Both the position numbers and the translations under genes were made by a program. A stretch of DNA of 64,000 nt from Dyella acidisoli (lineage in GTDB: Bacteria; Pseudomonadota; Gammaproteobacteria; Xanthomonadales; Rhodanobacteraceae): NCBI RefSeq assembly GCF_030160295.1, contig NZ_BSOB01000005.1:248001-312000 (forward strand). The letters are read 5' to 3'. The notes beneath the pieces are model-generated. The model was not told the origin of the DNA. It made no database searches and was given only the letters and a program-made list of their open reading frames with translations. Shown here one piece after another: positions 1-64,000 of the stretch; within the stretch, counting starts at the first letter, position 1, and the number at the start of each line of letters is the position of its first letter.

Positions 1-1
1 C

Positions 2-784
2 ATTGAACATATCGATCTACGGCCAGGCGATGGTCTTACTCTGTTTCTTTCACGCAGCAAGACCGATCGCGACAATAATGGCCAGTCGTTCAAAGTACCT
101 GCATTGTCGCGATGGTGTCCAGTCGACGCCACGCAAGCCTGGATAGTAGCGTCGGGGCGAGCAGAAGGCCCACTATTCTCCCGCATCAACCGCTGGGGAG
201 CGTTGAGCGACGCCCCCCTAGACGTCGATAGCATCGTACCTATCCTACGACGCGCCTTTGCTCATGCTGGCCTGGGGCAAGCGGACGCGTACAGCGGTCA
301 TTCCCTGCGCCGGGGTTTTGCCAACTGGGCCAATGCCAACGGCTGGGATATCAAGAGCCTGATGGCGTATGTCGGATGGCGTAAGGTCGACACGGTCATG
401 CGTTACGTGGACGCCAGCATGCCGTTTATGCCGGCCAGTACTGACGCACGTTCACCACAACTAACTGTGACATCCACGCCCTCCCCAAATGCCACGATGC
501 CCCAGGTGGATCTCGTGGCGCAATTTTCGCTGACTTCCTATACCAATAGTCTGCGTCAGCGCGCTAAGGCTCGAAAACTAATCGAGGAGGCTTGTCTAGC
601 GCGACACCGCGCACAGCGCGCGGACACGGACGGTTATCGCTTTCACATTCAGATCCCCGACGACGCCGAATTTGAGGAAGCGATTGCGACTGTTCTTGAC
701 GACATGTATCGCATCGCCAACAACCATGGCTGCTACCTTGAGGCCACGATAAGCGAAAAGAAAGGCAGTCGCAGCTGGGAATAG
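2..784 (+). CDS. Tyrosine recombinase (TnpI-like), 5' end outside window
   Basis: The reading frame is open from base 2, so the N-terminal part lies outside the window. The C-terminal catalytic domain is clear: GHSLRRG gives the H-x-x-R motif near base 299, VGW gives the H/W position (Trp here), and RYVDA supplies the nucleophile Tyr (codon 404-406). About 120 further residues follow the Tyr, an extended tail of unknown role. The stop at 782-784 is 18 bases before a Tn3-family transposase on the same strand. This order matches Tn3-family elements that resolve cointegrates with a tyrosine recombinase (TnpI of Tn4430/Tn5401) rather than a serine resolvase. The role in resolution is inferred from position; a neighbouring integron or phage integrase is less likely. 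Confidence 0.85.
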   Translation: MEHIDLRPGDGLTLFLSRSKTDRDNNGQSFKVPALSRWCPVDATQAWIVASGRAEGPLFSRINRWGALSDAPLDVDSIVPILRRAFAHAGLGQADAYSGHSLRRGFANWANANGWDIKSLMAYVGWRKVDTVMRYVDASMPFMPASTDARSPQLTVTSTPSPNATMPQVDLVAQFSLTSYTNSLRQRAKARKLIEEACLARHRAQRADTDGYRFHIQIPDDAEFEEAIATVLDDMYRIANNHGCYLEATISEKKGSRSWE

Positions 785-802
785 GTCAGGACAGACCCAT
801 CA

Positions 803-3800
803 ATGACGAAACTGGACGAAACTTCTTATCCTTACCTCAACCCGCAACCCTCAGACGCCGAAATCCAGAATCACTACACTGCCTCCCCGGACGAATGGTC
901 GTTCGTTCGGGAAGTAGCTCAAACGGCAGACGGACAGCTGGCCGCTTTATTCCATCTGAAACTCCATCAGCGGCTAGGTCGATTCATCGACCTGGTAACC
1001 GTACCGAACCTTATCCTGCAAAAAATCGCAGCGTCGGTCGGGGTGAACCGCATTCCAACGGTCACGGCGTTGCAGCAATACGATGCCTCATCGACCGGCC
1101 GCCGTCATTTGACTCGGATTCGCGACTACTGCGGCGTGCGGCCCTACGATGCCAACGTAACAACCTGGCTGACGACTGTGGCCGAGAAAGCCGCAGAATT
1201 GAAGAGCCGACTTCCCGACATCATCAACGTGCTGCTCGAGGAACTTGTTCACCACCGCTACGACCTACCTTCCTTCGATGCGCTGGATCGCATAGCCGCC
1301 ACAGCACGCGAGACCGTCCATGAAAGGTACTATCAGAATGTCGAGGGCCAGCTCACCTCCGAGCTGAAAGAGACGATCGATAGTTTATTGGAAACGCACA
1401 ACAGCCCGACTACCGGCTGGAACTCATTGAAACGCGAATCGCGTAAACCCACCAACAAGGAAGTACGGCAATATCTACAGCATGTGGTACGCCTGCGCGA
1501 ACTCTCAGCGCACATGCCGAAATTGTCGCTTCCCGTACCCAAGTATAAGTACTTCTGTGACTTGGCGGCCAGCTTGGATGCTAGTGAGCTGCGCCAACAA
1601 AAGGCGAGCAAGCGCTATACGCTTGCGGTCATCTATATTCGTTCGCGGTATGCAGGCACGCTCGACGATGCGGGCGAAATCTTCGTCAAATTAATGCGCG
1701 CGCTTGAGAATAATGCCACAGCGCAATTGATCGAACATCAGCTTGAGCATACGGAGCGGGCCGAGCGCCTAATTCTTCAGCTCAAAGATGTATTGGAAGC
1801 CTTCGTCCGTGACGGCTCCATCAAAACGCGCATTGAGGCTATCGAACACTGCCTTACTGAGCAACCCGACGAGCTTATCACTCAGTGCACTGAGCATCTG
1901 GCTTATGCGGGCAAGAACTATCTGCCTTTTCTCTTGCGTCCTTACGCAGTCCAGCGCCCAATCCTCATGAATTGCCTGGACATCATGAACCTCAAGAGTG
2001 CGAGTGACGATAAGGTCATGGAGCACATGATCGAGGCACTGAAGCGCTGTCGCTCCTCGAAAGGTGTACTTCTGAGTGCGGAGGCGCTGGGCATTGATCT
2101 GTCCTGCGACCTTGACTGGTTGAAGCCTCATTGGCGCAAACATGTCCTGGTCCAGTCAAAGGAGGGCGCAACCTCATTTCAGATCCATCGTAAGTATTTT
2201 GAACTCGCTGTCTTTACTCAGCTCAAGGAAGAAATCACGACGGGTGATGTATTCATTCCGGGTGGCGAGACCTACGATGATTTTCGTGAGCAGCTCGTCG
2301 ACGACACGACACTGGACCAGGAACTGGTTGAATTTGTGGAAATATCCGGCCTGCCGGCCACGGGCAAGGAGTTTGTCCGTATGCTCAAGGCTGAAATGCT
2401 TACCGTGAGCGAACGCGTCGACAGAAGTTTTCCAGATAACTCGGAGGCACGCATTGTCGATGGCATGATCGTACTGAGTAAGCTCAAAAGGACGCCTTTG
2501 GCGGATGCTATCAAGCGGCTGGATCTTGAGATCAGCGCCAGAATGGATCCAACGACGATCGTGGACGTCCTCGTGGAGGTCACCAAATGGCTTGGCGTTG
2601 AGAGACATTTCAAGCGACTAGCTGGCACCGAAGGACGAATCGACGATTTGCTTCGACGGGTGGTATTGACGTTGTTTTGTTATGGATGCAACGTTGGCCC
2701 AACGGATCTCGCTCGCTGCGTCAAAGATCTTTCTCGCAAACAGGCTGCATGGCTGAACCTGAAATACGTCAATGAGGAAACGTTGCTGCGAGTAATCAAT
2801 GATGTGATCAATGCGTACAACCAGCTGGATTTACCCATGTATTGGGGATCTGGCTTGTCAGCTTCCGGCGATGGTAAGAAATGGACCATGCGCGAAAACA
2901 CCATTATGAGCGAATATCACCTCCGTTATGGTGGCTATGGCGGTATCGGCTATTACATAGTCGCCGATACCTACATCGCGCTGTATTCGCGCTTTATTAC
3001 GTGCGGCTCCTACGAGGGGCACTACATCCTCGATGCCTGCATGGAAAACACTTCCGACATCCAGCCCAAGTATTTGCATGGAGACACCCATGCGCAGAAC
3101 TATGTGGCCTTCGGCCTGGCACCGTTTCTGGGCGCCAAGTTGATGCCGCGTATTCGCCGCTTCAAGGATCTCCATCTCTATCGACCCTCGCCAGGAAAGC
3201 GATACAAACATATCGACGCCCTGTTTGACCGAACCATAAAATGGGCGCTCATTGAACGGCATTACCGCGACATCCTGCGCTTCGCAGTCTCCATCAAGCT
3301 TGGGCGGATCAGTCCTTCAACGATTCTGCGTCGCTTTAACAATAAGAGTAGGAAAAACAAGATCCACGACGCCATGCAAGCACTAGGCGCTGCTTACCGT
3401 ACCATTTATATGTTGGAATACATTGAGGACCCGCAACTGCGAAGAGCCATCAGTGCGGCAACCAACAAGAGCGAGGCATTCAATCAATTCATCAAATGGG
3501 CATTTTTTGCAAACGAAGGCCTGATCGATGAGACAATTCGTCACGAGCAGCAAAAACTGATCCGCTATAACCATGTCGTGGCGAACATGATCATGTACCA
3601 CAACGTTCAGCAGATGCAGCGTGTGCTCGTGGAACTCAGGCAAGAAGGATGGGATATCACACCGGAAATGCTTGAGGCGCTCGGTCCATATCGGACCCAG
3701 CACATCAACCGCCTTGGACAGCATGACGTCGATACCGGTCGACCGATAGAGGCGCTACGAGCGGGTTCTCAGATCTCACTTGCCCGCGCGCTGGGCCACC

Positions 3801-3832
3801 AGCACCCGCGGCAAGAGGCTGCTCCGGCATAA
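803..3832 (+). CDS. tnpA: Tn3-family transposase TnpA
   Basis: This 1009-residue protein has the usual length for Tn3-family TnpA and appears intact. It would catalyse replicative transposition by binding the 38-50 bp terminal repeats. The DDE triad is visible: Asp690 in SASGDGKKW, Asp761 in LHGDTHAQN and Glu891 in NKSEAFNQF. The motifs around them (GLAPFLGAKLMPRIRRFKD, and YNHVVANMIMYHN near the C terminus) are characteristic of the family. The start ATG at 803 lies shortly after the recombinase stop, so the two genes are probably cotranscribed. The stop is about 20 bases before the inner edge of the right inverted repeat. The left end of the element is outside the window. Confidence 0.95.
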   Translation: MTKLDETSYPYLNPQPSDAEIQNHYTASPDEWSFVREVAQTADGQLAALFHLKLHQRLGRFIDLVTVPNLILQKIAASVGVNRIPTVTALQQYDASSTGRRHLTRIRDYCGVRPYDANVTTWLTTVAEKAAELKSRLPDIINVLLEELVHHRYDLPSFDALDRIAATARETVHERYYQNVEGQLTSELKETIDSLLETHNSPTTGWNSLKRESRKPTNKEVRQYLQHVVRLRELSAHMPKLSLPVPKYKYFCDLAASLDASELRQQKASKRYTLAVIYIRSRYAGTLDDAGEIFVKLMRALENNATAQLIEHQLEHTERAERLILQLKDVLEAFVRDGSIKTRIEAIEHCLTEQPDELITQCTEHLAYAGKNYLPFLLRPYAVQRPILMNCLDIMNLKSASDDKVMEHMIEALKRCRSSKGVLLSAEALGIDLSCDLDWLKPHWRKHVLVQSKEGATSFQIHRKYFELAVFTQLKEEITTGDVFIPGGETYDDFREQLVDDTTLDQELVEFVEISGLPATGKEFVRMLKAEMLTVSERVDRSFPDNSEARIVDGMIVLSKLKRTPLADAIKRLDLEISARMDPTTIVDVLVEVTKWLGVERHFKRLAGTEGRIDDLLRRVVLTLFCYGCNVGPTDLARCVKDLSRKQAAWLNLKYVNEETLLRVINDVINAYNQLDLPMYWGSGLSASGDGKKWTMRENTIMSEYHLRYGGYGGIGYYIVADTYIALYSRFITCGSYEGHYILDACMENTSDIQPKYLHGDTHAQNYVAFGLAPFLGAKLMPRIRRFKDLHLYRPSPGKRYKHIDALFDRTIKWALIERHYRDILRFAVSIKLGRISPSTILRRFNNKSRKNKIHDAMQALGAAYRTIYMLEYIEDPQLRRAISAATNKSEAFNQFIKWAFFANEGLIDETIRHEQQKLIRYNHVVANMIMYHNVQQMQRVLVELRQEGWDITPEMLEALGPYRTQHINRLGQHDVDTGRPIEALRAGSQISLARALGHQHPRQEAAPA

Positions 3833-3853
3833 TGAAATTATTTAAAACAATAA

Positions 3854-3899
3854 CTTAGGCGCCAAGTGAGCGTTTTCGGGCAAATCTCGGCCATCCCTC
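3854..3899 (-). repeat. Right terminal inverted repeat of the Tn3-family element
   Basis: On the plus strand the segment begins CTTAGGCGCC just after tnpA. Read from outside on the minus strand it begins GGGATGGCCGAGAT and continues through GCCCGAAAACGC to CCTAAG. This has the family layout: G-run outside, an A-rich core and TAAG at the inner end, and the GCCGAGAT block resembles IRs of the Tn4651/Tn5041 kind. Its outer edge coincides with the point where the RTX frame turns into unrelated residues. The exact outer base (3896-3899) is uncertain because the left IR is not in view. Confidence 0.7.
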
Positions 3900-4731
3900 T
3901 ATTTGGACTCAGGTGAATATCATCATTATTAGATTTAGCCACATAAATAGTATCGTTACCCGCACCTGTCCAAACAGTATCGTTACCACCCATGGCGGTA
4001 TTCGATGCACCAAGCACGATGGTGTCGTTGCCGCCGCCTATGGCCCCACCCTGCGAATCACCCTCAATGACGTCGTCACCTGAGCCAGCCACGATATAGT
4101 CGTTGCCACTACCAACATAAAACGTGTCATTGCCTGCACCTACGCTACCTATAAGTGCATCTGCCGCACTACCTGAACCATCCAGAGTGTCATCGCCGTC
4201 TTGAGCAATCAGCAAACTTGGCATGTAGTTACCCACGCCCAAGTGATAGCCGTTGCGCTTTGATGCCACCAGATCACTACCTCCACCGCTAGCTGCCACC
4301 TGAATATCAAGCGAGTCGACTGTCGCTGTGAAACCAGTAGCCCATGGGTTCAACGAAGTGTCGGTGATATACCTATTATTTAGTTCAGTGTCAGCCCAAT
4401 TAAGCTCACCTTCCAGAGCTTGAACAACAGTACCACTAACAGCAGGGGCATATTGCTGAATCTCTTGACTCGAAAGAGTATCATTAGCTCTGTCAATGGC
4501 ACTAACAATTTTATTATTTTTACCCCTATGATTCACCCAAGTGTTTTCATAACTGAAGGCAATAGATCTATTTGTTTGACCGCCTGTTTTTTGCGAAAAC
4601 TCTGAATAGATCGAGAGGGCTTCGGTATTCGTAACGTTTGATTTCGAAGTGTCAGTTGGCGCATAGAGACCGAATATTTCACTTTCCGCATACCGCCGTG
4701 TGGCTGCAGCCATTGTGTTGCCACCGTTCAT
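3900..4731 (-). pseudogene. RTX (calcium-binding repeat) protein fragment cut by the Tn3 element
   Basis: The frame codes for a fragment with four or five glycine/aspartate nonapeptide repeats (GDDTLDGSG, GAGNDTFYVGSGNDYI, GSGDDVIEGD, GGNDTIVLG, GAGNDTIYV). These are the Ca2+-binding beta-roll repeats of type I-secreted RTX proteins. The open frame runs on to 3838, but its last 20 or so residues are the transposon end, so the native C terminus and secretion signal are missing. The beginning (MAAATRRYAESEIFGLYAP) reads like the inside of a protein and overlaps a broken DUF417 gene on the other strand, so the N terminus is probably missing too. The stretch is visibly richer in A/T than its neighbours, suggesting acquired DNA. 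Residues 1-150 are otherwise not recognised. Confidence 0.7.
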
Positions 4732-5056
4732 CTTTTGGACGATTCCGGTCTTGGGGATTCACGGCACATCCATCCTGCTTGGCACCTCCGAGTGGACCTT
4801 TGGCTCACTACTGTTACTGGGCTTCTGGAACAAGAAGATGGGTGCGTTGGGCGCCCTCGGCTCCATCGCCACCTTCATCTCCACCGTGACGATCCTTCCG
4901 TTCGTACCCGATGGATGGGATGCCGGCGCCGGTGGTTTTCCCGCGATGGGGATGAACGCAGCCTTCCTTTTGAAGGATCTCGTTCTGCTGGTGGTCTCGG
5001 TCTACTTGCTCAGGGAAGACGTGATCCGCGCGTTGAACTTGCCGCGCAAGGATTAA
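4732..5056 (+). pseudogene. DUF417 (RclC/YkgB-type) membrane protein, N-terminally truncated
   Basis: From about HGTSILLGTSEWTF to the end (LREDVIRALNLPRKD) this is the C-terminal half of a DUF417 inner-membrane protein, the family of E. coli RclC (reactive chlorine resistance). Three hydrophobic segments remain: FGSLLLLGFWNKK, GALGSIATFISTVTI and FLLKDLVLLVVSVYLL. Family members are about 170-200 residues and here only about 105 are recognisable, so the first half has been lost. The frame stays open back to 4700 (GTG), but that part overlaps the RTX fragment and does not look like the family. A strong terminator follows at 5090. Probably not functional. Confidence 0.65.
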
Positions 5057-5089
5057 TGCAGCCGAGTCAGTTGCAAGGTCGCACAGAAT

Positions 5090-5117
5090 GGGAGGCCATC
5101 AGGCCTCCCTTTTTTTT
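5090..5117 (+). terminator. Rho-independent terminator after the DUF417 remnant
   Basis: An 8-bp perfect stem GGGAGGCC/GGCCTCCC with an ATCA loop is followed by eight T residues on the plus strand. Confidence 0.9.
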
Positions 5118-5151
5118 AACCAACATTGCGGTTGCTCCAGCTGGGTTGTTC

Positions 5152-5553
5152 TCAAGCATCGTCGACGACCGCCATCGCATCGACTTCGATCAGATAGTCG
5201 GGTGATAGGGCTGCTACTCCTACTAGAGTATCGACGGGCTTGTGATCCCCGAACAGCGTCACCCTGGCCGCTTCGATGATCGGCAAGTGTTCGTCCCGCT
5301 TGTAGTCGACGACGTAGATCGTAATTTTCGCTACGTGTTTGGGGGCGGCGCCGGCGGCTGCGAGAGCTCGGCCGAGGTTGGCGAACACCTGGCGAGCCTG
5401 CGTCGCTAAATCGCCTTGGCCAACGAGTTTACCGTGGATGTCTTCGGGCTCCTGGCCGGCGACGAATATCAGCCTGGTACCCGTCGCGACGACGACTTGA
5501 GTGTACGTCTGCGGAGTGGGCAGATCCTTGGGGTTGATGCATTCGAGCGCCAT
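5152..5553 (-). CDS. RidA/YjgF/UK114-family protein
   Basis: This 133-residue protein has the usual length and layout of the RidA family, trimeric cytosolic proteins of which the archetype hydrolyses reactive enamine/imine intermediates made by PLP enzymes. Family signatures include FVAGQEPED near the N terminus, QARQVFANLGRALAAAGA in the middle helix, VAKITIYVVD, and YLIEVDAMAVVD at the end. The position where archetypal RidA has its catalytic Arg (usually R-T/S-x-V-x-V) reads DTLVGVAAL here, so an Arg is not evident and the protein may belong to a subgroup without imine deaminase activity. It converges with the DUF417 remnant. Confidence 0.85.
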   Translation of the reverse strand: MALECINPKDLPTPQTYTQVVVATGTRLIFVAGQEPEDIHGKLVGQGDLATQARQVFANLGRALAAAGAAPKHVAKITIYVVDYKRDEHLPIIEAARVTLFGDHKPVDTLVGVAALSPDYLIEVDAMAVVDDA

Positions 5554-5589
5554 GGGTTTGCGGCCTTCTGTGCGATTGACAACGACCCG

Positions 5590-6018
5590 TTAGGCGCGTG
5601 TCTGTTCGATTCCATATCGTATGGCATCTTCGAGAACATCAACGTCTATATTTTTTAGTGCGCGGAATTTGATGCAATACCCCGTTACGCTCGCCTGACC
5701 GATCTTCTTTCCAAATTTCTCGGCCAAGTATTTTTTGTCTTTTATGCCCATGATGTAGACGGATATGCCTGTTGTATTTGCGCTCATGCCAATCTGATAG
5801 AAATCCTTGTTTTTTCCGTCGGCATACTTAATAGCCTGCACTCCGTAACCTATGTTCGGATTGGAAACCACCCGGCCGCTTTCGTCTTTTCCATCGAGAA
5901 ACCACAATTTACAGTCCGGCATGATTCCAAGAATGAGGCCATGAAGCTCTTGGAGGTCTTTTTGTTTTGCCTCTGGCTGGGCCGCGATATAGTCCTTGAT
6001 TTGGCTGCGTACGTTCAT
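5590..6018 (-). CDS. DUF1801-domain protein
   Basis: 142 residues from the ATG at 6018, chosen because GCAGGGA sits about 9 bases upstream and because DUF1801 proteins start close to this point; the frame is open further upstream without a good site. DUF1801 is a small alpha/beta fold (YdhG-like) of unknown biochemical function, often of stress or metal context. Typical features here are a helical start (IKDYIAAQPEAKQKDLQELHGLI), the central GYGVQAIKYADGKNKDFYQIGM strand region and the KFRALKNIDVDVLEDAIRYG C-terminal helix. It lies 36 bases upstream of the RidA-like gene on the same strand and may be cotranscribed with it. Confidence 0.75.
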   Translation of the reverse strand: MNVRSQIKDYIAAQPEAKQKDLQELHGLILGIMPDCKLWFLDGKDESGRVVSNPNIGYGVQAIKYADGKNKDFYQIGMSANTTGISVYIMGIKDKKYLAEKFGKKIGQASVTGYCIKFRALKNIDVDVLEDAIRYGIEQTRA

Positions 6019-6206
6019 ATGAAAATCCCTGCCTGGGGTCTGCTTAGCCAATCCTACTCCCGATAACACGGGCTAATCGTCCTTCAACAGCGAGCGTCCA
6101 TTCGACGCCGATATCGCCCAGCAGTTCTTCGAACACACCCACAGCGGCAGCACTAAGCGTAAGATCGGAGCCCTCGCGCACTTACTACAGTCTTGAGGGA
6201 GGTCTT

Positions 6207-6794
6207 ATGCCCCTTCTTCGTTACGCTGTTTCAGCAAGTTTGGTGGTGGTTGCTACCATCGCTACCGGCCTTCCCGCCCGTGCCTCGCAGGATGTGCCGA
6301 AACCGCAGCAGACACCTAACCTTTCTGGCGTACACGATTTCGACTTTTTCATCGGCAGTTGGCGCACACACAGCCGACGACTGAAATATCGTCTTGTCGG
6401 CAGCCACGACTGGGAGGAATTCGACGGCACGATCCGCTCGTTCAGTCTTATGGGTGGATTGGCGAATGTCGACGATACCGAGTTTGATACACCGGAAGGC
6501 GTCTACCGCGGCGTAGCGCCGCGTGCTTACGATCCGAAGACGGGATTGTGGGCCATCTGGTGGATTGATGGTCGCAATCCCCATGGTGCACTCGACCCGC
6601 CGGTCAAGGGGCGTTTCGTGCACGGCATCGGTACCTTCTACGCCAGCGATACACTGCGCGGCAAACCGATCAAGGTGCGCTTCATTTGGTCGCAGATCAC
6701 TCCCACCACTGCGCACTGGGAGCAGGCCTACTCGGGTGATGGCGGCAGAACTTGGGAAACCAACTGGATACAGGATGTGCGCCGGGTCAAGTGA
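6207..6794 (+). CDS. Exported DUF1579-like (lipocalin-fold) protein
   Basis: 195 residues with a Sec signal peptide (hydrophobic run LVVVATIATGLPARA, likely cleavage after ARA). The mature part has FDFFIGSWRTHSRR, the G-x-W signature seen near the N terminus of DUF1579 and other lipocalin-like beta-barrels, then alternating beta-strand segments and GGRTWETNWI at the end. Related proteins are periplasmic or extracytoplasmic with no established reaction. The start is supported by GGGAGG five bases upstream. It appears to be a single-gene unit. The family call rests on the pattern only and is moderate. Confidence 0.65.
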   Translation: MPLLRYAVSASLVVVATIATGLPARASQDVPKPQQTPNLSGVHDFDFFIGSWRTHSRRLKYRLVGSHDWEEFDGTIRSFSLMGGLANVDDTEFDTPEGVYRGVAPRAYDPKTGLWAIWWIDGRNPHGALDPPVKGRFVHGIGTFYASDTLRGKPIKVRFIWSQITPTTAHWEQAYSGDGGRTWETNWIQDVRRVK

Positions 6795-7224
6795 ACCCGA
6801 GCCTCGAGCCTAAAATCGAAGAGATCAGCAATCTCTTTCTACGCCAGGCTAAATGTGAAGTTGGGGGGATCAAGGCGGATTAACGCCAAGCAAATCCTGC
6901 AGTGCTACGTCCAGCTGATGTGCCGAAACGGGTTGTTCTTCGCCGTCCGCAGAGCTCATGAATTTCATGCCATTCAGAACGATGCCGAGGCCGCGCCGAA
7001 GACATGGCCGAGATGGCTGTTGTGATGGGCCGAACGTACTTCGGTGCGGATCACACTATGTTTCCGTGCGCGCGATCCATCGAGAGGATACCCCCGGGCC
7101 GCCGGCCACGCGTTCATCGCGCAACTGCGGCGGCGTCAGGGTTGTTATGCGCAGTTGCCCAACAAAAGATGCCCGCAATAAAACGTGTCAGGGACAATGT
7201 GAGCGCCGCGACGGAGCGGAGGGA
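6795..7224. other. Intergenic stretch without a convincing gene
   Basis: No frame here has a good start, ribosome site and protein-like composition. On the minus strand about 6886-7020 reads a short run ending in a stop (GLGIVLNGMKFMSSADGEE followed by a helical tail) that resembles the C terminus of a regulator, possibly TetR-like. No N-terminal part is attached, so it may be a decayed remnant. Confidence 0.4.
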
Positions 7225-8649
7225 TTATCCCGCCGCCATCAGCAAGGTCTTGGGTTCAAGGTACGCGCTCATGCCCCATCGACCCATCTCGCGGCCGAGC
7301 CCGGAATGCTTGAAACCACCGAACGGTGCGCGTGGTTCGTGGGCGAGTGTGTTGACGAGTACGCGGCCGGAGTCGATCTGGCGCGCCACGCGCTCGCATC
7401 GTTCGAGGCTTTTGCCTAGTACGACGGCGCTGAGGCCGTAGCGCGTATCATTGGCAATGGCGATGGCGTCGGCCTCGTCGTCGTAGGGAATAATCGTGAG
7501 CACGGGGCCGAAGATTTCCTCGCGCGCAATACGCATGCGGTTGTTCGCGCCGGTGAAGATCGTCGGCTTTACGAACCAGCCGACGCGCAGACCATCGGGC
7601 CGGCCCTCGCCGCCGGCGAGCACTTGTGCGCCCTCCTCGATGCCGAGGCGAATGTAGCTTTGTACGCGCTCCCACTGCTTCGCGCTGACCATCGGGCCGA
7701 TGTCGGTCGTAGCATCGCGCGGATCGCCGGACTTGACCTGTGCGACGGCCGCCTTCGCGACCTGCTCGAATTCCGCTAGCCGCTGCCGTGGCACTAGGAT
7801 ACGCGTGCCTGCGATGCAGGCCTGGCCGCTGTTGGCGAATCCCGCCTGCAGCACGAGCGGCATGATGGCGGCGAAGTCCGCGTCGTCAAGCACCACGGTC
7901 GGTGACTTGCCGCCCAGCTCCAGCGTTACGCGCTTCATCGTCTCAGCACCGGCGCCAACCAGATGCTGGCCGATCGCGGAGGACCCGGTGAATGAGATCT
8001 TGGCGATGTCGGGATGGCGCGCGATGGTTTCGCCAACCACGTCGCCACGGCCATTGACGATGTTGAACACGCCGTTGGGGAGACCCGCTTCGTGCAGCGC
8101 CTCGACGACGACCTGCGTCTGCATCGCACTCATTTCGCTGGGCTTGATGACAGCGGTGCAGCCGGCCGCCAGAGCCGTCGCCAGCTTGCTGCAGATGAAG
8201 CCGGCATCGCTGTTCCACGGCGTGATCAGGCCAGCGACGCCGACTGGCGTCAGGATCACCCGCGCGTTGCCGACTCGTTCCTCGAACTCGAAGGATCGCA
8301 GCGCGTCAATGGCTTGCATGATGACGTCGGCCGGATAGGTCGCCATCCAACGACCACGCGCGTGCGGCGCGCCGTATTCGGTGACGACGGCTTCCATCAG
8401 CGCATCCTCGCGCGCCGCGATGGCTTTATGCATGCGCTGAAGCGCATCGATGCGCTCCTCGCGCGTGGTGCGCGACCATGCTGAAAACGCCGCCTTCGCC
8501 GCGGCGATTGCGCGCTGCGCGTCCTGCTCGTCGCCCAGCCGAACCTGGCCGATGACTTCCTCGGTGCTGGGGTTGTGCAGATCAAACCATTCCTGGCCGT
8601 GTGGCACGACGAATTCGCCGTTGATGTAGATGTGTTCGATGCGTTGCAT
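7225..8649 (-). CDS. NAD(P)+-dependent aldehyde dehydrogenase family protein
   Basis: 474 residues, the normal ALDH-superfamily length, complete. Expected activity is oxidation of an aldehyde to the carboxylate; the substrate cannot be read from sequence. Catalytic residues are all present: Asn146 in TPWN, Lys169 in VIKPSE, the cofactor turn FTGSSAIG at about 220, general base Glu244 in LELGGK, and nucleophile Cys278 in NSGQACIAGTR. EEIFGPVL and PFGGFKHSGLGRE are the usual C-terminal motifs. AGAGGAAA lies about 7 bases before the ATG. The gene is divergent from a LysR regulator with a shared 146-bp region, the classical arrangement for a LysR-controlled target. Confidence 0.93.
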   Translation of the reverse strand: MQRIEHIYINGEFVVPHGQEWFDLHNPSTEEVIGQVRLGDEQDAQRAIAAAKAAFSAWSRTTREERIDALQRMHKAIAAREDALMEAVVTEYGAPHARGRWMATYPADVIMQAIDALRSFEFEERVGNARVILTPVGVAGLITPWNSDAGFICSKLATALAAGCTAVIKPSEMSAMQTQVVVEALHEAGLPNGVFNIVNGRGDVVGETIARHPDIAKISFTGSSAIGQHLVGAGAETMKRVTLELGGKSPTVVLDDADFAAIMPLVLQAGFANSGQACIAGTRILVPRQRLAEFEQVAKAAVAQVKSGDPRDATTDIGPMVSAKQWERVQSYIRLGIEEGAQVLAGGEGRPDGLRVGWFVKPTIFTGANNRMRIAREEIFGPVLTIIPYDDEADAIAIANDTRYGLSAVVLGKSLERCERVARQIDSGRVLVNTLAHEPRAPFGGFKHSGLGREMGRWGMSAYLEPKTLLMAAG

Positions 8650-8746
8650 GTCGATTTCCTCTAGGAAAGTGAGGGTGCCCCGTCAAGCTGGGAGAGCCGG
8701 CACTGGGGGCGTTGCACAACGCAGTCTAGGGAGGGATCATTGTTCT

Positions 8747-8795
8747 GATAATCCGATTTATAGTGAATGGCATATTCCGAATATCAGGATAATCC
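8747..8795. promoter_or_regulatory. Candidate LysR operator/divergent promoter region
   Basis: A perfect 13-bp palindrome ATATTC-C-GAATAT lies at 8772-8784, between two direct copies of GATAATCC (8747-8754 and 8788-8795). The second copy directly abuts the LysR start codon. LysR regulators bind T-N11-A palindromes between divergent genes, so autoregulation plus control of the aldehyde dehydrogenase is a reasonable inference. Confidence 0.5.
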
Positions 8796-9698
8796 ATGCA
8801 TCGCACGGGAATGACCGAACTCGAAGTGATCCTTGCCGTCGCGCGTCGCCACAGCTTTCGCGGCGCGGCGCAGGAGCTGGGCATGTCGACCACGGCGGTG
8901 AGTGGCGCCGTGGCCGGGCTGGAGGCGCGCCTCAAGGTGCGCCTGTTCAATCGTTCGACGCGCAGCGTGGCACTCACCGACGCCGGGCAGCGCTACGTAG
9001 AGCGTATCGCCCCGGCGCTCGCCGAAATCCACAGCGCCGGCGAGGAAGCTGGTAGCGGACCCGACACGCCCAGCGGCACGCTGCGGATCAATGCGCCGCA
9101 CGGAGCGGCGTCGCTGCTGCTGGAACCACTGTTCGTCCCCTACGCGCAACGCTACTCCGACGTGCGCATCGACCTGGTGAGTGAGTCGCGCATGATCGAC
9201 ATCGTGGCCGAAGGCTTCGACGCTGGCATCCGCCTCGCCGAATCAGTGCCGCAGGACATGATCGCCGTGCCGCTCTCCCGCGACCTACGCATGTTGGTGG
9301 TGGCGACGCCCGAATATCTGGAACGCCACGGCACGCCCAGGCATCCGCGCGACCTGCTCAAACACCAGAGCATCGGTATGAACATGTCGCACGGTGGCAT
9401 CTACCGCTGGGAACTGGAGAAGAACGGCCGCAAGCTGCAGATGGACCTGCCAGTGCGCATGGCACTCAACGAGCTTGCCGCCATCAAGCAGGCGGTGCTG
9501 CTTGGACTGGGCATCGGCTTCATTTCCGAATGGTTCATCGCGGAGGAACTGCAAGCCGGCGCTCTGGTGCCCGTGTTAGTTCCGTGGTGCCTGCCCTTCG
9601 GCGGCCTGAGGCTTTACTACCCAGGTCGCCGTTTCGTGCCCGCGCGGCTGCGCGCGCTGATCGAACTGGTGAAGGAGTTGCGGCTGGCCTCGGGCTAA
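8796..9698 (+). CDS. LysR-family transcriptional regulator
   Basis: 300 residues with the standard layout: an N-terminal winged helix-turn-helix ([19 protein letters not shown], about residues 20-40, then [16 protein letters not shown]) and a C-terminal periplasmic-binding-protein-like effector domain (about 90-295). The AlsR/DmlR-like body ([26 protein letters not shown]) is common in regulators of divergently placed dehydrogenases. It probably senses a metabolite handled by the adjacent aldehyde dehydrogenase, which is inferred from position. ATG 8796 has AGGAT upstream; an internal Met six codons on (MTELE) is an alternative start. Confidence 0.92.
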
Positions 9699-10117
9699 AA
9701 CAGGTTCCCCATTATTGGCGACAGCACAAAGGAGGACTTGACGTCGAACCAGGGCAACGCGTACTTGGCAGTCGTCCATGATCACTCGCGCTAATGCTGT
9801 GTACTATCCCGGGAATCGCCAGAACGATCGCACTGCCCCATTGCTTCGGGTCGTATGCAGCTCTATCCCCTACCCTCGATAACCCCATCTAATCGCTATA
9901 AAGGTAGTTTATTGCGGTTACTAGACGAGCCGGGCGATCCGTGGTGCGTCAACTTAAGTTACCCCGCTCGCGGTTTTACACAAGGTAACCACTGCTAGGT
10001 TTCGACTACTGTCTTGGCATCCAACAGGCAGATGGTCGTATCTGACGATGCAGGTTAAGTCTCAGCACGTGCGACCCACGGATGCTCTAATCGCCCGCCG
10101 ATTTTTGAGATGCACCG
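9699..10117. other. Gene-free stretch
   Basis: No coding frame is supported. It contains one copy of a 25-bp imperfect repeat (9871-9895) whose partner lies at 17467-17491. No clear hairpin terminator for the LysR gene was found. Confidence 0.5.
9871..9895 (+). repeat. 25-bp imperfect dispersed repeat, copy 1 (copy 2 at 17467-17491)
   Basis: Both copies begin TACCCTCGATA and end CTAATCG; about 20 of 25 positions agree by eye. Both lie in intergenic DNA. Function unknown; chance similarity is possible. Confidence 0.35.
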
Positions 10118-10588
10118 ATGAACGCCCTCTCTGATCCCATCCCCACCCACATTGCCGTGGCTTCCACCCGCCGCACTGGCCATGTGCTTGCCATGTCGGC
10201 TCGGCCAAAGACGTGGGTCGCCGCTCTGCTTCTTGGGATCAGCTCCACCGCACTATGCGCCCCACAGGCTCCGAGCCATCTGTTTGGTGGAGTCCTCCAC
10301 GCCCGAGGTCCTCATGGGGTTTACACCGAAATCCGATTTGCGCCACATCGCTTGGTCGCGCAGGTGCATGAGCCTCACATGTGCGTCTTACGTGCCCATC
10401 TCGTGCACGGAGATCCGCACACCAGCCGCTACGCTATCGAGACACCTCAGGGCGGACGCTTCTGCGATGAACTGGTTGGCGGAGAAATCGTGATCCATCC
10501 GCATTCGCCGAATGACGTGATGGCGGAGTTCCGATCGGCGCGTATGGATTGGTCAGGGGAGTTTCGCCGCCATGCGCCGGGCCGCTGA
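10118..10588 (+). CDS. Small exported protein of unknown function
   Basis: 156 residues as drawn from ATG 10118. A good Sec signal peptide begins at the internal Met27 (MSARPKTWVAALLLGISSTALCAPQA), so the true start may be 10196. The mature part is about 105 residues, rich in His and Arg, with two cysteines (HMCVLR and GRFCDEL) that could form one disulfide. The segment GGVLHARGPHGVYTEIRF looks like beta-strands. I do not recognise a family. It stands alone, with a terminator about 200 bases downstream. Confidence 0.6.
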   Translation: MNALSDPIPTHIAVASTRRTGHVLAMSARPKTWVAALLLGISSTALCAPQAPSHLFGGVLHARGPHGVYTEIRFAPHRLVAQVHEPHMCVLRAHLVHGDPHTSRYAIETPQGGRFCDELVGGEIVIHPHSPNDVMAEFRSARMDWSGEFRRHAPGR

Positions 10589-11216
10589 CTTCTTAACGGA
10601 CAACGGATTGTCTTCTGTAAGAATCCGCCTACAACAGAAAGCGAAAGCGCCTGATAGCTAATTCTCGTGCGCTTACAGAGAATAGCGCCATGCCCCGTGA
10701 GTCCCGCCGACGTTCGGCTGGTGGCACGGATGTCAGGTGCGGCAAGGAGGTCGCGATCCGACGAATGGGGCATCATTCACAGGATGTGTCAAAAGCCCCG
10801 GCTCTGCCGGGGCTTTTTCGTTTTGGCGTCGAGGCATCGTGGCGATCACCCATGGGTTTGCCTCCTTCTTCATGGTGGCTGGCCCATCCAGTGATGGGTA
10901 GCAACCCGTCAGATACTTCGATCAACGATGGCCGTGCATGAGTGGCGTCGAAGCCACCGCGGCACTAATGCCATTGCTACTCCTACGCTCATACATACGA
11001 GGTTGCGCGCAAAATTCCAGGCGAAGTCCTCAAGCGCGTTCAAGCCGTTTAGCCTGATTCGATGCGGGTCATTTGTGATCTTGTGCGACACATTAAATGG
11101 ATGTGTACGTTTACTCATTTCGGCGTCGTGAGAAACCATCGGCCACCCCTGAAATCAGGGGCTGTCATGCGTTGCCGGGGGCGTAGCATGCGACCTTAAA
11201 CTCAACCACGAAATGG
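10589..11216. other. Long intergenic stretch with a terminator and a small palindrome
   Basis: No supported gene. It holds the strong terminator at 10790-10817 and a palindrome CCCCTGAAATCAGGGG at 11146-11161, close to the start of the GH76-like gene. A short untranslated RNA cannot be excluded but there is no specific sign of one. Confidence 0.5.
10790..10817 (+). terminator. Rho-independent terminator
   Basis: Stem AAAAGCCCCGGC/GCCGGGGCTTTT with a TCT loop and a T run. It can work in either direction because the stem is flanked by A and T runs; on the plus strand it would end transcription from the exported-protein gene at 10118. Confidence 0.85.
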
Positions 11217-12650
11217 GTGGAAGGTATGGATACGAAACGTGGCAGCATCGGTGATGTCAGCGCGCTAAAAAAAGCAGCGAAGAATTTGTTTGACAACGAC
11301 ATACGCGTTCGCTGGGCAACGGCCAACAATGTGTGGCGCACTGCGTGGGCACTGGACAGCATTTTGGATTATCTGAGCATCTGCAAAGTCGATGGTTCGG
11401 CATTGGGGGATGACGCGCTGCACGCTCTGGATCCCACTTGCGCTGGCAATTGGTGGGACGACTTTGGCTGGATTGGCATCGCAGCGTTACGGGCCGCTGA
11501 GCAACAGGCATTTCCTTTGCAAGGCACTGCGTTTATCAAAATTGCCATCAACGCATGGGCTTATATGCACGGCACCGGGTGGTCGAGCAGTACCAGTAAT
11601 ACGGCGGTCTATCCGTTCCTGGACGATGCGCTGCCAGGATGGCGTGAATTTGCCGAAAGGCCGGACACGCAGAATAAAAAATACGGTGCGCCACGTGTCT
11701 GGGAGAATATTCGCAAAACGTGGCCGTCGGCCACCGACGAGGAAATTGCACAGCGCAAGCCACGCTATTCACCTGGTGGTATCTGGAACTCGCCGTTTGA
11801 AGGTCCATCGCAGCCATATCTCACCACAACCTACGATGGTACGGCGAGCTACCTCAATCCCATCCAGAATACGGTCTCCAACGGCCTCTACACCATTTTG
11901 AGCTTGCGCCTTTACATGGCCTGTGCCAGCAAAAAGTATAAACAGGTGTTCGAGGATTCCACGTTGGATGAGGGCGCCTGCCTAAGGGCATGGACAGGCC
12001 AGATCACTTGGTTGAATAGCTGGATGATGGACACACCCGCGGACGAATCGCTGTTGTTCGATCTGGGAATGGGTAGTGTCGTGCGCGAACGCGTCTCCAC
12101 GTTCCAGTCGCCCTATTGGGATGCGGCGTACCGAAAGACGCTCGCCTGGACCGGCGATCAGGGACTGCTGATGGGTGCGCTGCGCGAGTCGCGCGCAGTC
12201 GGCTTTTTGCTTCCCGGGCTCCCCGTCCTTGAGCAATACGTCAACATCATGATCGGCACCTTCAAAAACGCGTACGCGCCGCGCAGCTATGGCCAGGTGC
12301 AAGGGCTTTCCTTGCTGCCATGGATGCTCATCGGCGAGACCGGCATTCCGGGAGGCTTTCCGTTGGGAGATGACGGGGATTACCAGACAGGTACCGGCGT
12401 CTTTATGCGGTACTTGCTGCAGCTGTATCTGGCCGAGCCCGCGCGTCTGCAACCCTATGCCGATCTGATCACCAACTCCGCATGGCAAGTTGCCATGTCG
12501 CCCCTGGGTGCACCCAATCCACCTGGCAACTGCGACGCTTTTACGCCCTACCCCGGCGACGGTTTGAGCGAATTGACAGTCCACATCAATCGACTGTCGG
12601 TGATTGTGATGGCCATTGCGCTGGATGCGACGGGTGGCGCGTCCGCATAG
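11217..12650 (+). CDS. GH76-like (alpha/alpha six-hairpin) protein
   Basis: 477 residues. The pattern fits glycoside hydrolase family 76-like six-hairpin proteins (endo-alpha-1,6-mannanase fold): NWWDDFGWIGIAALRAAE at residues 78-95, whose paired Asp resemble the catalytic Asp-Asp of the family, GGIWNSP at about 187-193, and NTVSNGLYTILSLRLY at about 218-233, matching the conserved N-x-x-x-N-G/L-L-x-x-x-x-x-A-R-L-Y helix. No signal peptide is visible, which is unusual because GH76 enzymes are normally secreted. Start: GTG 11217 or ATG 11226; GGAAGG falls too close to the ATG, so the choice is open. The substrate is unknown. Confidence 0.55.
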   Translation: MEGMDTKRGSIGDVSALKKAAKNLFDNDIRVRWATANNVWRTAWALDSILDYLSICKVDGSALGDDALHALDPTCAGNWWDDFGWIGIAALRAAEQQAFPLQGTAFIKIAINAWAYMHGTGWSSSTSNTAVYPFLDDALPGWREFAERPDTQNKKYGAPRVWENIRKTWPSATDEEIAQRKPRYSPGGIWNSPFEGPSQPYLTTTYDGTASYLNPIQNTVSNGLYTILSLRLYMACASKKYKQVFEDSTLDEGACLRAWTGQITWLNSWMMDTPADESLLFDLGMGSVVRERVSTFQSPYWDAAYRKTLAWTGDQGLLMGALRESRAVGFLLPGLPVLEQYVNIMIGTFKNAYAPRSYGQVQGLSLLPWMLIGETGIPGGFPLGDDGDYQTGTGVFMRYLLQLYLAEPARLQPYADLITNSAWQVAMSPLGAPNPPGNCDAFTPYPGDGLSELTVHINRLSVIVMAIALDATGGASA

Positions 12651-12799
12651 GTAAACACAGGTATACCCGACCACGGCGGGTCATCGAGTCGATGGGTAAC
12701 CCCGCGCTCGATCGCGGCAAGCACTACACCCCCGCCGTTGCGCGGGCGCTAGGGTAGCGCCGCCTGCAACGCATCCTGCGGCGGTAACCCGGCGCGCGG

Positions 12800-13267
12800 G
12801 TGGCAAAGCACGCCGACGTGGCGGAGATAACGCCTCGTGAGCGTGAGATCCTCGCGCTCATAGCTCAGGGGAAACGCTGTCGAGACATCGCAGCGTCCTT
12901 GGGAGTTGCCGTGCATACCGTCCGGAAACATCGGACGAACATCTGTGAAAAGGCTGGCCTCCATGGCACGGGGCAACTAGCCGCCTACGCCATACGCGTA
13001 AATGCACAGGCTGCTCCTGTAGGAGGCAACGCCGAGCAGATCAATGCGGCCGCTACCGAGCACAGCCAACTGCTGGCTTCGCTTAGCGATCGCGAGCGGC
13101 ATGTGCTCAGGCTTGTCGGCCAGGGACTGACCAGCAAGGAGATCGCGCGCCATCTCCTGATAAGCCCAGCTACCGTCCGCAAGCATCGCGAGAACATCTC
13201 CAGGCGACTGGCATTGCATGGTCTTGCGCCGCTCGCGCTTCTCGCCCATCAGGCTTACCTCGCCTGA
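12800..13267 (+). CDS. Regulator consisting of two tandem LuxR-type HTH domains
   Basis: 155 residues from a GTG start. It contains two LuxR/GerE-type DNA-binding domains and nothing else. The first (about 10-65) has TPREREILALIAQGKRCRDI then VAVHTVRKHRTNI; the second (about 93-150) has LSDRERHVLRLVGQGLTSKE then ISPATVRKHRENISRRL. There is no receiver, PAS, autoinducer or ATPase domain, and the linker is about 25 residues. LuxR HTHs normally dimerise on DNA, so one chain could act as a built-in dimer. The genes that follow on the same strand (13495-17311) are the obvious candidate targets by position only. Confidence 0.85.
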   Translation: MAKHADVAEITPREREILALIAQGKRCRDIAASLGVAVHTVRKHRTNICEKAGLHGTGQLAAYAIRVNAQAAPVGGNAEQINAAATEHSQLLASLSDRERHVLRLVGQGLTSKEIARHLLISPATVRKHRENISRRLALHGLAPLALLAHQAYLA

Positions 13268-13288
13268 CTACGCCATCGGCGGTATTCC
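13268..13288 (+). repeat. 21-bp exact repeat, copy 1 (copy 2 at 13877-13897)
   Basis: Starts CTACGCCATC and ends GGTATTCC; identical in both places. Copy 1 starts at the stop of the tandem-HTH regulator and copy 2 lies in the gap before the secreted coiled-coil gene. Each precedes a gene of this cluster, so it may be an operator for the tandem-HTH protein. Confidence 0.6.
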
Positions 13289-13494
13289 GCAGAACCCTTG
13301 TCTTCGACAGGCTACGCCGGCGCCCTGCGGAAGTGACGAGACAACACTCATTTCTGTCAGTACAGCGTGGAGCGTGACGACCAGGTGCGGTCAGGGAAGC
13401 ACCAACGTCGCCTTCGAAAAGGGACCACGTGGATACATCCATTAACTCCATGGTGCACCCGCATTCTCCGACAAACCATCAAACGGAGCTTCCA

Positions 13495-13728
13495 ATGACA
13501 ACGATCACCTTGATGAACAACATTCGACAGGAGCCGTCGAAAATCCACGCGATGACTGCGCTGCCGATGGGCGTGCGATTAAAGGGCCTGAGTGGAGGGC
13601 CTACTCAATTCAAATGCAGCAATCCGCTTGATGACCTCAAGGGAGCGAAAAGCGTGCAGATCACCTACGACGCAACTGTTCGCGGAGATCCTCACGAATC
13701 CGTCCAGGTAAGTTCGGTGATGCCGTAA
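13495..13728 (+). CDS. Small protein of unknown function
   Basis: 77 residues from ATG 13495, with GGAG about 6 bases upstream; the longer frame back to 13429 has no site. The C-terminal half (KSVQITYDATVRGDPHESVQVS) alternates like beta-strands; one Cys (QFKCSN). No signal peptide or membrane segment. It lies between the tandem-HTH regulator and the coiled-coil genes and is followed by a 9-bp-stem hairpin at 13755-13784. I do not recognise a family. Confidence 0.5.
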   Translation: MTTITLMNNIRQEPSKIHAMTALPMGVRLKGLSGGPTQFKCSNPLDDLKGAKSVQITYDATVRGDPHESVQVSSVMP

Positions 13729-14110
13729 GGAGTCTTCCGAACAGGGGTCTGCAGGTGCCCTCTTCAGCGCTTTGGAGAGGGCACGTGGGTAAGCCCAGTG
13801 CACGATCTGCAACGAATGAGCGGGAGAAAGCAGTGATGGTCCGGAGTTCGGACTTGCTGGGTTACCCCTGCATCCGCTACGCCATCGGCGGTATTCCACC
13901 GGCTTATACCGCTCAGCATGCTTCCGCTGTGCACGACGGTTGCTGTCCCCTCTTCCTACCAAGAGGCACGCACAGCGGCGCTGATGCACAACGACCACGT
14001 CGACAGCAGGGCGATGCATCACGTCGAACGCGCTCATGACGCGGAACCTTCCATCCACACCTCACCGACAGGTGGGGATGTGGCTTCGCTTCGGACAAAG
14101 GGGAATCACA
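13729..14110. other. Gap with hairpin and second copy of the 21-bp repeat
   Basis: An inverted repeat GTGCCCTCT (13755-13763) / AGAGGGCAC (13776-13784) with a 12-base loop and no T run may act as attenuator or RNA-stabilising hairpin after the small gene. The 21-bp repeat copy 2 is at 13877-13897. No supported gene. Confidence 0.5.
13877..13897 (+). repeat. 21-bp exact repeat, copy 2
   Basis: Identical to 13268-13288, in the leader of the coiled-coil gene pair, about 213 bases before the start at 14111. Confidence 0.6.
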
Positions 14111-15013
14111 ATGACCAAGAGCTACTCATGGCGAGCAGCGCTCAGCCTGGGGATCCTGATGGCAGCGTTGGCTTTGCCTGTGTGGCAGGTCGTGGCGTCG
14201 GGCCAAACCGCCGCTACCGGCGTGGCGCCCGCTGCCGCACAGAACGACACGCTGCGCGACAACGCCAATACGGTCAAGCAGGAACTGAGCAAACGCATCA
14301 TGCTTCTCGAGCAGCAGGAAGCCATGGGTCGCCGCCAAGCCGAGAAGCTCACGGCGGACCTGGGTAACTGGGTTTCAGAAGGGAATGCGCTTAGCGATAA
14401 GGCCAAAACCGTCGAGGCCGATATCAAGAGCAAGGAAAGCATCGAGAAGGATGCCAAGGCACAACGCGAGAAGCTGGAAGCCGAGCGTCAGGGCATTGCA
14501 CAGGAGATCGAGAGGAAGAGGAACGAGTCGATCACCTGTTACATCCCGATAGTCCAAATCTACTGCTGGGCTGCTGATCTCGGTGGCCAGCTTGCCACTC
14601 TCGACAGCCGCCTCTTCGACGCCACGCGTCGCTGGGCGGATGTCCACCGGGAGGCCAGCATAGCCAGGGCGCAACTCGAGCAACTGCAGAGCGAGCAGCG
14701 GATGATTTCCAACGGTCAGGACCGTTCGAAGCGGGCGATTGCTGACCTTGATGGTCGGCTCGCTGCGTTGAAGGAATCTTTGGCCAAGTACCGTGAGATC
14801 TCGCTGGCGCAAACCGATGTCCTCAGCAAGTTCACTTCGAAAGTGAATGATCTCGCCGCAGGGTCCTCCTCGTCACGCCCCGAGGTCATCGAGCGCGAAG
14901 TCGCCTCTCTGAGCCAGGCGCTTGCGAGCCACATGGGCAAGGCTTGCAACCTGCTGAAATCCTCCGGCCCCGCCATCCCCGCCAACGTGCAGCAGGCCTG
15001 CGTAGCGCAATAA
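14111..15013 (+). CDS. Exported coiled-coil protein of unknown function
   Basis: 300 residues from ATG 14111, with AAGGGGAA upstream; the longer frame to 14036 lacks a site and hides the signal peptide. Residues 1-30 (WRAALSLGILMAALALPVWQVVA) form a Sec signal or single anchor. The rest is almost entirely helical with heptad-like spacing (RDNANTVKQELSKRIMLLEQ, KSKESIEKDAKAQREKLEAE, RAQLEQLQSEQRMI). Two cysteines flank a hydrophobic interruption (ITCYIPIVQIYCWAADLGG, about 138-156), giving a helix-turn-helix hairpin outline, and two more are near the C terminus. It is followed 72 bases later by a large coiled-coil protein. No family recognised. Confidence 0.7.
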   Translation: MTKSYSWRAALSLGILMAALALPVWQVVASGQTAATGVAPAAAQNDTLRDNANTVKQELSKRIMLLEQQEAMGRRQAEKLTADLGNWVSEGNALSDKAKTVEADIKSKESIEKDAKAQREKLEAERQGIAQEIERKRNESITCYIPIVQIYCWAADLGGQLATLDSRLFDATRRWADVHREASIARAQLEQLQSEQRMISNGQDRSKRAIADLDGRLAALKESLAKYREISLAQTDVLSKFTSKVNDLAAGSSSSRPEVIEREVASLSQALASHMGKACNLLKSSGPAIPANVQQACVAQ

Positions 15014-15085
15014 GTCGCTGGCGCCGCTCCAACCACCCCATCGCGCGTTCATTCGCCCGCATTACCCAATCCTTAGGAGATCGCC

Positions 15086-16885
15086 ATGTCCACTGTTCAG
15101 TTCAAGACGAAGCAGGAAAAGCTCGCAACCGCAGTTCGTGACGGGCTCGACGCAATGCTTACTCAGAAGCCTCTGCGTCTTCCAAATCCGGATGACGCTT
15201 TGGTTTCGCATTGCGTTGACCGCATCCAGGATTCCTACGATGCCGCAAATGCAAAACTTGATACGGACAACGCTATCGACCTGCTTTACATCGCCTATTC
15301 GGCGACGCCACACAGTGAGGCGGACATTCGCAACGGCATTCAAAAAATCATCTGGGGACTGATAGACGCCCAGAAAGATAGCTTCGGCGTCATGAGCGAT
15401 GCGATCGCTATCGCGGACCGCATCAATGGCAAGTTGGCGGCACTTTTTCCGACTTGGTTGGAACTCCGCGAACCCGTCGCAAATGGCACATCGACACCGG
15501 CGCAAATGGAAGACTTTCGCGACTTTATCAAGACGGAACTGGTTGTCGTCGCAACCCATATCGCGAAGGAAGCAAGGGAGATCGAAGAGGCTCTGCTGCG
15601 GTGTGGCGATTCCTATAACGGAATCATCGCGAACACACAACTGGTCACCACCAAGAGCAGCAATGTTCTTGGCGAGAGGATCAAGGAGCGCGAAGCGCTC
15701 GCGAAGGCAATGGTTGAACAGAATGCGAAGCGCGAAATGCTCGAGTCTCTGGTTGCCGATCTCGCCAGCAAGGTGAAGCAATTCGAAGCCCAGGCCAAGG
15801 ACTTCGAAAGCCAGGCCAAGAGCTCTGAAGAGAAAGCGTTCGTGCTTGCCATCATTGGCGCGGCGGCGTCAGTTGTCGCCGCGATCATTCCTCCCGTGGC
15901 CATGCTGGCGTCGTCTGGCCTGGTTGGAGCCGCATCGCGGGGCAAAGTGGATGCCACCCCGGCTGCTACGAATCCCGCGGTGGGCGATGAGGCAAAGACC
16001 ACTACCGAGTTGGCCACCAAGAAGGCGAAGCGCGAAGCTGTGAATGGCGAAGTCGAGAAGCTCGAAAAGGAAATCGAGAATCTCAGCTCGACATCAAAAC
16101 CGGATGACGACGAAGCCACGAAGAAGGCCTCCGAGGCACGCGTCTCTGAGCGGCAAGGCGTGCTCACCGAGAAAAAGCAAGAGCGCGCCGCTCTCGACAA
16201 AGAGATTGGAGAATTAGGAGCTGCGCTCGAGCGAGGACGAAAGGCGGCGGAGGATATGTCCGACAAGAGCCGCGACCAGGCAGCCAATTTCCGCAAGATG
16301 CAAATGGAGATGCTAAACAAGGCGGAATCATACGAGAAGGAGCGCCGCGAGCAAGCGGCAGACCTTGTTCGCATCAAGGTGCTCCTCCAAGGCCAGCAAA
16401 GCCATGACGAGAAGCTGCAGATCGCAGTCAGGTCGCTCGACCTCAGCATTTCGGCCCTTAAGCGGATGCAGGAAATCATTCGCGAAATTGCTTTCTTCTT
16501 CAAATCGTTCGCCGACTTCATGAGCGAGATCGCTCATGAGGCCGACGAACAGCTGGAGGAGATGGGTAAGCTGAAGGACAGCGCGGCCCCGGGTTACAAG
16601 CTGCGTCAACTTACGCGGGCCACCGACACTTTCTTTGTCAAGCAGAGTGCCGAATGGCATGCGGTCTACCGCGTGTCCTCGCTCTTCAAGACCGGCTTCC
16701 GAGATGGCTTCACACGACTCAACGAGCTCGATGGGAAGTTCACGCGGACTGATCAATGGGCGGCGTATTTGACGACGGCCGCTGCGGATCTTGAGGTCAT
16801 CGCCAAGTCACGCCAGGAGCGCGCCGACGCGAAGATTACGGATCTGGGTGCCTATCGCAAGGAGCTCGAGAAGAGCGCGGCGTAA
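15086..16885 (+). CDS. Large coiled-coil protein with central hydrophobic hairpin (pore-forming-toxin-like outline)
   Basis: 599 residues, start supported by TTAGGAGAT. There is no signal peptide. Long amphipathic helices (about 90-250 and 300-500) flank one strongly hydrophobic run at 251-283 (AFVLAIIGAAASVVAAIIPP then VAMLASSGLVGA), long enough for a two-pass hairpin. A highly charged second coiled coil follows (KREAVNGEVEKLEKEIENL and onward). This outline, soluble helices around a hidden hydrophobic hairpin, is that of alpha-helical pore-forming toxins (ClyA, Hbl/Nhe, XaxA/B). I see no diagnostic motif and do not claim homology. It may act with the secreted coiled-coil protein upstream and the small protein downstream. 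Confidence 0.6.
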   Translation: MSTVQFKTKQEKLATAVRDGLDAMLTQKPLRLPNPDDALVSHCVDRIQDSYDAANAKLDTDNAIDLLYIAYSATPHSEADIRNGIQKIIWGLIDAQKDSFGVMSDAIAIADRINGKLAALFPTWLELREPVANGTSTPAQMEDFRDFIKTELVVVATHIAKEAREIEEALLRCGDSYNGIIANTQLVTTKSSNVLGERIKEREALAKAMVEQNAKREMLESLVADLASKVKQFEAQAKDFESQAKSSEEKAFVLAIIGAAASVVAAIIPPVAMLASSGLVGAASRGKVDATPAATNPAVGDEAKTTTELATKKAKREAVNGEVEKLEKEIENLSSTSKPDDDEATKKASEARVSERQGVLTEKKQERAALDKEIGELGAALERGRKAAEDMSDKSRDQAANFRKMQMEMLNKAESYEKERREQAADLVRIKVLLQGQQSHDEKLQIAVRSLDLSISALKRMQEIIREIAFFFKSFADFMSEIAHEADEQLEEMGKLKDSAAPGYKLRQLTRATDTFFVKQSAEWHAVYRVSSLFKTGFRDGFTRLNELDGKFTRTDQWAAYLTTAAADLEVIAKSRQERADAKITDLGAYRKELEKSAA

Positions 16886-16909
16886 TGACTACAAATCATG
16901 GAGACCGTC

Positions 16910-17311
16910 ATGACCGATAAGCCCAAGTTACCCGAAACCCACGTCCAACCTGTTCGTGAGATTTTTGAGGCACTCCAAGCTCGCGCCTACGAGGAATGCC
17001 ACTACCCCACGCCCAAGGACACTGTCATTTTCGCAATCGCCGAACTATTGAAGGCGGGCATTTGGTTGGAGTTGATCAAGCAAGGCGAAAAGAGACCCGA
17101 GCCGAAGGCCGCCATGGTGGCACTCTTCGAGGAAGTAAAGGCAACCATGCTCCGTTACAACAACAAAAACTGGAAGCCCGATAAGGTAGTCACTCTGACG
17201 CAGAAGGATGCACGACTTGCATACCTCTGTCGCCAGGCCTTCGGTAATCTGCCAATCAAGGAGTCCTATTGGAAAGTGTGGGGCTGGCTGATCACAGAAG
17301 GCGCGAAGTAA
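16910..17311 (+). CDS. Small soluble protein of the coiled-coil cluster, unknown function
   Basis: 133 residues from ATG 16910 (GGAG about 6 bases upstream); ATG 16898 is a less well placed alternative. The composition is charged and soluble, with helices PVREIFEALQARAYEECHYP and TVIFAIAELLKAGIWLELIK, and Trp-rich ends (YWKVWGWLITEGAK). It begins 24 bases after the coiled-coil protein and is followed by a terminator, so it closes the transcription unit. It could be a chaperone or immunity partner; that is conjecture from position. Confidence 0.6.
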   Translation: MTDKPKLPETHVQPVREIFEALQARAYEECHYPTPKDTVIFAIAELLKAGIWLELIKQGEKRPEPKAAMVALFEEVKATMLRYNNKNWKPDKVVTLTQKDARLAYLCRQAFGNLPIKESYWKVWGWLITEGAK

Positions 17312-17360
17312 GCAATTCCGACTGCATCATCCGCTTTGTCCGATCAGGTCGAGCACATGG

Positions 17361-17388
17361 CAAAGGGGTGCGATCGGCGCCCCTTTGT
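17361..17388 (+). terminator. Terminator of the coiled-coil cluster
   Basis: Stem CAAAGGGG/CCCCTTTG with an 11-base inner part (further pairing possible), followed by a short T-rich stretch, 50 bases after the last stop. Confidence 0.7.
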
Positions 17389-17466
17389 TGCATCGCCTAC
17401 TTGGGATTGTCTACCGTGGCGCACTCCGGCTTAGAAGGTATCGGGAGTCGTAGGCTCAATCTACCT

Positions 17467-17491
17467 TACCCTCGATAGCGCTCCCTAATCG
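17467..17491 (+). repeat. 25-bp imperfect dispersed repeat, copy 2
   Basis: Partner of 9871-9895, with the same start (TACCCTCGATA) and end (CTAATCG), in the gap between the coiled-coil cluster and the LytTR regulator. Confidence 0.35.
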
Positions 17492-17584
17492 TGTTCGACA
17501 TGCGAAGGCCTGCGTGAACGCGCCCTGCTCTGCTTTGGCTTTGGCCAGCGTCGGATGCCGCTGGACTCCAATGCCGATCGCGAC

Positions 17585-18370
17585 TCAAAGCGAGGAACGT
17601 CGATTTCGCAGCAGATCGTGAAGGCTCGGACTGTACTTGCGGCTTGCGCGCAGCGTCTGCCCATCTCGTAATGTAACGAGTGCATCGCGATTGGCGAGCG
17701 CCTGCACGCGAACGATGCGATCTACCTGGACGATCGAGGAGCGATGGATGCGCAGGAACTGTGAGCTATCTAGATGCGATTCCAGAGAGTTGAGCGTTTC
17801 GCGAATTAAGTGCGTCTTACGCTGTACATGCAGGCCGGCATAATCCGCCAAACCCTCTATCCAATCGACGTCGTCTGCCTTCACGAAGGTAATATCGTTG
17901 CCACGGCGAACCGTAAAGCGACGAACCGGCTGGTTACCTGTGCCAGTGTGCTTGGCAATTAGCTGTTCATAAAGAAGGCCGTACTGGCTTTCTTGTCGGT
18001 GTAGCGCAACCGTTCGCCGAACGCGATCAATGCATGCGGCGAACCGTTCGCTATCAATGGGCTTGAGCAAATAATCGAGTGCCTCGATATCGAATGCGTT
18101 TAACGCATATTCGTCGTGCGCAGTCAGGAAGACAAAATGCGACGTGTAACCCTTAGGTAGCAGTCGCACTAGCTCAATTCCGGTAATACCCGGCATCTCG
18201 ATGTCAAGAAAAACCAGATCGGGCGTCAGATGAGAAATCGCATGCAGCGCTTCCTCTCCCGTCGCGCATTCGCCGACAACGATCATGTCCGAGTACGCGC
18301 GTAGGCGCGTGATTACACCAAGCCGTGCGAGCGGTTCGTCATCGACGATAAGGATTCGGATAGTCATCAT
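17585..18370 (-). CDS. LytTR-family response regulator
   Basis: 261 residues. The N-terminal receiver domain (about 4-120) has the acidic pocket VDDEP, phosphoacceptor Asp56 in VFLDIEMPG and Lys in DYLLKPID. The C-terminal LytTR DNA-binding domain (about 155-255) has FTVRRGNDITFVKADDVDWI, RETLNSLESHL and FLRIHRSSIVQVDRI. Its start overlaps the stop of the kinase gene (ATGATGA), so the pair is translationally coupled; a second ATG one codon in (18367) is an alternative. Targets cannot be read here; the nearest diverging gene is the HAF-repeat protein at 19667, upstream of the kinase. Confidence 0.95.
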   Translation of the reverse strand: MMTIRILIVDDEPLARLGVITRLRAYSDMIVVGECATGEEALHAISHLTPDLVFLDIEMPGITGIELVRLLPKGYTSHFVFLTAHDEYALNAFDIEALDYLLKPIDSERFAACIDRVRRTVALHRQESQYGLLYEQLIAKHTGTGNQPVRRFTVRRGNDITFVKADDVDWIEGLADYAGLHVQRKTHLIRETLNSLESHLDSSQFLRIHRSSIVQVDRIVRVQALANRDALVTLRDGQTLRASRKYSPSLHDLLRNRRSSL

Positions 18371-19452
18371 CCGACCATCGAAGAGCTCACAACCGGCTCC
18401 GTTACAAGCGGGAGCTGAAGTGAAGCCATGAATCGTCCAGTCTCAGCCGACAACACCAGTGTAGCGTTGTGGGCACCGTAGATCTGCCTCAATCGAGCCC
18501 TCGTATTCGCCAATCCAACCCCATGGCTTTGATGGGTGGACGTCGCTTCTAGATCAAACGTGTCGTTCGCAACGTCGATCTGCAATCGTTGCTCGGCCAA
18601 ACGCGCACTGATGGTGATTTCACCGCCTGAAGGTGACAGAGCAATCGCGTGTCGTATGGCATTTTCGATGAGCGGTTGCAGCAAGAAGCGTGGCACCTGC
18701 GCGTCATTCGCCTCGTCACCCACATCGATGGATACCTTAAGTCGCGAACCGAAGCGTATCCGCTCGATGGTGAGATACTCGTCGACCACTGCGAGCTCAT
18801 CGCGAAGCGTCACCGTATGGGTGTCGGGAAAGCTCAGCGTGTTGCGCAGAAGCGCAGCCAGCCTTGCAATCATTTCGGTAGCCAATAGAGGCTGATTACT
18901 TACCACCAACGATGAAATGGCGTTGAGTGTATTGAAAAAGAAGTGTGGTTGAAGCTGATAGTGCAGCGCCAACAACTGTGCATCGCGCGCTGTCGCTTCC
19001 GCTGCAAGCAGCCTAGCCCTTTGTTGCCCAACGGTCTGATAATGCTTTATGCCGAAATAGAACGCACTCCATCCTTCAAGGGTCACGCAGACGCTGATGG
19101 CTTCCGTCAGTGCGAATCTCCAGTCAAACGTCAACGTGCTGTCGGACCAGTGCATCTGCGTGAGGCGCGACGCGATCGTGCACGCAACGCCTAGCGCATA
19201 AGAGACAATCGCGCAGAAGGAGAGCGCGCGAAACAGCGGCACACCCTTGCGCCATAGATATCGACAAAGAAAATACAAGAGAAAGCTGGCAAGAAAAGAA
19301 CTACCAAGCTCCGCCACTATTCCAAGCACTTCGGCACCGGTGTGACTGTAAGGTGCAAGAGTGATCGCAGTCGCCAACGCATAGAGCGCCCAGCCGCCGA
19401 TCTGCAGCGGCCAGAAAGATACGAGGCGCCTGGCAATCTCTGGAGTAGGCAT
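18367..19452 (-). CDS. LytS-type sensor histidine kinase
   Basis: 361 residues. About four to five membrane segments occupy residues 12-140 (LQIGGWALYALATAITL, FLASFLLYFLCRYLW, LSFCAIVSYALGVACTI and a later one), with no extracellular sensor domain of note. A His-kinase (PF06580) domain follows with His170 in LQPHFFFNTLNAIS, then a GHKL ATPase with the N box LLQPLIENAIRHAI and the G box GVGLANTRARL. It phosphorylates the LytTR regulator with which it overlaps by 4 bases. The ligand is unknown. Confidence 0.95.
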   Translation of the reverse strand: MPTPEIARRLVSFWPLQIGGWALYALATAITLAPYSHTGAEVLGIVAELGSSFLASFLLYFLCRYLWRKGVPLFRALSFCAIVSYALGVACTIASRLTQMHWSDSTLTFDWRFALTEAISVCVTLEGWSAFYFGIKHYQTVGQQRARLLAAEATARDAQLLALHYQLQPHFFFNTLNAISSLVVSNQPLLATEMIARLAALLRNTLSFPDTHTVTLRDELAVVDEYLTIERIRFGSRLKVSIDVGDEANDAQVPRFLLQPLIENAIRHAIALSPSGGEITISARLAEQRLQIDVANDTFDLEATSTHQSHGVGLANTRARLRQIYGAHNATLVLSAETGRFMASLQLPLVTEPVVSSSMVG

Positions 19453-19666
19453 GCCGTCATTCTATAGGCGGCCTTTCTGTTCTTGCATCCTTTGGGCGTA
19501 CTGAATGCACGGTTCATCGCAAAATTACTGGGTCTCGTCGAAGCGGAGGCTTCTAGTCGTCGTGCGCCCCGTTAGGCTCCGCACAAGTTCCTGCTGCATT
19601 CATTCAATTAACGCCCTAACGCAATTTATACCCGCTGCCAATCCGGCAAAATCAAGGGGGGATCTT

Positions 19667-20755
19667 GTGAAGAATCACGTCTTGAAGAATTCTGGAATAG
19701 CCATAGGTCTGTTCGGAGCCCTGGTCGTTTCAAGTAGCTTTGCGCAGGAGTTTATGCCTGCGATGAGGCATCCAGGTGCGCGAATAGCGATGTCTAAAGC
19801 GCAAGTGAGCACACGGATGTCGGACTCACCGACCTATACATACACTCTGCTCAGCTATCCGGGCACTCTCGACACACAGGGCGTTGGCATCAACCCCGAT
19901 GCCCTTGATCCCGACTTGGGCGGCCAGAGCGGAACAGCTAGGCCGAAGATTAAGGTCGTGGGGGCGTGGTCTTCGCCCGACGGGACATCCCAGACAGGCT
20001 TTCTTGCTCGAGTGTCTGGAACCAAGCCCGTCCGCGAGACCTACGATCTATTGAATGATCCTCTGGGTTCACTGGTGCAACAACCCTATAGCATCAATGA
20101 TTTCGGCCAGATTGTCGGCGACTATTATATGGGTGAAATCGGAGGCTCTTATATCTTTCACAGCTATGAGCTGGACGGCGATAAATTCATACCTCTAAAT
20201 GTGCCGTTTGTCGGCGCCGTTAGCACCTTCTCTCCGGCCATCAACAATACGGGCGAGATTGTCGGTGGATGGACCGACAGCGCCGGAAACTCGCACGGAT
20301 ATACGCTGATCGGAGGTGCGTACACCTCGTTCGACTACCCCGGTGGCGGCCAGATTCAGCTGTATCTTTCAGTCAACAGTCAAGGGGACATCGCTGGCTC
20401 CTACGCCGATGCAAGCGGCAACGTCCATGGCTTTTTGCGGCGTGGGGACACCTATACTTCGATCGACTTCCCAGGTGCGGTCTACACCGCCAGCACGGGA
20501 ATTAATGATGCCGATGAGATCGTTGGAAGTTACTGTCCAACCAGCCAATGTCTTGCAACGGGTGGTGAAGGCTTGCAGGGATTCATATTGAAGAATGGGA
20601 TCTATACCACTTTCGCGATTCCGGGCGAGTACGCCACGGCGTTAGCCTCCATCAACAACAAAGGCGTGCTGATGGGCAACTACTACGATGCAAACGTGAG
20701 TGCGGCCGACACAGCCAATCACGTTTACACGTTCCTGGCGACGCCGACTCCATAG
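19667..20755 (+). CDS. Exported HAF-repeat protein
   Basis: 362 residues from GTG 19667, chosen because AGGGGGG precedes it and a signal peptide (KNSGIAIGLFGALVVSSSFA) follows at once; the frame is open back to 19505 without either. The mature protein contains at least five repeats of the extracellular HAF type: INDFGQIVGDY, INNTGEIVGGW, VNSQGDIAGSY, INDADEIVGSY and INNKGVLMGNY, each followed by aromatic-rich strands (GFLRRGDTYTSIDFPGA). Such proteins are predicted beta-propellers of unknown role. It diverges from the LytS/LytTR pair and could be its target, an inference from position. Confidence 0.8.
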   Translation: MKNHVLKNSGIAIGLFGALVVSSSFAQEFMPAMRHPGARIAMSKAQVSTRMSDSPTYTYTLLSYPGTLDTQGVGINPDALDPDLGGQSGTARPKIKVVGAWSSPDGTSQTGFLARVSGTKPVRETYDLLNDPLGSLVQQPYSINDFGQIVGDYYMGEIGGSYIFHSYELDGDKFIPLNVPFVGAVSTFSPAINNTGEIVGGWTDSAGNSHGYTLIGGAYTSFDYPGGGQIQLYLSVNSQGDIAGSYADASGNVHGFLRRGDTYTSIDFPGAVYTASTGINDADEIVGSYCPTSQCLATGGEGLQGFILKNGIYTTFAIPGEYATALASINNKGVLMGNYYDANVSAADTANHVYTFLATPTP

Positions 20756-21076
20756 GGTGTCGCTAAGACAGGCGAAGCGATCGACGGGGCATGCGTGTTT
20801 CGCATAGATAGCAGTACACGTTACTGCGTTCCGTTCACGTCCTATTGACGGACTCTATTCCCCCCCCCTTACAGGGCACCCTCTTCTTTTAAATCACCAA
20901 ATGTTCGTCAGCATTGTGCATCAGTCGAAAATTACTCATTTTGCAGTGTCATTTACACGCACACAAAAATCACCACAATTCTAATCGACGCTATTGAGAA
21001 TAGCGTCAGTCATAGAAGCACCACACGAGAACACACTTGTTCAGCACCTTTAATATCAATACCAGGAGGGTTATCT
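20756..21076. other. Intergenic region with palindrome before an exported-protein gene
   Basis: AT-richer than the surroundings. A 9-bp perfect inverted repeat GACGCTATT/AATAGCGTC with a GAG spacer lies at 20987-21007, about 70 bases before the next start, so it is either an operator or a leader hairpin. Confidence 0.5.
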
Positions 21077-21964
21077 ATGAAATCGTCATTGATGTCCGCC
21101 ATTTTAGTAGGCGGATGGGTCGCTATTGCTCCAATCGCAAGCCATGCTCAATCTTCACTGCCTCCCTTCGTCCAGTTCCAAGAAGTTTCTAAGAATCCCG
21201 ACCCTTATGCGGGTATCCATGAGGTCGGGCCGCAACCCTCACTCACTCCGCTATCCACCAGAACGAGCAACGGCATTGCGAATACACCAACGCAGCCTGT
21301 GGATGGCCGATTTACATTCAATCCCATCACGGTCTACATTCCTTATAGTGAAAGTACTGGATCGTCTACTGTAGACTGGTATTGGAACGAAACGGACTCA
21401 TATTTTCGCTTCGGGTGTTTGTACATTGTCGTAGATAATATAAGCCCTGAAGCGCAGGGAAAAGTCACTGAGTGTGAGACACAAGGAAGCTACAGCGTAA
21501 CCCTTCCTTGGATTCAAATAGGACATATCTACACTGCTTATCTGCAAGCGCAAGACACTCCCTACCAAGAAAACCGCGGTACACCTCAGTCTGCCGTTTT
21601 CTTCAATCCCGGCTCCTCCGTCGTCATTCGGGCGCAACTGCCAGTCAATATTTCCGTCAGCCCCAATCCTGCGACCATTCCAAGTGGAGCCACCTCTACC
21701 ACGGTCACCATCAACTGGAACAATCTGGACCCAAATAACCAACGAGTATCATGGTACGGCACCAACAGTGCCCCTCCATATAATGGGCAAACGCTTTGCC
21801 TTGGACAACCAGCGAGTCCTGCTGGGGCTACTACCGCCAAGGTCGTGAGCGGTCAACGCTCAACACTTTACGTGGTTCCCTATGATGGATGCGTTGCCGG
21901 CACTGTAGTCAGTTCAGTTCCTCATCCTATTCTCAATCAGGTGTCGTTCTATACAACTAACTAA
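21077..21964 (+). CDS. Exported protein of unknown function
   Basis: 295 residues with a Sec signal peptide (SAILVGGWVAIAPIASHAQ) and a strong ribosome site (AGGAGGG). The mature part is beta-rich, with four cysteines (FGCLYIV, TECETQG, TLCLGQP, DGCVAGT) that could form two disulfides. The C-terminal third (PVNISVSPNPATIPSGATST and onward) reads like an Ig-like or big-like beta-sandwich domain. No catalytic motif is seen and I do not recognise a family. It is a single-gene unit ended by a hairpin at 22043. Confidence 0.65.
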   Translation: MKSSLMSAILVGGWVAIAPIASHAQSSLPPFVQFQEVSKNPDPYAGIHEVGPQPSLTPLSTRTSNGIANTPTQPVDGRFTFNPITVYIPYSESTGSSTVDWYWNETDSYFRFGCLYIVVDNISPEAQGKVTECETQGSYSVTLPWIQIGHIYTAYLQAQDTPYQENRGTPQSAVFFNPGSSVVIRAQLPVNISVSPNPATIPSGATSTTVTINWNNLDPNNQRVSWYGTNSAPPYNGQTLCLGQPASPAGATTAKVVSGQRSTLYVVPYDGCVAGTVVSSVPHPILNQVSFYTTN

Positions 21965-22042
21965 GGTTGGACAATAAAAGTGTACTGCGTCATTTGATGT
22001 AAAGCCCCTCTCCTAGGCGGGGCGTCATCAATGCAAGGATAG

Positions 22043-22070
22043 AGAAGGCTGTCGTTAGATAGCCTTCTTT
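22043..22070 (+). terminator. Terminator-like hairpin
   Basis: AGAAGGCT / AGCCTTCT stem (22043-22050 and 22061-22068) with a 10-base loop, followed by a few T residues, about 80 bases after the stop at 21964. Confidence 0.65.
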
Positions 22071-22237
22071 ACGTTCAAGCTGTCAAAAAAATTTTGCAGT
22101 AGTCATCGATTAAAATTAAGAAGATCCAATTGATACCTTATCCTGAAGGATCGCTGATTTATCGGCACTGATCTACTTTCTCGTCAAACAATGCCCTCGC
22201 CGCAAATTTGCATTCCTTCCCGCAGCACCCGTCTCCA

Positions 22238-22257
22238 GTCCCGGCTTTTGCCGGGAC
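22238..22257. repeat. REP-like hairpin between convergent genes
   Basis: GTCCCGGC-TTTT-GCCGGGAC, a perfect 8-bp stem. It could also end transcription of the TIGR03032 gene. Confidence 0.55.
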
Positions 22258-22282
22258 GGCGATTTATTCAGAGTTTTCTCAA

Positions 22283-23485
22283 TTACGATTTTTTCAAAGC
22301 TTGCGGCAGCGTAATAAGACTCGATGCTTCCGGCGAGTTGGGGCTGACGACCATTGGACGCGAGCAACCAGGCACGACGGCTACGTCATACAACTCGGCA
22401 ACCGGTCCATCGATGCGAAACCAGTTGACGCACGATCGCTTTTCCAGATCGATCACATGGATACCCGTCCAAGGTTCGGAATCGGCTTGCTTGAGTCGGG
22501 CATCCAGCTCCAGCCCTTCAAAGCGCTTATAACGAGGTCTCGACAGGCCAACGAAGGCGTATTTGTCGTAAAAAGCCAGGCCGCGCAAAAAACCGGGGCA
22601 AAACACTATGGGCTCGAACTTTCCGATACCTTTTTTTTTGAAGCCGGTGATTTTGCCGAGCTCGCCGGTACCGGAATTGAGCACCCATAGCGCTCCGTTA
22701 TGCACTCGCGGCGAATGAGGCATCGACAGGCCTTCGCATAGGACTCGGTTGCTCGTCACATCCATCACGATGCCGCCGTCGCTGCGCCTGTCACGCCAGC
22801 CGTCGATCGTGTCGGAACGGCTTACGGCTGTAACGTAAGCCGGTTTGCCGTCGGCCATGGCCAGGCCATTAAGATGGCAGCGATCTTCGCTGACGACCTG
22901 TGAAATGAATGGCGGCTTCCAGATCAATTCAAAGCTGTGTCGCGCGGAAACGGTGGCAAGGCAATTGAATTGCGTGTTGACAAAAATGCTCCGCCCCTTG
23001 GAATCCACATCAATATCATGAGCATCAAGTCGACCGGTCAAATGAATGGTGCGAGGCATGTAGCACGCATCAAAGCTGTCGTTGATTTTTTCGCCGTATT
23101 CCAGCACGTTTTCAAAACGAATGATCTGCGAGTCGCAACAGAGGACCATGCCCCCTTTTTTGTCGATGGCGATTCCCATCGGCTTCAAGATTTCCGACTG
23201 ATGCAAGTGTGCGCCGCCATCCTGGCGTCGCCCGAGGAGATACAGCAGTCCGGACTGATACGACGTGAACGCCAGAGCTATATTCAATTTGGACAGAAGT
23301 GCGATGAGTCCATTGGAAAATGAATAACGCACCTCTTCCTGCTGCAGAACAGGCTCCTGCAAAGGGCTCTGCTCGTCCGCTCCGGTTTCATTATCCAAAC
23401 TTGCGCTCCCCGATAGTCCGCGAATATAGAGCTGTTGGGTTACCCCCGAATCGCGTCCGGGGTAACCCAACCCACGTTTCGCCAT
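22283..23485 (-). CDS. TIGR03032-family protein
   Basis: 400 residues if started at ATG 23485, one base after the autotransporter stop. The body matches the TIGR03032/DUF4915 family: ALAFTSYQSGLLYLLG, DAHDIDVDSKGRSIFVNTQF, CLATVSARHSFELIWKPPFI, EDRCHLNGLAM, GLSMPHSPRVHNGALWVLNS, FCPGFLRGLAFYDKYAFVGL and ELYDVAVVPGC. The fold is likely a beta-propeller; the biochemical function is unknown. The first 45 residues are not typical of the family and contain a strong hairpin in the DNA. A TTG at 23398 with GGGGAG seven bases upstream is a credible alternative start, giving 371 residues. No signal peptide in either form, so cytoplasmic. Confidence 0.85.
   Translation of the reverse strand: MAKRGLGYPGRDSGVTQQLYIRGLSGSASLDNETGADEQSPLQEPVLQQEEVRYSFSNGLIALLSKLNIALAFTSYQSGLLYLLGRRQDGGAHLHQSEILKPMGIAIDKKGGMVLCCDSQIIRFENVLEYGEKINDSFDACYMPRTIHLTGRLDAHDIDVDSKGRSIFVNTQFNCLATVSARHSFELIWKPPFISQVVSEDRCHLNGLAMADGKPAYVTAVSRSDTIDGWRDRRSDGGIVMDVTSNRVLCEGLSMPHSPRVHNGALWVLNSGTGELGKITGFKKKGIGKFEPIVFCPGFLRGLAFYDKYAFVGLSRPRYKRFEGLELDARLKQADSEPWTGIHVIDLEKRSCVNWFRIDGPVAELYDVAVVPGCSRPMVVSPNSPEASSLITLPQALKKS
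23435..23470 (-). promoter_or_regulatory. Strong hairpin at the autotransporter/TIGR03032 junction
   Basis: A 12-bp perfect inverted repeat TTGGGTTACCCC (23435-23446) / GGGGTAACCCAA (23459-23470) with a 12-base loop. It lies 15-50 bases inside the longest version of the TIGR03032 frame and about 17 bases after the autotransporter stop. There is no T run. It may set the ratio of the two products or mark an intergenic gap if the TTG start is used. Confidence 0.6.
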
Positions 23486-23486
23486 C

Positions 23487-26400
23487 TCAAAGTTCTATCT
23501 TTATGCCTACCCTTCCCGATCGCTCGTGACCATTTTTACCGTCCAGCGAAATGTTGACATCGCCGGTTGCGAACACCAGAACATTTTTAGCCAATCTTCC
23601 GGTTATCCCGACACCTAAATCAAACCAGGTTTCGCCCAGATTGGTTTTGATAAGAACAGGATTTTGATGCGTCAAGGATGAAAACGTGGTTTCTCCCTGC
23701 GTCCCGAAGGACTGCCATACATTGCCACGCACCCAGAGGGTGAACATGCGCGGTTGATATGCGCTTGTGGTTGTCTGGTTCGGCATCCAGTCTTTGCTGA
23801 GTTTCGCGCCTATTCGGCCATAGCCATTGTTGACGTCGCGATAATCGATCGAGCCATAATCGTCTTGACCATTACGGAAGGTGAGATGCTGGAAGATCAG
23901 CTGTGCCTGCGGAGTGACTGCCCAACCGTTATTGAAGTCAAATTTATAGCCGCCTTCAACAGAAGCCATGACACCCGAACCGTTCGACTTGAACAATTGG
24001 TTGTTGCTCGTGTTGATGGAGTCGGCCCGGATGTCGTCGTAACGCGTGCCTTGCAGCACCACATCCGTATACAAACCTTGCGGTGCGTAGCGCGTCCAAT
24101 AAACACCAAACGTGTAGGTATTCATGCTGACGTGCCCTGCTGGGCCGCCGCTTGGATTCAAGCTGTCGACGTCGCTGTCGGTTCGACCCGCGCCCAGATA
24201 GAAGCCGGCCATATTCTTCACGCCGTTCTCGGAGGTGCCGCGATAGATATCGAAGCCGATTTGAAAACCACCAAGGCGATATGACACCCCTTCGATAGAA
24301 CCGGATGCACCGAGAACCCTTCCCCACCCTGCCTTGCTATAGGTATCTGCCGAAGTATTCGTAGATGGGGGAGGCGTAAATTGATCCTGTGACACTGCCG
24401 TGCGGTAGTCGAGCGTGTCCAGCATGGCCAGGCCCAGGCGGCCCGCCAACACCGGAACGCGAGCATCCGCCGAAACTTCGTTGCGGTAGTTGGGTACCAA
24501 CGCGACCGATGTCGCTCCCGGTGCAGGAGTTGGTGTTGGCGCAGGCGTTGGAGTCGGGGTTGGAGTCGGTGTGGGGGCTGGCGTTGGGGTTGGAGTTGGA
24601 GTTGGAGTTGGAGTTGGAGTCGGTGTAGGTGTTGGTGCGGGAGTTGGCGTCGGCGCGGGCGTTGGTGTCGGTGAATTCAACGCGGACGTGAGATACCAAC
24701 TCTGGCCATTCTGCTGCAACGTATATTCATACGCGCCTGCTGCAACACGATTACTCAGGCTGAAAGCGTTGGACGCGGTAGTTGCACCGTTGTTCGCCTC
24801 GACCAGTTGAATGCCGACGCCTGTTGTTTGCGCACCAGATCCACCCGTGTTGTTGACATAGATCTGCGTACTTCCAGTTGCCGTACCGCCATTGATGATC
24901 AGCTTGTTGGCGGGTGATCCGGTGCCGGCAAGATAGACGCCCATATTCATGGAGCCGCCGCTACCGACGTAATTTTTCACCGTGAGGGTGTTGTAATCCG
25001 CGGCCACGGTCGGACTTGCCGGCGCTGCAAAATCAATCTTTCCGCTATTGGTGAGCGTCGAGGCTATGGTCAGATTCGATGTTGCCACCTGCAGCGTTCC
25101 CGCCGCTGCGATGGTTACTGCGCCTGCGCCAAGGCTCGTGTCATTGGTAGCAGTAAGTGTGCCCTGCATGATCGTCCAGGGCGCTGCATTGGTCGTGCCG
25201 TTCTGCAATGTCCAGTCGCTGGTGCCGGTTTTCTGCAGGGAGGCAAAATTCTGATATTGCGAACCAATCGTTGACGCATCAAAGCTTGCATTGTTCGAGC
25301 CGCCCAGCGTCAGCACGTCGGTGCCGCCTGCCACGGCCATCACATTGCCCTTGATCACAAACCCTGCTTGCAAAGTCAGGCTGTTTACGCCGCCGGTAAA
25401 CAGAATGGCGTCCGCCAAGGTGACGCCGTCGCCGTTCAAGCCACCCGAAACGGTGCCGTTATTGATGACGGCGATATTGGAACCCGTAATACCGGCTCCG
25501 CCAACGCTACTGCCAAAACCATTTCCGCCGGAGATGGTTCCACTATTGGTTATGCTTGCCGTTCCACCCGGCGCATTGACGCCCGCACCACCTACGCCGC
25601 CCGCGCCCTGGGTACCACCCGTACCAGCCGTGCCTCCCGCATTGCCGGCATTACCCGAGATGGTTCCACTATTGGTAAGGGTTAGCGTTTCGCCGCTTAC
25701 GCTAACGCCGCTACCACCTGCGCCACCGGCCCCGCCAGAACCCGCGCCAGTGCTCGCACCACCCACGCCACCCGTCCCGCCAGAAATATTTCCGCAGTTG
25801 TTGACGGAAACGGCCGTTCCACTCTTTGCACTGATGCCAGTACCACCTGCGCCACCCACGCCACCGGGGCTCGTGCCAAAACCCTCGCCGCCCGCGCCAC
25901 CGGCTGCTCCTGAGAGAGCACCGCAACCGGTAATAGTCAGCGTTCCGCCCGTGGCGTTGACCCCATCGCCACCCGCCCCACCTGCACCGCCTGCGCCGCT
26001 GTTGGGGCCGTAACCTGGAACGTTTCCATCCCCGCCGTGATTTCCCGCACCTGCTGAAATGGATCCGCTGTTGGTAATAGTAATGTTGCTGTTGAGGCTC
26101 GCTATTCCGGCACCGCCCGCACCACCAGCGCCTCCGGCCCCGGTTCCTCCACTGCCTTTGCCTCCCGTGCCGCCATGGCCTGCCTGGATGGATCCGCTGT
26201 TGGTAACGGTCAAAGCATGATTGTTGATAAACAGGCCGGCACCACCGTCACCGCCGCCGCCACCACCGTAATTGGAGTAATTGGGGTGGTAGTTGCCGCT
26301 AGTACCAGCCGGACTTCCGCCATTGCCACCGGCGCCTCCATTCAGAGCGCCCGTACCCGAAATCGTCAGGCTTGCGGTGGTGCTAGCTCCTGTAACCAAC

Positions 26401-26894
26401 ACGCCGAGTCCACCATTGCCGCCGCCACCTCCCGGATAGTCAACGACGCTGCCGCCACCGCCGCCAGCGCCACCCGAGTATGTAGTCGTCAGGACAGGGC
26501 CGACCGGATTAAGCGCCCCTGCGCCACCACCGCCGCCGCCAGAGCCGATGGTGCCAGCGCCTCCGGCACTACCGCCCACGCTTCCACCGCTGCCACCGGG
26601 ATGAGGGCCATAGACGTTGGTGTAACCGCCGCCGCTATAACCATTGCCGGTGACGATACTGATGCCGCCGCCACCGCCACCACCGTTGCCTGAGGAGCCG
26701 TTGCCGCCATTGCCAGTAGCTGGGCTGGTTGCGACCGAAGAGCCCCCTGCGCCACCGAAAGCCGGACCGGACGATGACTTGCCGGCAGTCCCGCCATCAG
26801 CAAAGGCAATGCTGCTGGATAGGCTTAGAGAAAGAACGCTGACAGCACCAAGCATGCGCTTGGAGGAACCATGCTTTTTACGGGCGGAGTTCAT
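23487..26894 (-). CDS. Glycine-rich autotransporter (type Va) protein
   Basis: 1135 residues from ATG 26894 (GGGAG about 5 bases upstream). Order: signal peptide ([18 protein letters not shown]); a long Gly/Ala/Asn-rich passenger with short repeats ([30 protein letters not shown]) typical of beta-helical PE-PGRS-like passengers; an autotransporter-associated beta-strand region ([37 protein letters not shown]); a spacer of alternating Pro-Thr/Pro-Ala (about 45 residues); and a C-terminal beta-barrel of about 270 residues ([30 protein letters not shown], ending GRVGIKIEL). It should insert in the outer membrane and display the passenger. It forms a unit with the TIGR03032 gene. Confidence 0.9.
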
Positions 26895-27310
26895 AAGTAC
26901 TCCCGGGCAGCAAGTATCCACGGGCACAGCGGGGGCTTTAACGATTGCGCACCTCGCTCAACGAGGCTTGTTCGCAATCGAACATCAAAAGCTCGCCATC
27001 CCCATTCGACGCTTCGACTTCACCATCCCACGCCAACATGCGCCGTCGGTTCGATATCTACGCGCAAGCCACCTCACTGCCGACGGCCACTTCTGTAAAC
27101 ATCAAACTGCTACTGCCTCCCCGGCGAAACCGAGGATCCTCCTATTGGGCTGGATGATGGTACACCTGACGGATACCTGTTCAAACGATATGCAAATGAA
27201 AGAATTTGTGCATTGTGGCGTTGCCTCGTATCGCCTATTGCATGACCCATCCGTAGGCCCGGTGTATGCGCAAGAAAGGCGGCCTCTTGTTAAAGAAACC
27301 GCCTTCACAT
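26895..27310. other. Upstream region of the autotransporter
   Basis: Probably holds the autotransporter promoter; no individual site is convincing. The left-hand frames are shadows. Its right edge contains the terminator of the alpha/beta hydrolase (27276-27305). Confidence 0.5.
27276..27305 (-). terminator. Terminator of the alpha/beta hydrolase gene
   Basis: On the minus strand, stem AAGGCGG/CCGCCTT with a 16-base loop, then TTCTT, six bases after the hydrolase stop. Confidence 0.75.
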
Positions 27311-28138
27311 TTAGCTTTTGATGAACGCCAGAATGTCCGCGTTGATGACATCCGCATTGACTGTCGCCATGCCGTGTGAAAAGCCCGGATAGATCTTGAG
27401 CGTCGAGTTCTTGAGGAGCTTGGCTGCCAGCACGCCGGCATCCTTATAGGGCACCACCTGGTCGTCGTCGCCGTGCAAGACCAAAGCGGGCTGGCTGATC
27501 TTCTTCAGGTCCTCAGTGAAATCCGTTTCCGAGAAGGCCTTGATGCAGTCATAGTGGGCCTTGGTTCCACCCATCATGCCTTGGCGCCACCAATTGCGAA
27601 TGATGCCCTCGGACACTGTGGCGCCCGGACGATTGAATCCGTAGAACGGCCCTGACGGAATGTCGAGGAAGAACTGCGCTCGGTTCGCGACGAGCTGCTT
27701 CCTGAAGCCATCGAAAACTTCAATCGGCGTTCCGTCGGGATTGTTCGCGTTTTTCACCATGATCGGTGTCACCGCACCAATCAACACAATCTTGGCAGTT
27801 CGTTCCAGGCCATGGCGCGCAACGTAGGCAGCTACTTCACCACCACCGGTCGAGTGCCCAATGTGGATGGCGTTTCGAAGGTCAAGCGCCTCAGTCAGGG
27901 CTGCCAAGTCCGCGGCGTAGTGATCCATGTCGTTACCATCGGCCGTCTGCGTGGAACGCCCATGGCCCCGGCGATCATGAGCGATCACGCGATATCCATG
28001 ATCGAGAAAGAACAACATCTGGGCATCCCAGTCGTCCGAAGACAGAGGCCAACCATGACTAAAAACAATCGGCTGACCTTTACCCCAGTCTTTGTAGAAA
28101 ATCTCGACACCATCTTTTGTAACGATCTTGCGGCTCAT
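27311..28138 (-). CDS. Alpha/beta hydrolase (non-haem chloroperoxidase/esterase type)
   Basis: 275 residues, the standard length for the cofactor-free haloperoxidase/arylesterase group. Motifs: oxyanion [11 protein letters not shown] (29-38), HDRRGHGRS (54-62), nucleophile elbow GHSTGGG with Ser96, acid within [10 protein letters not shown] (222-231) and His255 in GFSHGM. Such enzymes hydrolyse small esters or, as perhydrolases, form peracids; in vivo substrates are rarely known. No signal peptide, so cytoplasmic. A single-gene unit with its own terminator. Confidence 0.93.
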
Positions 28139-28681
28139 TGGCTTTAGCCTCCTGTCGATAGATGCGTTGGCTTATAAAACGGCCAGGATGATGTGTGCGC
28201 GATGCCCGCATGACATCGTCATGGACATCAGATAGTTCCAAACGAATGAATGCTTGAGCGTCCGGAATCCTCTGATGTTGTCACAACACAAGCCACACTA
28301 TCTTATGCGCCACCTGCCCTTTCACGTTGCGATGGGCGGGTTCCGTGTGGTGATGTTACCGTCACCATGCTCGGCCAGGATGCTGCCGGCGACCGGGATT
28401 GCTCCCCGCTATCCCGGTCGCCGGGGATTTCGTCAGCATCGATGAAATCCAGTTGATCTCATTTTCTTGAGCATTTGGAAGTGCAATCCCCGCGCACCAC
28501 CAAAAATGCCTTCGCTTCCGCGGGAATCGCGGCCGAGTAAGAGTCGACACATATAGCAACCAGAGAAAGACTTGATAAGGATGCTCTAATCAATGCTGGG
28601 CGGGCGATCAGCAGGCATTCGATAAGATGGAACGTGATCCTTGATTCATACGCACTCAATGCGGCGACATTTCTTGTTCGA
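28139..28681. other. Intergenic stretch with REP-type palindromes
   Basis: No supported gene. Contains the large inverted repeat at 28386-28424 and a second weaker one (GGATTTC/GAAATCC around 28428-28453). Separates the ordinary genes to the left from the all-minus-strand adhesin locus to the right. Confidence 0.6.
28386..28424. repeat. REP-like palindrome, GGCGAYCGGGA family
   Basis: 14-bp arms CCGGCGACCGGGAT / ATCCCGGTCGCCGG with an 11-base loop. A close relative lies at 63580-63613 (GGCGATCGGGA / TCCCGATCGCC), so the two bracket the adhesin locus. Confidence 0.7.
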
Positions 28682-29137
28682 TCAATGACCGAGAAAATGC
28701 TGCCCCTGTTTAAGCACCACGCCACAGGCCTTGGTCGCGATCTTCGACTTCAAGTCGCTGTTGCCGCCCCCGACAGTCGCCAAATTGGTGGAATGGCCGT
28801 CGCTACCTTTCAGGATGCCATTCATGCCGCTCACGTAGTCGGCATTGCCCGTACCGCCCTGTGACTGTCCAAGCAGCTTTCCAGCAATGCCCGCAGCGCC
28901 AGAGTTACTGCTGAGATAATTATTCTTTTCGCAATACTGCAGCAGACCGGCAACGTTCCCCATACTGCCCGACGGCAGGGATCCGCCGCTGCCGCCGCCA
29001 AGCATGCCGCCGAGCTTTCCGCCGAGATTGCCGAGCCCTTGCGCCATGGTCGTACCACAGATGAGACCGGTGATCAGTGCTGCCGCAATGATCACGCCAC
29101 TTGCTGCCTTATGGTTCTTTCGCACCGTCATTGACAT
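28682..29137 (-). CDS. DUF2501 (YjjA-like) exported protein
   Basis: 151 residues from ATG 29137 (a second ATG two codons on); the longer frame upstream has no site. A signal peptide (ASGVIIAAALITGLICGTTMA) is followed by a glycine-rich LGNLGGKLGGMLGGGSGG and the DUF2501 core: GNVAGLLQYCEKNNYLS, GIAGKLLGQSQ and KIATKACGVVLKQGQHFL. The two cysteines in the core are family-conserved. E. coli YjjA is a small periplasmic protein of unknown function. It is the last gene of the minus-strand locus and lies 64 bases after a GlsB/YeaQ-like gene, so the two may form one unit. Confidence 0.85.
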   Translation of the reverse strand: MSMTVRKNHKAASGVIIAAALITGLICGTTMAQGLGNLGGKLGGMLGGGSGGSLPSGSMGNVAGLLQYCEKNNYLSSNSGAAGIAGKLLGQSQGGTGNADYVSGMNGILKGSDGHSTNLATVGGGNSDLKSKIATKACGVVLKQGQHFLGH

Positions 29138-29201
29138 GGTTTTCTTTTCCAGTGATAGGCCGCTGACATGAACGCGGCAAGGTTTGTCGTGAATCAACAA
29201 A

Positions 29202-29447
29202 TCACGCTCGCCGGAGGCGCTGCAGGACGGCCAGCACAATGATGGCTCCGAGCAATGCGGTAATGATCATGCTCAGGAGCGGGCCGCCCCAAGACATGTG
29301 CAGCGCGCACGACACAGCACCCCCGATACAGCCACCGAGCATGCCGGCGACAACATCCACCAGCCACCCCAAGCCATGAACGCTAAGGCCCGATATCCAT
29401 CCCACGGCACCACCAATGACAAGCCACGCAACGATGCTGTGTTCCAT
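29202..29447 (-). CDS. GlsB/YeaQ/YmgE-family (transglycosylase-associated) membrane protein
   Basis: 81 residues with three hydrophobic segments (SIVAWLVIGGAVGWISGL, WLVDVVAGMLGGCIGGAVSC, SMIITALLGAIIVLAVLQRL), the layout of the small 'transglycosylase-associated' family. Function is unknown; relatives are envelope-stress-induced in several bacteria. The RcsB-like box at 29696-29709 lies about 250 bases upstream on the correct strand. Confidence 0.88.
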   Translation of the reverse strand: MEHSIVAWLVIGGAVGWISGLSVHGLGWLVDVVAGMLGGCIGGAVSCALHMSWGGPLLSMIITALLGAIIVLAVLQRLRRA

Positions 29448-29762
29448 GGTTCCATCTCCATACGAAGCTCTGATTAAATCGTCGGCTCGGCCGTGGTCAT
29501 GTATAGAATCCCAGCAGATCCGTCACAGGGGGCGGACGAGATCTGCTGCCGGTGTCCATTCACCGACGTGCACGCTTCCCTGCGTGCACGGAACAACGGG
29601 TGTGCCGTACTCATCTGTCGTTTCTTCTCCGCTTTCGAGCGATGAGGTACGCCGCCATCGAGAATGCATGATAGAGACGATTTCTTTATAGAGAATCAGA
29701 GAATTCCGAAGGGACATTGCTTCATCGTCCAGCTTGATCAGCGATGCGTGTCAATCATGACG
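29448..29762. other. Regulatory gap between the GlsB-like gene and the RcsB-like regulator
   Basis: Contains two short palindromes (AGCAGATC/GATCTGCT around 29514-29546 and GTGCACGC/GCGTGCAC at 29567-29588) and one RcsB-like box. No gene seen. Confidence 0.6.
29696..29709 (-). promoter_or_regulatory. RcsB-box-like motif (variant) with -10 for the GlsB-like gene
   Basis: TCAGAGAATTCCGA on the plus strand, one mismatch from the other copies at the penultimate position. A -10-like hexamer TATCAT (minus strand, 29668-29673) lies 22 bp downstream, the best -10 of the eight. Confidence 0.6.
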
Positions 29763-30425
29763 TCAGCAGAACCACAGTCCATTCAATCGCATGTATTCGA
29801 ATAGTTGACCTTCACCATCGATGCCCAGTTTTCGCATCGCATCGTGTTTCTGCTGGCTGATGGTTTTGACGCTTCGCCCCACATGATGGGCCACTTCCGA
29901 AACAGTGAGGCCGCAAGCCAGCAAGCGCAGCACTTCTGCTTCGCGCGGCGACAGCGTCGAGCTGCTTCCGTTTTCGTGAGAGTGAGCGCCATCACATCCG
30001 CCGTTTTCCCGCAGCTTTTCGCGCAAGCGCTGACTGACATAGGTGCCACCGGCGCCGACGGATTGAATGGCCGAATGAAGTTCGCTGGTCATCGAACCCT
30101 TTTCCACTACACCCTTCACACCCGCTGCAAGCATGCCTTTTACTAGCGCAACGTTGCTCAACATCGTCAGAACGATAATGGGTAGGCCGGAATAATGCTG
30201 GTGCAGTCCATGCGCAAGCATCAGGCCATCCGTGGCTTCATCGCCCGACGATGGCATGGAAAAATCCGTGATCAGAAGATCGCACGTGTGTCTGGCCAGC
30301 ACGGCCTTCAGTTCGGAACCATTGCATGCTTCGCCGACCACTTCATAGCCAGCGCGCAGTTCCTCCAACAGTGTGCGCAGCCCCATCAGTACAACGGGAT
30401 GATCATCGGCAATGACAATACGCAT
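29763..30425 (-). CDS. RcsB-like response regulator (paralogue 1)
   Basis: 220 residues from ATG 30425; the longer frame is not supported. The receiver (1-120) has IADDHP, phosphoacceptor Asp54 in LITDFSMP, LTMLSN and the switch Lys in GVVEKGSM. The LuxR-type HTH (about 150-210) has LSPREAEVLRLLACGLTVSE and GRSVKTISQQKHDAMRKLGI. The MRIVIADDHP start, ITDFSMP phosphorylation site and KTISQQK recognition helix closely follow enterobacterial RcsB. No cognate RcsC/RcsD kinase is in the window. It lies 81 bases after a small gene and probably shares the promoter at 30818. A paralogue is encoded at 61642-62295, at the other end of the adhesin locus. Confidence 0.93.
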   Translation of the reverse strand: MRIVIADDHPVVLMGLRTLLEELRAGYEVVGEACNGSELKAVLARHTCDLLITDFSMPSSGDEATDGLMLAHGLHQHYSGLPIIVLTMLSNVALVKGMLAAGVKGVVEKGSMTSELHSAIQSVGAGGTYVSQRLREKLRENGGCDGAHSHENGSSSTLSPREAEVLRLLACGLTVSEVAHHVGRSVKTISQQKHDAMRKLGIDGEGQLFEYMRLNGLWFC

Positions 30426-30506
30426 AGTTTGATCCTGAAGCGAAATTTGCAGGACTTTGTCCTTTCGGCCGCATCCCAAATCGCCAGGCAAAACCTCGCG
30501 AAATGC

Positions 30507-30716
30507 TTAAATAGATTTTCTTGCCGCAAGTCGAAGACGGCGCCTGTGTTTCCGTACCCTGCTGTTGGCATGAACAAAAGCCATGATTTCGGCATGCGCC
30601 GAGCGCGCTTCCGCAACGAGGGACTGGATCAATTCCGTGCAACCTAGGGCGCGGGCTACGCGTGCAGCCAGCATGCAGTGTGCGCGTATGTTGTAACTCT
30701 GCTCGTAGATAGGCAT
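30507..30716 (-). CDS. Small basic protein upstream of the RcsB-like regulator
   Basis: 69 residues; ATG 30716 has GGGAGAG upstream. Mostly helical (RAHCMLAARVARALGCTELI, QSLVAEARSAHAEIMAFVHA) with a very basic tail (RVRKHRRRLRLAARK). No family recognised. It lies directly downstream of an RcsB-like box with a TAGCTT -10 hexamer and before the regulator gene, which supports it being real. It might be an auxiliary partner of the regulator, in the positional sense of RcsA, but there is no RcsA similarity. Confidence 0.5.
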   Translation of the reverse strand: MPIYEQSYNIRAHCMLAARVARALGCTELIQSLVAEARSAHAEIMAFVHANSRVRKHRRRLRLAARKSI

Positions 30717-30788
30717 GAAAGCTCTCCCTCACCGTTGAGCGACTGGACGGATTGGATTCCGACCGACGTCACCGTCGACGATGTTGAA

Positions 30789-30831
30789 AAGCTACTTGCC
30801 GCGTATCAGCTTTTGAATCAGAGAACTCCTA
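30789..30831 (-). promoter_or_regulatory. RcsB-box-like promoter of the small gene and regulator 1
   Basis: The box TCAGAGAACTCCTA is at 30818-30831 (plus-strand reading). On the minus strand it is followed without gap by a -35-like TTCAAA and, 23 bp after the box, by a -10-like TAGCTT at 30789-30794. It predicts autoregulation of RcsB-like regulator 1. Confidence 0.65.
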
Positions 30832-30882
30832 CCGTCTTCATTTGGTCATCACGCCTCACGACGTGGGATCGGCGCTCATGTT

Positions 30883-32727
30883 TTACTGCTCGAACAAGGC
30901 TTCCAGCGCTTGCGCGAACAACTCCGGCTTCCCCCGATAGAACGCTTGCCCTGCATCGCTCTCCAGCAACTTCCGTCGCAGGGAAAGCCGCAATTCATCA
31001 TCCTTGATCAGCTGTGCGGCGGCTTGCACGTATTCGTCCGCCGATTTGGCAACAAGCCAGCTCGGCAAACCCATGCGGGTGAACAGCGCTTCGTCGATAT
31101 GTTCCAATACTTCGGGCCCGGTCTTGCACACACCGACCAGACCCAATGCTGTGACGTCCACAATGCCGTTGGTGTTGCCGAATGGAAACGGATTCAGATA
31201 CAGGTCGCACTCGTTGACCCGTGCCATGTATTCGGCATACGGCATGATGGGGTGAATAGCGGTTTCTGGCAGGTAACGTTGAATCAGGTCGCGCGCTTCC
31301 AGGTAAACCAGGCCGCGCGCCACGCCGGTGAAAAAATGGAATTCAACCGGCCTCCCCGCTTCGCGTCGGATACGTGCGAGCGTATGGATGAAACCAGGAT
31401 TCAATTTCATCGTGGTCGCAGCAACCGCCACGCGCACCTTATCGGGATGCTCGCGAAGGTTTTGCTTATAGCTTCCACTTTGTGCCGATGGCACGAACGG
31501 CATGGCGGACTTCGGCAGTGGCAGCAGCTTTTCGCTGAAACAGCCAGGATCGCCCACCCAGTCTTCCGGCAGCACGAAGTAATCGATGAAGGGCGACATC
31601 GACGTGGCCGGATGTCCGTAGGAAACGATCTGCACCGGTGCCAGCCGCAAATTGGTCAGATAGATGCTGTGCGGAAACATGCCGAACGCCGGGTAATAGA
31701 CAATATCGGGCCGCAATTCCTGCGCCTTGGCGCGCACGAAGGTCACCGTATCGCCCACCACTTCGATGTATTCCTCGAACACGGCTTTGCCAAGCTCATC
31801 CACCTGGCCCGCGTGACCGATGCCTACCACGCGGAAACGTTCACGCGCCGCCTTGATCGATGCCGAATGGGTGCGATAGATGGAGTGCGCACCGGAGAAC
31901 CATTCCAGGATCACCACCATCAGCGGCTTCTCACCGGGAGCGTGCACGCGCGGCGGACCTTCCACGTCCCGGATGCCCTGCTCCACCAGCTTCTTGCGTA
32001 CCAGCCGATTGATCGGTGCCTTGATCGCATGCCGCTTCGGTGTGTCGGCGTAACTGCAATGCATGTAGACGTCGTGGAGTACGCCGATGGGCAGCACGTT
32101 GAGGTCTTCGATCTCGTCAAGCTTGGAAGGCAGCCACTGCAGAAGCACTTCACGCTTGTCGTGTGCGGCAGCCGTTCCAAGGAAACGTGGTGAGAGCAAC
32201 GCACAGGCCAACGCCGCCGCCAGATGACGATCGTGCTTCCACAGCGATTCCATGTTCATGGGAATTTCGGAATTCGGTGTGTAAAGCAGGCAGAACTTCG
32301 CCAGATCGCGGTTGTTCACCTCCACGGCCCTGGCGTCCGGCCCCTTGATATTGAGCGCGCGCAGGATGTGATCGGCATTGCGGAAGGAACTGGCGGCAAA
32401 CAACGTGGCAATCCAGCGATGGAAATACAGCAGCTGCCGATAGCCGTCGAAAGACAGATTGAACGCCGGATCGCTGAACAGCGCCGAGAGCGCCGAGCAG
32501 ATGCGATTGATGATATGCGGATCCTGATCCATGCCAGCCATGCTGGCGGTCGGCTGGGCGAAGAAACTGCGATCGAGCCCACCGTAGTTGCGATCGAGCA
32601 TGCCAAGCAAGGCAACGAACTCGCGCGCGGCGGCTTCATGCTGCCGCGCGTAGCACACGGATTCGAAACGCCCGAGCGAGAAGATCGGCTCCGTTGCGGA
32701 CGGCGCAGGTTTTGCTCCGGCATTCAT
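30883..32727 (-). CDS. hmw1C: HMW1C-type cytoplasmic N-glycosyltransferase (GT41)
   Basis: 614 residues from ATG 32727 (AGGAG about 9 bases upstream), close to the ~620 of the family. HMW1C/NGT enzymes transfer glucose or galactose from the UDP-sugar to Asn in N-X-S/T of adhesins in the cytoplasm before export. An N-terminal all-alpha domain (1-260) precedes the GT-B part: EWFSGAHSIYRTHS (275-288), GHPATSMSPFIDY (371-383), TTMKLNPGFI with Lys441, HFF-x-G-V near 465, NPFPFGNTNGIVD (512-524), VGVCKTGPEVLEHIDEALF (531-549). These are the signatures of Haemophilus HMW1C and Actinobacillus NGT, with the nucleotide-sugar-binding Lys and Asn-rich loop intact. It begins 22 bases after the smaller TpsA stop and should act on that adhesin and possibly on the 5381-residue one. 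Confidence 0.95.
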   Translation of the reverse strand: MNAGAKPAPSATEPIFSLGRFESVCYARQHEAAAREFVALLGMLDRNYGGLDRSFFAQPTASMAGMDQDPHIINRICSALSALFSDPAFNLSFDGYRQLLYFHRWIATLFAASSFRNADHILRALNIKGPDARAVEVNNRDLAKFCLLYTPNSEIPMNMESLWKHDRHLAAALACALLSPRFLGTAAAHDKREVLLQWLPSKLDEIEDLNVLPIGVLHDVYMHCSYADTPKRHAIKAPINRLVRKKLVEQGIRDVEGPPRVHAPGEKPLMVVILEWFSGAHSIYRTHSASIKAARERFRVVGIGHAGQVDELGKAVFEEYIEVVGDTVTFVRAKAQELRPDIVYYPAFGMFPHSIYLTNLRLAPVQIVSYGHPATSMSPFIDYFVLPEDWVGDPGCFSEKLLPLPKSAMPFVPSAQSGSYKQNLREHPDKVRVAVAATTMKLNPGFIHTLARIRREAGRPVEFHFFTGVARGLVYLEARDLIQRYLPETAIHPIMPYAEYMARVNECDLYLNPFPFGNTNGIVDVTALGLVGVCKTGPEVLEHIDEALFTRMGLPSWLVAKSADEYVQAAAQLIKDDELRLSLRRKLLESDAGQAFYRGKPELFAQALEALFEQ

Positions 32728-32749
32728 CGATAGACGCTCCTGGCTCCGC

Positions 32750-35700
32750 TCAAATGCCGCCGCTCCGGCGCGACCTGGCGCAGTTTTCCACTGGCATCGC
32801 ATTCACGCCGTCCGGCACGCGCATCACACCCTGCACGCAATACAAGCCTGACGCAGAACTTCCTGCCGCATCCGAATTGACCGGGCCAGTCGTCGGCGGC
32901 TGCCCGGTGTCTGCCACCTGCAGCATCTGCGGCGATTGCGGGCTCTGCGTCACCGTCAACCACGGTGGCGGAAACGCAGTTGCCATCGATTGCGTCGAGT
33001 GCAATGCACCTTGCCATTTGGCTACGTCGATACTGGGGCTCGGCGGAATGCTCACCGGCCGCGCGGGAGGCACTTCCGTTGGCACTGCATGTGAAACGCC
33101 AGGTGCACTGTTGCCGGTCGACGCCACGTTCGACACTGCTGCGGGAGGCGGCGTGATCGTTCCCACACTGGCGACATAGCTGATGGCGTAATCGCTCAAC
33201 GAGCTGCCACGATTGCTGCTCATACCGACATCGCTGCTGTTGACGACCAGGGTCGAGCCATTCGTGCCCTGCGCATTCGGATCGGTATACGCCTGAGTCA
33301 ATCCGGTCAAGCTGTCGCCCGGCAGCAAGCCAGAAATGTTGGTGACGGCGTCAGCGCTTGCGGTGGTGCTGTCGTACGCCTTCGTTTGCGGCGTTGCCGT
33401 GACGGATACCGGCACCGGCGTGATGGTCGCGCTGGTCGGCTGGATCAGCGTTATGTGGTAATTCGCCAAATCGTTGCCACTCAGATCAATGGTGAGATTG
33501 GCGAGACTGAAGTTGGCTGACTGGGCACCTAGCACATGCGGGCTATTATAGGCACCCGCGCCGGCGATGCTGACGATCTTATCGCCTGCGATCAAACCTG
33601 AGCTGGCTGTTGCGGGCAACGCAACGCCGCCTTTGGCGTAGGCAACGGTGGTGCCATCGTAGACCTTGGTGACGTTGTTCAATTCGATGGTCAGATTGCG
33701 CTGGGCAACGGTGCCGCTAGCGTTTACATAATCGATGGCGTAATCGGTGAGTGCGCTCGCGTGATTGCCCGTCACACCCACGTCACTGCTGTTGACGATC
33801 AAGGTGGAACCATTGGCACCTAGCACCTGCGAGCTGTTGTAGTACTGGCTGAGACCGGTAAGCGTGTCGCCTGGTAGCAACCCGGTAACGTTGGTGACCG
33901 TCGCATTGCTGGCCGTAGTGCTGTCGTAGACCTTGGTATCGGCGGACGCTGCAACAATGACCGACGCCGGCGTGATCGTGCCTGGCGTGTTGACGTAGCT
34001 GATGGCGTAGTCGCTCAAGGTGTCGCCATTGCCACTATTTACGCCCACGTCGCTGTTGTTCACCACCAGCGATGAGTCGCCAACTCCCAGGGCGTGCGAA
34101 CTGTTATACGCCTGGAACAAACCCGTCAGGGCGTCACCACCCACCAATCCCGTAATGTTGGTTACGCCCTGATTGCTGACAGTCGTGCCGTCGTACACCT
34201 TGGTGTCGGAGGTGGCCGTCACCACCACAGATGCCGGCGTGATCGTTCCTGGCGTGTTGACATAGCTGATGGCGTAGTCGTTCAGCACGCTCGAATTATT
34301 GCCAACGATACTGACGCCACTGCTGTTGACTACCAGCAACGAGTCATTGGGTCCCAGTACCTGCGAATTGTTGTACGCCTGGAACAAACCCGTCAGGCTG
34401 TCTCCCGGAACAAGCCCGGTGATGTTGGTGACGTTCTGCGTGCTAATCGTAGTCGCGTCGAATACTTTCGTATCCGCCGCCGCTGTCACGGTGACCGGCG
34501 CAGGCGTGATCGTTCCCGTATTGTCCGCATAAGCGATGGCGTAATCGCTCAGCAAGCTGGAGTGATTACCGATGATCCCCACGCCGCTACTGTTGACGAT
34601 CAAGGTGGAACCGTTGGTGCCCAGTACCTGCGAACTGTTGTAGTACTGGTTGAGCCCCGTGAGGCTATCCCCCGCTACCAGGCCGGTGATGTTGGTGACG
34701 GGCGCAGCGCTGGCCGTGGTGCCATCGTAAACCTTGGTATCGGTGGAGGCCGTTACGGTAACCGCTGCGGGTGTGATGGTACCCGGCGTGCTCACGTAAC
34801 TGACGGCATAGTCGCTCAAGCTGCTCGAGTGATTGCCGGTTACGCCCACATTACTGTTGTCGACGATCAGCAAGGAGCCGTTCGTGCCGAGCGCGTGCGA
34901 GCTGTTATAAGCCTGGAGCAAGCCCGTAAGATTGTCGCCAGCCAGCAGGCCGGTGATGTTGGTGACCGACAGGTTGCTTGCAGTGGTGCCGTCATACACC
35001 TTGGTTTGTGTCGACGCTGTCACCGTTACAGGCGCTGGCGTGATCGTTCCGGTGTTGTTGACGTAGGTGATGGCGTAATCGCTCAACAGGCTCGAATGAT
35101 TGCCAGCCACACCCACGCCACCGCTGTTGACGATCAGCGAGGAACCATTGACGCCGAGCACTTGCGAGCTGTTGTAGAACTGATTGAGTCCGGTGAGGCT
35201 ATCGCCCGCCACCAAGCCAGTGATGTTAGTGACGGGCGTCGTGCTGGTCGTGGTGCCGTCGTAGGTTTTGGTTTGTGTGGATGCTGTCACCGTGACGGGT
35301 GCCGGCGTAATCACATTGGCAGCCGCGGTATTGGAGTAAGCGTTCACGCCGTAACCGGACACCACCCACGTCGTGCCACCGCTGTTGTAAGTCGCGGTGT
35401 TCGCCGTGTAGCCAGCATTGAGGGTGAGGCCCGCTCCGGCATGACTGGTGTTGAACGTTGCGCTGGTCAGGCTGAGGTTGGCGAGGCCGAGTTGGTCGCC
35501 TTCGATCTGTCCACTGACCGTCGCATTGCTTCCATTCACATGCCCTAGCGCGGAGTTGGTGCCGTCGTACACCTTGGCGGCGGTGAGATTGGCCACGGTG
35601 AGCAAAGGCTGCGCGCGATAGTAGAAGTTGCGCGTGCCGGCCACCGCACCGGACACCATGCCCGTCGACGCATCGTATGTCTTGTATTCCGTGGTACCGG

Positions 35701-38626
35701 TCGCACCGTTAATGCTTGTATTCAACGTTGCCGTATTGGGATTGCCCTGGAAGATCGTCACCGTGCCGCCCGCCGTGACGTTCACCGGATTGTTGAACGT
35801 CACGTCGCCGCCCGTCGCCGTGCCTGCTGGCGTCGCATCACCCGCTTCCAGGGTAATGCTGCTCTGCACGCCGCTGAGATTGACGATGCGATCCACGGTA
35901 AGACCACCGCCCATCTCCGCCGTGAAATTGCCGGTGCCGGTAATGCCCGAGGTATTGCTGCTGATGGCGCTCAAGCTTTGCGTGTTGGAGAAGTCGAACA
36001 CGAGGTTGGCGTTGTCGGTCACCTTGCCGGTGCCCAGCGTACCGGTGGTGCCGTTATTGCCCACCTGCAACGTACCTGCGCTCACCAGCGTCGGCCCGCT
36101 GTTATTGTTGGCACCAGTGAGAATCTGCGTGCCGGTTCCGACCTTGGTGAGATTGCCAGGCCCTGTGATCACACCGGCAAACAGATCGCTGGCGTCATTG
36201 AGCAAGCCCGTGGTGAACGTGACGTTGGTGGCTGTATCCGAAAGCAGATTGAGCGTGCCACCGGCGTTGCCGGTCAGCGCTCCGATCGTCATGTTGGCGC
36301 CAGTGGTGAATGTACCGCCGGCTATCACCAACTTGGCGGTCGGCTGATTGACTGCGGACGAACACCCGTAATATCCGATGCGAAAATCAGTGTTGTATTC
36401 GTAATTCACGGACACGTTGCCGCCCGTGACTGTTAGCGTGCCCGTGCCCCAGCCATTATTGGAATTGAACTGCACCCAATAGGGCTGCGCATTGGCTGCA
36501 CCGGCGGTAACGTTGCCGGAGTAGGTCGCCATGTTGCCGTAGACGTCGAGCAAGCTGCGATAACCACTGCCCGTGTACAGCGAGACATTGCCCGAGCCGG
36601 TGAATCCCGCGATAAAAGTCAGGCCTTGTTGGTACTGGGTGCCATACATGGTGACGCTGTTGTTGCCCACCATCATCACGGGGCTGTTCACCTGGGTATA
36701 GCTATCGCCACAGCTAGTACAGTTCAAACTGACAGTTGTGTTGTTCAAGGTCAGCTGGGACCCGAAGGTATAACTGCCACCCGCGCCCATGTTCCAGGTC
36801 GAGTTGATCAGTGCTGCCGAGGAAACATTGTTGTTGTTACCCAATGAAACGGTCGCATTGGTAACGGTCAACGCGCCCCTTAGATTCGGTTCCGTGATCG
36901 ACCAGCTCCCACCTGTTGCTGTCAGGCTGCCGGTACCAGAGATGTTTCCGCCGAGCGATCCGGTGCCGGTCACGGTCAGCGCCATGCCACCGGTGACGTT
37001 GTAGCTGCCCACCAGGCTGATATTGGCCGCACTCATCGTCAGCGAGCCCGGCCCGGTCACATTCACGGTCGCGGTGTCACTGATGTTGCTGCTTGCCGTC
37101 AGCACGACGTTGCTGGTTGCAAGTTCCGATCTGAGCTCGCCATCGGTGATGGTGCCGTTCACCGTTGCGGGCAATCCGTCGATGGTGCTGCTGTTGGAGC
37201 CGCCGGTGCCGTTGACGACGAAAATATTCAAGGGATCGAGCAGCAGCGTGCCCAACGTGCCGTGCGGTGCGCGTGTATCCACCGCTTGCGCGGGGTCAAA
37301 CAACAAGCTGTTCTCGCTCGATGTCTCCACATGACCGCCGTTGCCGCCGAGCATGCCGCCACGCCCAAGAATCGCGCCGTCGAATTCGGTCTCTTCATCC
37401 GACCACAGCACCACCGTGCCGCCGTTGCCGTTACCCGTCGCCGAAGCATCGATGCTGCTGTGTGCATCCATCGATGTGGTGAGTGCATGCGTCAGCGATC
37501 CTTGACCGTGCGCATCGCCACCGACCAGCGCGGTGCCGCCGCCGGCATAGCCGCTCACGTTGATCGCACTGCCCTGCAAATTGACGTGCGGGCCGGTGAT
37601 GGTCACCGTGCCACCCTGCTCCCCCGCATTCGCACCCGAGGCATCCACCGTCGCATCGAGCAAGGCCACGGTGCCGCTGTCGCCTTGCGATGCATCGCCA
37701 CCATCGATCACGATCCGGCCGTTCTTGGCGCCGATCGAACGGGCGTCGATCACGCCGCTGAGGTTCATCACGTTGGTTTGCAGTTGATCCAAACCGCGCG
37801 CGGTCAACAGTACCTGGCCGCCATCGGCTTCGATCAGCCCCTGGCTCTTGATCAATGCTCCGAGCGTGGCAGCGTTAACGCTAACCTTCAGCTGACCGAA
37901 GTTATCCAGGTTCAACGTGACGCTGTCGCCCGACGCCAAGGCCACTGTGCCGGTGGTGGCATCGATCGTGCCGGTGTTGATCACCTGATCGCCGGCCAGT
38001 ACCACGAAGCCGCCGTTCACTGCTTTGAGATGACCTTGGTTGATCACCTGCCCTGCGCCGCTGCTGGCGTTGCGACTGAAGGTGTAGCCGTTGCCACCCT
38101 GCATGAAAGCGGACGTGTCGATCGGCAAAGTGCTCGCAAACAGGCCGCCCACGCTGACCTGTGCGCTCTTGCCGAACAGCACGCCGTTCGGGTTGATCAG
38201 AAACACCTGGCCGTTCGCCTGCAGATTGCCGTAGATCTGCGAGGGGTTGTTGCCCAGTACCGTGTTCAACGCTACTGCTTGGCTGGAAGGTTGATTGAAC
38301 ACCACCGTATTGCCGGTGCCGATGTTGAAGCTGGCCCAATTGATCGCCAGCCGTGAACTATTCTGCTGCACCGTCATCGTGGTGCCGGCCGCGCCAATAT
38401 GGCCCTGGCCGCCTACGATGCTGCCGCCAGTGGGCAAGCTCTGCGCGTGCAGTGCTCCGCCCAGCAGCATGACCAAGGCCATGCCTAATGGGCACAGTGC
38501 AGGCAGCTTGCTGCGCGCCGTCGTGTTCGTGGTTCCACCATGCGCACCGCTGCGCGCAATCTCGGGTGCAACCACCACGCAGCCCAGCTGCTTGTTGTAG
38601 ACGTGACGATAAAGTTTGGCATTCAT
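32750..38626 (-). CDS. TpsA1: HMW/FHA-type adhesin with YDG repeats, 1958 residues
   Basis: The start ATG 38626 has GGAG about 9 bases upstream. Order: extended signal peptide (MNAKLYRHVYNKQLGCVVVA, the ESPR type of large secreted proteins, then ALVMLLGGALHAQ); TPS secretion domain about 70-300 (NSSRLAINWASFNIGTGN, FLINPNGVLFGKSAQV); beta-helical stretch about 300-900; nine YDG-type repeats; a Pro/Ser-rich segment; and a C-terminal cysteine pair C-X18-C (LYCVQGVM, VENCARS). The repeats carry roughly five N-X-S/T sequons each. Expected path: glycosylated by the adjacent NGT, exported by Sec, threaded through TpsB1 and tethered by the disulfide loop. It lies between tpsB1 (41 bases) and the NGT gene (22 bases), one operon. 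Confidence 0.93.
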   Translation of the reverse strand: MNAKLYRHVYNKQLGCVVVAPEIARSGAHGGTTNTTARSKLPALCPLGMALVMLLGGALHAQSLPTGGSIVGGQGHIGAAGTTMTVQQNSSRLAINWASFNIGTGNTVVFNQPSSQAVALNTVLGNNPSQIYGNLQANGQVFLINPNGVLFGKSAQVSVGGLFASTLPIDTSAFMQGGNGYTFSRNASSGAGQVINQGHLKAVNGGFVVLAGDQVINTGTIDATTGTVALASGDSVTLNLDNFGQLKVSVNAATLGALIKSQGLIEADGGQVLLTARGLDQLQTNVMNLSGVIDARSIGAKNGRIVIDGGDASQGDSGTVALLDATVDASGANAGEQGGTVTITGPHVNLQGSAINVSGYAGGGTALVGGDAHGQGSLTHALTTSMDAHSSIDASATGNGNGGTVVLWSDEETEFDGAILGRGGMLGGNGGHVETSSENSLLFDPAQAVDTRAPHGTLGTLLLDPLNIFVVNGTGGSNSSTIDGLPATVNGTITDGELRSELATSNVVLTASSNISDTATVNVTGPGSLTMSAANISLVGSYNVTGGMALTVTGTGSLGGNISGTGSLTATGGSWSITEPNLRGALTVTNATVSLGNNNNVSSAALINSTWNMGAGGSYTFGSQLTLNNTTVSLNCTSCGDSYTQVNSPVMMVGNNSVTMYGTQYQQGLTFIAGFTGSGNVSLYTGSGYRSLLDVYGNMATYSGNVTAGAANAQPYWVQFNSNNGWGTGTLTVTGGNVSVNYEYNTDFRIGYYGCSSAVNQPTAKLVIAGGTFTTGANMTIGALTGNAGGTLNLLSDTATNVTFTTGLLNDASDLFAGVITGPGNLTKVGTGTQILTGANNNSGPTLVSAGTLQVGNNGTTGTLGTGKVTDNANLVFDFSNTQSLSAISSNTSGITGTGNFTAEMGGGLTVDRIVNLSGVQSSITLEAGDATPAGTATGGDVTFNNPVNVTAGGTVTIFQGNPNTATLNTSINGATGTTEYKTYDASTGMVSGAVAGTRNFYYRAQPLLTVANLTAAKVYDGTNSALGHVNGSNATVSGQIEGDQLGLANLSLTSATFNTSHAGAGLTLNAGYTANTATYNSGGTTWVVSGYGVNAYSNTAAANVITPAPVTVTASTQTKTYDGTTTSTTPVTNITGLVAGDSLTGLNQFYNSSQVLGVNGSSLIVNSGGVGVAGNHSSLLSDYAITYVNNTGTITPAPVTVTASTQTKVYDGTTASNLSVTNITGLLAGDNLTGLLQAYNSSHALGTNGSLLIVDNSNVGVTGNHSSSLSDYAVSYVSTPGTITPAAVTVTASTDTKVYDGTTASAAPVTNITGLVAGDSLTGLNQYYNSSQVLGTNGSTLIVNSSGVGIIGNHSSLLSDYAIAYADNTGTITPAPVTVTAAADTKVFDATTISTQNVTNITGLVPGDSLTGLFQAYNNSQVLGPNDSLLVVNSSGVSIVGNNSSVLNDYAISYVNTPGTITPASVVVTATSDTKVYDGTTVSNQGVTNITGLVGGDALTGLFQAYNSSHALGVGDSSLVVNNSDVGVNSGNGDTLSDYAISYVNTPGTITPASVIVAASADTKVYDSTTASNATVTNVTGLLPGDTLTGLSQYYNSSQVLGANGSTLIVNSSDVGVTGNHASALTDYAIDYVNASGTVAQRNLTIELNNVTKVYDGTTVAYAKGGVALPATASSGLIAGDKIVSIAGAGAYNSPHVLGAQSANFSLANLTIDLSGNDLANYHITLIQPTSATITPVPVSVTATPQTKAYDSTTASADAVTNISGLLPGDSLTGLTQAYTDPNAQGTNGSTLVVNSSDVGMSSNRGSSLSDYAISYVASVGTITPPPAAVSNVASTGNSAPGVSHAVPTEVPPARPVSIPPSPSIDVAKWQGALHSTQSMATAFPPPWLTVTQSPQSPQMLQVADTGQPPTTGPVNSDAAGSSASGLYCVQGVMRVPDGVNAMPVENCARSRRSGGI
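33175..35620 (-). repeat. Nine YDG-type repeats in TpsA1
   Basis: Repeat landmarks TK[VTA][YF]D[GSA]TT recur about every 270 bases (near 33366, 33650, 33910, 34180, 34450, 34720, 34985, 35250 and 35560). A typical unit contains NIT, NSS, NGS, NHS and NNT, so sequons are regularly spaced. The high nucleotide similarity makes copy-number change by recombination likely. Confidence 0.85.
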
Positions 38627-38667
38627 ATCATTTCTCCGGTACGCCGTCGCACCGAAAACGTTGGAGC

Positions 38668-40473
38668 TCAGAAGAAGATTTGCGCCTGACCCCACAGCCA
38701 ACCGCGGTGATCGCGGGTGGCTGTATCCGGTTCGCCGCCGGGATCGCGGATCGCATACATCAACTTGAAGTCGTAGCGACCCTGGTGCAGCAGATCCGCA
38801 CCGATGCCCGTGCTACCTAAATGACGCTGCCGCAGCCCCTGATAACCCGCCCATGGCGTGTGATTCACCTTCAGCCAGCCGTTATCGCGAAACAGCGAAA
38901 GCGTGAGGTTGTCGCCGCCCAATGCGGTCAGCGCGAAGGAATCGCGCAATTCCAGCGTGGCGATCGCGCCCTCATCGCCGATGGCTTCGCCAACCGGATA
39001 ACCGCGCACGCCAGCCGGGCCACCCATGGTGAATTTCTCGACGGAATCGAGATTGGTATTGCTCCACTGCGCTTGCAGCGCACCGTACACGCTCAGTCGC
39101 TGCGTGTCGTTTGCCAGGTATCCCACGGTTTGATCGCGGGAGGCACTGACATCCAGTTTGGTGAAATGGCCCGCTGCGTTGGGCGTATCGACAGGGCGCG
39201 GCCCATGGCCGTAGGCGATCAATCCACGCATGAGCGACGCGCCGTATTGGGTGAGTCCGCCGCCACCGAAGGTGTCGATGGCATCGCCGTTCGCGCTGAG
39301 CGTTACGGTGGTGTCGCGTGTATGGAAGGTCTCCTCCAGCACGCTGTCGGACAGCCACTTGATGCCGTAGCTGGCGCGCACCCACAAATGCTTGTCGGGT
39401 GCCAGCAGTATTGGATAGGCCGCATAGGCGTTGAACTCATTGCCACCGCCGTATGCATCGGTGGCGTTGAACGGCGCGCCGAGCCGATACAGCAGATGCG
39501 TGTAATTGGCGCCGACACGCCAGCCGTCGTAACCGACCGGCAAGCTGTAATCGAGCACGCCGTTCAGCGCGCCGCGACCGCGCGTGCCGCCGAGGCCCCA
39601 GCGATCTGACAATGCCACATCGGCCGTGAGCAAGTCGCCGATGCCCAGTGGACTGTTCCAACGCAGCGCACCGGTTTCGCGAATGCGTCCGGTGTATTCG
39701 TTGCCGTAGTCATCGACACCCAGCGCGCCGGTTACGCGCGGCCCCGGCACCGCGTCCAGCGTGAAGTCACTGGTTCCCACTGCTGAACCCGGCGAAAGCG
39801 TGCCTGATGCGCTCACTACGCCCGGCAGGCTCGAAGCCAGACCAACGGCTCGATCGGCACGCGTGCGCGTCAGCGCGGCACCACCGCAATCGCTGCTTTG
39901 ACTGCATAGCGCGCTGTCTTCGTAACGTTGCAGCCGCGCCGGATCGTAACCGCCCGTGCGGCTCACGTGAGTCTGATCGAGCTTGCCCTCCAGCACGGCG
40001 ATGGTGACCACGCCATCTTCCACCGACTGGCGCGGCACATAAGCTACGGCGACGAAGTAGCCGCGCTGGCGGTAATAGTGCGTAACCGCGGCGGCCAGCG
40101 CCTGCAATTGTGAAAGTGAGGCAGCCGTTCCCTGAGTGCGATCGATCTCAGGAATCGCCCGGCGCAAGCTGGCGTCATCAATATGGGTGTTGCCAGAGAA
40201 ACGGATGGTTTTGACCTGGATCATGACCGCCGATTCGGACTGCGGCACACCAGGCGCGCCAGGTGCCTTGACCCCCTGGTTCTGCCCCCGCACCGGCGGC
40301 GGCAGCGTAGGCGCTGTTTGTTGCAATAGCTGCCCCGCATTGGGGCGCGAGGTTTGTGCCATGACCGGAGTTACCGCCATCGTCAGGGCAATAGCGAGCG
40401 CAATCGGCCGGTGATGCATGCACCACCTGACGCCCACGCACCTGCTGCGCCCCGTTCGACTCGTTGCCTTCAT
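38668..40473 (-). CDS. TpsB1: outer-membrane two-partner secretion pore (ShlB/FhaC/HMW1B type)
   Basis: 601 residues from ATG 40473 (AGGGG six bases upstream); a TTG five codons earlier is less likely. Signal peptide (PIALAIALTMAVTPVMAQ), a Pro-rich linker, then POTRA domains: IQVKTIRFSGNTHIDDASLR about 90-110 and the second ending AVLEGKLDQTHVS. The 16-strand barrel follows, with the family loop-6 motif MGGPAGVRGYPVGE near residue 480 and a terminal aromatic (WGQAQIFF) for BAM recognition. It exports TpsA1, whose gene starts 41 bases after its stop. An RcsB-like promoter precedes it. Confidence 0.93.
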   Translation of the reverse strand: MKATSRTGRSRCVGVRWCMHHRPIALAIALTMAVTPVMAQTSRPNAGQLLQQTAPTLPPPVRGQNQGVKAPGAPGVPQSESAVMIQVKTIRFSGNTHIDDASLRRAIPEIDRTQGTAASLSQLQALAAAVTHYYRQRGYFVAVAYVPRQSVEDGVVTIAVLEGKLDQTHVSRTGGYDPARLQRYEDSALCSQSSDCGGAALTRTRADRAVGLASSLPGVVSASGTLSPGSAVGTSDFTLDAVPGPRVTGALGVDDYGNEYTGRIRETGALRWNSPLGIGDLLTADVALSDRWGLGGTRGRGALNGVLDYSLPVGYDGWRVGANYTHLLYRLGAPFNATDAYGGGNEFNAYAAYPILLAPDKHLWVRASYGIKWLSDSVLEETFHTRDTTVTLSANGDAIDTFGGGGLTQYGASLMRGLIAYGHGPRPVDTPNAAGHFTKLDVSASRDQTVGYLANDTQRLSVYGALQAQWSNTNLDSVEKFTMGGPAGVRGYPVGEAIGDEGAIATLELRDSFALTALGGDNLTLSLFRDNGWLKVNHTPWAGYQGLRQRHLGSTGIGADLLHQGRYDFKLMYAIRDPGGEPDTATRDHRGWLWGQAQIFF

Positions 40474-40501
40474 ACCCAACCCCTGCAAGTAGATGTGGGT
40501 A

Positions 40502-40544
40502 AAGCTACAGACGATTCCGAACCAAGAGCATCAGAATAGTCCTA
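40502..40544 (-). promoter_or_regulatory. RcsB-box-like promoter of the tpsB1-tpsA1-NGT operon
   Basis: The box TCAGAATAGTCCTA is at 40531-40544, the copy closest to the enterobacterial consensus. The -10-like TAGCTT (minus strand) is at 40502-40507, 23 bp after the box, with the -35 position abutting the box. The predicted transcript start is about 20-25 bases before the tpsB1 ATG. Confidence 0.7.
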
Positions 40545-40595
40545 GTGGGACAGAAATTGTCACCATGGGACCACAGTATTGTTTGAGACCGCGAC

Positions 40596-40618
40596 TCCCC
40601 CTCCCCTTGGGAGAGGGA
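40596..40618 (-). terminator. Hairpin after the PpiC gene
   Basis: On the minus strand TCCCTCTCCC pairs with GGGAGGGGGA (one G-U) around an AAGG-type loop, about 35 bases after the PpiC stop. No long T run; it separates the two operons. Confidence 0.5.
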
Positions 40619-40652
40619 TCGGCACCAATCAGGCGCTGTCTTACCCCACGCT

Positions 40653-41549
40653 TTACCGCTCGATCTTCGCGTCCTTCGTCAGCTTGCCTACCAACGCATC
40701 CGTAGCCTGTTGCTGCTGGCTCGCTTCAAGCTGCTGGCGAATCGCATCTTTGACTTTGTCGTACGGCAGGATTTGAGTTGGACGCACTGCATCGAGCTTC
40801 ACGATGACGCGACTGGTCCCGAGCGTCACAGGCGCCTGGGTGTACCCGCCCGCCTTCAGCTGCGCGATGGCCTGTGCCAACGGCAGTGGCAAGCCGCCGG
40901 TTTGGCCGTCGGTCACGGGGGTCTTGAAAGTCACCCAGCCCATTTCACCACCGGCAGCACGATTGGAAGCCTGGCTGTATTGCCTGGCCAGGTCATCGAA
41001 CGATTGGCCGCTTTTCAGCTTGGCAAGCACCTGGCCGGCTGTCGCATCATCGGCGACGCTGATGACGCGCGGCTTGTATTCCTGGCTGCCGGCTTGCGCG
41101 GCCATCTGGTCATAGCGTGCCTTGACCTGCTGATCAGTCACGGTGGCAGGCTTGGCGTTGTCGCGCAGGTACAGCTCACTGACGGCTTTCGCCCTGGCAG
41201 CCGTGAGGACTTGCTTCACTTCCGGGCGGTCGGCGTAGTTCGCCTTCTCCGCGGCTTGGCGTACCACTTCGCCGGAGATCATCTGCTTTTCGAGCGCGGC
41301 ACGCGTCGCATCGTTGTCCGGCAAGCCGGCCATCCGCATCACGTTATCGAGCTGCGCGCGGTAGAGCGGCTGACCGTTGACCTTCGCAAATACGGCCGAT
41401 GCATCGGCCGCCGATGCCGGAGTCGCCTGTTGTGCCAGCGCATGGCCGCTCAACAGTCCAAGCGCCAGTGCGCCGATGATCCGTTTCGAAAACTGCCTGT
41501 TTGCTTTCATCGCTCTCATTCTCATGGCGGGTTGCCGCTGGGTGCTCAT
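40653..41549 (-). CDS. Periplasmic PpiC/SurA-like peptidyl-prolyl isomerase
   Basis: 298 residues from ATG 41549, which overlaps the stop of the SapC gene (ATGA); ATGs at 41525 and 41510 are alternatives and the last gives a more compact signal peptide. Signal peptide MKANRQFSKRIIGALALGLL ending SGHALAQ. An N-terminal SurA/PrsA-like helical domain (FAKVNGQPLYRAQLDNVM, VRQAAEKANYADRPEVKQVL) precedes a parvulin domain (GQVLAKLKSGQSFDDLARQY, GGEMGWVTF, PVTLGTSRVIVKLDAV). The usual His at the start of the parvulin domain is not evident (VISVADD), so chaperone rather than isomerase activity may dominate. Its place between two TPS transporters suggests it keeps the huge adhesins unfolded in the periplasm. 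Confidence 0.85.
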   Translation of the reverse strand: MSTQRQPAMRMRAMKANRQFSKRIIGALALGLLSGHALAQQATPASAADASAVFAKVNGQPLYRAQLDNVMRMAGLPDNDATRAALEKQMISGEVVRQAAEKANYADRPEVKQVLTAARAKAVSELYLRDNAKPATVTDQQVKARYDQMAAQAGSQEYKPRVISVADDATAGQVLAKLKSGQSFDDLARQYSQASNRAAGGEMGWVTFKTPVTDGQTGGLPLPLAQAIAQLKAGGYTQAPVTLGTSRVIVKLDAVRPTQILPYDKVKDAIRQQLEASQQQQATDALVGKLTKDAKIER

Positions 41550-42307
41550 GCGTTGCCAGCAGGGAAAGGCGCATTGCCCCGCTCCTGCAACAGCCGCTGC
41601 AGGCGCTGCAGCGAGAACAGATGCAACCAGGCGCGGGCGAGCCAGCCATTGCGGTGCCATTCGGCGACAACCGCCTCGGGCAGTTCCATCAACTTCTTCT
41701 CGTTGATGCCCATGAAGCCCGTGACCTGCCAGTTGTCCTGACCCGGCCGGGTCACCGTGGCCGTCAGCGGCTCGAGCAGATCGAATTCCAACAGCTCCGC
41801 GCAGAAGACATTCGTGCGCTCCAGATCGGCCTCGTATTCGCGCAAGAACAATTCAATCTGTTGCCATTCCTGCGTGGCCCTGCCCTCCCCGTCGAACAGC
41901 TGGCGAGTGCCCGCGACTGCATCATCTGCAACGTAGTCCTTCTCCACGCACACCAGCAGATTCGGATCGGCCTGACCATTGACGCTTACGCGCGCCATGC
42001 AGAACGGATAGCGTCTTACATAAGCCGGCAGGTAGGTTTCGGACTTCCAGCCCGCCTGCGTATTGAACAGGTTTTCGCCTGCTGCCAGACCAAGCATCGC
42101 CACCAGGGAGACGCGCTCATTCGCGGCATCGCGCACGAATACCAGCGGGTAATGCCACGCTGCCGGCACCATCTCGCCGAGGCTCAGCGGCACGATGGCG
42201 GTGTCCTTGATGAAAGGTGGCGTGTCGGTGGGGGTCGAGTAGCGCACGTAATCGGCGCGGTTCAAGGCTTTGATGTCTCGATAGCCAAACGGAGGAGTGA
42301 TGTTCAT
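41546..42307 (-). CDS. SapC-family protein
   Basis: 253 residues from ATG 42307. It matches the SapC family first noted in Campylobacter S-layer gene clusters and common in proteobacteria, function unknown: IKDTAIVPLSLGEMVPAAWH, YPLVFVRD, VSLVAMLGLAAGENLF, YLPAYVRRYPF, and the C-terminal FMGINEKKLMELPEAVVAEW. No signal peptide; cytoplasmic. Overlaps the PpiC gene by 4 bases and follows tpsB2 by 14 bases, so all three are one operon. This linkage suggests a role with the giant adhesin, for example before export, an inference. Confidence 0.88.
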   Translation of the reverse strand: MNITPPFGYRDIKALNRADYVRYSTPTDTPPFIKDTAIVPLSLGEMVPAAWHYPLVFVRDAANERVSLVAMLGLAAGENLFNTQAGWKSETYLPAYVRRYPFCMARVSVNGQADPNLLVCVEKDYVADDAVAGTRQLFDGEGRATQEWQQIELFLREYEADLERTNVFCAELLEFDLLEPLTATVTRPGQDNWQVTGFMGINEKKLMELPEAVVAEWHRNGWLARAWLHLFSLQRLQRLLQERGNAPFPAGNA

Positions 42308-42321
42308 GGAGAGCAACCTCG

Positions 42322-44556
42322 TTAGTACGCGATCACAATCGCGTTGTGAATGATGTAGCCAGGACGGTTGTTGGGGCCAAGCAGACTCCAGCCCACTTCC
42401 GACTTCAGGCTGAGCCAGGGATTGATGTTGAAGCGCAGGCCGAAACCGGTGCTGGCGATGGTGAAGGTCTTGCGCGTAACGCCGAGCGCAAGGTTCTGCA
42501 GCGGAGCGCCTCGTGCAAAGCCTTGGCCGTAGTCGTAGAAGACCACGCCCTGCAATTGGCTGTTGAGGCCGCCGACCATGACCGGCATTGCTGGCGTGAG
42601 CAGTTCCAGGTTCACTGTGTAACCCGAATCTGCCAGCAAGGCGTCTTCACGGTAACCACGTACGGCAGCCGCACCGGCAATCTGCAACTGTTCGCTCGAG
42701 ATGAGCGGGCTGTTCGCCCATTGTCCGTTGAAGCGCCCATGCAGCGAGAAGGCATACGGCAGATTGACGTAGCGGTCATAGGTGAAGTCGAGGCGACGGT
42801 AGTCCGACTTCGCACCTGCACGCGCCGCATTGAATTGCTTGCTGTCGTCGAAACCCGGTGCAAATGTGAAACGTGTATTGACCGTATTGCTGCCGAACCG
42901 GTCGACCCACGGAATCTGCAGGCCCGTGTAGAACTGATAGATATGCGGCACCGCATTGGTGGCCGTAGCGCCATTGAACAGCAACTGGTCGCCGATGCTC
43001 TTGTATTCAAAGCCACCGGTAACCTGACTGCCGCCGGGGAACCAACCACCCAGCAAATGCGTCCATTGCGCGCCGGCCTGGATGTTCTTCCCATGCATGT
43101 TGAAATAGCCATCCTGCACAGGAATGTTGCTGGTCGAGTAGTCGCCTGTGAAGGTGAGCGTGTCGCGCTGGCCGACCGGCATCGTGTAGAGCAGGCTGTG
43201 CTCTTTGAGCTGGTGGAAGGTGTCGCTCCAGGTGAAGCTGTAGTCCAGGCGGCTGCCGATGACGCCGAACGCATCGCCCCAGTTGACGCCAGCGCGGAAG
43301 CGATCCATGCCGGTCAACGCGGTACCCGTGTTGTCCCACGAGCCGTAGACGCGCAGCGGATAACGGTCGACTGTCTGCAAGATCAGATCGGTGTCGCCCG
43401 GCTGAGCACCCGGCGTGAATGACGAACTCACCTGCCGCCACGGCGAATTGTTCAAGAAGCTCAGATCGTTGGTGAGCGTCTTCAGATTCACAGGATCGCC
43501 CTGCCGCATGTGCACTTCGCAGGTCAGATCGTGCGAAGAGATGTGCTTCTGCCCTTCCGTGCGGATGGCACCGAGCTTCGCCGCGGCCAGCACCACCACC
43601 AGATTGCCGTTGCGCAGCGGTTGTGGTGGCACGTACACGTTCACGATGTTGTTGGTGTGTGCCGATACGTACTTGGTCGCGGTGTGCGTAAGTTCCTTGA
43701 TCAGCGCCGCGTCTACCGGTCGGCCGATGAAGTCGTGCAGCTTGGCTTTCAGTCCGTCCACATCGGTGGTGGGTACGCCAGGCTCGGCGCTGACCGCACC
43801 GGACTGCGTCAGTGAAGCGAGGTAGGCATCGGCGGAAGCCTGATCGGCAAGTGGCGGCAACGCGGGTACGGAATCGACCGCTACCGAGGTGGTGTCGCAG
43901 TTGCTCGTGGCGCGACCATCGCCGTCCACGGCAGCTTGCCCTGGCTGTGGTCGCGTGATGTCGCGCGCAGCCAGTGTGATGCTTGCGATATGACCGACCA
44001 CTGCGCTTGCGGCGGACTGCGACGCCGCGCTTCCGCTCGCACTGTCCGGCATCGCCGCGGCATCACGCTGTCCTGTCGCAACAGGCGTCACCGCAAAACC
44101 GCCATGGTTGGATGCAGGCATCACGCCCGCCGGAACAAGCGCTGCCGTGCGCGATGTTTGGGATGCCACGGCAGCGCCTGCGCCACAGGGTGTGGCGAGA
44201 TCGGCGGACGACGTCGCTGCCGGTGCCATGTTGTTATCGCGCAACTGCTTCTGCAGTGCAGCCACTTGGCAGCGCAAAGCTGCGATGTCCTTCTGCTGAC
44301 GATCGACCAGCTCGGTCGATTGCTGCAAGACGACTGCATCGTGTTGCCGGTTGGCCTGAAGCTCGATCAGTTCCTGTTCGGCGCGCTGATCGGATGTACT
44401 CATGCCGGACGATGCGGTTTGTGCGTGAACGGGTGTAGCCAAGCTCAAGCCATAACTCAAGGCCAGCGCTGGCATCAGCACTGAACATCCTCTGGCGCTC
44501 GTTGGTAGCAACCGCGCGCTGATGGCGAGCGCGAGCTTTGTCTTCGCGATATTCAT
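42322..44556 (-). CDS. TpsB2: TPS outer-membrane pore with coiled-coil N-terminal extension
   Basis: 744 residues from ATG 44556 (AGGA upstream), about 150-180 longer than usual TpsB. Signal peptide up to ATPVHAQ; then a coiled coil (about 50-105: QRAEQELIELQANRQHDAVV, STELVDRQQKDIAALR, QVAALQKQLRDNN) and a low-complexity Ala/Ser/Thr linker to about 200. POTRA domains follow (KLHDFIGRPVDAALIKELTH, VYVPPQPLRNGNLVVVL; AIRTEGQKHISSH). The barrel has the loop-6 motif AGAAAVRGYREDALLADSG and ends YIIHNAIVIAY. It should export TpsA2, the 5381-residue protein whose gene ends 248 bases upstream. The extension may trimerise or span the periplasm. Confidence 0.9.
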   Translation of the reverse strand: MNIAKTKLALAISARLLPTSARGCSVLMPALALSYGLSLATPVHAQTASSGMSTSDQRAEQELIELQANRQHDAVVLQQSTELVDRQQKDIAALRCQVAALQKQLRDNNMAPAATSSADLATPCGAGAAVASQTSRTAALVPAGVMPASNHGGFAVTPVATGQRDAAAMPDSASGSAASQSAASAVVGHIASITLAARDITRPQPGQAAVDGDGRATSNCDTTSVAVDSVPALPPLADQASADAYLASLTQSGAVSAEPGVPTTDVDGLKAKLHDFIGRPVDAALIKELTHTATKYVSAHTNNIVNVYVPPQPLRNGNLVVVLAAAKLGAIRTEGQKHISSHDLTCEVHMRQGDPVNLKTLTNDLSFLNNSPWRQVSSSFTPGAQPGDTDLILQTVDRYPLRVYGSWDNTGTALTGMDRFRAGVNWGDAFGVIGSRLDYSFTWSDTFHQLKEHSLLYTMPVGQRDTLTFTGDYSTSNIPVQDGYFNMHGKNIQAGAQWTHLLGGWFPGGSQVTGGFEYKSIGDQLLFNGATATNAVPHIYQFYTGLQIPWVDRFGSNTVNTRFTFAPGFDDSKQFNAARAGAKSDYRRLDFTYDRYVNLPYAFSLHGRFNGQWANSPLISSEQLQIAGAAAVRGYREDALLADSGYTVNLELLTPAMPVMVGGLNSQLQGVVFYDYGQGFARGAPLQNLALGVTRKTFTIASTGFGLRFNINPWLSLKSEVGWSLLGPNNRPGYIIHNAIVIAY

Positions 44557-44675
44557 GTCACGTTTCCTGGCTTTCGGCTGCGCCATGTGCGCATCCCCCG
44601 CTTTGCCTGACCATGGGTGTCTCTGCGTCTATGGCGTAAGCGGTAGATCGCCGTCGCCATTCCGTTTCAGGCTGT

Positions 44676-44718
44676 ATTTGAGCCTTCTCGGAAGCGGTTA
44701 CCCATCAGAGGAGTCCTA
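44676..44718 (-). promoter_or_regulatory. RcsB-box-like promoter of the tpsB2-sapC-ppiC operon
   Basis: Box TCAGAGGAGTCCTA at 44705-44718; a -10-like TCAAAT (minus strand, 44676-44681) 23 bp after the box. It lies between the end of tpsA2 and tpsB2, giving tpsB2 its own promoter. Confidence 0.65.
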
Positions 44719-44759
44719 GACTGGCGCATTAATTGCGCTTTCGACGATCGCCTTCTGTT

Positions 44760-44795
44760 GCTGTCCATGGCCTGGTTGCGCAAGCCATGGACAGC
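44760..44795 (-). terminator. Hairpin after the giant tpsA2 gene
   Basis: A 12-bp perfect inverted repeat GCTGTCCATGGC / GCCATGGACAGC with a 12-base loop, 8 bases after the tpsA2 stop. No T run, so it may be a stabilising hairpin or a Rho-independent terminator of weak type. Confidence 0.55.
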
Positions 44796-44803
44796 GTCCG
44801 TCA

Positions 44804-47800
44804 CTACAGCGAAGACAGTGTTGGCGAATGCTCCATGCACACGTGCTTGACCTTGCCGTTGTCCTTGTCTTCCGGAATGTCGACACAGTTCTCGGCGCTG
44901 CCGGGAAACACACCGAACATGAAGCGCGGCGGCGCGTAGTTGCCGTTGATCGGCAGCGAAGCGTCGAACGTCGAACGGATGAAGGGCACGGCCGTCTGGT
45001 CTACAAACCACGTGGTGGGCGTGTCGAACAGCGAGGAGATGTCCACCACGAAACCGCCGCCGTATTGCATCTGCGCAGTTCCCGTTGCAGGCGGCACCAT
45101 CAAGGTAGGTGTTACGGCGATCTGCGTTGGCACCGGTGATGGCGAGGGGCCTGACGAAGGCGAAGGTGTCGGCACCGGTGTTGGCGTGGGCACAGGTGTC
45201 GGATTCGAGCCAATCGGCACCGGTGTCGGCGCCACGGCGGCAAGCGGTGCCTTGTAGAACATGCCGTAGCCACCGCCGTTGTATCCCGGCACATAACTGC
45301 TCGACGGATACGCCTGACCCCAGCGGGATGCCGGTGCATTAGGCGTGGTGATGCCACTGATCGTGCCCAATTGCACTTGGTTGTTGGCCGTAGTGCCGTA
45401 GCCTTGCGGTGCTTGACCACCCGCCACTGCGTAGATCGCCACTCCCGTGTTCGAGCTGATATCGGCCGTATTGCGGAACCAGCCGGGACCGGGCTTCGAG
45501 CCCGACGCCGCATCGGCCACGAACGTGATCGGTCCGTTGGCTGTGACGTTGCTGTGTACGTTCACGTCCACACCACCGACGCCGATCATCGCGCCACCCA
45601 CATTCACCGGCTGATCGATTTCCAGCGTGCCGTTGGTGGACGGTGCCGCCAGCAGCGAGAGATTGCCGCCGGTGGTGATGCCGTTCTGCGCGATGCCTTG
45701 CGCGTTGTTGGCTACTGAAGGCGTCAAGCTGACACTGCCCACCGTGAGCTGGCCGCTGCGCGTGCTCAACGCCATGTCGCCCTTCGTGGTACCCGCCGCG
45801 GTCATCGCACCGGCATTGCTTACATAAGCACTACCCTTCGAAGCCGTAACACCCAGCGTATTCACCGCTGTCTGGATCGCGCTGCCGGATGTGCCGATCG
45901 AACCTGTGTCAGCCGTGAGCACTGCGCCCGACGCCGACAGCGTGCCCGCGGACTGCGTGATGTTGTTGGCTGCTTCGACGAATGCGTTGCCCGTGGTGCT
46001 GAGGTTCGCACCCAGGTTCACGTTACCGCTGGTCGACTTGACGTTGATCTCGCCACCACCGCTGGCCACGTTGGCATTGACCGCCAGATCGCCACCGTTG
46101 GCCTGCAGCACCACATTGCCGCTGCCGTTCGCGCTCACGCCGCTTTGCGTGAGACCGGCCGCATTGCCGGCCATCGTCGGTTGCACGCTGATGGATGCCA
46201 CGGTCAGTGGCCCCTTGACCGTACTTACGTTGACGGTGCCGTTGGAGTGCGTCACCGCACCCAGCGTCAACGCGCCATCGTTCACCGCATAGGCGTTGCC
46301 TTGCGCATTCAGACCCAGTGTCTGCACGTTGGTCGCAATGGGAGAACCCGCACCGCCGATGCTGCCTGCATCCGCGGTCAGCACGGCACTGGCGGCATTC
46401 ACCTTGCCCTTGGTCTGCGTGATGTTGCCCTGCTTGGCTTCGACGAACGCATTGCCGTTCGTTGTGACGTCCGCCGCCAATGTGGCCGCGCCATTCGACA
46501 GCAGGTTGATCTCACCCGTATCGGCCGAGTTGTCGACGGCCGTGGACGTGAACATCGTGCCCGTGGCGGTGGTACCCGACAAATTCGAGTTCGTGAGATC
46601 GAAGCCCACTTCGTTGATCGTGCCACCCAGCTGCACTGCACCAGTGGTGGATACCGCCGTGCTGCCATTGCCACTTTCGCTGGTCGCCAACACCGGTGTA
46701 TCGCCCGCAGCGATCGCCGTGGCCGTGTCGTACACCACGGGTGCGTTCGACGCACCGATGCCGGTTGCCGCATTCAACGCCAGCGCCGCTGCCTTGATCC
46801 CCGGCGCACCCTTGCTCTGCGTGATCGACCCGTTCTGCGACGTCGCCACCATGCTGTTGGCCACCGTCACTGCACCCAGCTGCAGGTTGCCGCTGGTTGC
46901 AATGTTGGCCGCATCGCCGTTGTTGAGCGTGACGGTACCGAACGTGTTACCCGTGTTGTTCAACACGATGCGGCTGCCCTGCCCGCCATTCAGCGCATTG
47001 TTGTGCACGTCGTAATTGCTGCCGGCGATGGTGCCCAGCGTGTTGTTCTGCATAACCGATGGCGTATTCGCGCCAGCCACCGCGTTTACCGTCACGTTAC
47101 CCAGATTGAGCGCGGAGGTCTGCACCAGGTTGTAGTCGGCAGTGGTCTTGGTGAGCGTCACCGGCGCCTTCGCCGTGTTGAGCGTCACCGTGCCCAGCGT
47201 ATTCGCGCCGCCATTCAACAGAATGGCATTGGTCGCACCACCTACGTTGCTGACCGTGGTGCTGCGCAGATCCACGGTGACATTCTGACCCGCGTTCAAA
47301 TTCACCGACGACAGATCAAAATCCGGACCGCTGCCGGATGCCACCACGACACCCGTGGTCGCTGCATTGGCATTGGTTGCGCTGTTGGAGCCGCCGGCTG
47401 TGACGCTGCCGTTCGGGCCGTAGGTGTTCACACCGTTGTAGTTGCCACCCACGTTCACGGTGCCGTTCACCGTGCCGCCGGTTTCGCCTGTCTCAGTCAA
47501 ATTGCCGCCGACGGTGGTGGTGCCGGTCTGATCCAGGCTGCCCTGCGTGCTGATGGTGTAATTGCCCGCCACGGACGAGCCGTTCTCGGTCATGCCGGCC
47601 GTGCCGTTGGTCAGCGCCGCCGAATTGCCGGTGGTGAAGCGCGTGGTATCCACCGCTAGCGTGGTGTCGTTGATCAGACCGCTGGTCTGCTGCACCAGGC
47701 CCGCCGCATTGATCGACAGGTCGTTCGCCGTAACATTGGAGGCCAGTGTCACACCGCCCTTGTTGGTCGACAGCCCCGTCGAACCCAGTCCGGTCATGCC

Positions 47801-50800
47801 TGAGATCAGATCCACCGTGCCGCCTGTGGCATTGATCGGACCGCTCACCGTGATGCCCGCCGTCGAGCCTACGTCCAGCGTGTTCGCATTCACGCTGCCG
47901 CTCACGTTCAACGCACCCAGGTTCTGGATCACCACGTTACCGGTACCGGTGATGTTGGCCGACAGTGTCGACACCTCTGTCGCCAGATCCCCCGTCACGC
48001 CCGGACCCGAAGCAACCGTACCGATGCCATTGGCCGCCGCCGCATTCAACGTGTTGCCGATCACCACCGGCGTCGACGCCGCCTCGTTATCGATGATCTG
48101 CCCGTTGGTCGCTGTCAGTGCCACCGTGCCCGTTGCACCGGTCGTGGTCTGTGCCACACCGTTATTGAAGGTGATGTTGTTGTCAGCCGTGCCGGTGATC
48201 GCCCCACTGCCGCTGGTCACGTTCTGATCGATCAGCAGATTCGAACCGCTACCGCCCGCAACGAGATTCACCGCGCCCGTGCCGTTCGCACTGACCCCGC
48301 TCTGCGTGAGACCCATCGCATTGCCGGCGATGGTCGGATTCACGTTGATCGCGCCCACCGTCAGCGTGCCGTCGGTGGTCGCCACGTTTACTGCACCGTT
48401 GGACGAAGTCACCGCGCCCAGCGTGAGTGCACCGCTGTTCATCGCATTGACATCGCCCTGCGCGCTCAATCCAAGCGTGCTGACGTTGGTGTTGATCGGG
48501 CTGTTTGTCGCGCCGATGCTACCGGCGTTTGCCGTCAGTACCGCATCGTTCGCGCTCAGCAGTCCGCCGGTCTGCACAATGTTGCCACTGATCGACTGGA
48601 CGAACGCATTGCCCGTGGTGGTGACGTTCGCCGCCAGCGTTGCCGTGCCGCTGGACAACAGGTTGATCTCGCCCGTGGTCGCGGTGTTGTACACCAGCGT
48701 CGGCGTCAGCAAGGTGCCAGTGGTGGTGGTGCCCGACAGATTGGAGCTGGTCAGATCGAAGCCCACTTCATTGATCGCGCCGCCCAGCTGTACTGCTCCG
48801 GTGGTCGACACCGCCGTGCTGCCGTTGCCGCTTTCGCTGGTGGCGAGCACGGGTGTGTCGCCCGCGGCGATCGCGGTGGCCGTGTCGTAGCGGATGGGCG
48901 CATTCGTCGCGCCAATACCGGTGGCCGCGTTCAAGGCCAGCGCCGAGGCCAGGATCGCCGGTGCGCCTGATTTCTGGGTGATTGCGCCGTTTTGCGAATT
49001 CGCCACCACGCTGTTGGCCGCCGTGATCGCACCCAATTGCAAGCTGCCGCTGGTGGCGACGTTGGCCGAGTCCGCATTGTTGATGGTGATGCCGGCAAAG
49101 GTGTTGGCCGGATTGTTCAGCACGATGCGGCTGCCCTGCCCGCCATTGAGCGTGTTGTCGTGCGTGTTGTAGTTGATGCCGTTGATGGTGCCCAGCGTGT
49201 TGTTCTGCATCTGCGTGGGCGTGTTTGCCCCCGCTACGGCATTGACGGTCAGCGCAGTTGTGGTCGGCAGCGCGATCGCTGCGGTCTGCACCAGGTTGTA
49301 GTCGTGCAGGCCGGTCGTCACCGTCACTGGCGCATTGGCCGTCGTGATCGTCACCGTGCCCAGTGCGTTGTTGCCGGTGTTGAGCAGTACCGCATCGGTC
49401 GCGCCGGTCACCGTTGCGCTGATCGAGCGCAGGTTCACCGTGATGTTGGAAAGCGTCGTGCCCGCCAGGTTCACCGACGACAGGTCGAAGTCGGGGCCTG
49501 CGCCATTGGCCGTCACCACGCCAGTCACGGCCGAGTTGTTGTTGACGGCACTGTTCGAACCGGCTGCTGTGATGCTGCCGCCACCGGCAGTGTTGTTCAC
49601 ACCGCTGTAGTTGCCGCCCACTGTCACCGTGCCGTTCACCGTGCCGCCGGTTTCACCGCTTTCAGTGAGATTGCCACCTACCTTGGTTGCGCCAGTCTGG
49701 TTGAGCGTGCCTTGCGTGGTGATGCTGTAGTTGCCCGCCACCGTCGAACCTGCTTCGGTCATCGTGGTCGCGTTGTTGGACAGCGTCGCCGAATTGCCCG
49801 TGGTATAGCGCGTGGTGTTCACGCGCGTGGTGGTGTCGGTGATGTCGCCGTTGGTCTGCTGCACCAGGCCGGCCGCGTTGATCGACAGCGTGCTTGCGGT
49901 CACGTCGTCAGCCAACGTCACGCCACCGGCGTTGTTCGACAACGCGGTGGAACCCAGCGACGTCATGCCAGAGGTGAGATCCACCGTGCCGCCAGTCGCG
50001 CTGATCGGGCCACTGACCGTGATCCCCACGGTCGAGCCGACGTTCAAGGTGTTGCTGCCCACACTGCCCTGCACATTCAACGCGCCGCTGTTTTGCACCA
50101 CCGCGTTGCCCGTGCCGGTGATCACCGCGTCCAAGTTCGACACTTGCGTGGCCAGATCGCCCGCCGAGCCCGGACCACCCGCGCTCGCCGCTGTGCCGAT
50201 GCCGTTGGCTGCCGTCGCATTCAGGCTGTTGCCGATCACCACCGCCGTGGCGGCCGCTTCATTGTCGATCACCTGACCATTGGTCGCCGTCAGGCTCACG
50301 ATGCCGGTCGCGCCAGTGCCGGTTTGCGCGACGCCGTTGTTGAAGGTGACGTTGTTATTGGCCGTCACGTTGATCGCGCCGCTACCGCTGGTCACGTTCT
50401 GGTCGATCAACACGTTCGAGCCAGCGCCATTCGCGGTGATGTTGGCGTTGCCCGTGCCGTTGGCGCTCACGCCCGAGAGCGTCAGGCCCGCTGCATTGGC
50501 GGCAATCGTCGGTGTCAGCGCTACGCTGTTCACCGTGATCGTGCCGTTGGTCGTACTCAGATTCAGGTTGCCGCCATTGGCCGATTCGGCCGCTAGCGTC
50601 ATCGCTCCGGCGTTGTTGACGAATGCATCGCCCGCACTGTTCACACCCAGCGTGCTTACCGCCGTTTGCACTGTGCCCGCGCCCGTCGCGCCGATCGGGC
50701 CGTTGTCGGACGTAAGCACCGCGCCCTTCGCCGTGATCGTACCGGCGGTATAGGTGATGGCCTGGTTGCCTTCGACGAATGCGTTGCCGGTCGTCGTGAT

Positions 50801-53800
50801 GTTCGCGCCCAGGTTCACGTTGCCGGTGGTCGACTTGGCGTTGATCTCGCCGCTGCCACTTACCATCGCGTCGTTGACGTTCAAGTCGCCGCCGTTGGCC
50901 TGCGTGCGGATTGTGCCGGTGCCGTTCGCATTGAGACCGGCAAGCGCCGCCCCTACTGCGTTGTTGGCGATGGTCGGCGTCAGCGTCACTGCACCGACGG
51001 TCAGGTCGCCTGCGGTGGTCTGCACGTCCAGTGCGCCATTGCTCGTGGTCACGCCCGCCACGGTGGTCGGACCTTGTTCGGTCGCGTATGCGCTGCCGGC
51101 CGATTGCAGTGCCAGCTGGCTGGAGTTGAGATTGATGCGGTTGGCTGCGGTGCCGATCGTGGTGCCGGCTGTCAGCACCACGCCCTTGCCGCTCACCGTG
51201 CCCGCGCTTTGCGTGATCGCCTTGTTCTGCGCCTGGATGAACACGTTGCCGCCCGTGCTCACGTTCGCGCCCAGCGCCACATTGTTGGTGGCCAGCGCGT
51301 TGATTTCGCCGGCAGACGAGCTGACCGCCGCATTCACCAGCAGATCCGCTGCGGAGGTCAACTGCACAGTGCCCTTGCCGTTGGCAGTCACCGCGTTGCT
51401 TAGCGTCACGTTACCGCTGGTGTTGGCGATGGTGATGTTGCCGCCGTTGGTGGTCACCGTGTTGCCGGTCGTCACCGGGCCGGCCGCGGTCAGCGTGATG
51501 TTGCCCAAGAGACTGCTGTTGCCTAGCGACGCGGTGCTGACCGATGTGCCAGTGGTCGTGGTCGCCGTATTGCACAGGTTCGAGTGCGTGTTGTCGCAGG
51601 TGAAGCTGATCGTGTTGACCATGCCGCCCAACTGCACCGCGCCAGTGGTCGACACAAACGTGCTACCCGTCGGCCCCGTCACCGCGGTGGCCAAGATGCC
51701 AGGCGCGCCGGTCGCCGACACCACCGTCGCCGTGTCGTAGTTGATCGGATTGGCCGCCGTGCCGATGCCATTGAGCGCGGACAAGTTCAGCGTGCGCGCC
51801 TGGATCGCCGTGCCGGTGCCGTTGCTGATCGCACCACCCTGGGATGCCACCGACAGGCCGTTGTTCACCGTGACGTTGTTGACGGTGATGTTGCCGTCGC
51901 TCGACACACCTGCCGTGTCGCCGTTGTTGATCGTGATCGCACCGATCGTGTTGCCCGAGGAGGTCAACGCGATACGGCTACCGTTGCCGCCATTCAAGGC
52001 GTTGTCGTGCGTGCCGTAGTTGATCCCGTTGATCACGCCCAGGCCGTTGTTTTCCAGGCCCGTTGCCGCACTCGAACCGGCCACGCTGTTGACCGTCAGC
52101 GATGCCACGTTCACCGGTGCGGTCTGCACCAGGTTGTAGTCGTTCGTCGCCGTGTTGACTGTTACCTTGCCGCCGGTGGTCAAGGTCACCGTGCCCAGCT
52201 CGTTCGCACCGCTGCCGTTGAGCAGGATCGCGTCTTGCGCACCAGTCACCGTGGAGGTCTTGCTGCGCAGATCCACCGTGATGTTGTTGCCGGTGCCCAG
52301 GTTTGCCGAGGCAAGATCGAAATCAGGACCGGCGCCGGTAGCCACTACCACGCCCGTCGTGGCGGCATTGGCGTTGGTCCAGCTGTTGGCGCCCGCGGCG
52401 GTAATGCTGCCGCCTGGGCCGTAAGTATTCACACCGCTGTAGTTGCCGCCGACTTTCACCGTGCCGTTCACCGTGCCGCCGGTGAAGCCGGTTTCCGTCA
52501 AGTTGCCGCCCACCGTTGTGCTGCCGGTCTGATTGAGCGTGCCGCCGGTGCTGATGGTGTAGTTGCCGGTGACGCTCGAGCCGTTCTCGGTCAGTGTCGA
52601 CGTATCGTTGGTCAACGTCGCCGAGTTGCCCGTGGTGTAGCGGGTTGTGTCTACCTTCAAGCTGCCGTCCTTGATCGAGCCGCCGGTCTGTTGCACCAGA
52701 CCCGACGAACTGATCGACAGCGCGCCGGTGGTGACATTCGCGCTCAGCGTCACGCCGCCTGCGTTGTTCACCAGGCCGGTTGAGCCCATCGCACCCATGC
52801 CCGAGGTCAGATCCACCGTGCCGCCGCTCGCGCTGACCGGGCCGCTCACCGTGATCCCCGCGGTCGAGCCGACGTTCAAGGTGTTGCTGCCCACACTGCC
52901 CTGCACGTTCAACGCGCCGCTGTTTTGCACCACCGCGTTGCCCGTGCCAGTGATCACCGCATTCAAGTTCGATACTTGCGTGGCCAGGTCGCCAGTCGAA
53001 CCCGGACCACCCGCGCTCGCCGCCGTACCAATGCCGCTCGCCGCTGTCGCGTTCAGCGTGTTGCCGATCACCACGGGCGTCGACGCCAGTTCGTTGTCGA
53101 TCACCTGGCCGTTGGTGGCATTCAAGCTCACGATACCGGTCGCGCCGGTGCCGGTCTGCGCTACACCGTTGTTGAACACCACATTGGTGTTGGCGGTTGC
53201 CGTGATCGATCCGCTGCCGCTGGTCACGCTCTGGTCGATCAGCACGTTCGAACCGGTGCCGTTCGCCAGCAGGTTCACGTTGCCGCTGCCATTGGCGGAT
53301 ACACCTACCAGGCTCGCGCCCGCGGCAAGCGGCGTGTTGTTCGGGTTGTTGTCCCAACCTACATCCTGACCGGTGCCGGGCAGAATGCTCGTGGCGACGT
53401 TGACGTTGCCCACCGTGATCGTGCCGTTGGTGGTGCTTACGTTGATATTGGCGTTGTTGCTGCTCCGCGCTGCCAGCGTCACCGCGCCTGCGTTGTTCAC
53501 GAACGCATTGCCACCGTTGGCGATCGCCAGATTGGCGGCATTGGTCTGCACCGCGTTGGTCGCCGTGCCTATGGTGGTGCCCGAGGTCAGCACCACAGAC
53601 GCGGCGTTGAGCACGCCCGCTCCGCCATAGGTCATCGCCTGGCCCGATTGCGCCAGGATGTTGCCGGTGGTGGTTGCGTTGGCATCCCAGTTGATGTTGG
53701 TTGCCGCGTACGCGTTGATCTCACCGCTGCCGCTGCTGAGCGTGCCCGCTGCACCTTGGTTGATGCTACCGCTGCCGCTCAGGCCGGCGGCAAGCACCAC

Positions 53801-56800
53801 GTTGCCGGTGGTGTTGGCGCTTACCGCTGCGTTGACATTGACGTTGTCGTCTGCAGCCAGACGGATGTACCCGCCGTTGGCCGTGGTCATCGCGCTGGTG
53901 ACGTCGAGCGAACCACTTCCCGCCACCGTGCTCGCGCGCGCGGTGATGTCGATGTTCTTCTGCGAACTCACGCCGCCGCCGATCACCACGCCACCGGAAG
54001 CATTGGTGTCCAGCGCGGTCAGATACACGCCCGACTGTGCACCGGTGCCAATCGAGGTCGCGCTCAAGTTGCCGAAGTACACATCCAGCGGATTGGGCGT
54101 GGTGCTGCCGTCGCCACCGATCGTGTTGCCGGCATTCAAGGTCAGCAGCCCGCCCGCCGAGAACGCCAGGCTGTTGGAGGTTGGCGTACCGGTGCCGATG
54201 CCGATGTCACCGTAGTTGGTGTCTTCTTGCGTATCGACGATGTTGCGGCCTGCGTTCACCGTAATCGTGCCGTTCGGCGTGTACGTGTGTGCTGCCGCCA
54301 TCACGTCGCTGTTCGCGCCGATCGCGTTCAAGGTGATGCTGTTGCTGCCGGTATCGACAATGCCCACTTCCGACGTGAGGCCTTGCACGTACACGTTGTT
54401 GGTGATCGTCGGCGTCAACGTCGTTTGCGGCGTGGTGCCGGCCGGGAAATTGCCGACTGTCAGCGTGTTCTGGCTGTCAGTGATGTTGACGGTGCCATTC
54501 GCACTACCGGCTGCGGTCAGCGCCAGCGGACCGGACTGATACACGTACGCGCCGGCACCAGACTGGAACAAAGCCGCGTTGACGTTGGTGTCGATCGCAT
54601 TACCGGTGCCCGTTGCGCCGATCGCGCCGCTCGCGATCATGGTCAGATCGTTGCCGCTGATCGTGTCTGCGCCCTGTGCACCACCGCCGTGCGTGATACT
54701 GCCCTTGTCGGCCTCCATGAAAATGTTGCCGTTAGGCCCGGGAATCTGGGTTGTGATGTTGCTGTTGATCTGGATGTCACCGGCTCCGGTCGTACCGTCT
54801 GCATCCAGATTGATTTCGCCAGTGGTGATGCCTGGTGAGTTGTTCACAAGGATCGGTGCGTTGACGATGATGCTGCCACCCACCGTGCCGATGTTGATGC
54901 TGCCCGCCAGCGTTGCGCCCGCGCTCTGTACCGTGAGGCCGATGGGATCCAGCGGACTGGTCGTGGTCGAGCCGTACGGCGCCGGCGCCGGCCACACCAG
55001 GCCTTTCGGGCCGAAGGTGAAGGCCGCCAGCATGCCGTTGACGAAGCCATTGTTGATCGTAATCGTCTTGCCGTTGGTCACCGACAGCACGCCCGTCGGC
55101 GTGTCGCCACCGATCGTCATGCCGTTATAGGTGGCGGTGCTGCTCACGCCGAGCACGCCAGTCGGGTTGTTGGCCGGCGCGATCATCTCGCCGGACAGAC
55201 CGTTCACACTGGTGCTGATGTTTGCGCCGTTACCCACGATCAGTTGCAGCTGATCGGCATTGATCGTCACGCCTGGCGCGGTCACGATCATGTTGCCTGC
55301 GCCCAGGGTGAGATCAGAGCCCGAGCTCGCGCGTGTGAGTGGCCCCAGAACATCCAAGTCGCGGTTGGCCACCAGGCTTACCGGTGCTGTACCCGCCGAC
55401 GGGTTGATACCACTCGCATCCGTCACAAGGATGTCGCGGTAGCCGGCCACCGCGATGCTGCCACTGGTGGTGCCCAGCTTGAACCACGTGGCCGTCGACG
55501 TCGGATTGTTCAAACCTGTGTTGGCAACCGCACTGCTACCCAACCGCAAATCGGCAATATCGCCTGTGATATGCGCCCATTCCGTACTTTGGTATTCGTA
55601 GCCGGAGCGGATATCGATGTTGCCGGTGCCACTGGTCAGCGAGATCGGCCCACCTTGCTGCGTCATCCAGGCCTCGGGCGTTCCCATGCTCGAATAGGTA
55701 CCCAGTACCCCGCTTGGCTGCGTCACCTGGGTATAGAACTGCCCGGACAAGCCCAGACCCTTGCTGCCGGTATTGCCGGTGACGATGGTGCCAATGGGAT
55801 TGGCCTGCCCGCCGACGTTGGTGACCAATCCGCCATCCACTGTCAGCGCTTGCGGAGCAATACCGCCCACGCTAGTGCTCGTGCCCAGCGAAACATAAGG
55901 CATGTTGTATTCGCCGTAGTAACCGCCAGCGGCTACCACGGCATAGTTGTAAATCGCGTAAACCGTGTTGCCTCCGTTGGTCAACACGGTAAATCCACCC
56001 GGTACAGCGCCTGGCTGAATCACTGCTTCGCCGGCCGTCAATGCCGTACCCGCCGGCAACGGTGTGCCGGTCAGCGAATAGAACGTGTACCCGGCCGGAA
56101 CCGTGGTGTTGCTGTTGGCGGTGATGACCGTACCGAACTGCGGCGTGAGCGCGTTGGTGCCACCCACCCATGCGAATACAGCACCCTTGCCATCTGCACC
56201 GGCCGTATCGTAACCGCGCGGATCGGTATTGCTGCCCGTGTAAACAGGGTTGATCGCCGCGTAGCCGGCGTAGATGCTGTTGAGATTGGCATCCGCCTGC
56301 AAGCTTAGATTGCCCGCGCCGGTGCGGGTGAAATTGGCAGCTACACCGATGTCGCCTTGCGAGCGGATGGTGATGTTGCTGGTGTCAGTGGTGTTGCCCC
56401 AGTTGGTGATCTGAATAAGGCCGCGCGAGTTGACCGTCAGGTTGCCGGCCAGCACTTGCAGCAGAGAGAGATTGACGTACTCCTCCTGCAACGTATCGTT
56501 GGCGGTGCCAGACGTATCGGCCGAAAGATTGACAACGCTGTTGGTGTTGCCCGCTGTCACGCCATCGGCCAGCACCGACCGGTGCAGCAGGTTCAGATAG
56601 AAACCAAAGCTGCGCGACCAGTCATTGCCCGACACCGTCGCTGTCGTGCCTGAATTGAAGCCGAGGATACCCAGCGTGTTGAGACTGTTGGCGTAGATGG
56701 CCGTCGCCCAGTAGCCATCGCTCTGGTTGAGGTACAAGTTCGGGTCAATGACGACGTCACCCTCGATCGCTGGCACCGACGTATTCCCAACAGGCGCGAT

Positions 56801-59800
56801 GTCAAGCGAATTGCCACCGCCGCCGCCGATGACGATCGGTAGGTTGTTCGCTGTCTTCACGGTGACATTGCGGAATGCGAAGAGCTGCAAATACGAGTTC
56901 ATCGGCACGTAATTGATCCCGCCGGTGGTCCAGTCCCATTGCAGATTGGTCAGATCATTGGCGCTGCTTGGATCGTTGCCCTGGTTGTTGACCAGGAGGT
57001 AGGAATCGCTGCCACCGGGCTGGAAGGACGCCAGGTTGGTGCGCGCCGCCAGCGTGGCAGGGTCCATGAAGGTCAATTTGCCGTGCTTGACAGCGGTGTC
57101 GTAGTTCCAGCCGTTATAGCCCGCGCGCCAATCGACCCCCACGCTGCCGCCAATATTTCCCATCTGAAAATACTGGTTGAACAGGTTGAGGTTGTTGCTG
57201 GCGTAAAGGACGGTACTGCCGGTCGTTCCGAAGGGGAATGTTTGGGTAAAGCCGTTCAACACGTTGCCCGACCAGCTCAGCGAAGCAGGCGTCGTCGAGG
57301 CGCTTACTGCGTACAGGTTGATGTTGCCGAAGCCCTGGAGATTGATGTTGTTGAATTTGCCTGATGCAGGCGCCTGCATGATGATCGGCTGCCCGCTAAC
57401 GGGGAAATCATCACTGCTATCGGTAGCACTGGGCGTGGCACCGCCGGTCGCGCCACCGGCGAAATCGATGCGCCCCACTGTGCCCGCGGTGGTGTTATAG
57501 CCAAGGCCGGACCAAATTTGCGCATTGTTGATTTGCCATAGCGGTTGCGGGGCCAGCACCTTCAATAGGCCGAAGAGGTCGCTTTGGTTTGTTGCAAAGT
57601 CATAACCTGCCGCGATATTTACCGTGTTGGCCACCGCCAGCGTCTGCGTAACAGCATTGATGCCGTAACCCTGCGCCAGAATGATGTTGCCAGTGTCATT
57701 CAGAGTCAGATTGCCGGTGCTGTTGACCGCCAGCGTATTCAATACAGCCGTATTACTGCCGTTCTGCAGCAAATCGATGCGCGTATCGTCGAAACCGCGG
57801 ATGTCCATGTTGCTGAACGTGTTGTCGGTACGCGCCGGGCGTAACTGCACGTTGTTCGCGGGCGTGTCGAACGCCGCGCGTCCCTGGCTCGGCAACTGCG
57901 CTTCGGTGGCGGCGACCGATCCCTGCCAGGTCGCCTGCGAGTTGGTCGGAATGGTACCCGCCGTGCTTACGCCCAGGCCGGAGTACATGTAGACGTAATC
58001 GCCCTGCAGAATCGTGTCAGGTTGCGTAAACGTGATCAGACCCTGCTGGTTGGTAAAGCCGCCGTTATAAACACCGTTGACGGCCGCCGCACCCAGCACC
58101 AGGCTACCGCCGCTCCCCAAGATCAGATTCTGGGACACGGTAATGTTGTTGGCGGAAACCTCGCTAATGTAAGTCGAGGCCAGGATTGGCGTCGTGGGTC
58201 CGGCACTGTCCTGCACGACCATGTTCTGGAAGCCTTCCACCTCCAGATAGCCAAACTGTCCATTGGGCGCATCCGGATGGATCAGCACAATCGACGGGTT
58301 CCAGGTCGTGCGATCGGATGCTGTGCAGTTGGCCGCCGTGTTGCACCCGCTGGACGCCCAGATGTTCCCGCCCTCCAGCAAGGTGGGGGCGGTTCCTGCG
58401 AACTGGACGGCACCTTGGTTGGCAATGGCGTTGTTAAGGACTACCGATGCGGGACCACCACGGCCTGCATCTAGCACGAGCTCGCCGCTCGGTCCGCCGA
58501 TATACGAATTACCTTGCAGAACGATATTGCCCTGAGAGGTTTCGAACACCAGCGACGCACCGTTCGGTGCGCTTTCATTGACAGGCACCGTCAGCGCGGT
58601 GCCACTGGTCACCCCTACACCTGCGTAATAGACGATGCCACCACCCGTGGTGGCCGCGGGATTGAGGGTGATGTCTGGTTTAATGGTGCTGGTGGGGGCA
58701 TCCCAGCGCTCCACTTCCATCTGCCCGAAGCCGAGTATCCATAGGGCGCTGTTGAACGAATTGTTACCCGCACCATACTCAACGACGACGTTGCTCGGCA
58801 GGAAATTCGACACACCGCCAACGCTGCCCGACATCGCCACCACATTGCCGCCCTGCAAGATCACCGGATTGGCGGTACCACTTGCAAAGGTGACCAGGTT
58901 AGGACCAAACCCCTGGTTCGTACTTGCATTGCTCAGCAGGCTTGACGCCTGGCCCGTCGAATTCCCCAACCAGCTATAGGGGGCAAACGTATAGGGGCTG
59001 ACGTTACCCACCACGTACAACGTGCCGTTCGGGCCTGCCGTTAACTGTGGTGTGTTTACAGCGACGCCTTCCCCCGCTTGCAGCCACAAGCTGCCGCCCG
59101 TCAGGGTGATGTTGGAGTTGAGTGTCATCACCTTCTGGGACGCCAACGTGAGCGAACCATTGCCGGTGTTGGTAATCGCCGCACCGGAGTTCAACGTCAG
59201 GTTGTTGATCGCCTGCAGGGTCAGGGTGTTGTTGCTGGCGTAGGTATACCCCTGCGTGATGGTGATGTTGCCGGTACCACCACCGCCTGTATTGGTGTTG
59301 ATCGTTACAGCACCGCTACCCAGCGCTGTGACGATGTCCTGCCAGCTGATCTGCGAGGTGTTGGCCGTAAAGGTCGGCCCCGCACCGCCTGGCACCGTCG
59401 GTGCGCCGGTAAAGCCGGTGCTGGTACCTGCGCCTGCTGCGTTAATGGTGAGGTCGGAAGGGTCCAGCAATAGCGTGCCGTTCGCGCCGCCAAGGTCGCC
59501 GCCGAGCAGGTCGTCCTTGCCACGGTAATTGAGGATGGCATGGCCCGACACTTCGGCATTGCCACCATTGCCGCCACCGCTGCCAGTGGCGGTGATACTG
59601 CCGTAGTAGTTGGTCGTGTCGTTCGCCCACACCACCACTTTGCCGCCCGATGCATTGCCCTGCGTGCCGCTGGCATTCAAGGTGACGCCGCTGTCCACAA
59701 AGGTGTCGGTGGCATTGGCGATGTCCGTGCCCTGCCCGTGCATGTCGCCACCCACGCGGATCACACCGCCGCTGGCGGTGCCGCTCGCGCTCAATGCGCT

Positions 59801-60949
59801 GTTGCCCATTAACGCAGTGTGGTGGCCGGTGACGTCGATGTGGCCACCGCTGCCGGACGTACCGGCTGCATTGATCGAGCTATCGCCCGCAGCATACGAA
59901 CCATTCGCCGTATAGCTGCCGCCCACCATCGCAGTGCCCGCATTCGGATCGGCCGTAAAGACGGCTGTACCACCTTGCGTGCCAGAGACATTGATCTGCG
60001 CGTTGCTGGCGTAAACGTTCTGACCGCTCACCTGCACCGTGCCGCCGCTGCCGTCCGCGTTCTGTGCCTGCACCGTGCCGCCGACCTGCACATCGCCGCC
60101 ACCGCTGGCCACAATCTGCACGCTGCCGTCCGGATTCGCGGCCGTGCCGGTGGCCTGGATCATGCCGCTGGTGTTGATCGCCAGCGCGCCCAGGTTGTCG
60201 TTCACCGCTGCCAGCATCACCTTCGCCGCCTGCAGTGTGCCGGCGACGTTGATCGTGCCGTGCTCGCCCGCTTGCGGCTGCACGGTGATGGTGCCGTTGG
60301 AGAGCGTGACCTGATCGGCCGCCAACAGGTTGACCTTCGCACCTGCGGTCAACTTCGCTCCGGCATCCACCGCCACCGCCGGCGCCACCAGTGTGATGTC
60401 GCCACCGGGCGTGCTGATCGTGCCCAGCACTTCGATCTTGCCGTTGCTGCCGGACAACACCATCGTGCCGCCCTGCATGAAAGCACTGTCGGAGATGTTG
60501 CCCGTTGCGGCGACAAAACCACCCTGCACGTTGATCGCGCCGCTCTGCCCGACCAGGATGCCGTTCGGGTTGATCAGGAACACGCGGCCGTTACCTTGCA
60601 CCAAGCCGTTAATGGTGCTGGGCAATGATCCAACCACGCGATTGAGCGTGGCCGACGTTGCATTCGGTGCCTGGAACGTAACGGACTGGCCGCTGCCGAC
60701 GCTGAAGTTGTTCCAGTTGATGACGGCGTTGTTGCTGGTCTGGTGGATCAGCGTGTTGCTGCCGTTCGCGCTGATGGTGGCATTGCCTGCCATCACCTGC
60801 CCGCCGGTCGGGCCGCCGGCCAGCGCAACGCTGCTATACGCGGCGCCCTGAAGCACGCCCAAGACTGTTGCAATCTGCAAGACCAGCGATTTGACGCGTG
60901 GCGTTGCGGAGATCGATCTGCGCGAGTTCGAGCGATGATGTGTCTTCAT
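44804..60949 (-). CDS. TpsA2: giant two-partner secreted adhesin, 5381 residues
   Basis: An uninterrupted 16.1-kb frame starting at ATG 60949 (AGGA about 7 bases upstream). Signal peptide about 1-44 (VKSLVLQIATVLGVLQGAAY, ending SSVALA). TPS domain about 45-300: TLIHQTSNNAVINWNNFSVG, VGSLPSTINGLVQGNGRVFL, INPNGILVGQSGAINV. A very long beta-helical Gly/Asn/Thr-rich rod follows, with at least three ~600-residue repeats in its C-terminal half. Near the end is a Pro/Thr/Ser spacer (PTPVPTPTPVPTPSPSSG), then an end domain with a C-X15-C pair (SAENCVDI, KHVCMEHS). The end cysteines resemble the HMW1 anchor that holds the adhesin in its TpsB. N-X-S/T sequons are abundant. Codon use appears uniform; no frameshift seen. 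Own promoter region with two RcsB-like boxes. Confidence 0.95.
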   Translation of the reverse strand: MKTHHRSNSRRSISATPRVKSLVLQIATVLGVLQGAAYSSVALAGGPTGGQVMAGNATISANGSNTLIHQTSNNAVINWNNFSVGSGQSVTFQAPNATSATLNRVVGSLPSTINGLVQGNGRVFLINPNGILVGQSGAINVQGGFVAATGNISDSAFMQGGTMVLSGSNGKIEVLGTISTPGGDITLVAPAVAVDAGAKLTAGAKVNLLAADQVTLSNGTITVQPQAGEHGTINVAGTLQAAKVMLAAVNDNLGALAINTSGMIQATGTAANPDGSVQIVASGGGDVQVGGTVQAQNADGSGGTVQVSGQNVYASNAQINVSGTQGGTAVFTADPNAGTAMVGGSYTANGSYAAGDSSINAAGTSGSGGHIDVTGHHTALMGNSALSASGTASGGVIRVGGDMHGQGTDIANATDTFVDSGVTLNASGTQGNASGGKVVVWANDTTNYYGSITATGSGGGNGGNAEVSGHAILNYRGKDDLLGGDLGGANGTLLLDPSDLTINAAGAGTSTGFTGAPTVPGGAGPTFTANTSQISWQDIVTALGSGAVTINTNTGGGGTGNITITQGYTYASNNTLTLQAINNLTLNSGAAITNTGNGSLTLASQKVMTLNSNITLTGGSLWLQAGEGVAVNTPQLTAGPNGTLYVVGNVSPYTFAPYSWLGNSTGQASSLLSNASTNQGFGPNLVTFASGTANPVILQGGNVVAMSGSVGGVSNFLPSNVVVEYGAGNNSFNSALWILGFGQMEVERWDAPTSTIKPDITLNPAATTGGGIVYYAGVGVTSGTALTVPVNESAPNGASLVFETSQGNIVLQGNSYIGGPSGELVLDAGRGGPASVVLNNAIANQGAVQFAGTAPTLLEGGNIWASSGCNTAANCTASDRTTWNPSIVLIHPDAPNGQFGYLEVEGFQNMVVQDSAGPTTPILASTYISEVSANNITVSQNLILGSGGSLVLGAAAVNGVYNGGFTNQQGLITFTQPDTILQGDYVYMYSGLGVSTAGTIPTNSQATWQGSVAATEAQLPSQGRAAFDTPANNVQLRPARTDNTFSNMDIRGFDDTRIDLLQNGSNTAVLNTLAVNSTGNLTLNDTGNIILAQGYGINAVTQTLAVANTVNIAAGYDFATNQSDLFGLLKVLAPQPLWQINNAQIWSGLGYNTTAGTVGRIDFAGGATGGATPSATDSSDDFPVSGQPIIMQAPASGKFNNINLQGFGNINLYAVSASTTPASLSWSGNVLNGFTQTFPFGTTGSTVLYASNNLNLFNQYFQMGNIGGSVGVDWRAGYNGWNYDTAVKHGKLTFMDPATLAARTNLASFQPGGSDSYLLVNNQGNDPSSANDLTNLQWDWTTGGINYVPMNSYLQLFAFRNVTVKTANNLPIVIGGGGGNSLDIAPVGNTSVPAIEGDVVIDPNLYLNQSDGYWATAIYANSLNTLGILGFNSGTTATVSGNDWSRSFGFYLNLLHRSVLADGVTAGNTNSVVNLSADTSGTANDTLQEEYVNLSLLQVLAGNLTVNSRGLIQITNWGNTTDTSNITIRSQGDIGVAANFTRTGAGNLSLQADANLNSIYAGYAAINPVYTGSNTDPRGYDTAGADGKGAVFAWVGGTNALTPQFGTVITANSNTTVPAGYTFYSLTGTPLPAGTALTAGEAVIQPGAVPGGFTVLTNGGNTVYAIYNYAVVAAGGYYGEYNMPYVSLGTSTSVGGIAPQALTVDGGLVTNVGGQANPIGTIVTGNTGSKGLGLSGQFYTQVTQPSGVLGTYSSMGTPEAWMTQQGGPISLTSGTGNIDIRSGYEYQSTEWAHITGDIADLRLGSSAVANTGLNNPTSTATWFKLGTTSGSIAVAGYRDILVTDASGINPSAGTAPVSLVANRDLDVLGPLTRASSGSDLTLGAGNMIVTAPGVTINADQLQLIVGNGANISTSVNGLSGEMIAPANNPTGVLGVSSTATYNGMTIGGDTPTGVLSVTNGKTITINNGFVNGMLAAFTFGPKGLVWPAPAPYGSTTTSPLDPIGLTVQSAGATLAGSINIGTVGGSIIVNAPILVNNSPGITTGEINLDADGTTGAGDIQINSNITTQIPGPNGNIFMEADKGSITHGGGAQGADTISGNDLTMIASGAIGATGTGNAIDTNVNAALFQSGAGAYVYQSGPLALTAAGSANGTVNITDSQNTLTVGNFPAGTTPQTTLTPTITNNVYVQGLTSEVGIVDTGSNSITLNAIGANSDVMAAAHTYTPNGTITVNAGRNIVDTQEDTNYGDIGIGTGTPTSNSLAFSAGGLLTLNAGNTIGGDGSTTPNPLDVYFGNLSATSIGTGAQSGVYLTALDTNASGGVVIGGGVSSQKNIDITARASTVAGSGSLDVTSAMTTANGGYIRLAADDNVNVNAAVSANTTGNVVLAAGLSGSGSINQGAAGTLSSGSGEINAYAATNINWDANATTTGNILAQSGQAMTYGGAGVLNAASVVLTSGTTIGTATNAVQTNAANLAIANGGNAFVNNAGAVTLAARSSNNANINVSTTNGTITVGNVNVATSILPGTGQDVGWDNNPNNTPLAAGASLVGVSANGSGNVNLLANGTGSNVLIDQSVTSGSGSITATANTNVVFNNGVAQTGTGATGIVSLNATNGQVIDNELASTPVVIGNTLNATAASGIGTAASAGGPGSTGDLATQVSNLNAVITGTGNAVVQNSGALNVQGSVGSNTLNVGSTAGITVSGPVSASGGTVDLTSGMGAMGSTGLVNNAGGVTLSANVTTGALSISSSGLVQQTGGSIKDGSLKVDTTRYTTGNSATLTNDTSTLTENGSSVTGNYTISTGGTLNQTGSTTVGGNLTETGFTGGTVNGTVKVGGNYSGVNTYGPGGSITAAGANSWTNANAATTGVVVATGAGPDFDLASANLGTGNNITVDLRSKTSTVTGAQDAILLNGSGANELGTVTLTTGGKVTVNTATNDYNLVQTAPVNVASLTVNSVAGSSAATGLENNGLGVINGINYGTHDNALNGGNGSRIALTSSGNTIGAITINNGDTAGVSSDGNITVNNVTVNNGLSVASQGGAISNGTGTAIQARTLNLSALNGIGTAANPINYDTATVVSATGAPGILATAVTGPTGSTFVSTTGAVQLGGMVNTISFTCDNTHSNLCNTATTTTGTSVSTASLGNSSLLGNITLTAAGPVTTGNTVTTNGGNITIANTSGNVTLSNAVTANGKGTVQLTSAADLLVNAAVSSSAGEINALATNNVALGANVSTGGNVFIQAQNKAITQSAGTVSGKGVVLTAGTTIGTAANRINLNSSQLALQSAGSAYATEQGPTTVAGVTTSNGALDVQTTAGDLTVGAVTLTPTIANNAVGAALAGLNANGTGTIRTQANGGDLNVNDAMVSGSGEINAKSTTGNVNLGANITTTGNAFVEGNQAITYTAGTITAKGAVLTSDNGPIGATGAGTVQTAVSTLGVNSAGDAFVNNAGAMTLAAESANGGNLNLSTTNGTITVNSVALTPTIAANAAGLTLSGVSANGTGNANITANGAGSNVLIDQNVTSGSGAINVTANNNVTFNNGVAQTGTGATGIVSLTATNGQVIDNEAAATAVVIGNSLNATAANGIGTAASAGGPGSAGDLATQVSNLDAVITGTGNAVVQNSGALNVQGSVGSNTLNVGSTVGITVSGPISATGGTVDLTSGMTSLGSTALSNNAGGVTLADDVTASTLSINAAGLVQQTNGDITDTTTRVNTTRYTTGNSATLSNNATTMTEAGSTVAGNYSITTQGTLNQTGATKVGGNLTESGETGGTVNGTVTVGGNYSGVNNTAGGGSITAAGSNSAVNNNSAVTGVVTANGAGPDFDLSSVNLAGTTLSNITVNLRSISATVTGATDAVLLNTGNNALGTVTITTANAPVTVTTGLHDYNLVQTAAIALPTTTALTVNAVAGANTPTQMQNNTLGTINGINYNTHDNTLNGGQGSRIVLNNPANTFAGITINNADSANVATSGSLQLGAITAANSVVANSQNGAITQKSGAPAILASALALNAATGIGATNAPIRYDTATAIAAGDTPVLATSESGNGSTAVSTTGAVQLGGAINEVGFDLTSSNLSGTTTTGTLLTPTLVYNTATTGEINLLSSGTATLAANVTTTGNAFVQSISGNIVQTGGLLSANDAVLTANAGSIGATNSPINTNVSTLGLSAQGDVNAMNSGALTLGAVTSSNGAVNVATTDGTLTVGAINVNPTIAGNAMGLTQSGVSANGTGAVNLVAGGSGSNLLIDQNVTSGSGAITGTADNNITFNNGVAQTTTGATGTVALTATNGQIIDNEAASTPVVIGNTLNAAAANGIGTVASGPGVTGDLATEVSTLSANITGTGNVVIQNLGALNVSGSVNANTLDVGSTAGITVSGPINATGGTVDLISGMTGLGSTGLSTNKGGVTLASNVTANDLSINAAGLVQQTSGLINDTTLAVDTTRFTTGNSAALTNGTAGMTENGSSVAGNYTISTQGSLDQTGTTTVGGNLTETGETGGTVNGTVNVGGNYNGVNTYGPNGSVTAGGSNSATNANAATTGVVVASGSGPDFDLSSVNLNAGQNVTVDLRSTTVSNVGGATNAILLNGGANTLGTVTLNTAKAPVTLTKTTADYNLVQTSALNLGNVTVNAVAGANTPSVMQNNTLGTIAGSNYDVHNNALNGGQGSRIVLNNTGNTFGTVTLNNGDAANIATSGNLQLGAVTVANSMVATSQNGSITQSKGAPGIKAAALALNAATGIGASNAPVVYDTATAIAAGDTPVLATSESGNGSTAVSTTGAVQLGGTINEVGFDLTNSNLSGTTATGTMFTSTAVDNSADTGEINLLSNGAATLAADVTTNGNAFVEAKQGNITQTKGKVNAASAVLTADAGSIGGAGSPIATNVQTLGLNAQGNAYAVNDGALTLGAVTHSNGTVNVSTVKGPLTVASISVQPTMAGNAAGLTQSGVSANGSGNVVLQANGGDLAVNANVASGGGEINVKSTSGNVNLGANLSTTGNAFVEAANNITQSAGTLSASGAVLTADTGSIGTSGSAIQTAVNTLGVTASKGSAYVSNAGAMTAAGTTKGDMALSTRSGQLTVGSVSLTPSVANNAQGIAQNGITTGGNLSLLAAPSTNGTLEIDQPVNVGGAMIGVGGVDVNVHSNVTANGPITFVADAASGSKPGPGWFRNTADISSNTGVAIYAVAGGQAPQGYGTTANNQVQLGTISGITTPNAPASRWGQAYPSSSYVPGYNGGGYGMFYKAPLAAVAPTPVPIGSNPTPVPTPTPVPTPSPSSGPSPSPVPTQIAVTPTLMVPPATGTAQMQYGGGFVVDISSLFDTPTTWFVDQTAVPFIRSTFDASLPINGNYAPPRFMFGVFPGSAENCVDIPEDKDNGKVKHVCMEHSPTLSSL
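46530..48340 (-). repeat. TpsA2 long repeat, copy C
   Basis: About 600 residues from LTQSGVSANGTGAVNL through FNNGVAQTTTGATG, SGPINATGGTVDL, TTRFTTGNSA and NGGQGSRIVLNN to GFDLTNSNL. Homologous to copies A and B; landmarks at about 48104-48175, 47625 and 46965. Confidence 0.85.
48680..50510 (-). repeat. TpsA2 long repeat, copy B
   Basis: Same order of motifs as copy C (LTLSGVSANGTGNANI, FNNGVAQTGTGATG, SGPISATGGTVDL, TTRYTTGNSA, NGGQGSRIVLNN, GFDLTSSNL). Landmarks at about 50280-50350, 49794 and 49125, about 2.17 kb from copy C. Confidence 0.85.
51560..53340 (-). repeat. TpsA2 long repeat, copy A
   Basis: Same motif order (ASLVGVSANGSGNVNL, FNNGVAQTGTGATG, SGPVSASGGTVDL, TTRYTTGNSA, NGGNGSRIALTS), more diverged towards its end, where it carries a unique cysteine pair (FTCDN, NLCNT). 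Landmarks at about 53110-53185, 52634 and 51972, about 2.84 kb from copy B because of an inserted shorter repeat. Confidence 0.8.
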
Positions 60950-61179
60950 ATGCAGTCCTGCACGGCGTTGTTATGCGAAGTGATGAAGCAAGCGATGGCT
61001 ATTTGTTCGTGTGTCGTAAGGCGCATCGGTAACGAACGCGCGACGATGCTGTGCGTGGTGCTGGAAGCGGAACGACTGAACCCCTGAACATCCCACTCCC
61101 CTTACGACCGAAACGGTCAAGCGTTTTACCGACACGCTCTCTTGAACTGCCAAACTCAAGACGCATGCTGGCAAGCAGC

Positions 61180-61222
61180 ACGTTATTCGTGCTCGTCATG
61201 CCTAACCATCAGAGAATTCCTA
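61180..61222 (-). promoter_or_regulatory. RcsB-box-like promoter of tpsA2, proximal
   Basis: Box TCAGAGAATTCCTA at 61209-61222, with a -35-like TGGTTA abutting and a -10-like TAACGT (minus strand, 61180-61185) 23 bp after the box. Confidence 0.65.
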
Positions 61223-61494
61223 GCGGATGCTTGGATGCATCAGGGAGAGGACGTAACACCAAAAGACGTGCCGATATCGATCATCGAAACCCAGCGAACG
61301 AATGCGCAAAGCACGGACAGTTCGACGCTTCACTCTTTTCTGCGATAAAAAAAATCCCTGACGGCCGGAAGCACTCTGGGGGCGCTTCCGACCGTTGCCG
61401 ACCTGGTCGTCAGCCATCGCGTCCATGCCATGCGGGAACGTGCGATCGACGCGGCGGCGTATACCACCATGCACCGTATCGATCTGTTGGAGGC

Positions 61495-61537
61495 AGTCTG
61501 ACGCGGGGCAGACTGCGTATGAATCAGAGTATTCCTA
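61495..61537 (-). promoter_or_regulatory. RcsB-box-like promoter of tpsA2, distal
   Basis: Box TCAGAGTATTCCTA at 61524-61537, with a -35-like TTCATA abutting and a weak -10-like CAGACT (61495-61500) 23 bp after the box. It lies just downstream of the regulator-2 gene. Confidence 0.5.
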
Positions 61538-61572
61538 GCGCATGGGTCGCAGTGAAAGTCACGTCACCATCG

Positions 61573-61608
61573 AGGCCGTCATTCTCGCGAAAGCGGGAAT
61601 GACGGCCT
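61573..61608. repeat. REP element, GAAA-loop type
   Basis: Arms AGGCCGTCATTCTCGC / GCGGGAATGACGGCCT (one G-U) around a GAAA tetraloop, 34 bases after the regulator-2 stop. Same type as 63855-63882. It can double as a transcription barrier between regulator 2 and tpsA2. Confidence 0.75.
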
Positions 61609-61641
61609 TGGGGGAGTCATGCGCAATGCCTGCACCGGAAT

Positions 61642-62295
61642 TCATATCCCATGCGTACGCATGTATTCGAACAACTGACTGTCGCTGTCGATACACAGTT
61701 TGCGCATGGCATCGTGCTTCTGCTGACTGATCGTCTTGATGCTGCGGGAAGTCACCCGGGCGATTTCCGTAACCGTCATGCCGCGCGCCAGCATGCGCAT
61801 GATTTCGGCTTCTCGGGCCGATAGCGCCGAACCGGCCTGATCATCGTGGGCGCGCTGCGTGGCGGTTTCCATCGCCCCTTCCGCCAGCCGCTTGCGCAAA
61901 TATTCACTGACATAGCTGCGTCCCGAGCGAACCATTTGCACCGCCAATGTCAGCTCTTTGGTCAAGGCGGTTTTCTCGACCACCGCCTGCGCGCCCGCAG
62001 TCAGCATTCCTTTGATCAGAGCCGGGTTGTGCGACATCGTGAGCACGATGATTCCCAGCCGGGGATAGCGTTCGCGTAACTGGCCAATCATCCCAAGGCC
62101 ATCCACCGTTTCGCCATCGACCGGCATGGAAAAGTCGGTAATGACCAGGTCGCAGGCTTGTTCGGTCAAAAACGTAAGCAGATCCGCGCCACTATGTACC
62201 TCGCCGATGACCTGGCAATCGGCGCAATGGTTTTGAAGCAGCATACGTAATCCCACCAAGATCACGGGATGATCATCAGCTATGACAACACGCAT
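61642..62295 (-). CDS. RcsB-like response regulator (paralogue 2)
   Basis: 217 residues from ATG 62295; the longer frame upstream is unsupported. Same architecture as paralogue 1: receiver with IADDHP, Asp54 in LVITDFSMPVDGE, LTMSHNPALIKGML and the switch Lys in VVEKTAL; then a LuxR-type HTH with LSAREAEIMRMLARGMTVTE and SRSIKTISQQKHDAMRKL. The recognition helix (KTISQQKHDAMRKL) is identical to that of paralogue 1, so both should read the same DNA site. The receivers differ more, so they may answer different inputs. No kinase nearby. It sits between the lipoprotein gene and the giant adhesin. Confidence 0.93.
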   Translation of the reverse strand: MRVVIADDHPVILVGLRMLLQNHCADCQVIGEVHSGADLLTFLTEQACDLVITDFSMPVDGETVDGLGMIGQLRERYPRLGIIVLTMSHNPALIKGMLTAGAQAVVEKTALTKELTLAVQMVRSGRSYVSEYLRKRLAEGAMETATQRAHDDQAGSALSAREAEIMRMLARGMTVTEIARVTSRSIKTISQQKHDAMRKLCIDSDSQLFEYMRTHGI

Positions 62296-62904
62296 ACACC
62301 CCCCAGGCAGGTCTACCAAAAAGCGGCGCCGTCCGGCTGGCAAAACGATGGGAATCCATGCCGCAAACAATGGACCAGCACCTATGCCTCGCTGTGCCGA
62401 ACAAGAGCGCATCCAACGCTCAAATCAGCACGGGCGCTAGTCTATGACCAGACTGCACGGGTTTGTACAGCCCCGGTTTTCCAGGATGTGACCTAGCTTG
62501 CGGGCAGCTATCTGACGCAGATGGCATTTGATCGATCCATATCACTCTAATGGCCGCGAACGACGGCCTAAACGCCTGCTGCTGCGGCAGGGCGTCACAT
62601 GAGGAACAGGCACCGGCGTCAGGTAAAAAACCAGCTCGGTCAACCCGCGACCAAGTACTACATGCGTAACAGGGGGTCTAAATTTTGGGTCGCAGCGCGC
62701 CGGGTCTCACGACCGGGTATCAAGGCGCATCAAGCGGCCGAGCTGGGTTGCTAGAGATTGCTGAAAGCCCGAAACAAATAACATCAGAGCATTCCTACCT
62801 GCTTTGCGTGATGCAAACACGGCTTCATTTCGCAGTGAATCAGCGTCCTTCTCCACTTCGGCGAGGAAGCGTCGCACCGTCAAACTACCTCGAACATGAG
62901 CAGT
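62296..62904. other. Intergenic region upstream of regulator 2
   Basis: No supported gene. Contains one RcsB-like box (62784-62797), about 490 bases before the regulator start, so an untranslated leader or a small RNA may be made from it; no specific RNA structure is claimed. Confidence 0.5.
62755..62797 (-). promoter_or_regulatory. RcsB-box-like promoter upstream of regulator 2
   Basis: Box TCAGAGCATTCCTA at 62784-62797, a -35-like TGTTAT abutting and a weak -10-like CAATCT (62755-62760) 23 bp after the box. Confidence 0.5.
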
Positions 62905-63471
62905 TCACTGCAGCCGAATGTGGCTGCCCGGATCGTGGTCCATTCGCGTGACATGCGTAACACCGTTGTACACATACTTCACGTCGTAGCCGACGATCTC
63001 GCTACTCGTTTCATTGACGGTGTTGCATTGATGCTCGACCGTGGACGTCACTTGCGCTTGCTGGTGCGCTGCTTCGATGCGGTTGCCCGCATAACCGCCG
63101 CCCACCGCGCCCACCACCGTCGCCACCGTCTGGCCTTTGCCGTGACCCACCATATGGCCGAGCAGACCTCCCGCCACCGCACCGATGGCGGTGCCTGCGA
63201 TATCGTGCTGATCTTTCGGCGGCTCGGTGTGGTTGACGACGACATCCTGGCAAACCTGCCTTGGATGCTCGACGGTTTTGTGTACGGGCGTTGTGCTGAG
63301 CACGTCGCCGTATTCAGGACCGCGGATAACCGGCACAGCAGCCGGCGTTGCGGCCGAGGACGCACCGGCGGTTCCGACGTCCGCAGTTGCATCGCGGTTG
63401 CATCCGCCCAGGCCCACCACGAGGACTATCGTCGTGCCCGTAATCAATACATAGCTCAACAGTTTCTTCAT
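62905..63471 (-). CDS. Glycine-zipper outer-membrane lipoprotein
   Basis: 188 residues. A lipoprotein signal peptide (LSYVLITGTTIVLVV, lipobox GLGGC with Cys24) is followed by an Ala/Pro linker and a glycine-zipper 2TM domain (AGTAIGAVAGGLLGHMVGHG, VATVVGAVGGGYAGNRIE), as in the Rickettsia 17-kDa/SlyB/OsmB-like group. The C-terminal beta part (VEHQCNTVNETSSEIVGYDV, KYVYNGVTHVTRMDHDPGS) also follows that group. Relatives are Rcs- or osmotically induced envelope proteins in enterobacteria. The RcsB-like box at 63742 lies about 270 bases upstream on the matching strand. Confidence 0.9.
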   Translation of the reverse strand: MKKLLSYVLITGTTIVLVVGLGGCNRDATADVGTAGASSAATPAAVPVIRGPEYGDVLSTTPVHKTVEHPRQVCQDVVVNHTEPPKDQHDIAGTAIGAVAGGLLGHMVGHGKGQTVATVVGAVGGGYAGNRIEAAHQQAQVTSTVEHQCNTVNETSSEIVGYDVKYVYNGVTHVTRMDHDPGSHIRLQ

Positions 63472-63579
63472 TCGCTACTCCTCAATTGTGGAATGCCGTT
63501 GCAACAACGAGCCATTCCATGTGCTCTCGTTCGGCAGGCAGGCATCGAACGTTGTTCGCACCCTTGAAAGAAAATCCCT

Positions 63580-63613
63580 GGCGATCGGGAAACCCCACAC
63601 CATCCCGATCGCC
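63580..63613. repeat. REP-like palindrome, GGCGAYCGGGA family, copy 2
   Basis: GGCGATCGGGA / TCCCGATCGCC with a 12-base loop, related to 28386-28424. Confidence 0.7.
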
Positions 63614-63712
63614 ATTCAGCAACATGGCTGATCCAAGGCAATCGCCGAGGAGGAAACATACGAAACAGCACACATCACAAGCCATGCGATGCCGAAGCAT
63701 GGTTGCGGGAGG

Positions 63713-63755
63713 AGTGTCGAGAAGGAGAAGGCGAGCTGCAATCAGAACATTCCTA
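63713..63755 (-). promoter_or_regulatory. RcsB-box-like promoter of the lipoprotein gene
   Basis: Box TCAGAACATTCCTA at 63742-63755, a -35-like TTGCAG abutting and a weak -10-like GACACT (63713-63718) 23 bp after the box. Confidence 0.55.
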
Positions 63756-63854
63756 CCGCGATGGCAGCTAAGGTGTCCCACGTTTTTTTGCTTGGTGGGT
63801 TCCTTAAAATTTCGAAGCCATGCAAACTCGCCATGATCCTTCAAACTGCCCAAG

Positions 63855-63882
63855 CGTCATCCCAGCGAAAGCTGGGATGACG
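63855..63882. repeat. REP element, GAAA-loop type
   Basis: A perfect 12-bp stem CGTCATCCCAGC / GCTGGGATGACG around GAAA. Same layout as 61573-61608. Confidence 0.8.
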
Positions 63883-64000
63883 AGCAAAAAAGGTGAGGCA
63901 GTAAGTTACTGAGACAGTTTTTGCAGCTTTACAACCTGACCTCATCCAGCCTGGTCGTGGTATCTGGACACTGCTGCCCCTTTTGCCGCCTGTCGCAGAC

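What the first reader, a model, noticed from the sequence alone, without database searches (positions are those of the whole stretch)
29668..63755. Eight RcsB-box-like motifs with fixed promoter geometry define a putative regulon inside the adhesin locus
Seen: TCAGANNANTCCTA (plus strand) at 29696 (one mismatch), 30818, 40531, 44705, 61209, 61524, 62784 and 63742. All are intergenic, all in one orientation, and all upstream of minus-strand genes. On the minus strand every copy continues TCTGAT(G/T), and a -10-like hexamer starts exactly 23 bp after the box in seven copies (TAGCTT twice, TCAAAT, TAACGT and weaker ones) and 22 bp in the eighth, so the box directly abuts the -35 position. Known: the enterobacterial RcsAB box is about TAAGAATATTCCTA, and activators touching -35 are class II. 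Inferred: the two RcsB-like regulators in the locus act here and coordinate both TPS operons, a regulator and envelope proteins. I found no further copy by eye left of 29 kb.
Basis: partly seen in the sequence, partly recalled or inferred. Interest (0 to 1): 0.92.

Follow-up and report, generated by a model that had tools for sequence, protein, structure and literature searches.

The report
RcsB-like boxes drive new leader RNA
The eight repeated DNA boxes look like genuine promoter switches beside adhesin genes in a Dyella-like bacterium, and four boxes of this cluster are followed by a structured RNA, absent from the RNA family library searched, that relatives often carry ahead of giant adhesin genes.

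Summary
The eight boxes are confirmed (8 found, 0.28 expected), with a -10-like hexamer at a fixed distance (22 nt after the 15-mer in 7 of 8). They keep the five conserved letters of the RcsAB box (PMC4325325, passages). The cluster is larger: one more box at 28262 (+) and four just right of the window. Around RcsB-like regulator genes outside the window, 17 of the 24 closest homologues have the box within 450 bp downstream on the same strand, 0 upstream. An RcsB-like operator is well supported; which regulator binds is open.

The surprise lies downstream. A ~95-nt RNA with four helices follows four of the nine window boxes. A covariance model built only from other genomes ranks exactly these four first in the window. 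24 of 27 pairs change on both sides. It occurs in 40 of 197 genomes of the family, matches no Rfam family, and 30 of 41 hits that are neither training nor own-genome carry the box 84-140 nt upstream. It often precedes type V adhesin, GlsB-like or GGDEF genes and has an RsmA-type ANGGAN hexaloop in 46 of 61 copies. RsmA binding is inferred.

The parts
28262..28304 (+). ninth box CCGGAATCCTCTGAT and -10-like TATCTT (not in the finding)
   Evidence: PWM 16.8, -10 at +22
28313..28431 (+). weak copy of the structured RNA behind box 28262
   Evidence: R1 18.8 bits, E 0.0038
29667..29709 (-). box 29695-29709 and -10 region
29505..29600 (-). best window copy of the structured RNA, loop AGGGAA, 57 nt before the GlsB-like start
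   Evidence: R1 72.5 bits, E 3.4e-17; start distance
29202..29447 (-). 81-aa GlsB/YeaQ/YmgE-like membrane protein (name recalled), homologues behind the RNA in 7 other genomes
30789..30831 (-). box 30817-30831 and -10-like TAGCTT ahead of a 69-aa ORF and RR-B
29763..30425 (-). RR-B, RcsB-like response regulator (longest frame starts at 30491)
30883..32802 (-). HMW1C-like glycosyltransferase
   Evidence: Pfam HMW1C_N; NCBIfam NGTferase below cut-off
32750..38701 (-). TPS adhesin with ESPR, TPS and YDG domains
38668..40488 (-). TpsB transporter (ShlB/FhaC type)
40502..40544 (-). box 40530-40544 and -10-like TAGCTT ahead of that TpsB
42322..44586 (-). second TpsB transporter
44676..44718 (-). box 44704-44718 and -10-like TCAAAT ahead of the second TpsB
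44804..60949 (-). 5381-aa filamentous-haemagglutinin-like TPS adhesin
   Evidence: ORF; TPS domain in the N-terminal 650 aa
61180..61222 (-). box 61208-61222 and -10-like TAACGT ahead of the 5381-aa adhesin
61351..61444 (-). structured RNA behind box 61523, loop AUGGAC, followed by T8
   Evidence: R1 28.4 bits, E 1.2e-5; DNA match to G003
61495..61537 (-). box 61523-61537 and weak -10-like CAGACT
61642..62295 (-). RR-A, RcsB-like response regulator (longest frame starts at 62412)
62755..62797 (-). box 62783-62797 and weak -10; a terminator-like hairpin with T6 lies at 62655-62635 before RR-A
62905..63471 (-). glycine-zipper envelope protein
   Evidence: Pfam PF05433
63572..63661 (-). weak copy of the structured RNA behind box 63741, about 100 nt before the glycine-zipper gene
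   Evidence: R1 14.6 bits, E 0.049
63713..63755 (-). box 63741-63755 and weak -10-like GACACT

Best explanation
The boxes are operators for an RcsB-like response regulator of Rhodanobacteraceae. A dimer sits on TAGGANTNNTCTGAT directly upstream of a degenerate -35 and helps polymerase start from a -10 at a fixed distance. One island of about 40 kb carries this promoter ahead of many of its operons: two TpsB genes, TPS adhesins, both RcsB-like regulators, and glycine-zipper, GlsB-like and FecR-LysM envelope genes. At four of the window's nine boxes, and across the family, a conserved RNA with four helices follows the promoter. I think this RNA is most often a 5' leader that puts adhesin, c-di-GMP and envelope genes under a second, post-transcriptional control, most likely RsmA/CsrA binding the ANGGAN hexaloop of helix P1. 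Shown by computation: boxes, spacing, linkage to regulator genes, RNA structure by covariation, box-RNA linkage. Inferred: binding, activation, leader role, RsmA.
For: Box excess and fixed spacing. RcsAB consensus letters T1, A3, G4, T10, C11 kept in all eight (against PMC4325325 passages). RcsB homodimer sites usually lie upstream of -35 (PMC5651002 passage). Regulators most like RcsB. Of 24 regulator homologues with 180 bits or more outside the window, 17 have a box of 11.5 or more within 450 bp downstream on the same strand, 0 upstream, 0 on the opposite strand; shuffles 1.4%. R1, made from 16 other genomes, ranks the four window copies first. 24 of 27 pairs with changes on both sides, 94.8% of cells paired against 79.6% shuffled and 31-42% slid. 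Of 41 hits neither training nor own genome, 30 have a box of 12 or more at 84-140 nt before the RNA; shuffles 0.65%. By fixed rules 14 of 65 hits precede ESPR-type adhesins, 7 GlsB-like, 11 GGDEF proteins. ANGGAN in 46 of 61 copies, GGA in 58 of 61, the loop form of high-affinity RsmE targets (PMC7652899 passage); the genome has one CsrA.
Against: No binding, expression or transcript data. The species are related, so counts are not independent events. 33 of 65 RNA hits have none of the three recurrent genes downstream by the rule. 11 of the 41 independent hits lack a box of 12, among them three leaders of YadA-type adhesins, and the own copy on C53 lacks it too. Two of the four window copies are weak (18.8 and 14.6 bits) and do not keep the ANGGAN loop in the alignment printed. 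-10 elements at 61523, 62783 and 63741 are poor. Five of nine window boxes have no RNA behind them. The weaker regulator homologues have the box in only 3 of 19.
Confidence: 0.6

Rival explanations
1. The structured RNA is a free small RNA (an RsmA sponge or a base-pairing RNA) made on activation, as RprA is by RcsB or RsmY/Z by GacA; genes downstream have promoters of their own.
For: The window copy at 61351 is followed by T8 and by a second box before the adhesin. The RNA lies between the regulator and the next gene in many loci; in 33 of 65 no recurrent gene follows by the rule. RcsB activates the sRNA rprA in E. coli (PMC5651002 and PMC7917084 passages).
Against: My terminator rule finds one in 1 of 65 hits (the rule missed the T8 of 61351, which starts 6 nt after the stem). 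Only one ANGGAN loop per copy, where CsrB has many GGA motifs (PMC7652899 passage). Recurrent genes of three kinds follow in 32 of 65.
Confidence: 0.25
2. The RNA is a riboswitch-like leader that binds a small ligand, perhaps c-di-GMP, rather than RsmA.
For: Four-helix junction with two conserved loops (GGA in 58 of 61, CCCC in 60 of 61); found ahead of GGDEF and adhesin genes; no Rfam match.
Confidence: 0.12
3. The box is recognised by the kinase-linked paralogue (contig C41) or another NarL-type regulator, not by RR-A or RR-B.
For: That paralogue is next to a hybrid kinase; its presumed downstream neighbour at the start of contig C8 has box and RNA; helices of all three are nearly alike.
Against: RR-A and RR-B lie inside the densest box cluster of the genome and have boxes ahead of them.
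Confidence: 0.3
4. The boxes are copies of a mobile or duplicated repeat without regulatory role.
For: The promoters at 30817 and C17:185422 share further sequence downstream, so some copying occurred.
Against: Flanks of most boxes are unrelated apart from box and -10; box and spacing recur beside regulator genes in other genera.
Confidence: 0.03

Closest known systems
RcsB/RcsAB box of Enterobacteriaceae (consensus TaAGaatatTCcta, PMC4325325 passage)
   Same: Five conserved letters kept in all eight; inverted heptads; position just upstream of -35, as for RcsB homodimer sites (PMC5651002 passage).
   Different: C at position 2 in all eight where the consensus has a; no enterobacterial host; regulators below the RcsB model's cut-off; many copies in one adhesin island.
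RcsB-RprA (regulator-activated RNA in E. coli)
   Same: An RcsB-type regulator's box directly ahead of a structured RNA.
   Different: The RNA here has another structure, is repeated beside regulator genes across a family, and is often followed by adhesin, GlsB-like or GGDEF genes.
RsmA/CsrA-regulated leaders (glgC, psl) and RsmA-binding sRNAs (RsmY/Z, RsmU)
   Same: GGA in a hairpin hexaloop, ANGGAN in 46 of 61 (form from PMC7652899 passage).
   Different: One conserved four-helix architecture shared ahead of unrelated genes; one such loop per copy; no Rfam match; RsmU is reported from Xanthomonas only (PMC7694677 passage).
BvgA-fhaB of Bordetella (recalled, no call)
   Same: NarL-type regulator, heptad-type sites and a filamentous-haemagglutinin adhesin.
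   Different: Closest solved relative here is RcsB; no structured leader RNA of this kind is known to me there.

Membership tests
RcsAB/RcsB box | Conserved letters T1, A3, G4, T10, C11 of TaAGaatatTCcta | tested here: met
   All eight sites against PMC4325325 passage
RcsAB/RcsB box | Bound by RcsB homodimer or RcsA-RcsB | not testable with these tools
   No binding data; no search for an RcsA gene was made
RcsB orthologue | NCBIfam RcsB model over its cut-off (235 bits) | tested here: not met
   RR-A 142.5, RR-B 144.1 bits, though the best-scoring model for both
RcsB orthologue | RcsC/RcsD/RcsF phosphorelay | not tested
   Only HATPase_c was searched in this genome: none near RR-A or RR-B; RcsD, RcsF, IgaA not searched
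Class II-type activator promoter | Operator abutting -35 at fixed distance from -10 | tested here: met
   Best -10 at 22 nt in 7 of 8 window sites, 5 of 10 other own sites, 18 of 32 relatives' sites; a sequence feature only
Known RNA families (Rfam 15) | Match over a family's gathering score | tested here: not met
   0 in the window, 0 in seven loci; 0 up to E 10 over the own C8 copy
RsmA/CsrA target RNA | ANGGAN hexaloop on a stem | tested here: met
   46 of 61 copies exact in the six loop columns, GGA in 58 of 61
RsmA/CsrA target RNA | Binds RsmA/CsrA | not testable with these tools
   No experiment; one CsrA gene present
CsrB/RsmZ-type sponge sRNA | Several GGA hairpins and an own terminator | tested here: inconclusive
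   One hexaloop per copy in the model region; terminator by rule in 1 of 65, rule imperfect

The most novel reading that the evidence does not exclude
A previously undescribed class of structured leader RNA, so far seen only in Rhodanobacteraceae, is inherited together with an RcsB-like operator promoter, so that one regulator family switches on giant adhesins, a c-di-GMP enzyme and envelope genes while the leader lets a second signal (RsmA or a ligand) veto or permit their expression.
Probability: 0.6. Interest if true: 0.87.

Novelty: new variant of a known kind. Interest (0 to 1): 0.8.

Why it matters
It offers a testable example of transcriptional (Rcs-like) and post-transcriptional (possibly Rsm-like) control joined in one heritable DNA module, and a structured RNA family with strong covariation that Rfam 15 lacks. 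It predicts targets in 40 of the 197 family genomes searched. No homologues of the classical Rsm RNAs were found in Xanthomonas (PMC7694677 passage); whether Rhodanobacteraceae lack them too was not tested here, but this RNA would be a candidate link between surface adhesion and Rsm.

Tried and rejected
Considered and dropped. (1) That the boxes drive terminated sRNAs: four window boxes seemed to have hairpins at a like distance; three of these hairpins, at 61523, 63741 and 28262, proved to be helix P3 of the conserved RNA, which in relatives has no T-run by my rule in 64 of 65. The one at 62783 is an ordinary terminator-like hairpin. (2) Kissing of the P1 GGA loop with the P3 CCCC loop: judged by eye only, not supported. 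(3) Start-stop codon pairs after GGGA in some copies: not general. (4) Box and RNA beside Stenotrophomonas, Pseudomonas and Burkholderiales homologues of the regulator: no RNA at E up to 0.001 in 61 of 61 loci L245-L305; boxes of 12 or more only in L290, L292 and L304. (5) RNA outside the family: the other-family hits have E 0.015-0.09; with model R2 the 6 of 151 genomes with a hit at E up to 0.001 are all of this family. (6) Close-homologue scan with RR-A in genome contigs: nothing. (7) Weak Rfam hit ar35 at 63265-63391 on the plus strand, 17.3 bits against 45: chance. (8) Pattern SGGGATTTT: no match in the window, badly chosen. (9) DNA search with the 61340-61545 stretch: 8 of 61 genomes at E up to 0.01, but only G003 strong.

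Rows dropped. From 24 box-downstream stretches I left out L106 (no such RNA by eye) and, on purpose, the five of this genome before building R1; L067, L079 and L082:10731 were re-cut by hand and all were trimmed by 15 nt. Training loci were chosen because they had a box, so they do not count for the box-RNA link. Three of the own-genome RNA boxes also helped make the box matrix, so own hits are left out of the 30 of 41. For the regulator test, 43 genes in the 40 loci fetched were used (three loci are of this genome); one listed row with a like E-value (G057:C129) and all lower rows were not fetched.
Full report
What was checked. The eight sites exist as stated and exceed chance greatly. The minus-strand reading is TAGGANTNNTCTGAT (one site TCGGA), then 22 nt, then a -10-like hexamer in 7 of 8; a -35 hexamer with a 17-bp spacer would start at the last T of the 15-mer and is far from consensus. 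All eight keep the five conserved letters of the RcsAB box (PMC4325325, passages and figure legend).

The set is bigger. A matrix from the eight finds a plus-strand box at 28262 and four boxes just outside the window, ahead of a FecR-LysM gene, small membrane-type ORFs and a short ORF. In the whole genome the refined pattern has 15 exact matches, 11 of them in a 38-kb stretch. The four others lie near a GH5/lectin gene (L032), an ORF without Pfam match (L033), PKD and kumamolisin-type genes (L034) and a PAS-GGDEF gene at the start of C8. Dispersed 1-mismatch matches elsewhere are little above the control.

Organism. Three same-genus genomes have contigs equal in length to records of Dyella acidiphila, D. 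choica and D. nitratireducens, so the window is from a Dyella-like species of Rhodanobacteraceae.

Regulators. RR-A and RR-B match RcsB best among solved structures and NCBIfam models, below NCBI's cut-off. Their recognition helices (RSIKTISQQKHDAMRKL, RSVKTISQQKHDAMRKL) resemble RcsB's RSIKTISSQKKSAMMKL (alignments). Of 61 genomes (own included), 30 have homologues at E up to 1e-25. I tested 43 such genes outside the window, in 40 loci. Of 24 with 180 bits or more, 17 have a box of 11.5 or more within 450 bp downstream on the same strand, 0 upstream and 0 on the opposite strand downstream; of 19 weaker ones 3, 2 and 1; shuffles 1.4%. At a stricter 13 bits it is 13 of 24 and 2 of 19, shuffles 0.4%. 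In 25 of the 47 sources clustered, a gene of the hybrid-kinase cluster is present, often divergent from the regulator; FecR-LysM and CHASE2 clusters have 11 and 12 loci. One member of the kinase and CHASE2 clusters and the local FecR-LysM gene were checked by Pfam. The window's two regulators have no kinase near them, so the phosphate source is unknown; the conserved receiver Asp, Thr and Lys are present in the alignment of 11 regulators.

The RNA. A DNA search with the stretch behind box 61523 hit genome G003 at a like distance behind its own box beside its own regulator (E 3e-7). Eighteen such stretches from 16 other genomes gave a consensus of four helices: P0 (UCCC/GGGA) closing P1, P2 and P3. 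Model R1 from these alone gives in the window, filters off, 29505-29600 (72.5 bits), 61351-61444 (28.4), 28313-28431 (18.8) and 63572-63661 (14.6), starting 51-109 nt after a box start; the next hit has 11.7 bits, E 0.28. In the family, 40 of 197 genomes and 13 of 26 genera have it at E up to 0.001; 6 of 151 genomes drawn from the order have it with model R2, all in this family. On 61 aligned copies, 94.8% of cells pair, 24 of 27 pairs have changes on both sides, and slid structures fall to 31-42%. That alignment is fitted to the model, which leans towards the structure.

Box and RNA travel together. 65 hits were examined (63, plus the two weak window ones). 18 were training. Of the other 47, 35 have a box of 12 or more in the 260 nt upstream. 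Leaving out the six own-genome hits, it is 30 of 41, at 84-140 nt, against 0.65% of shuffles. Several species are close kin. In the named collection, 14 of 19 Rhodanobacteraceae-type loci (L226-L244) have the RNA at E up to 1e-9, and 0 of the other 61 at E up to 0.001; several of the 14 are the same genomes as before.

What it precedes. By fixed rules 14 of 65 hits lie 66-243 nt before ESPR-type proteins (MNKIYSKVWN...), 7 lie 149-558 nt before GlsB-like proteins, 11 before GGDEF proteins, and 33 before none of these. The rules missed at least two seen otherwise: the window copy at 29505 (GlsB-like start 57 nt on) and G138. One such adhesin was confirmed by Pfam as YadA-type with ESPR.

How it may work. 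P1's loop is ANGGAN in 46 of 61 copies while its stem varies. That is the loop of high-affinity RsmE targets (PMC7652899, passages). The genome has one CsrA. I favour a leader bound by RsmA; a free sRNA or a ligand-binding leader remain open.

Novelty. No Rfam match (one sub-threshold chance hit). Paper searches on Rhodanobacter and RNA motifs, Dyella and adhesins, RsmA, YadA and leader RNA and Xanthomonas RsmA sRNAs listed no title or abstract start that describes this module. They cover open-licence papers only, listings were capped, and I read passages of PMC5651002, PMC7694677, PMC7652899, PMC4325325, PMC7917084, PMC6298664 and PMC5829831 (of the last also one section), no paper in full.

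Noticed in passing
G000 C1:74422, C6:97489, C23:34761, C50:82978, C53:17024 (TAGGGATGCTCTGAT) and C62:80078 (TAGGGATGATCTGAT): A near-box 15-mer recurs six times on other contigs; contexts seen for two (L010, L019) differ beyond the 15-mer. Perhaps a dispersed repeat.
   Followed up: no
L076 9322, L086 9158; L088 and L090 just after the regulator: Box letters seem to follow the regulator's recognition helix: SLQKHSAMAKLG with TAAGAAxxTTCTTAT, SRQKRSAMEKLG with TGAGATTCCTCTTAT. Two loci each, by eye; L083 and L085 with a like helix showed no such box.
   Followed up: partly
G000 C53:41764-41874 (L085 14265-14375): Another copy of the RNA (47.8 bits) 80 nt before an ESPR-type adhesin in this genome, without the box; the same arrangement in G002, G012 and G014.
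   Followed up: partly
L083, L085, L088, L090 RNA copies: These copies have a long P3 loop that holds a second CAGGAU motif, a possible second RsmA site.
   Followed up: no
G000 contigs C41 (end) and C8 (start): The regulator at the end of C41 and the box-RNA-GGDEF unit at the start of C8 look like neighbours split by the assembly, judging from relatives.
   Followed up: partly
window 30507-30716: A 69-aa ORF with a Shine-Dalgarno-like GAGGGAGAG lies between box 30817 and RR-B; a promoter very like box 30817's is at C17:185422.
   Followed up: no
L230 (CAJCJD010000176.1): Record titled Candidatus Eremiobacteraeota equals in length the contig of G008, placed in the window's own genus; probably a mislabelled record.
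   Followed up: no
G047 and G056 (another family of the order): TCAGAAAATTCCTA occurs three times in G047 and four times in G056 among exact matches, although no homologue of RR-A at E up to 1e-25 was found there. Unexplained.
   Followed up: no
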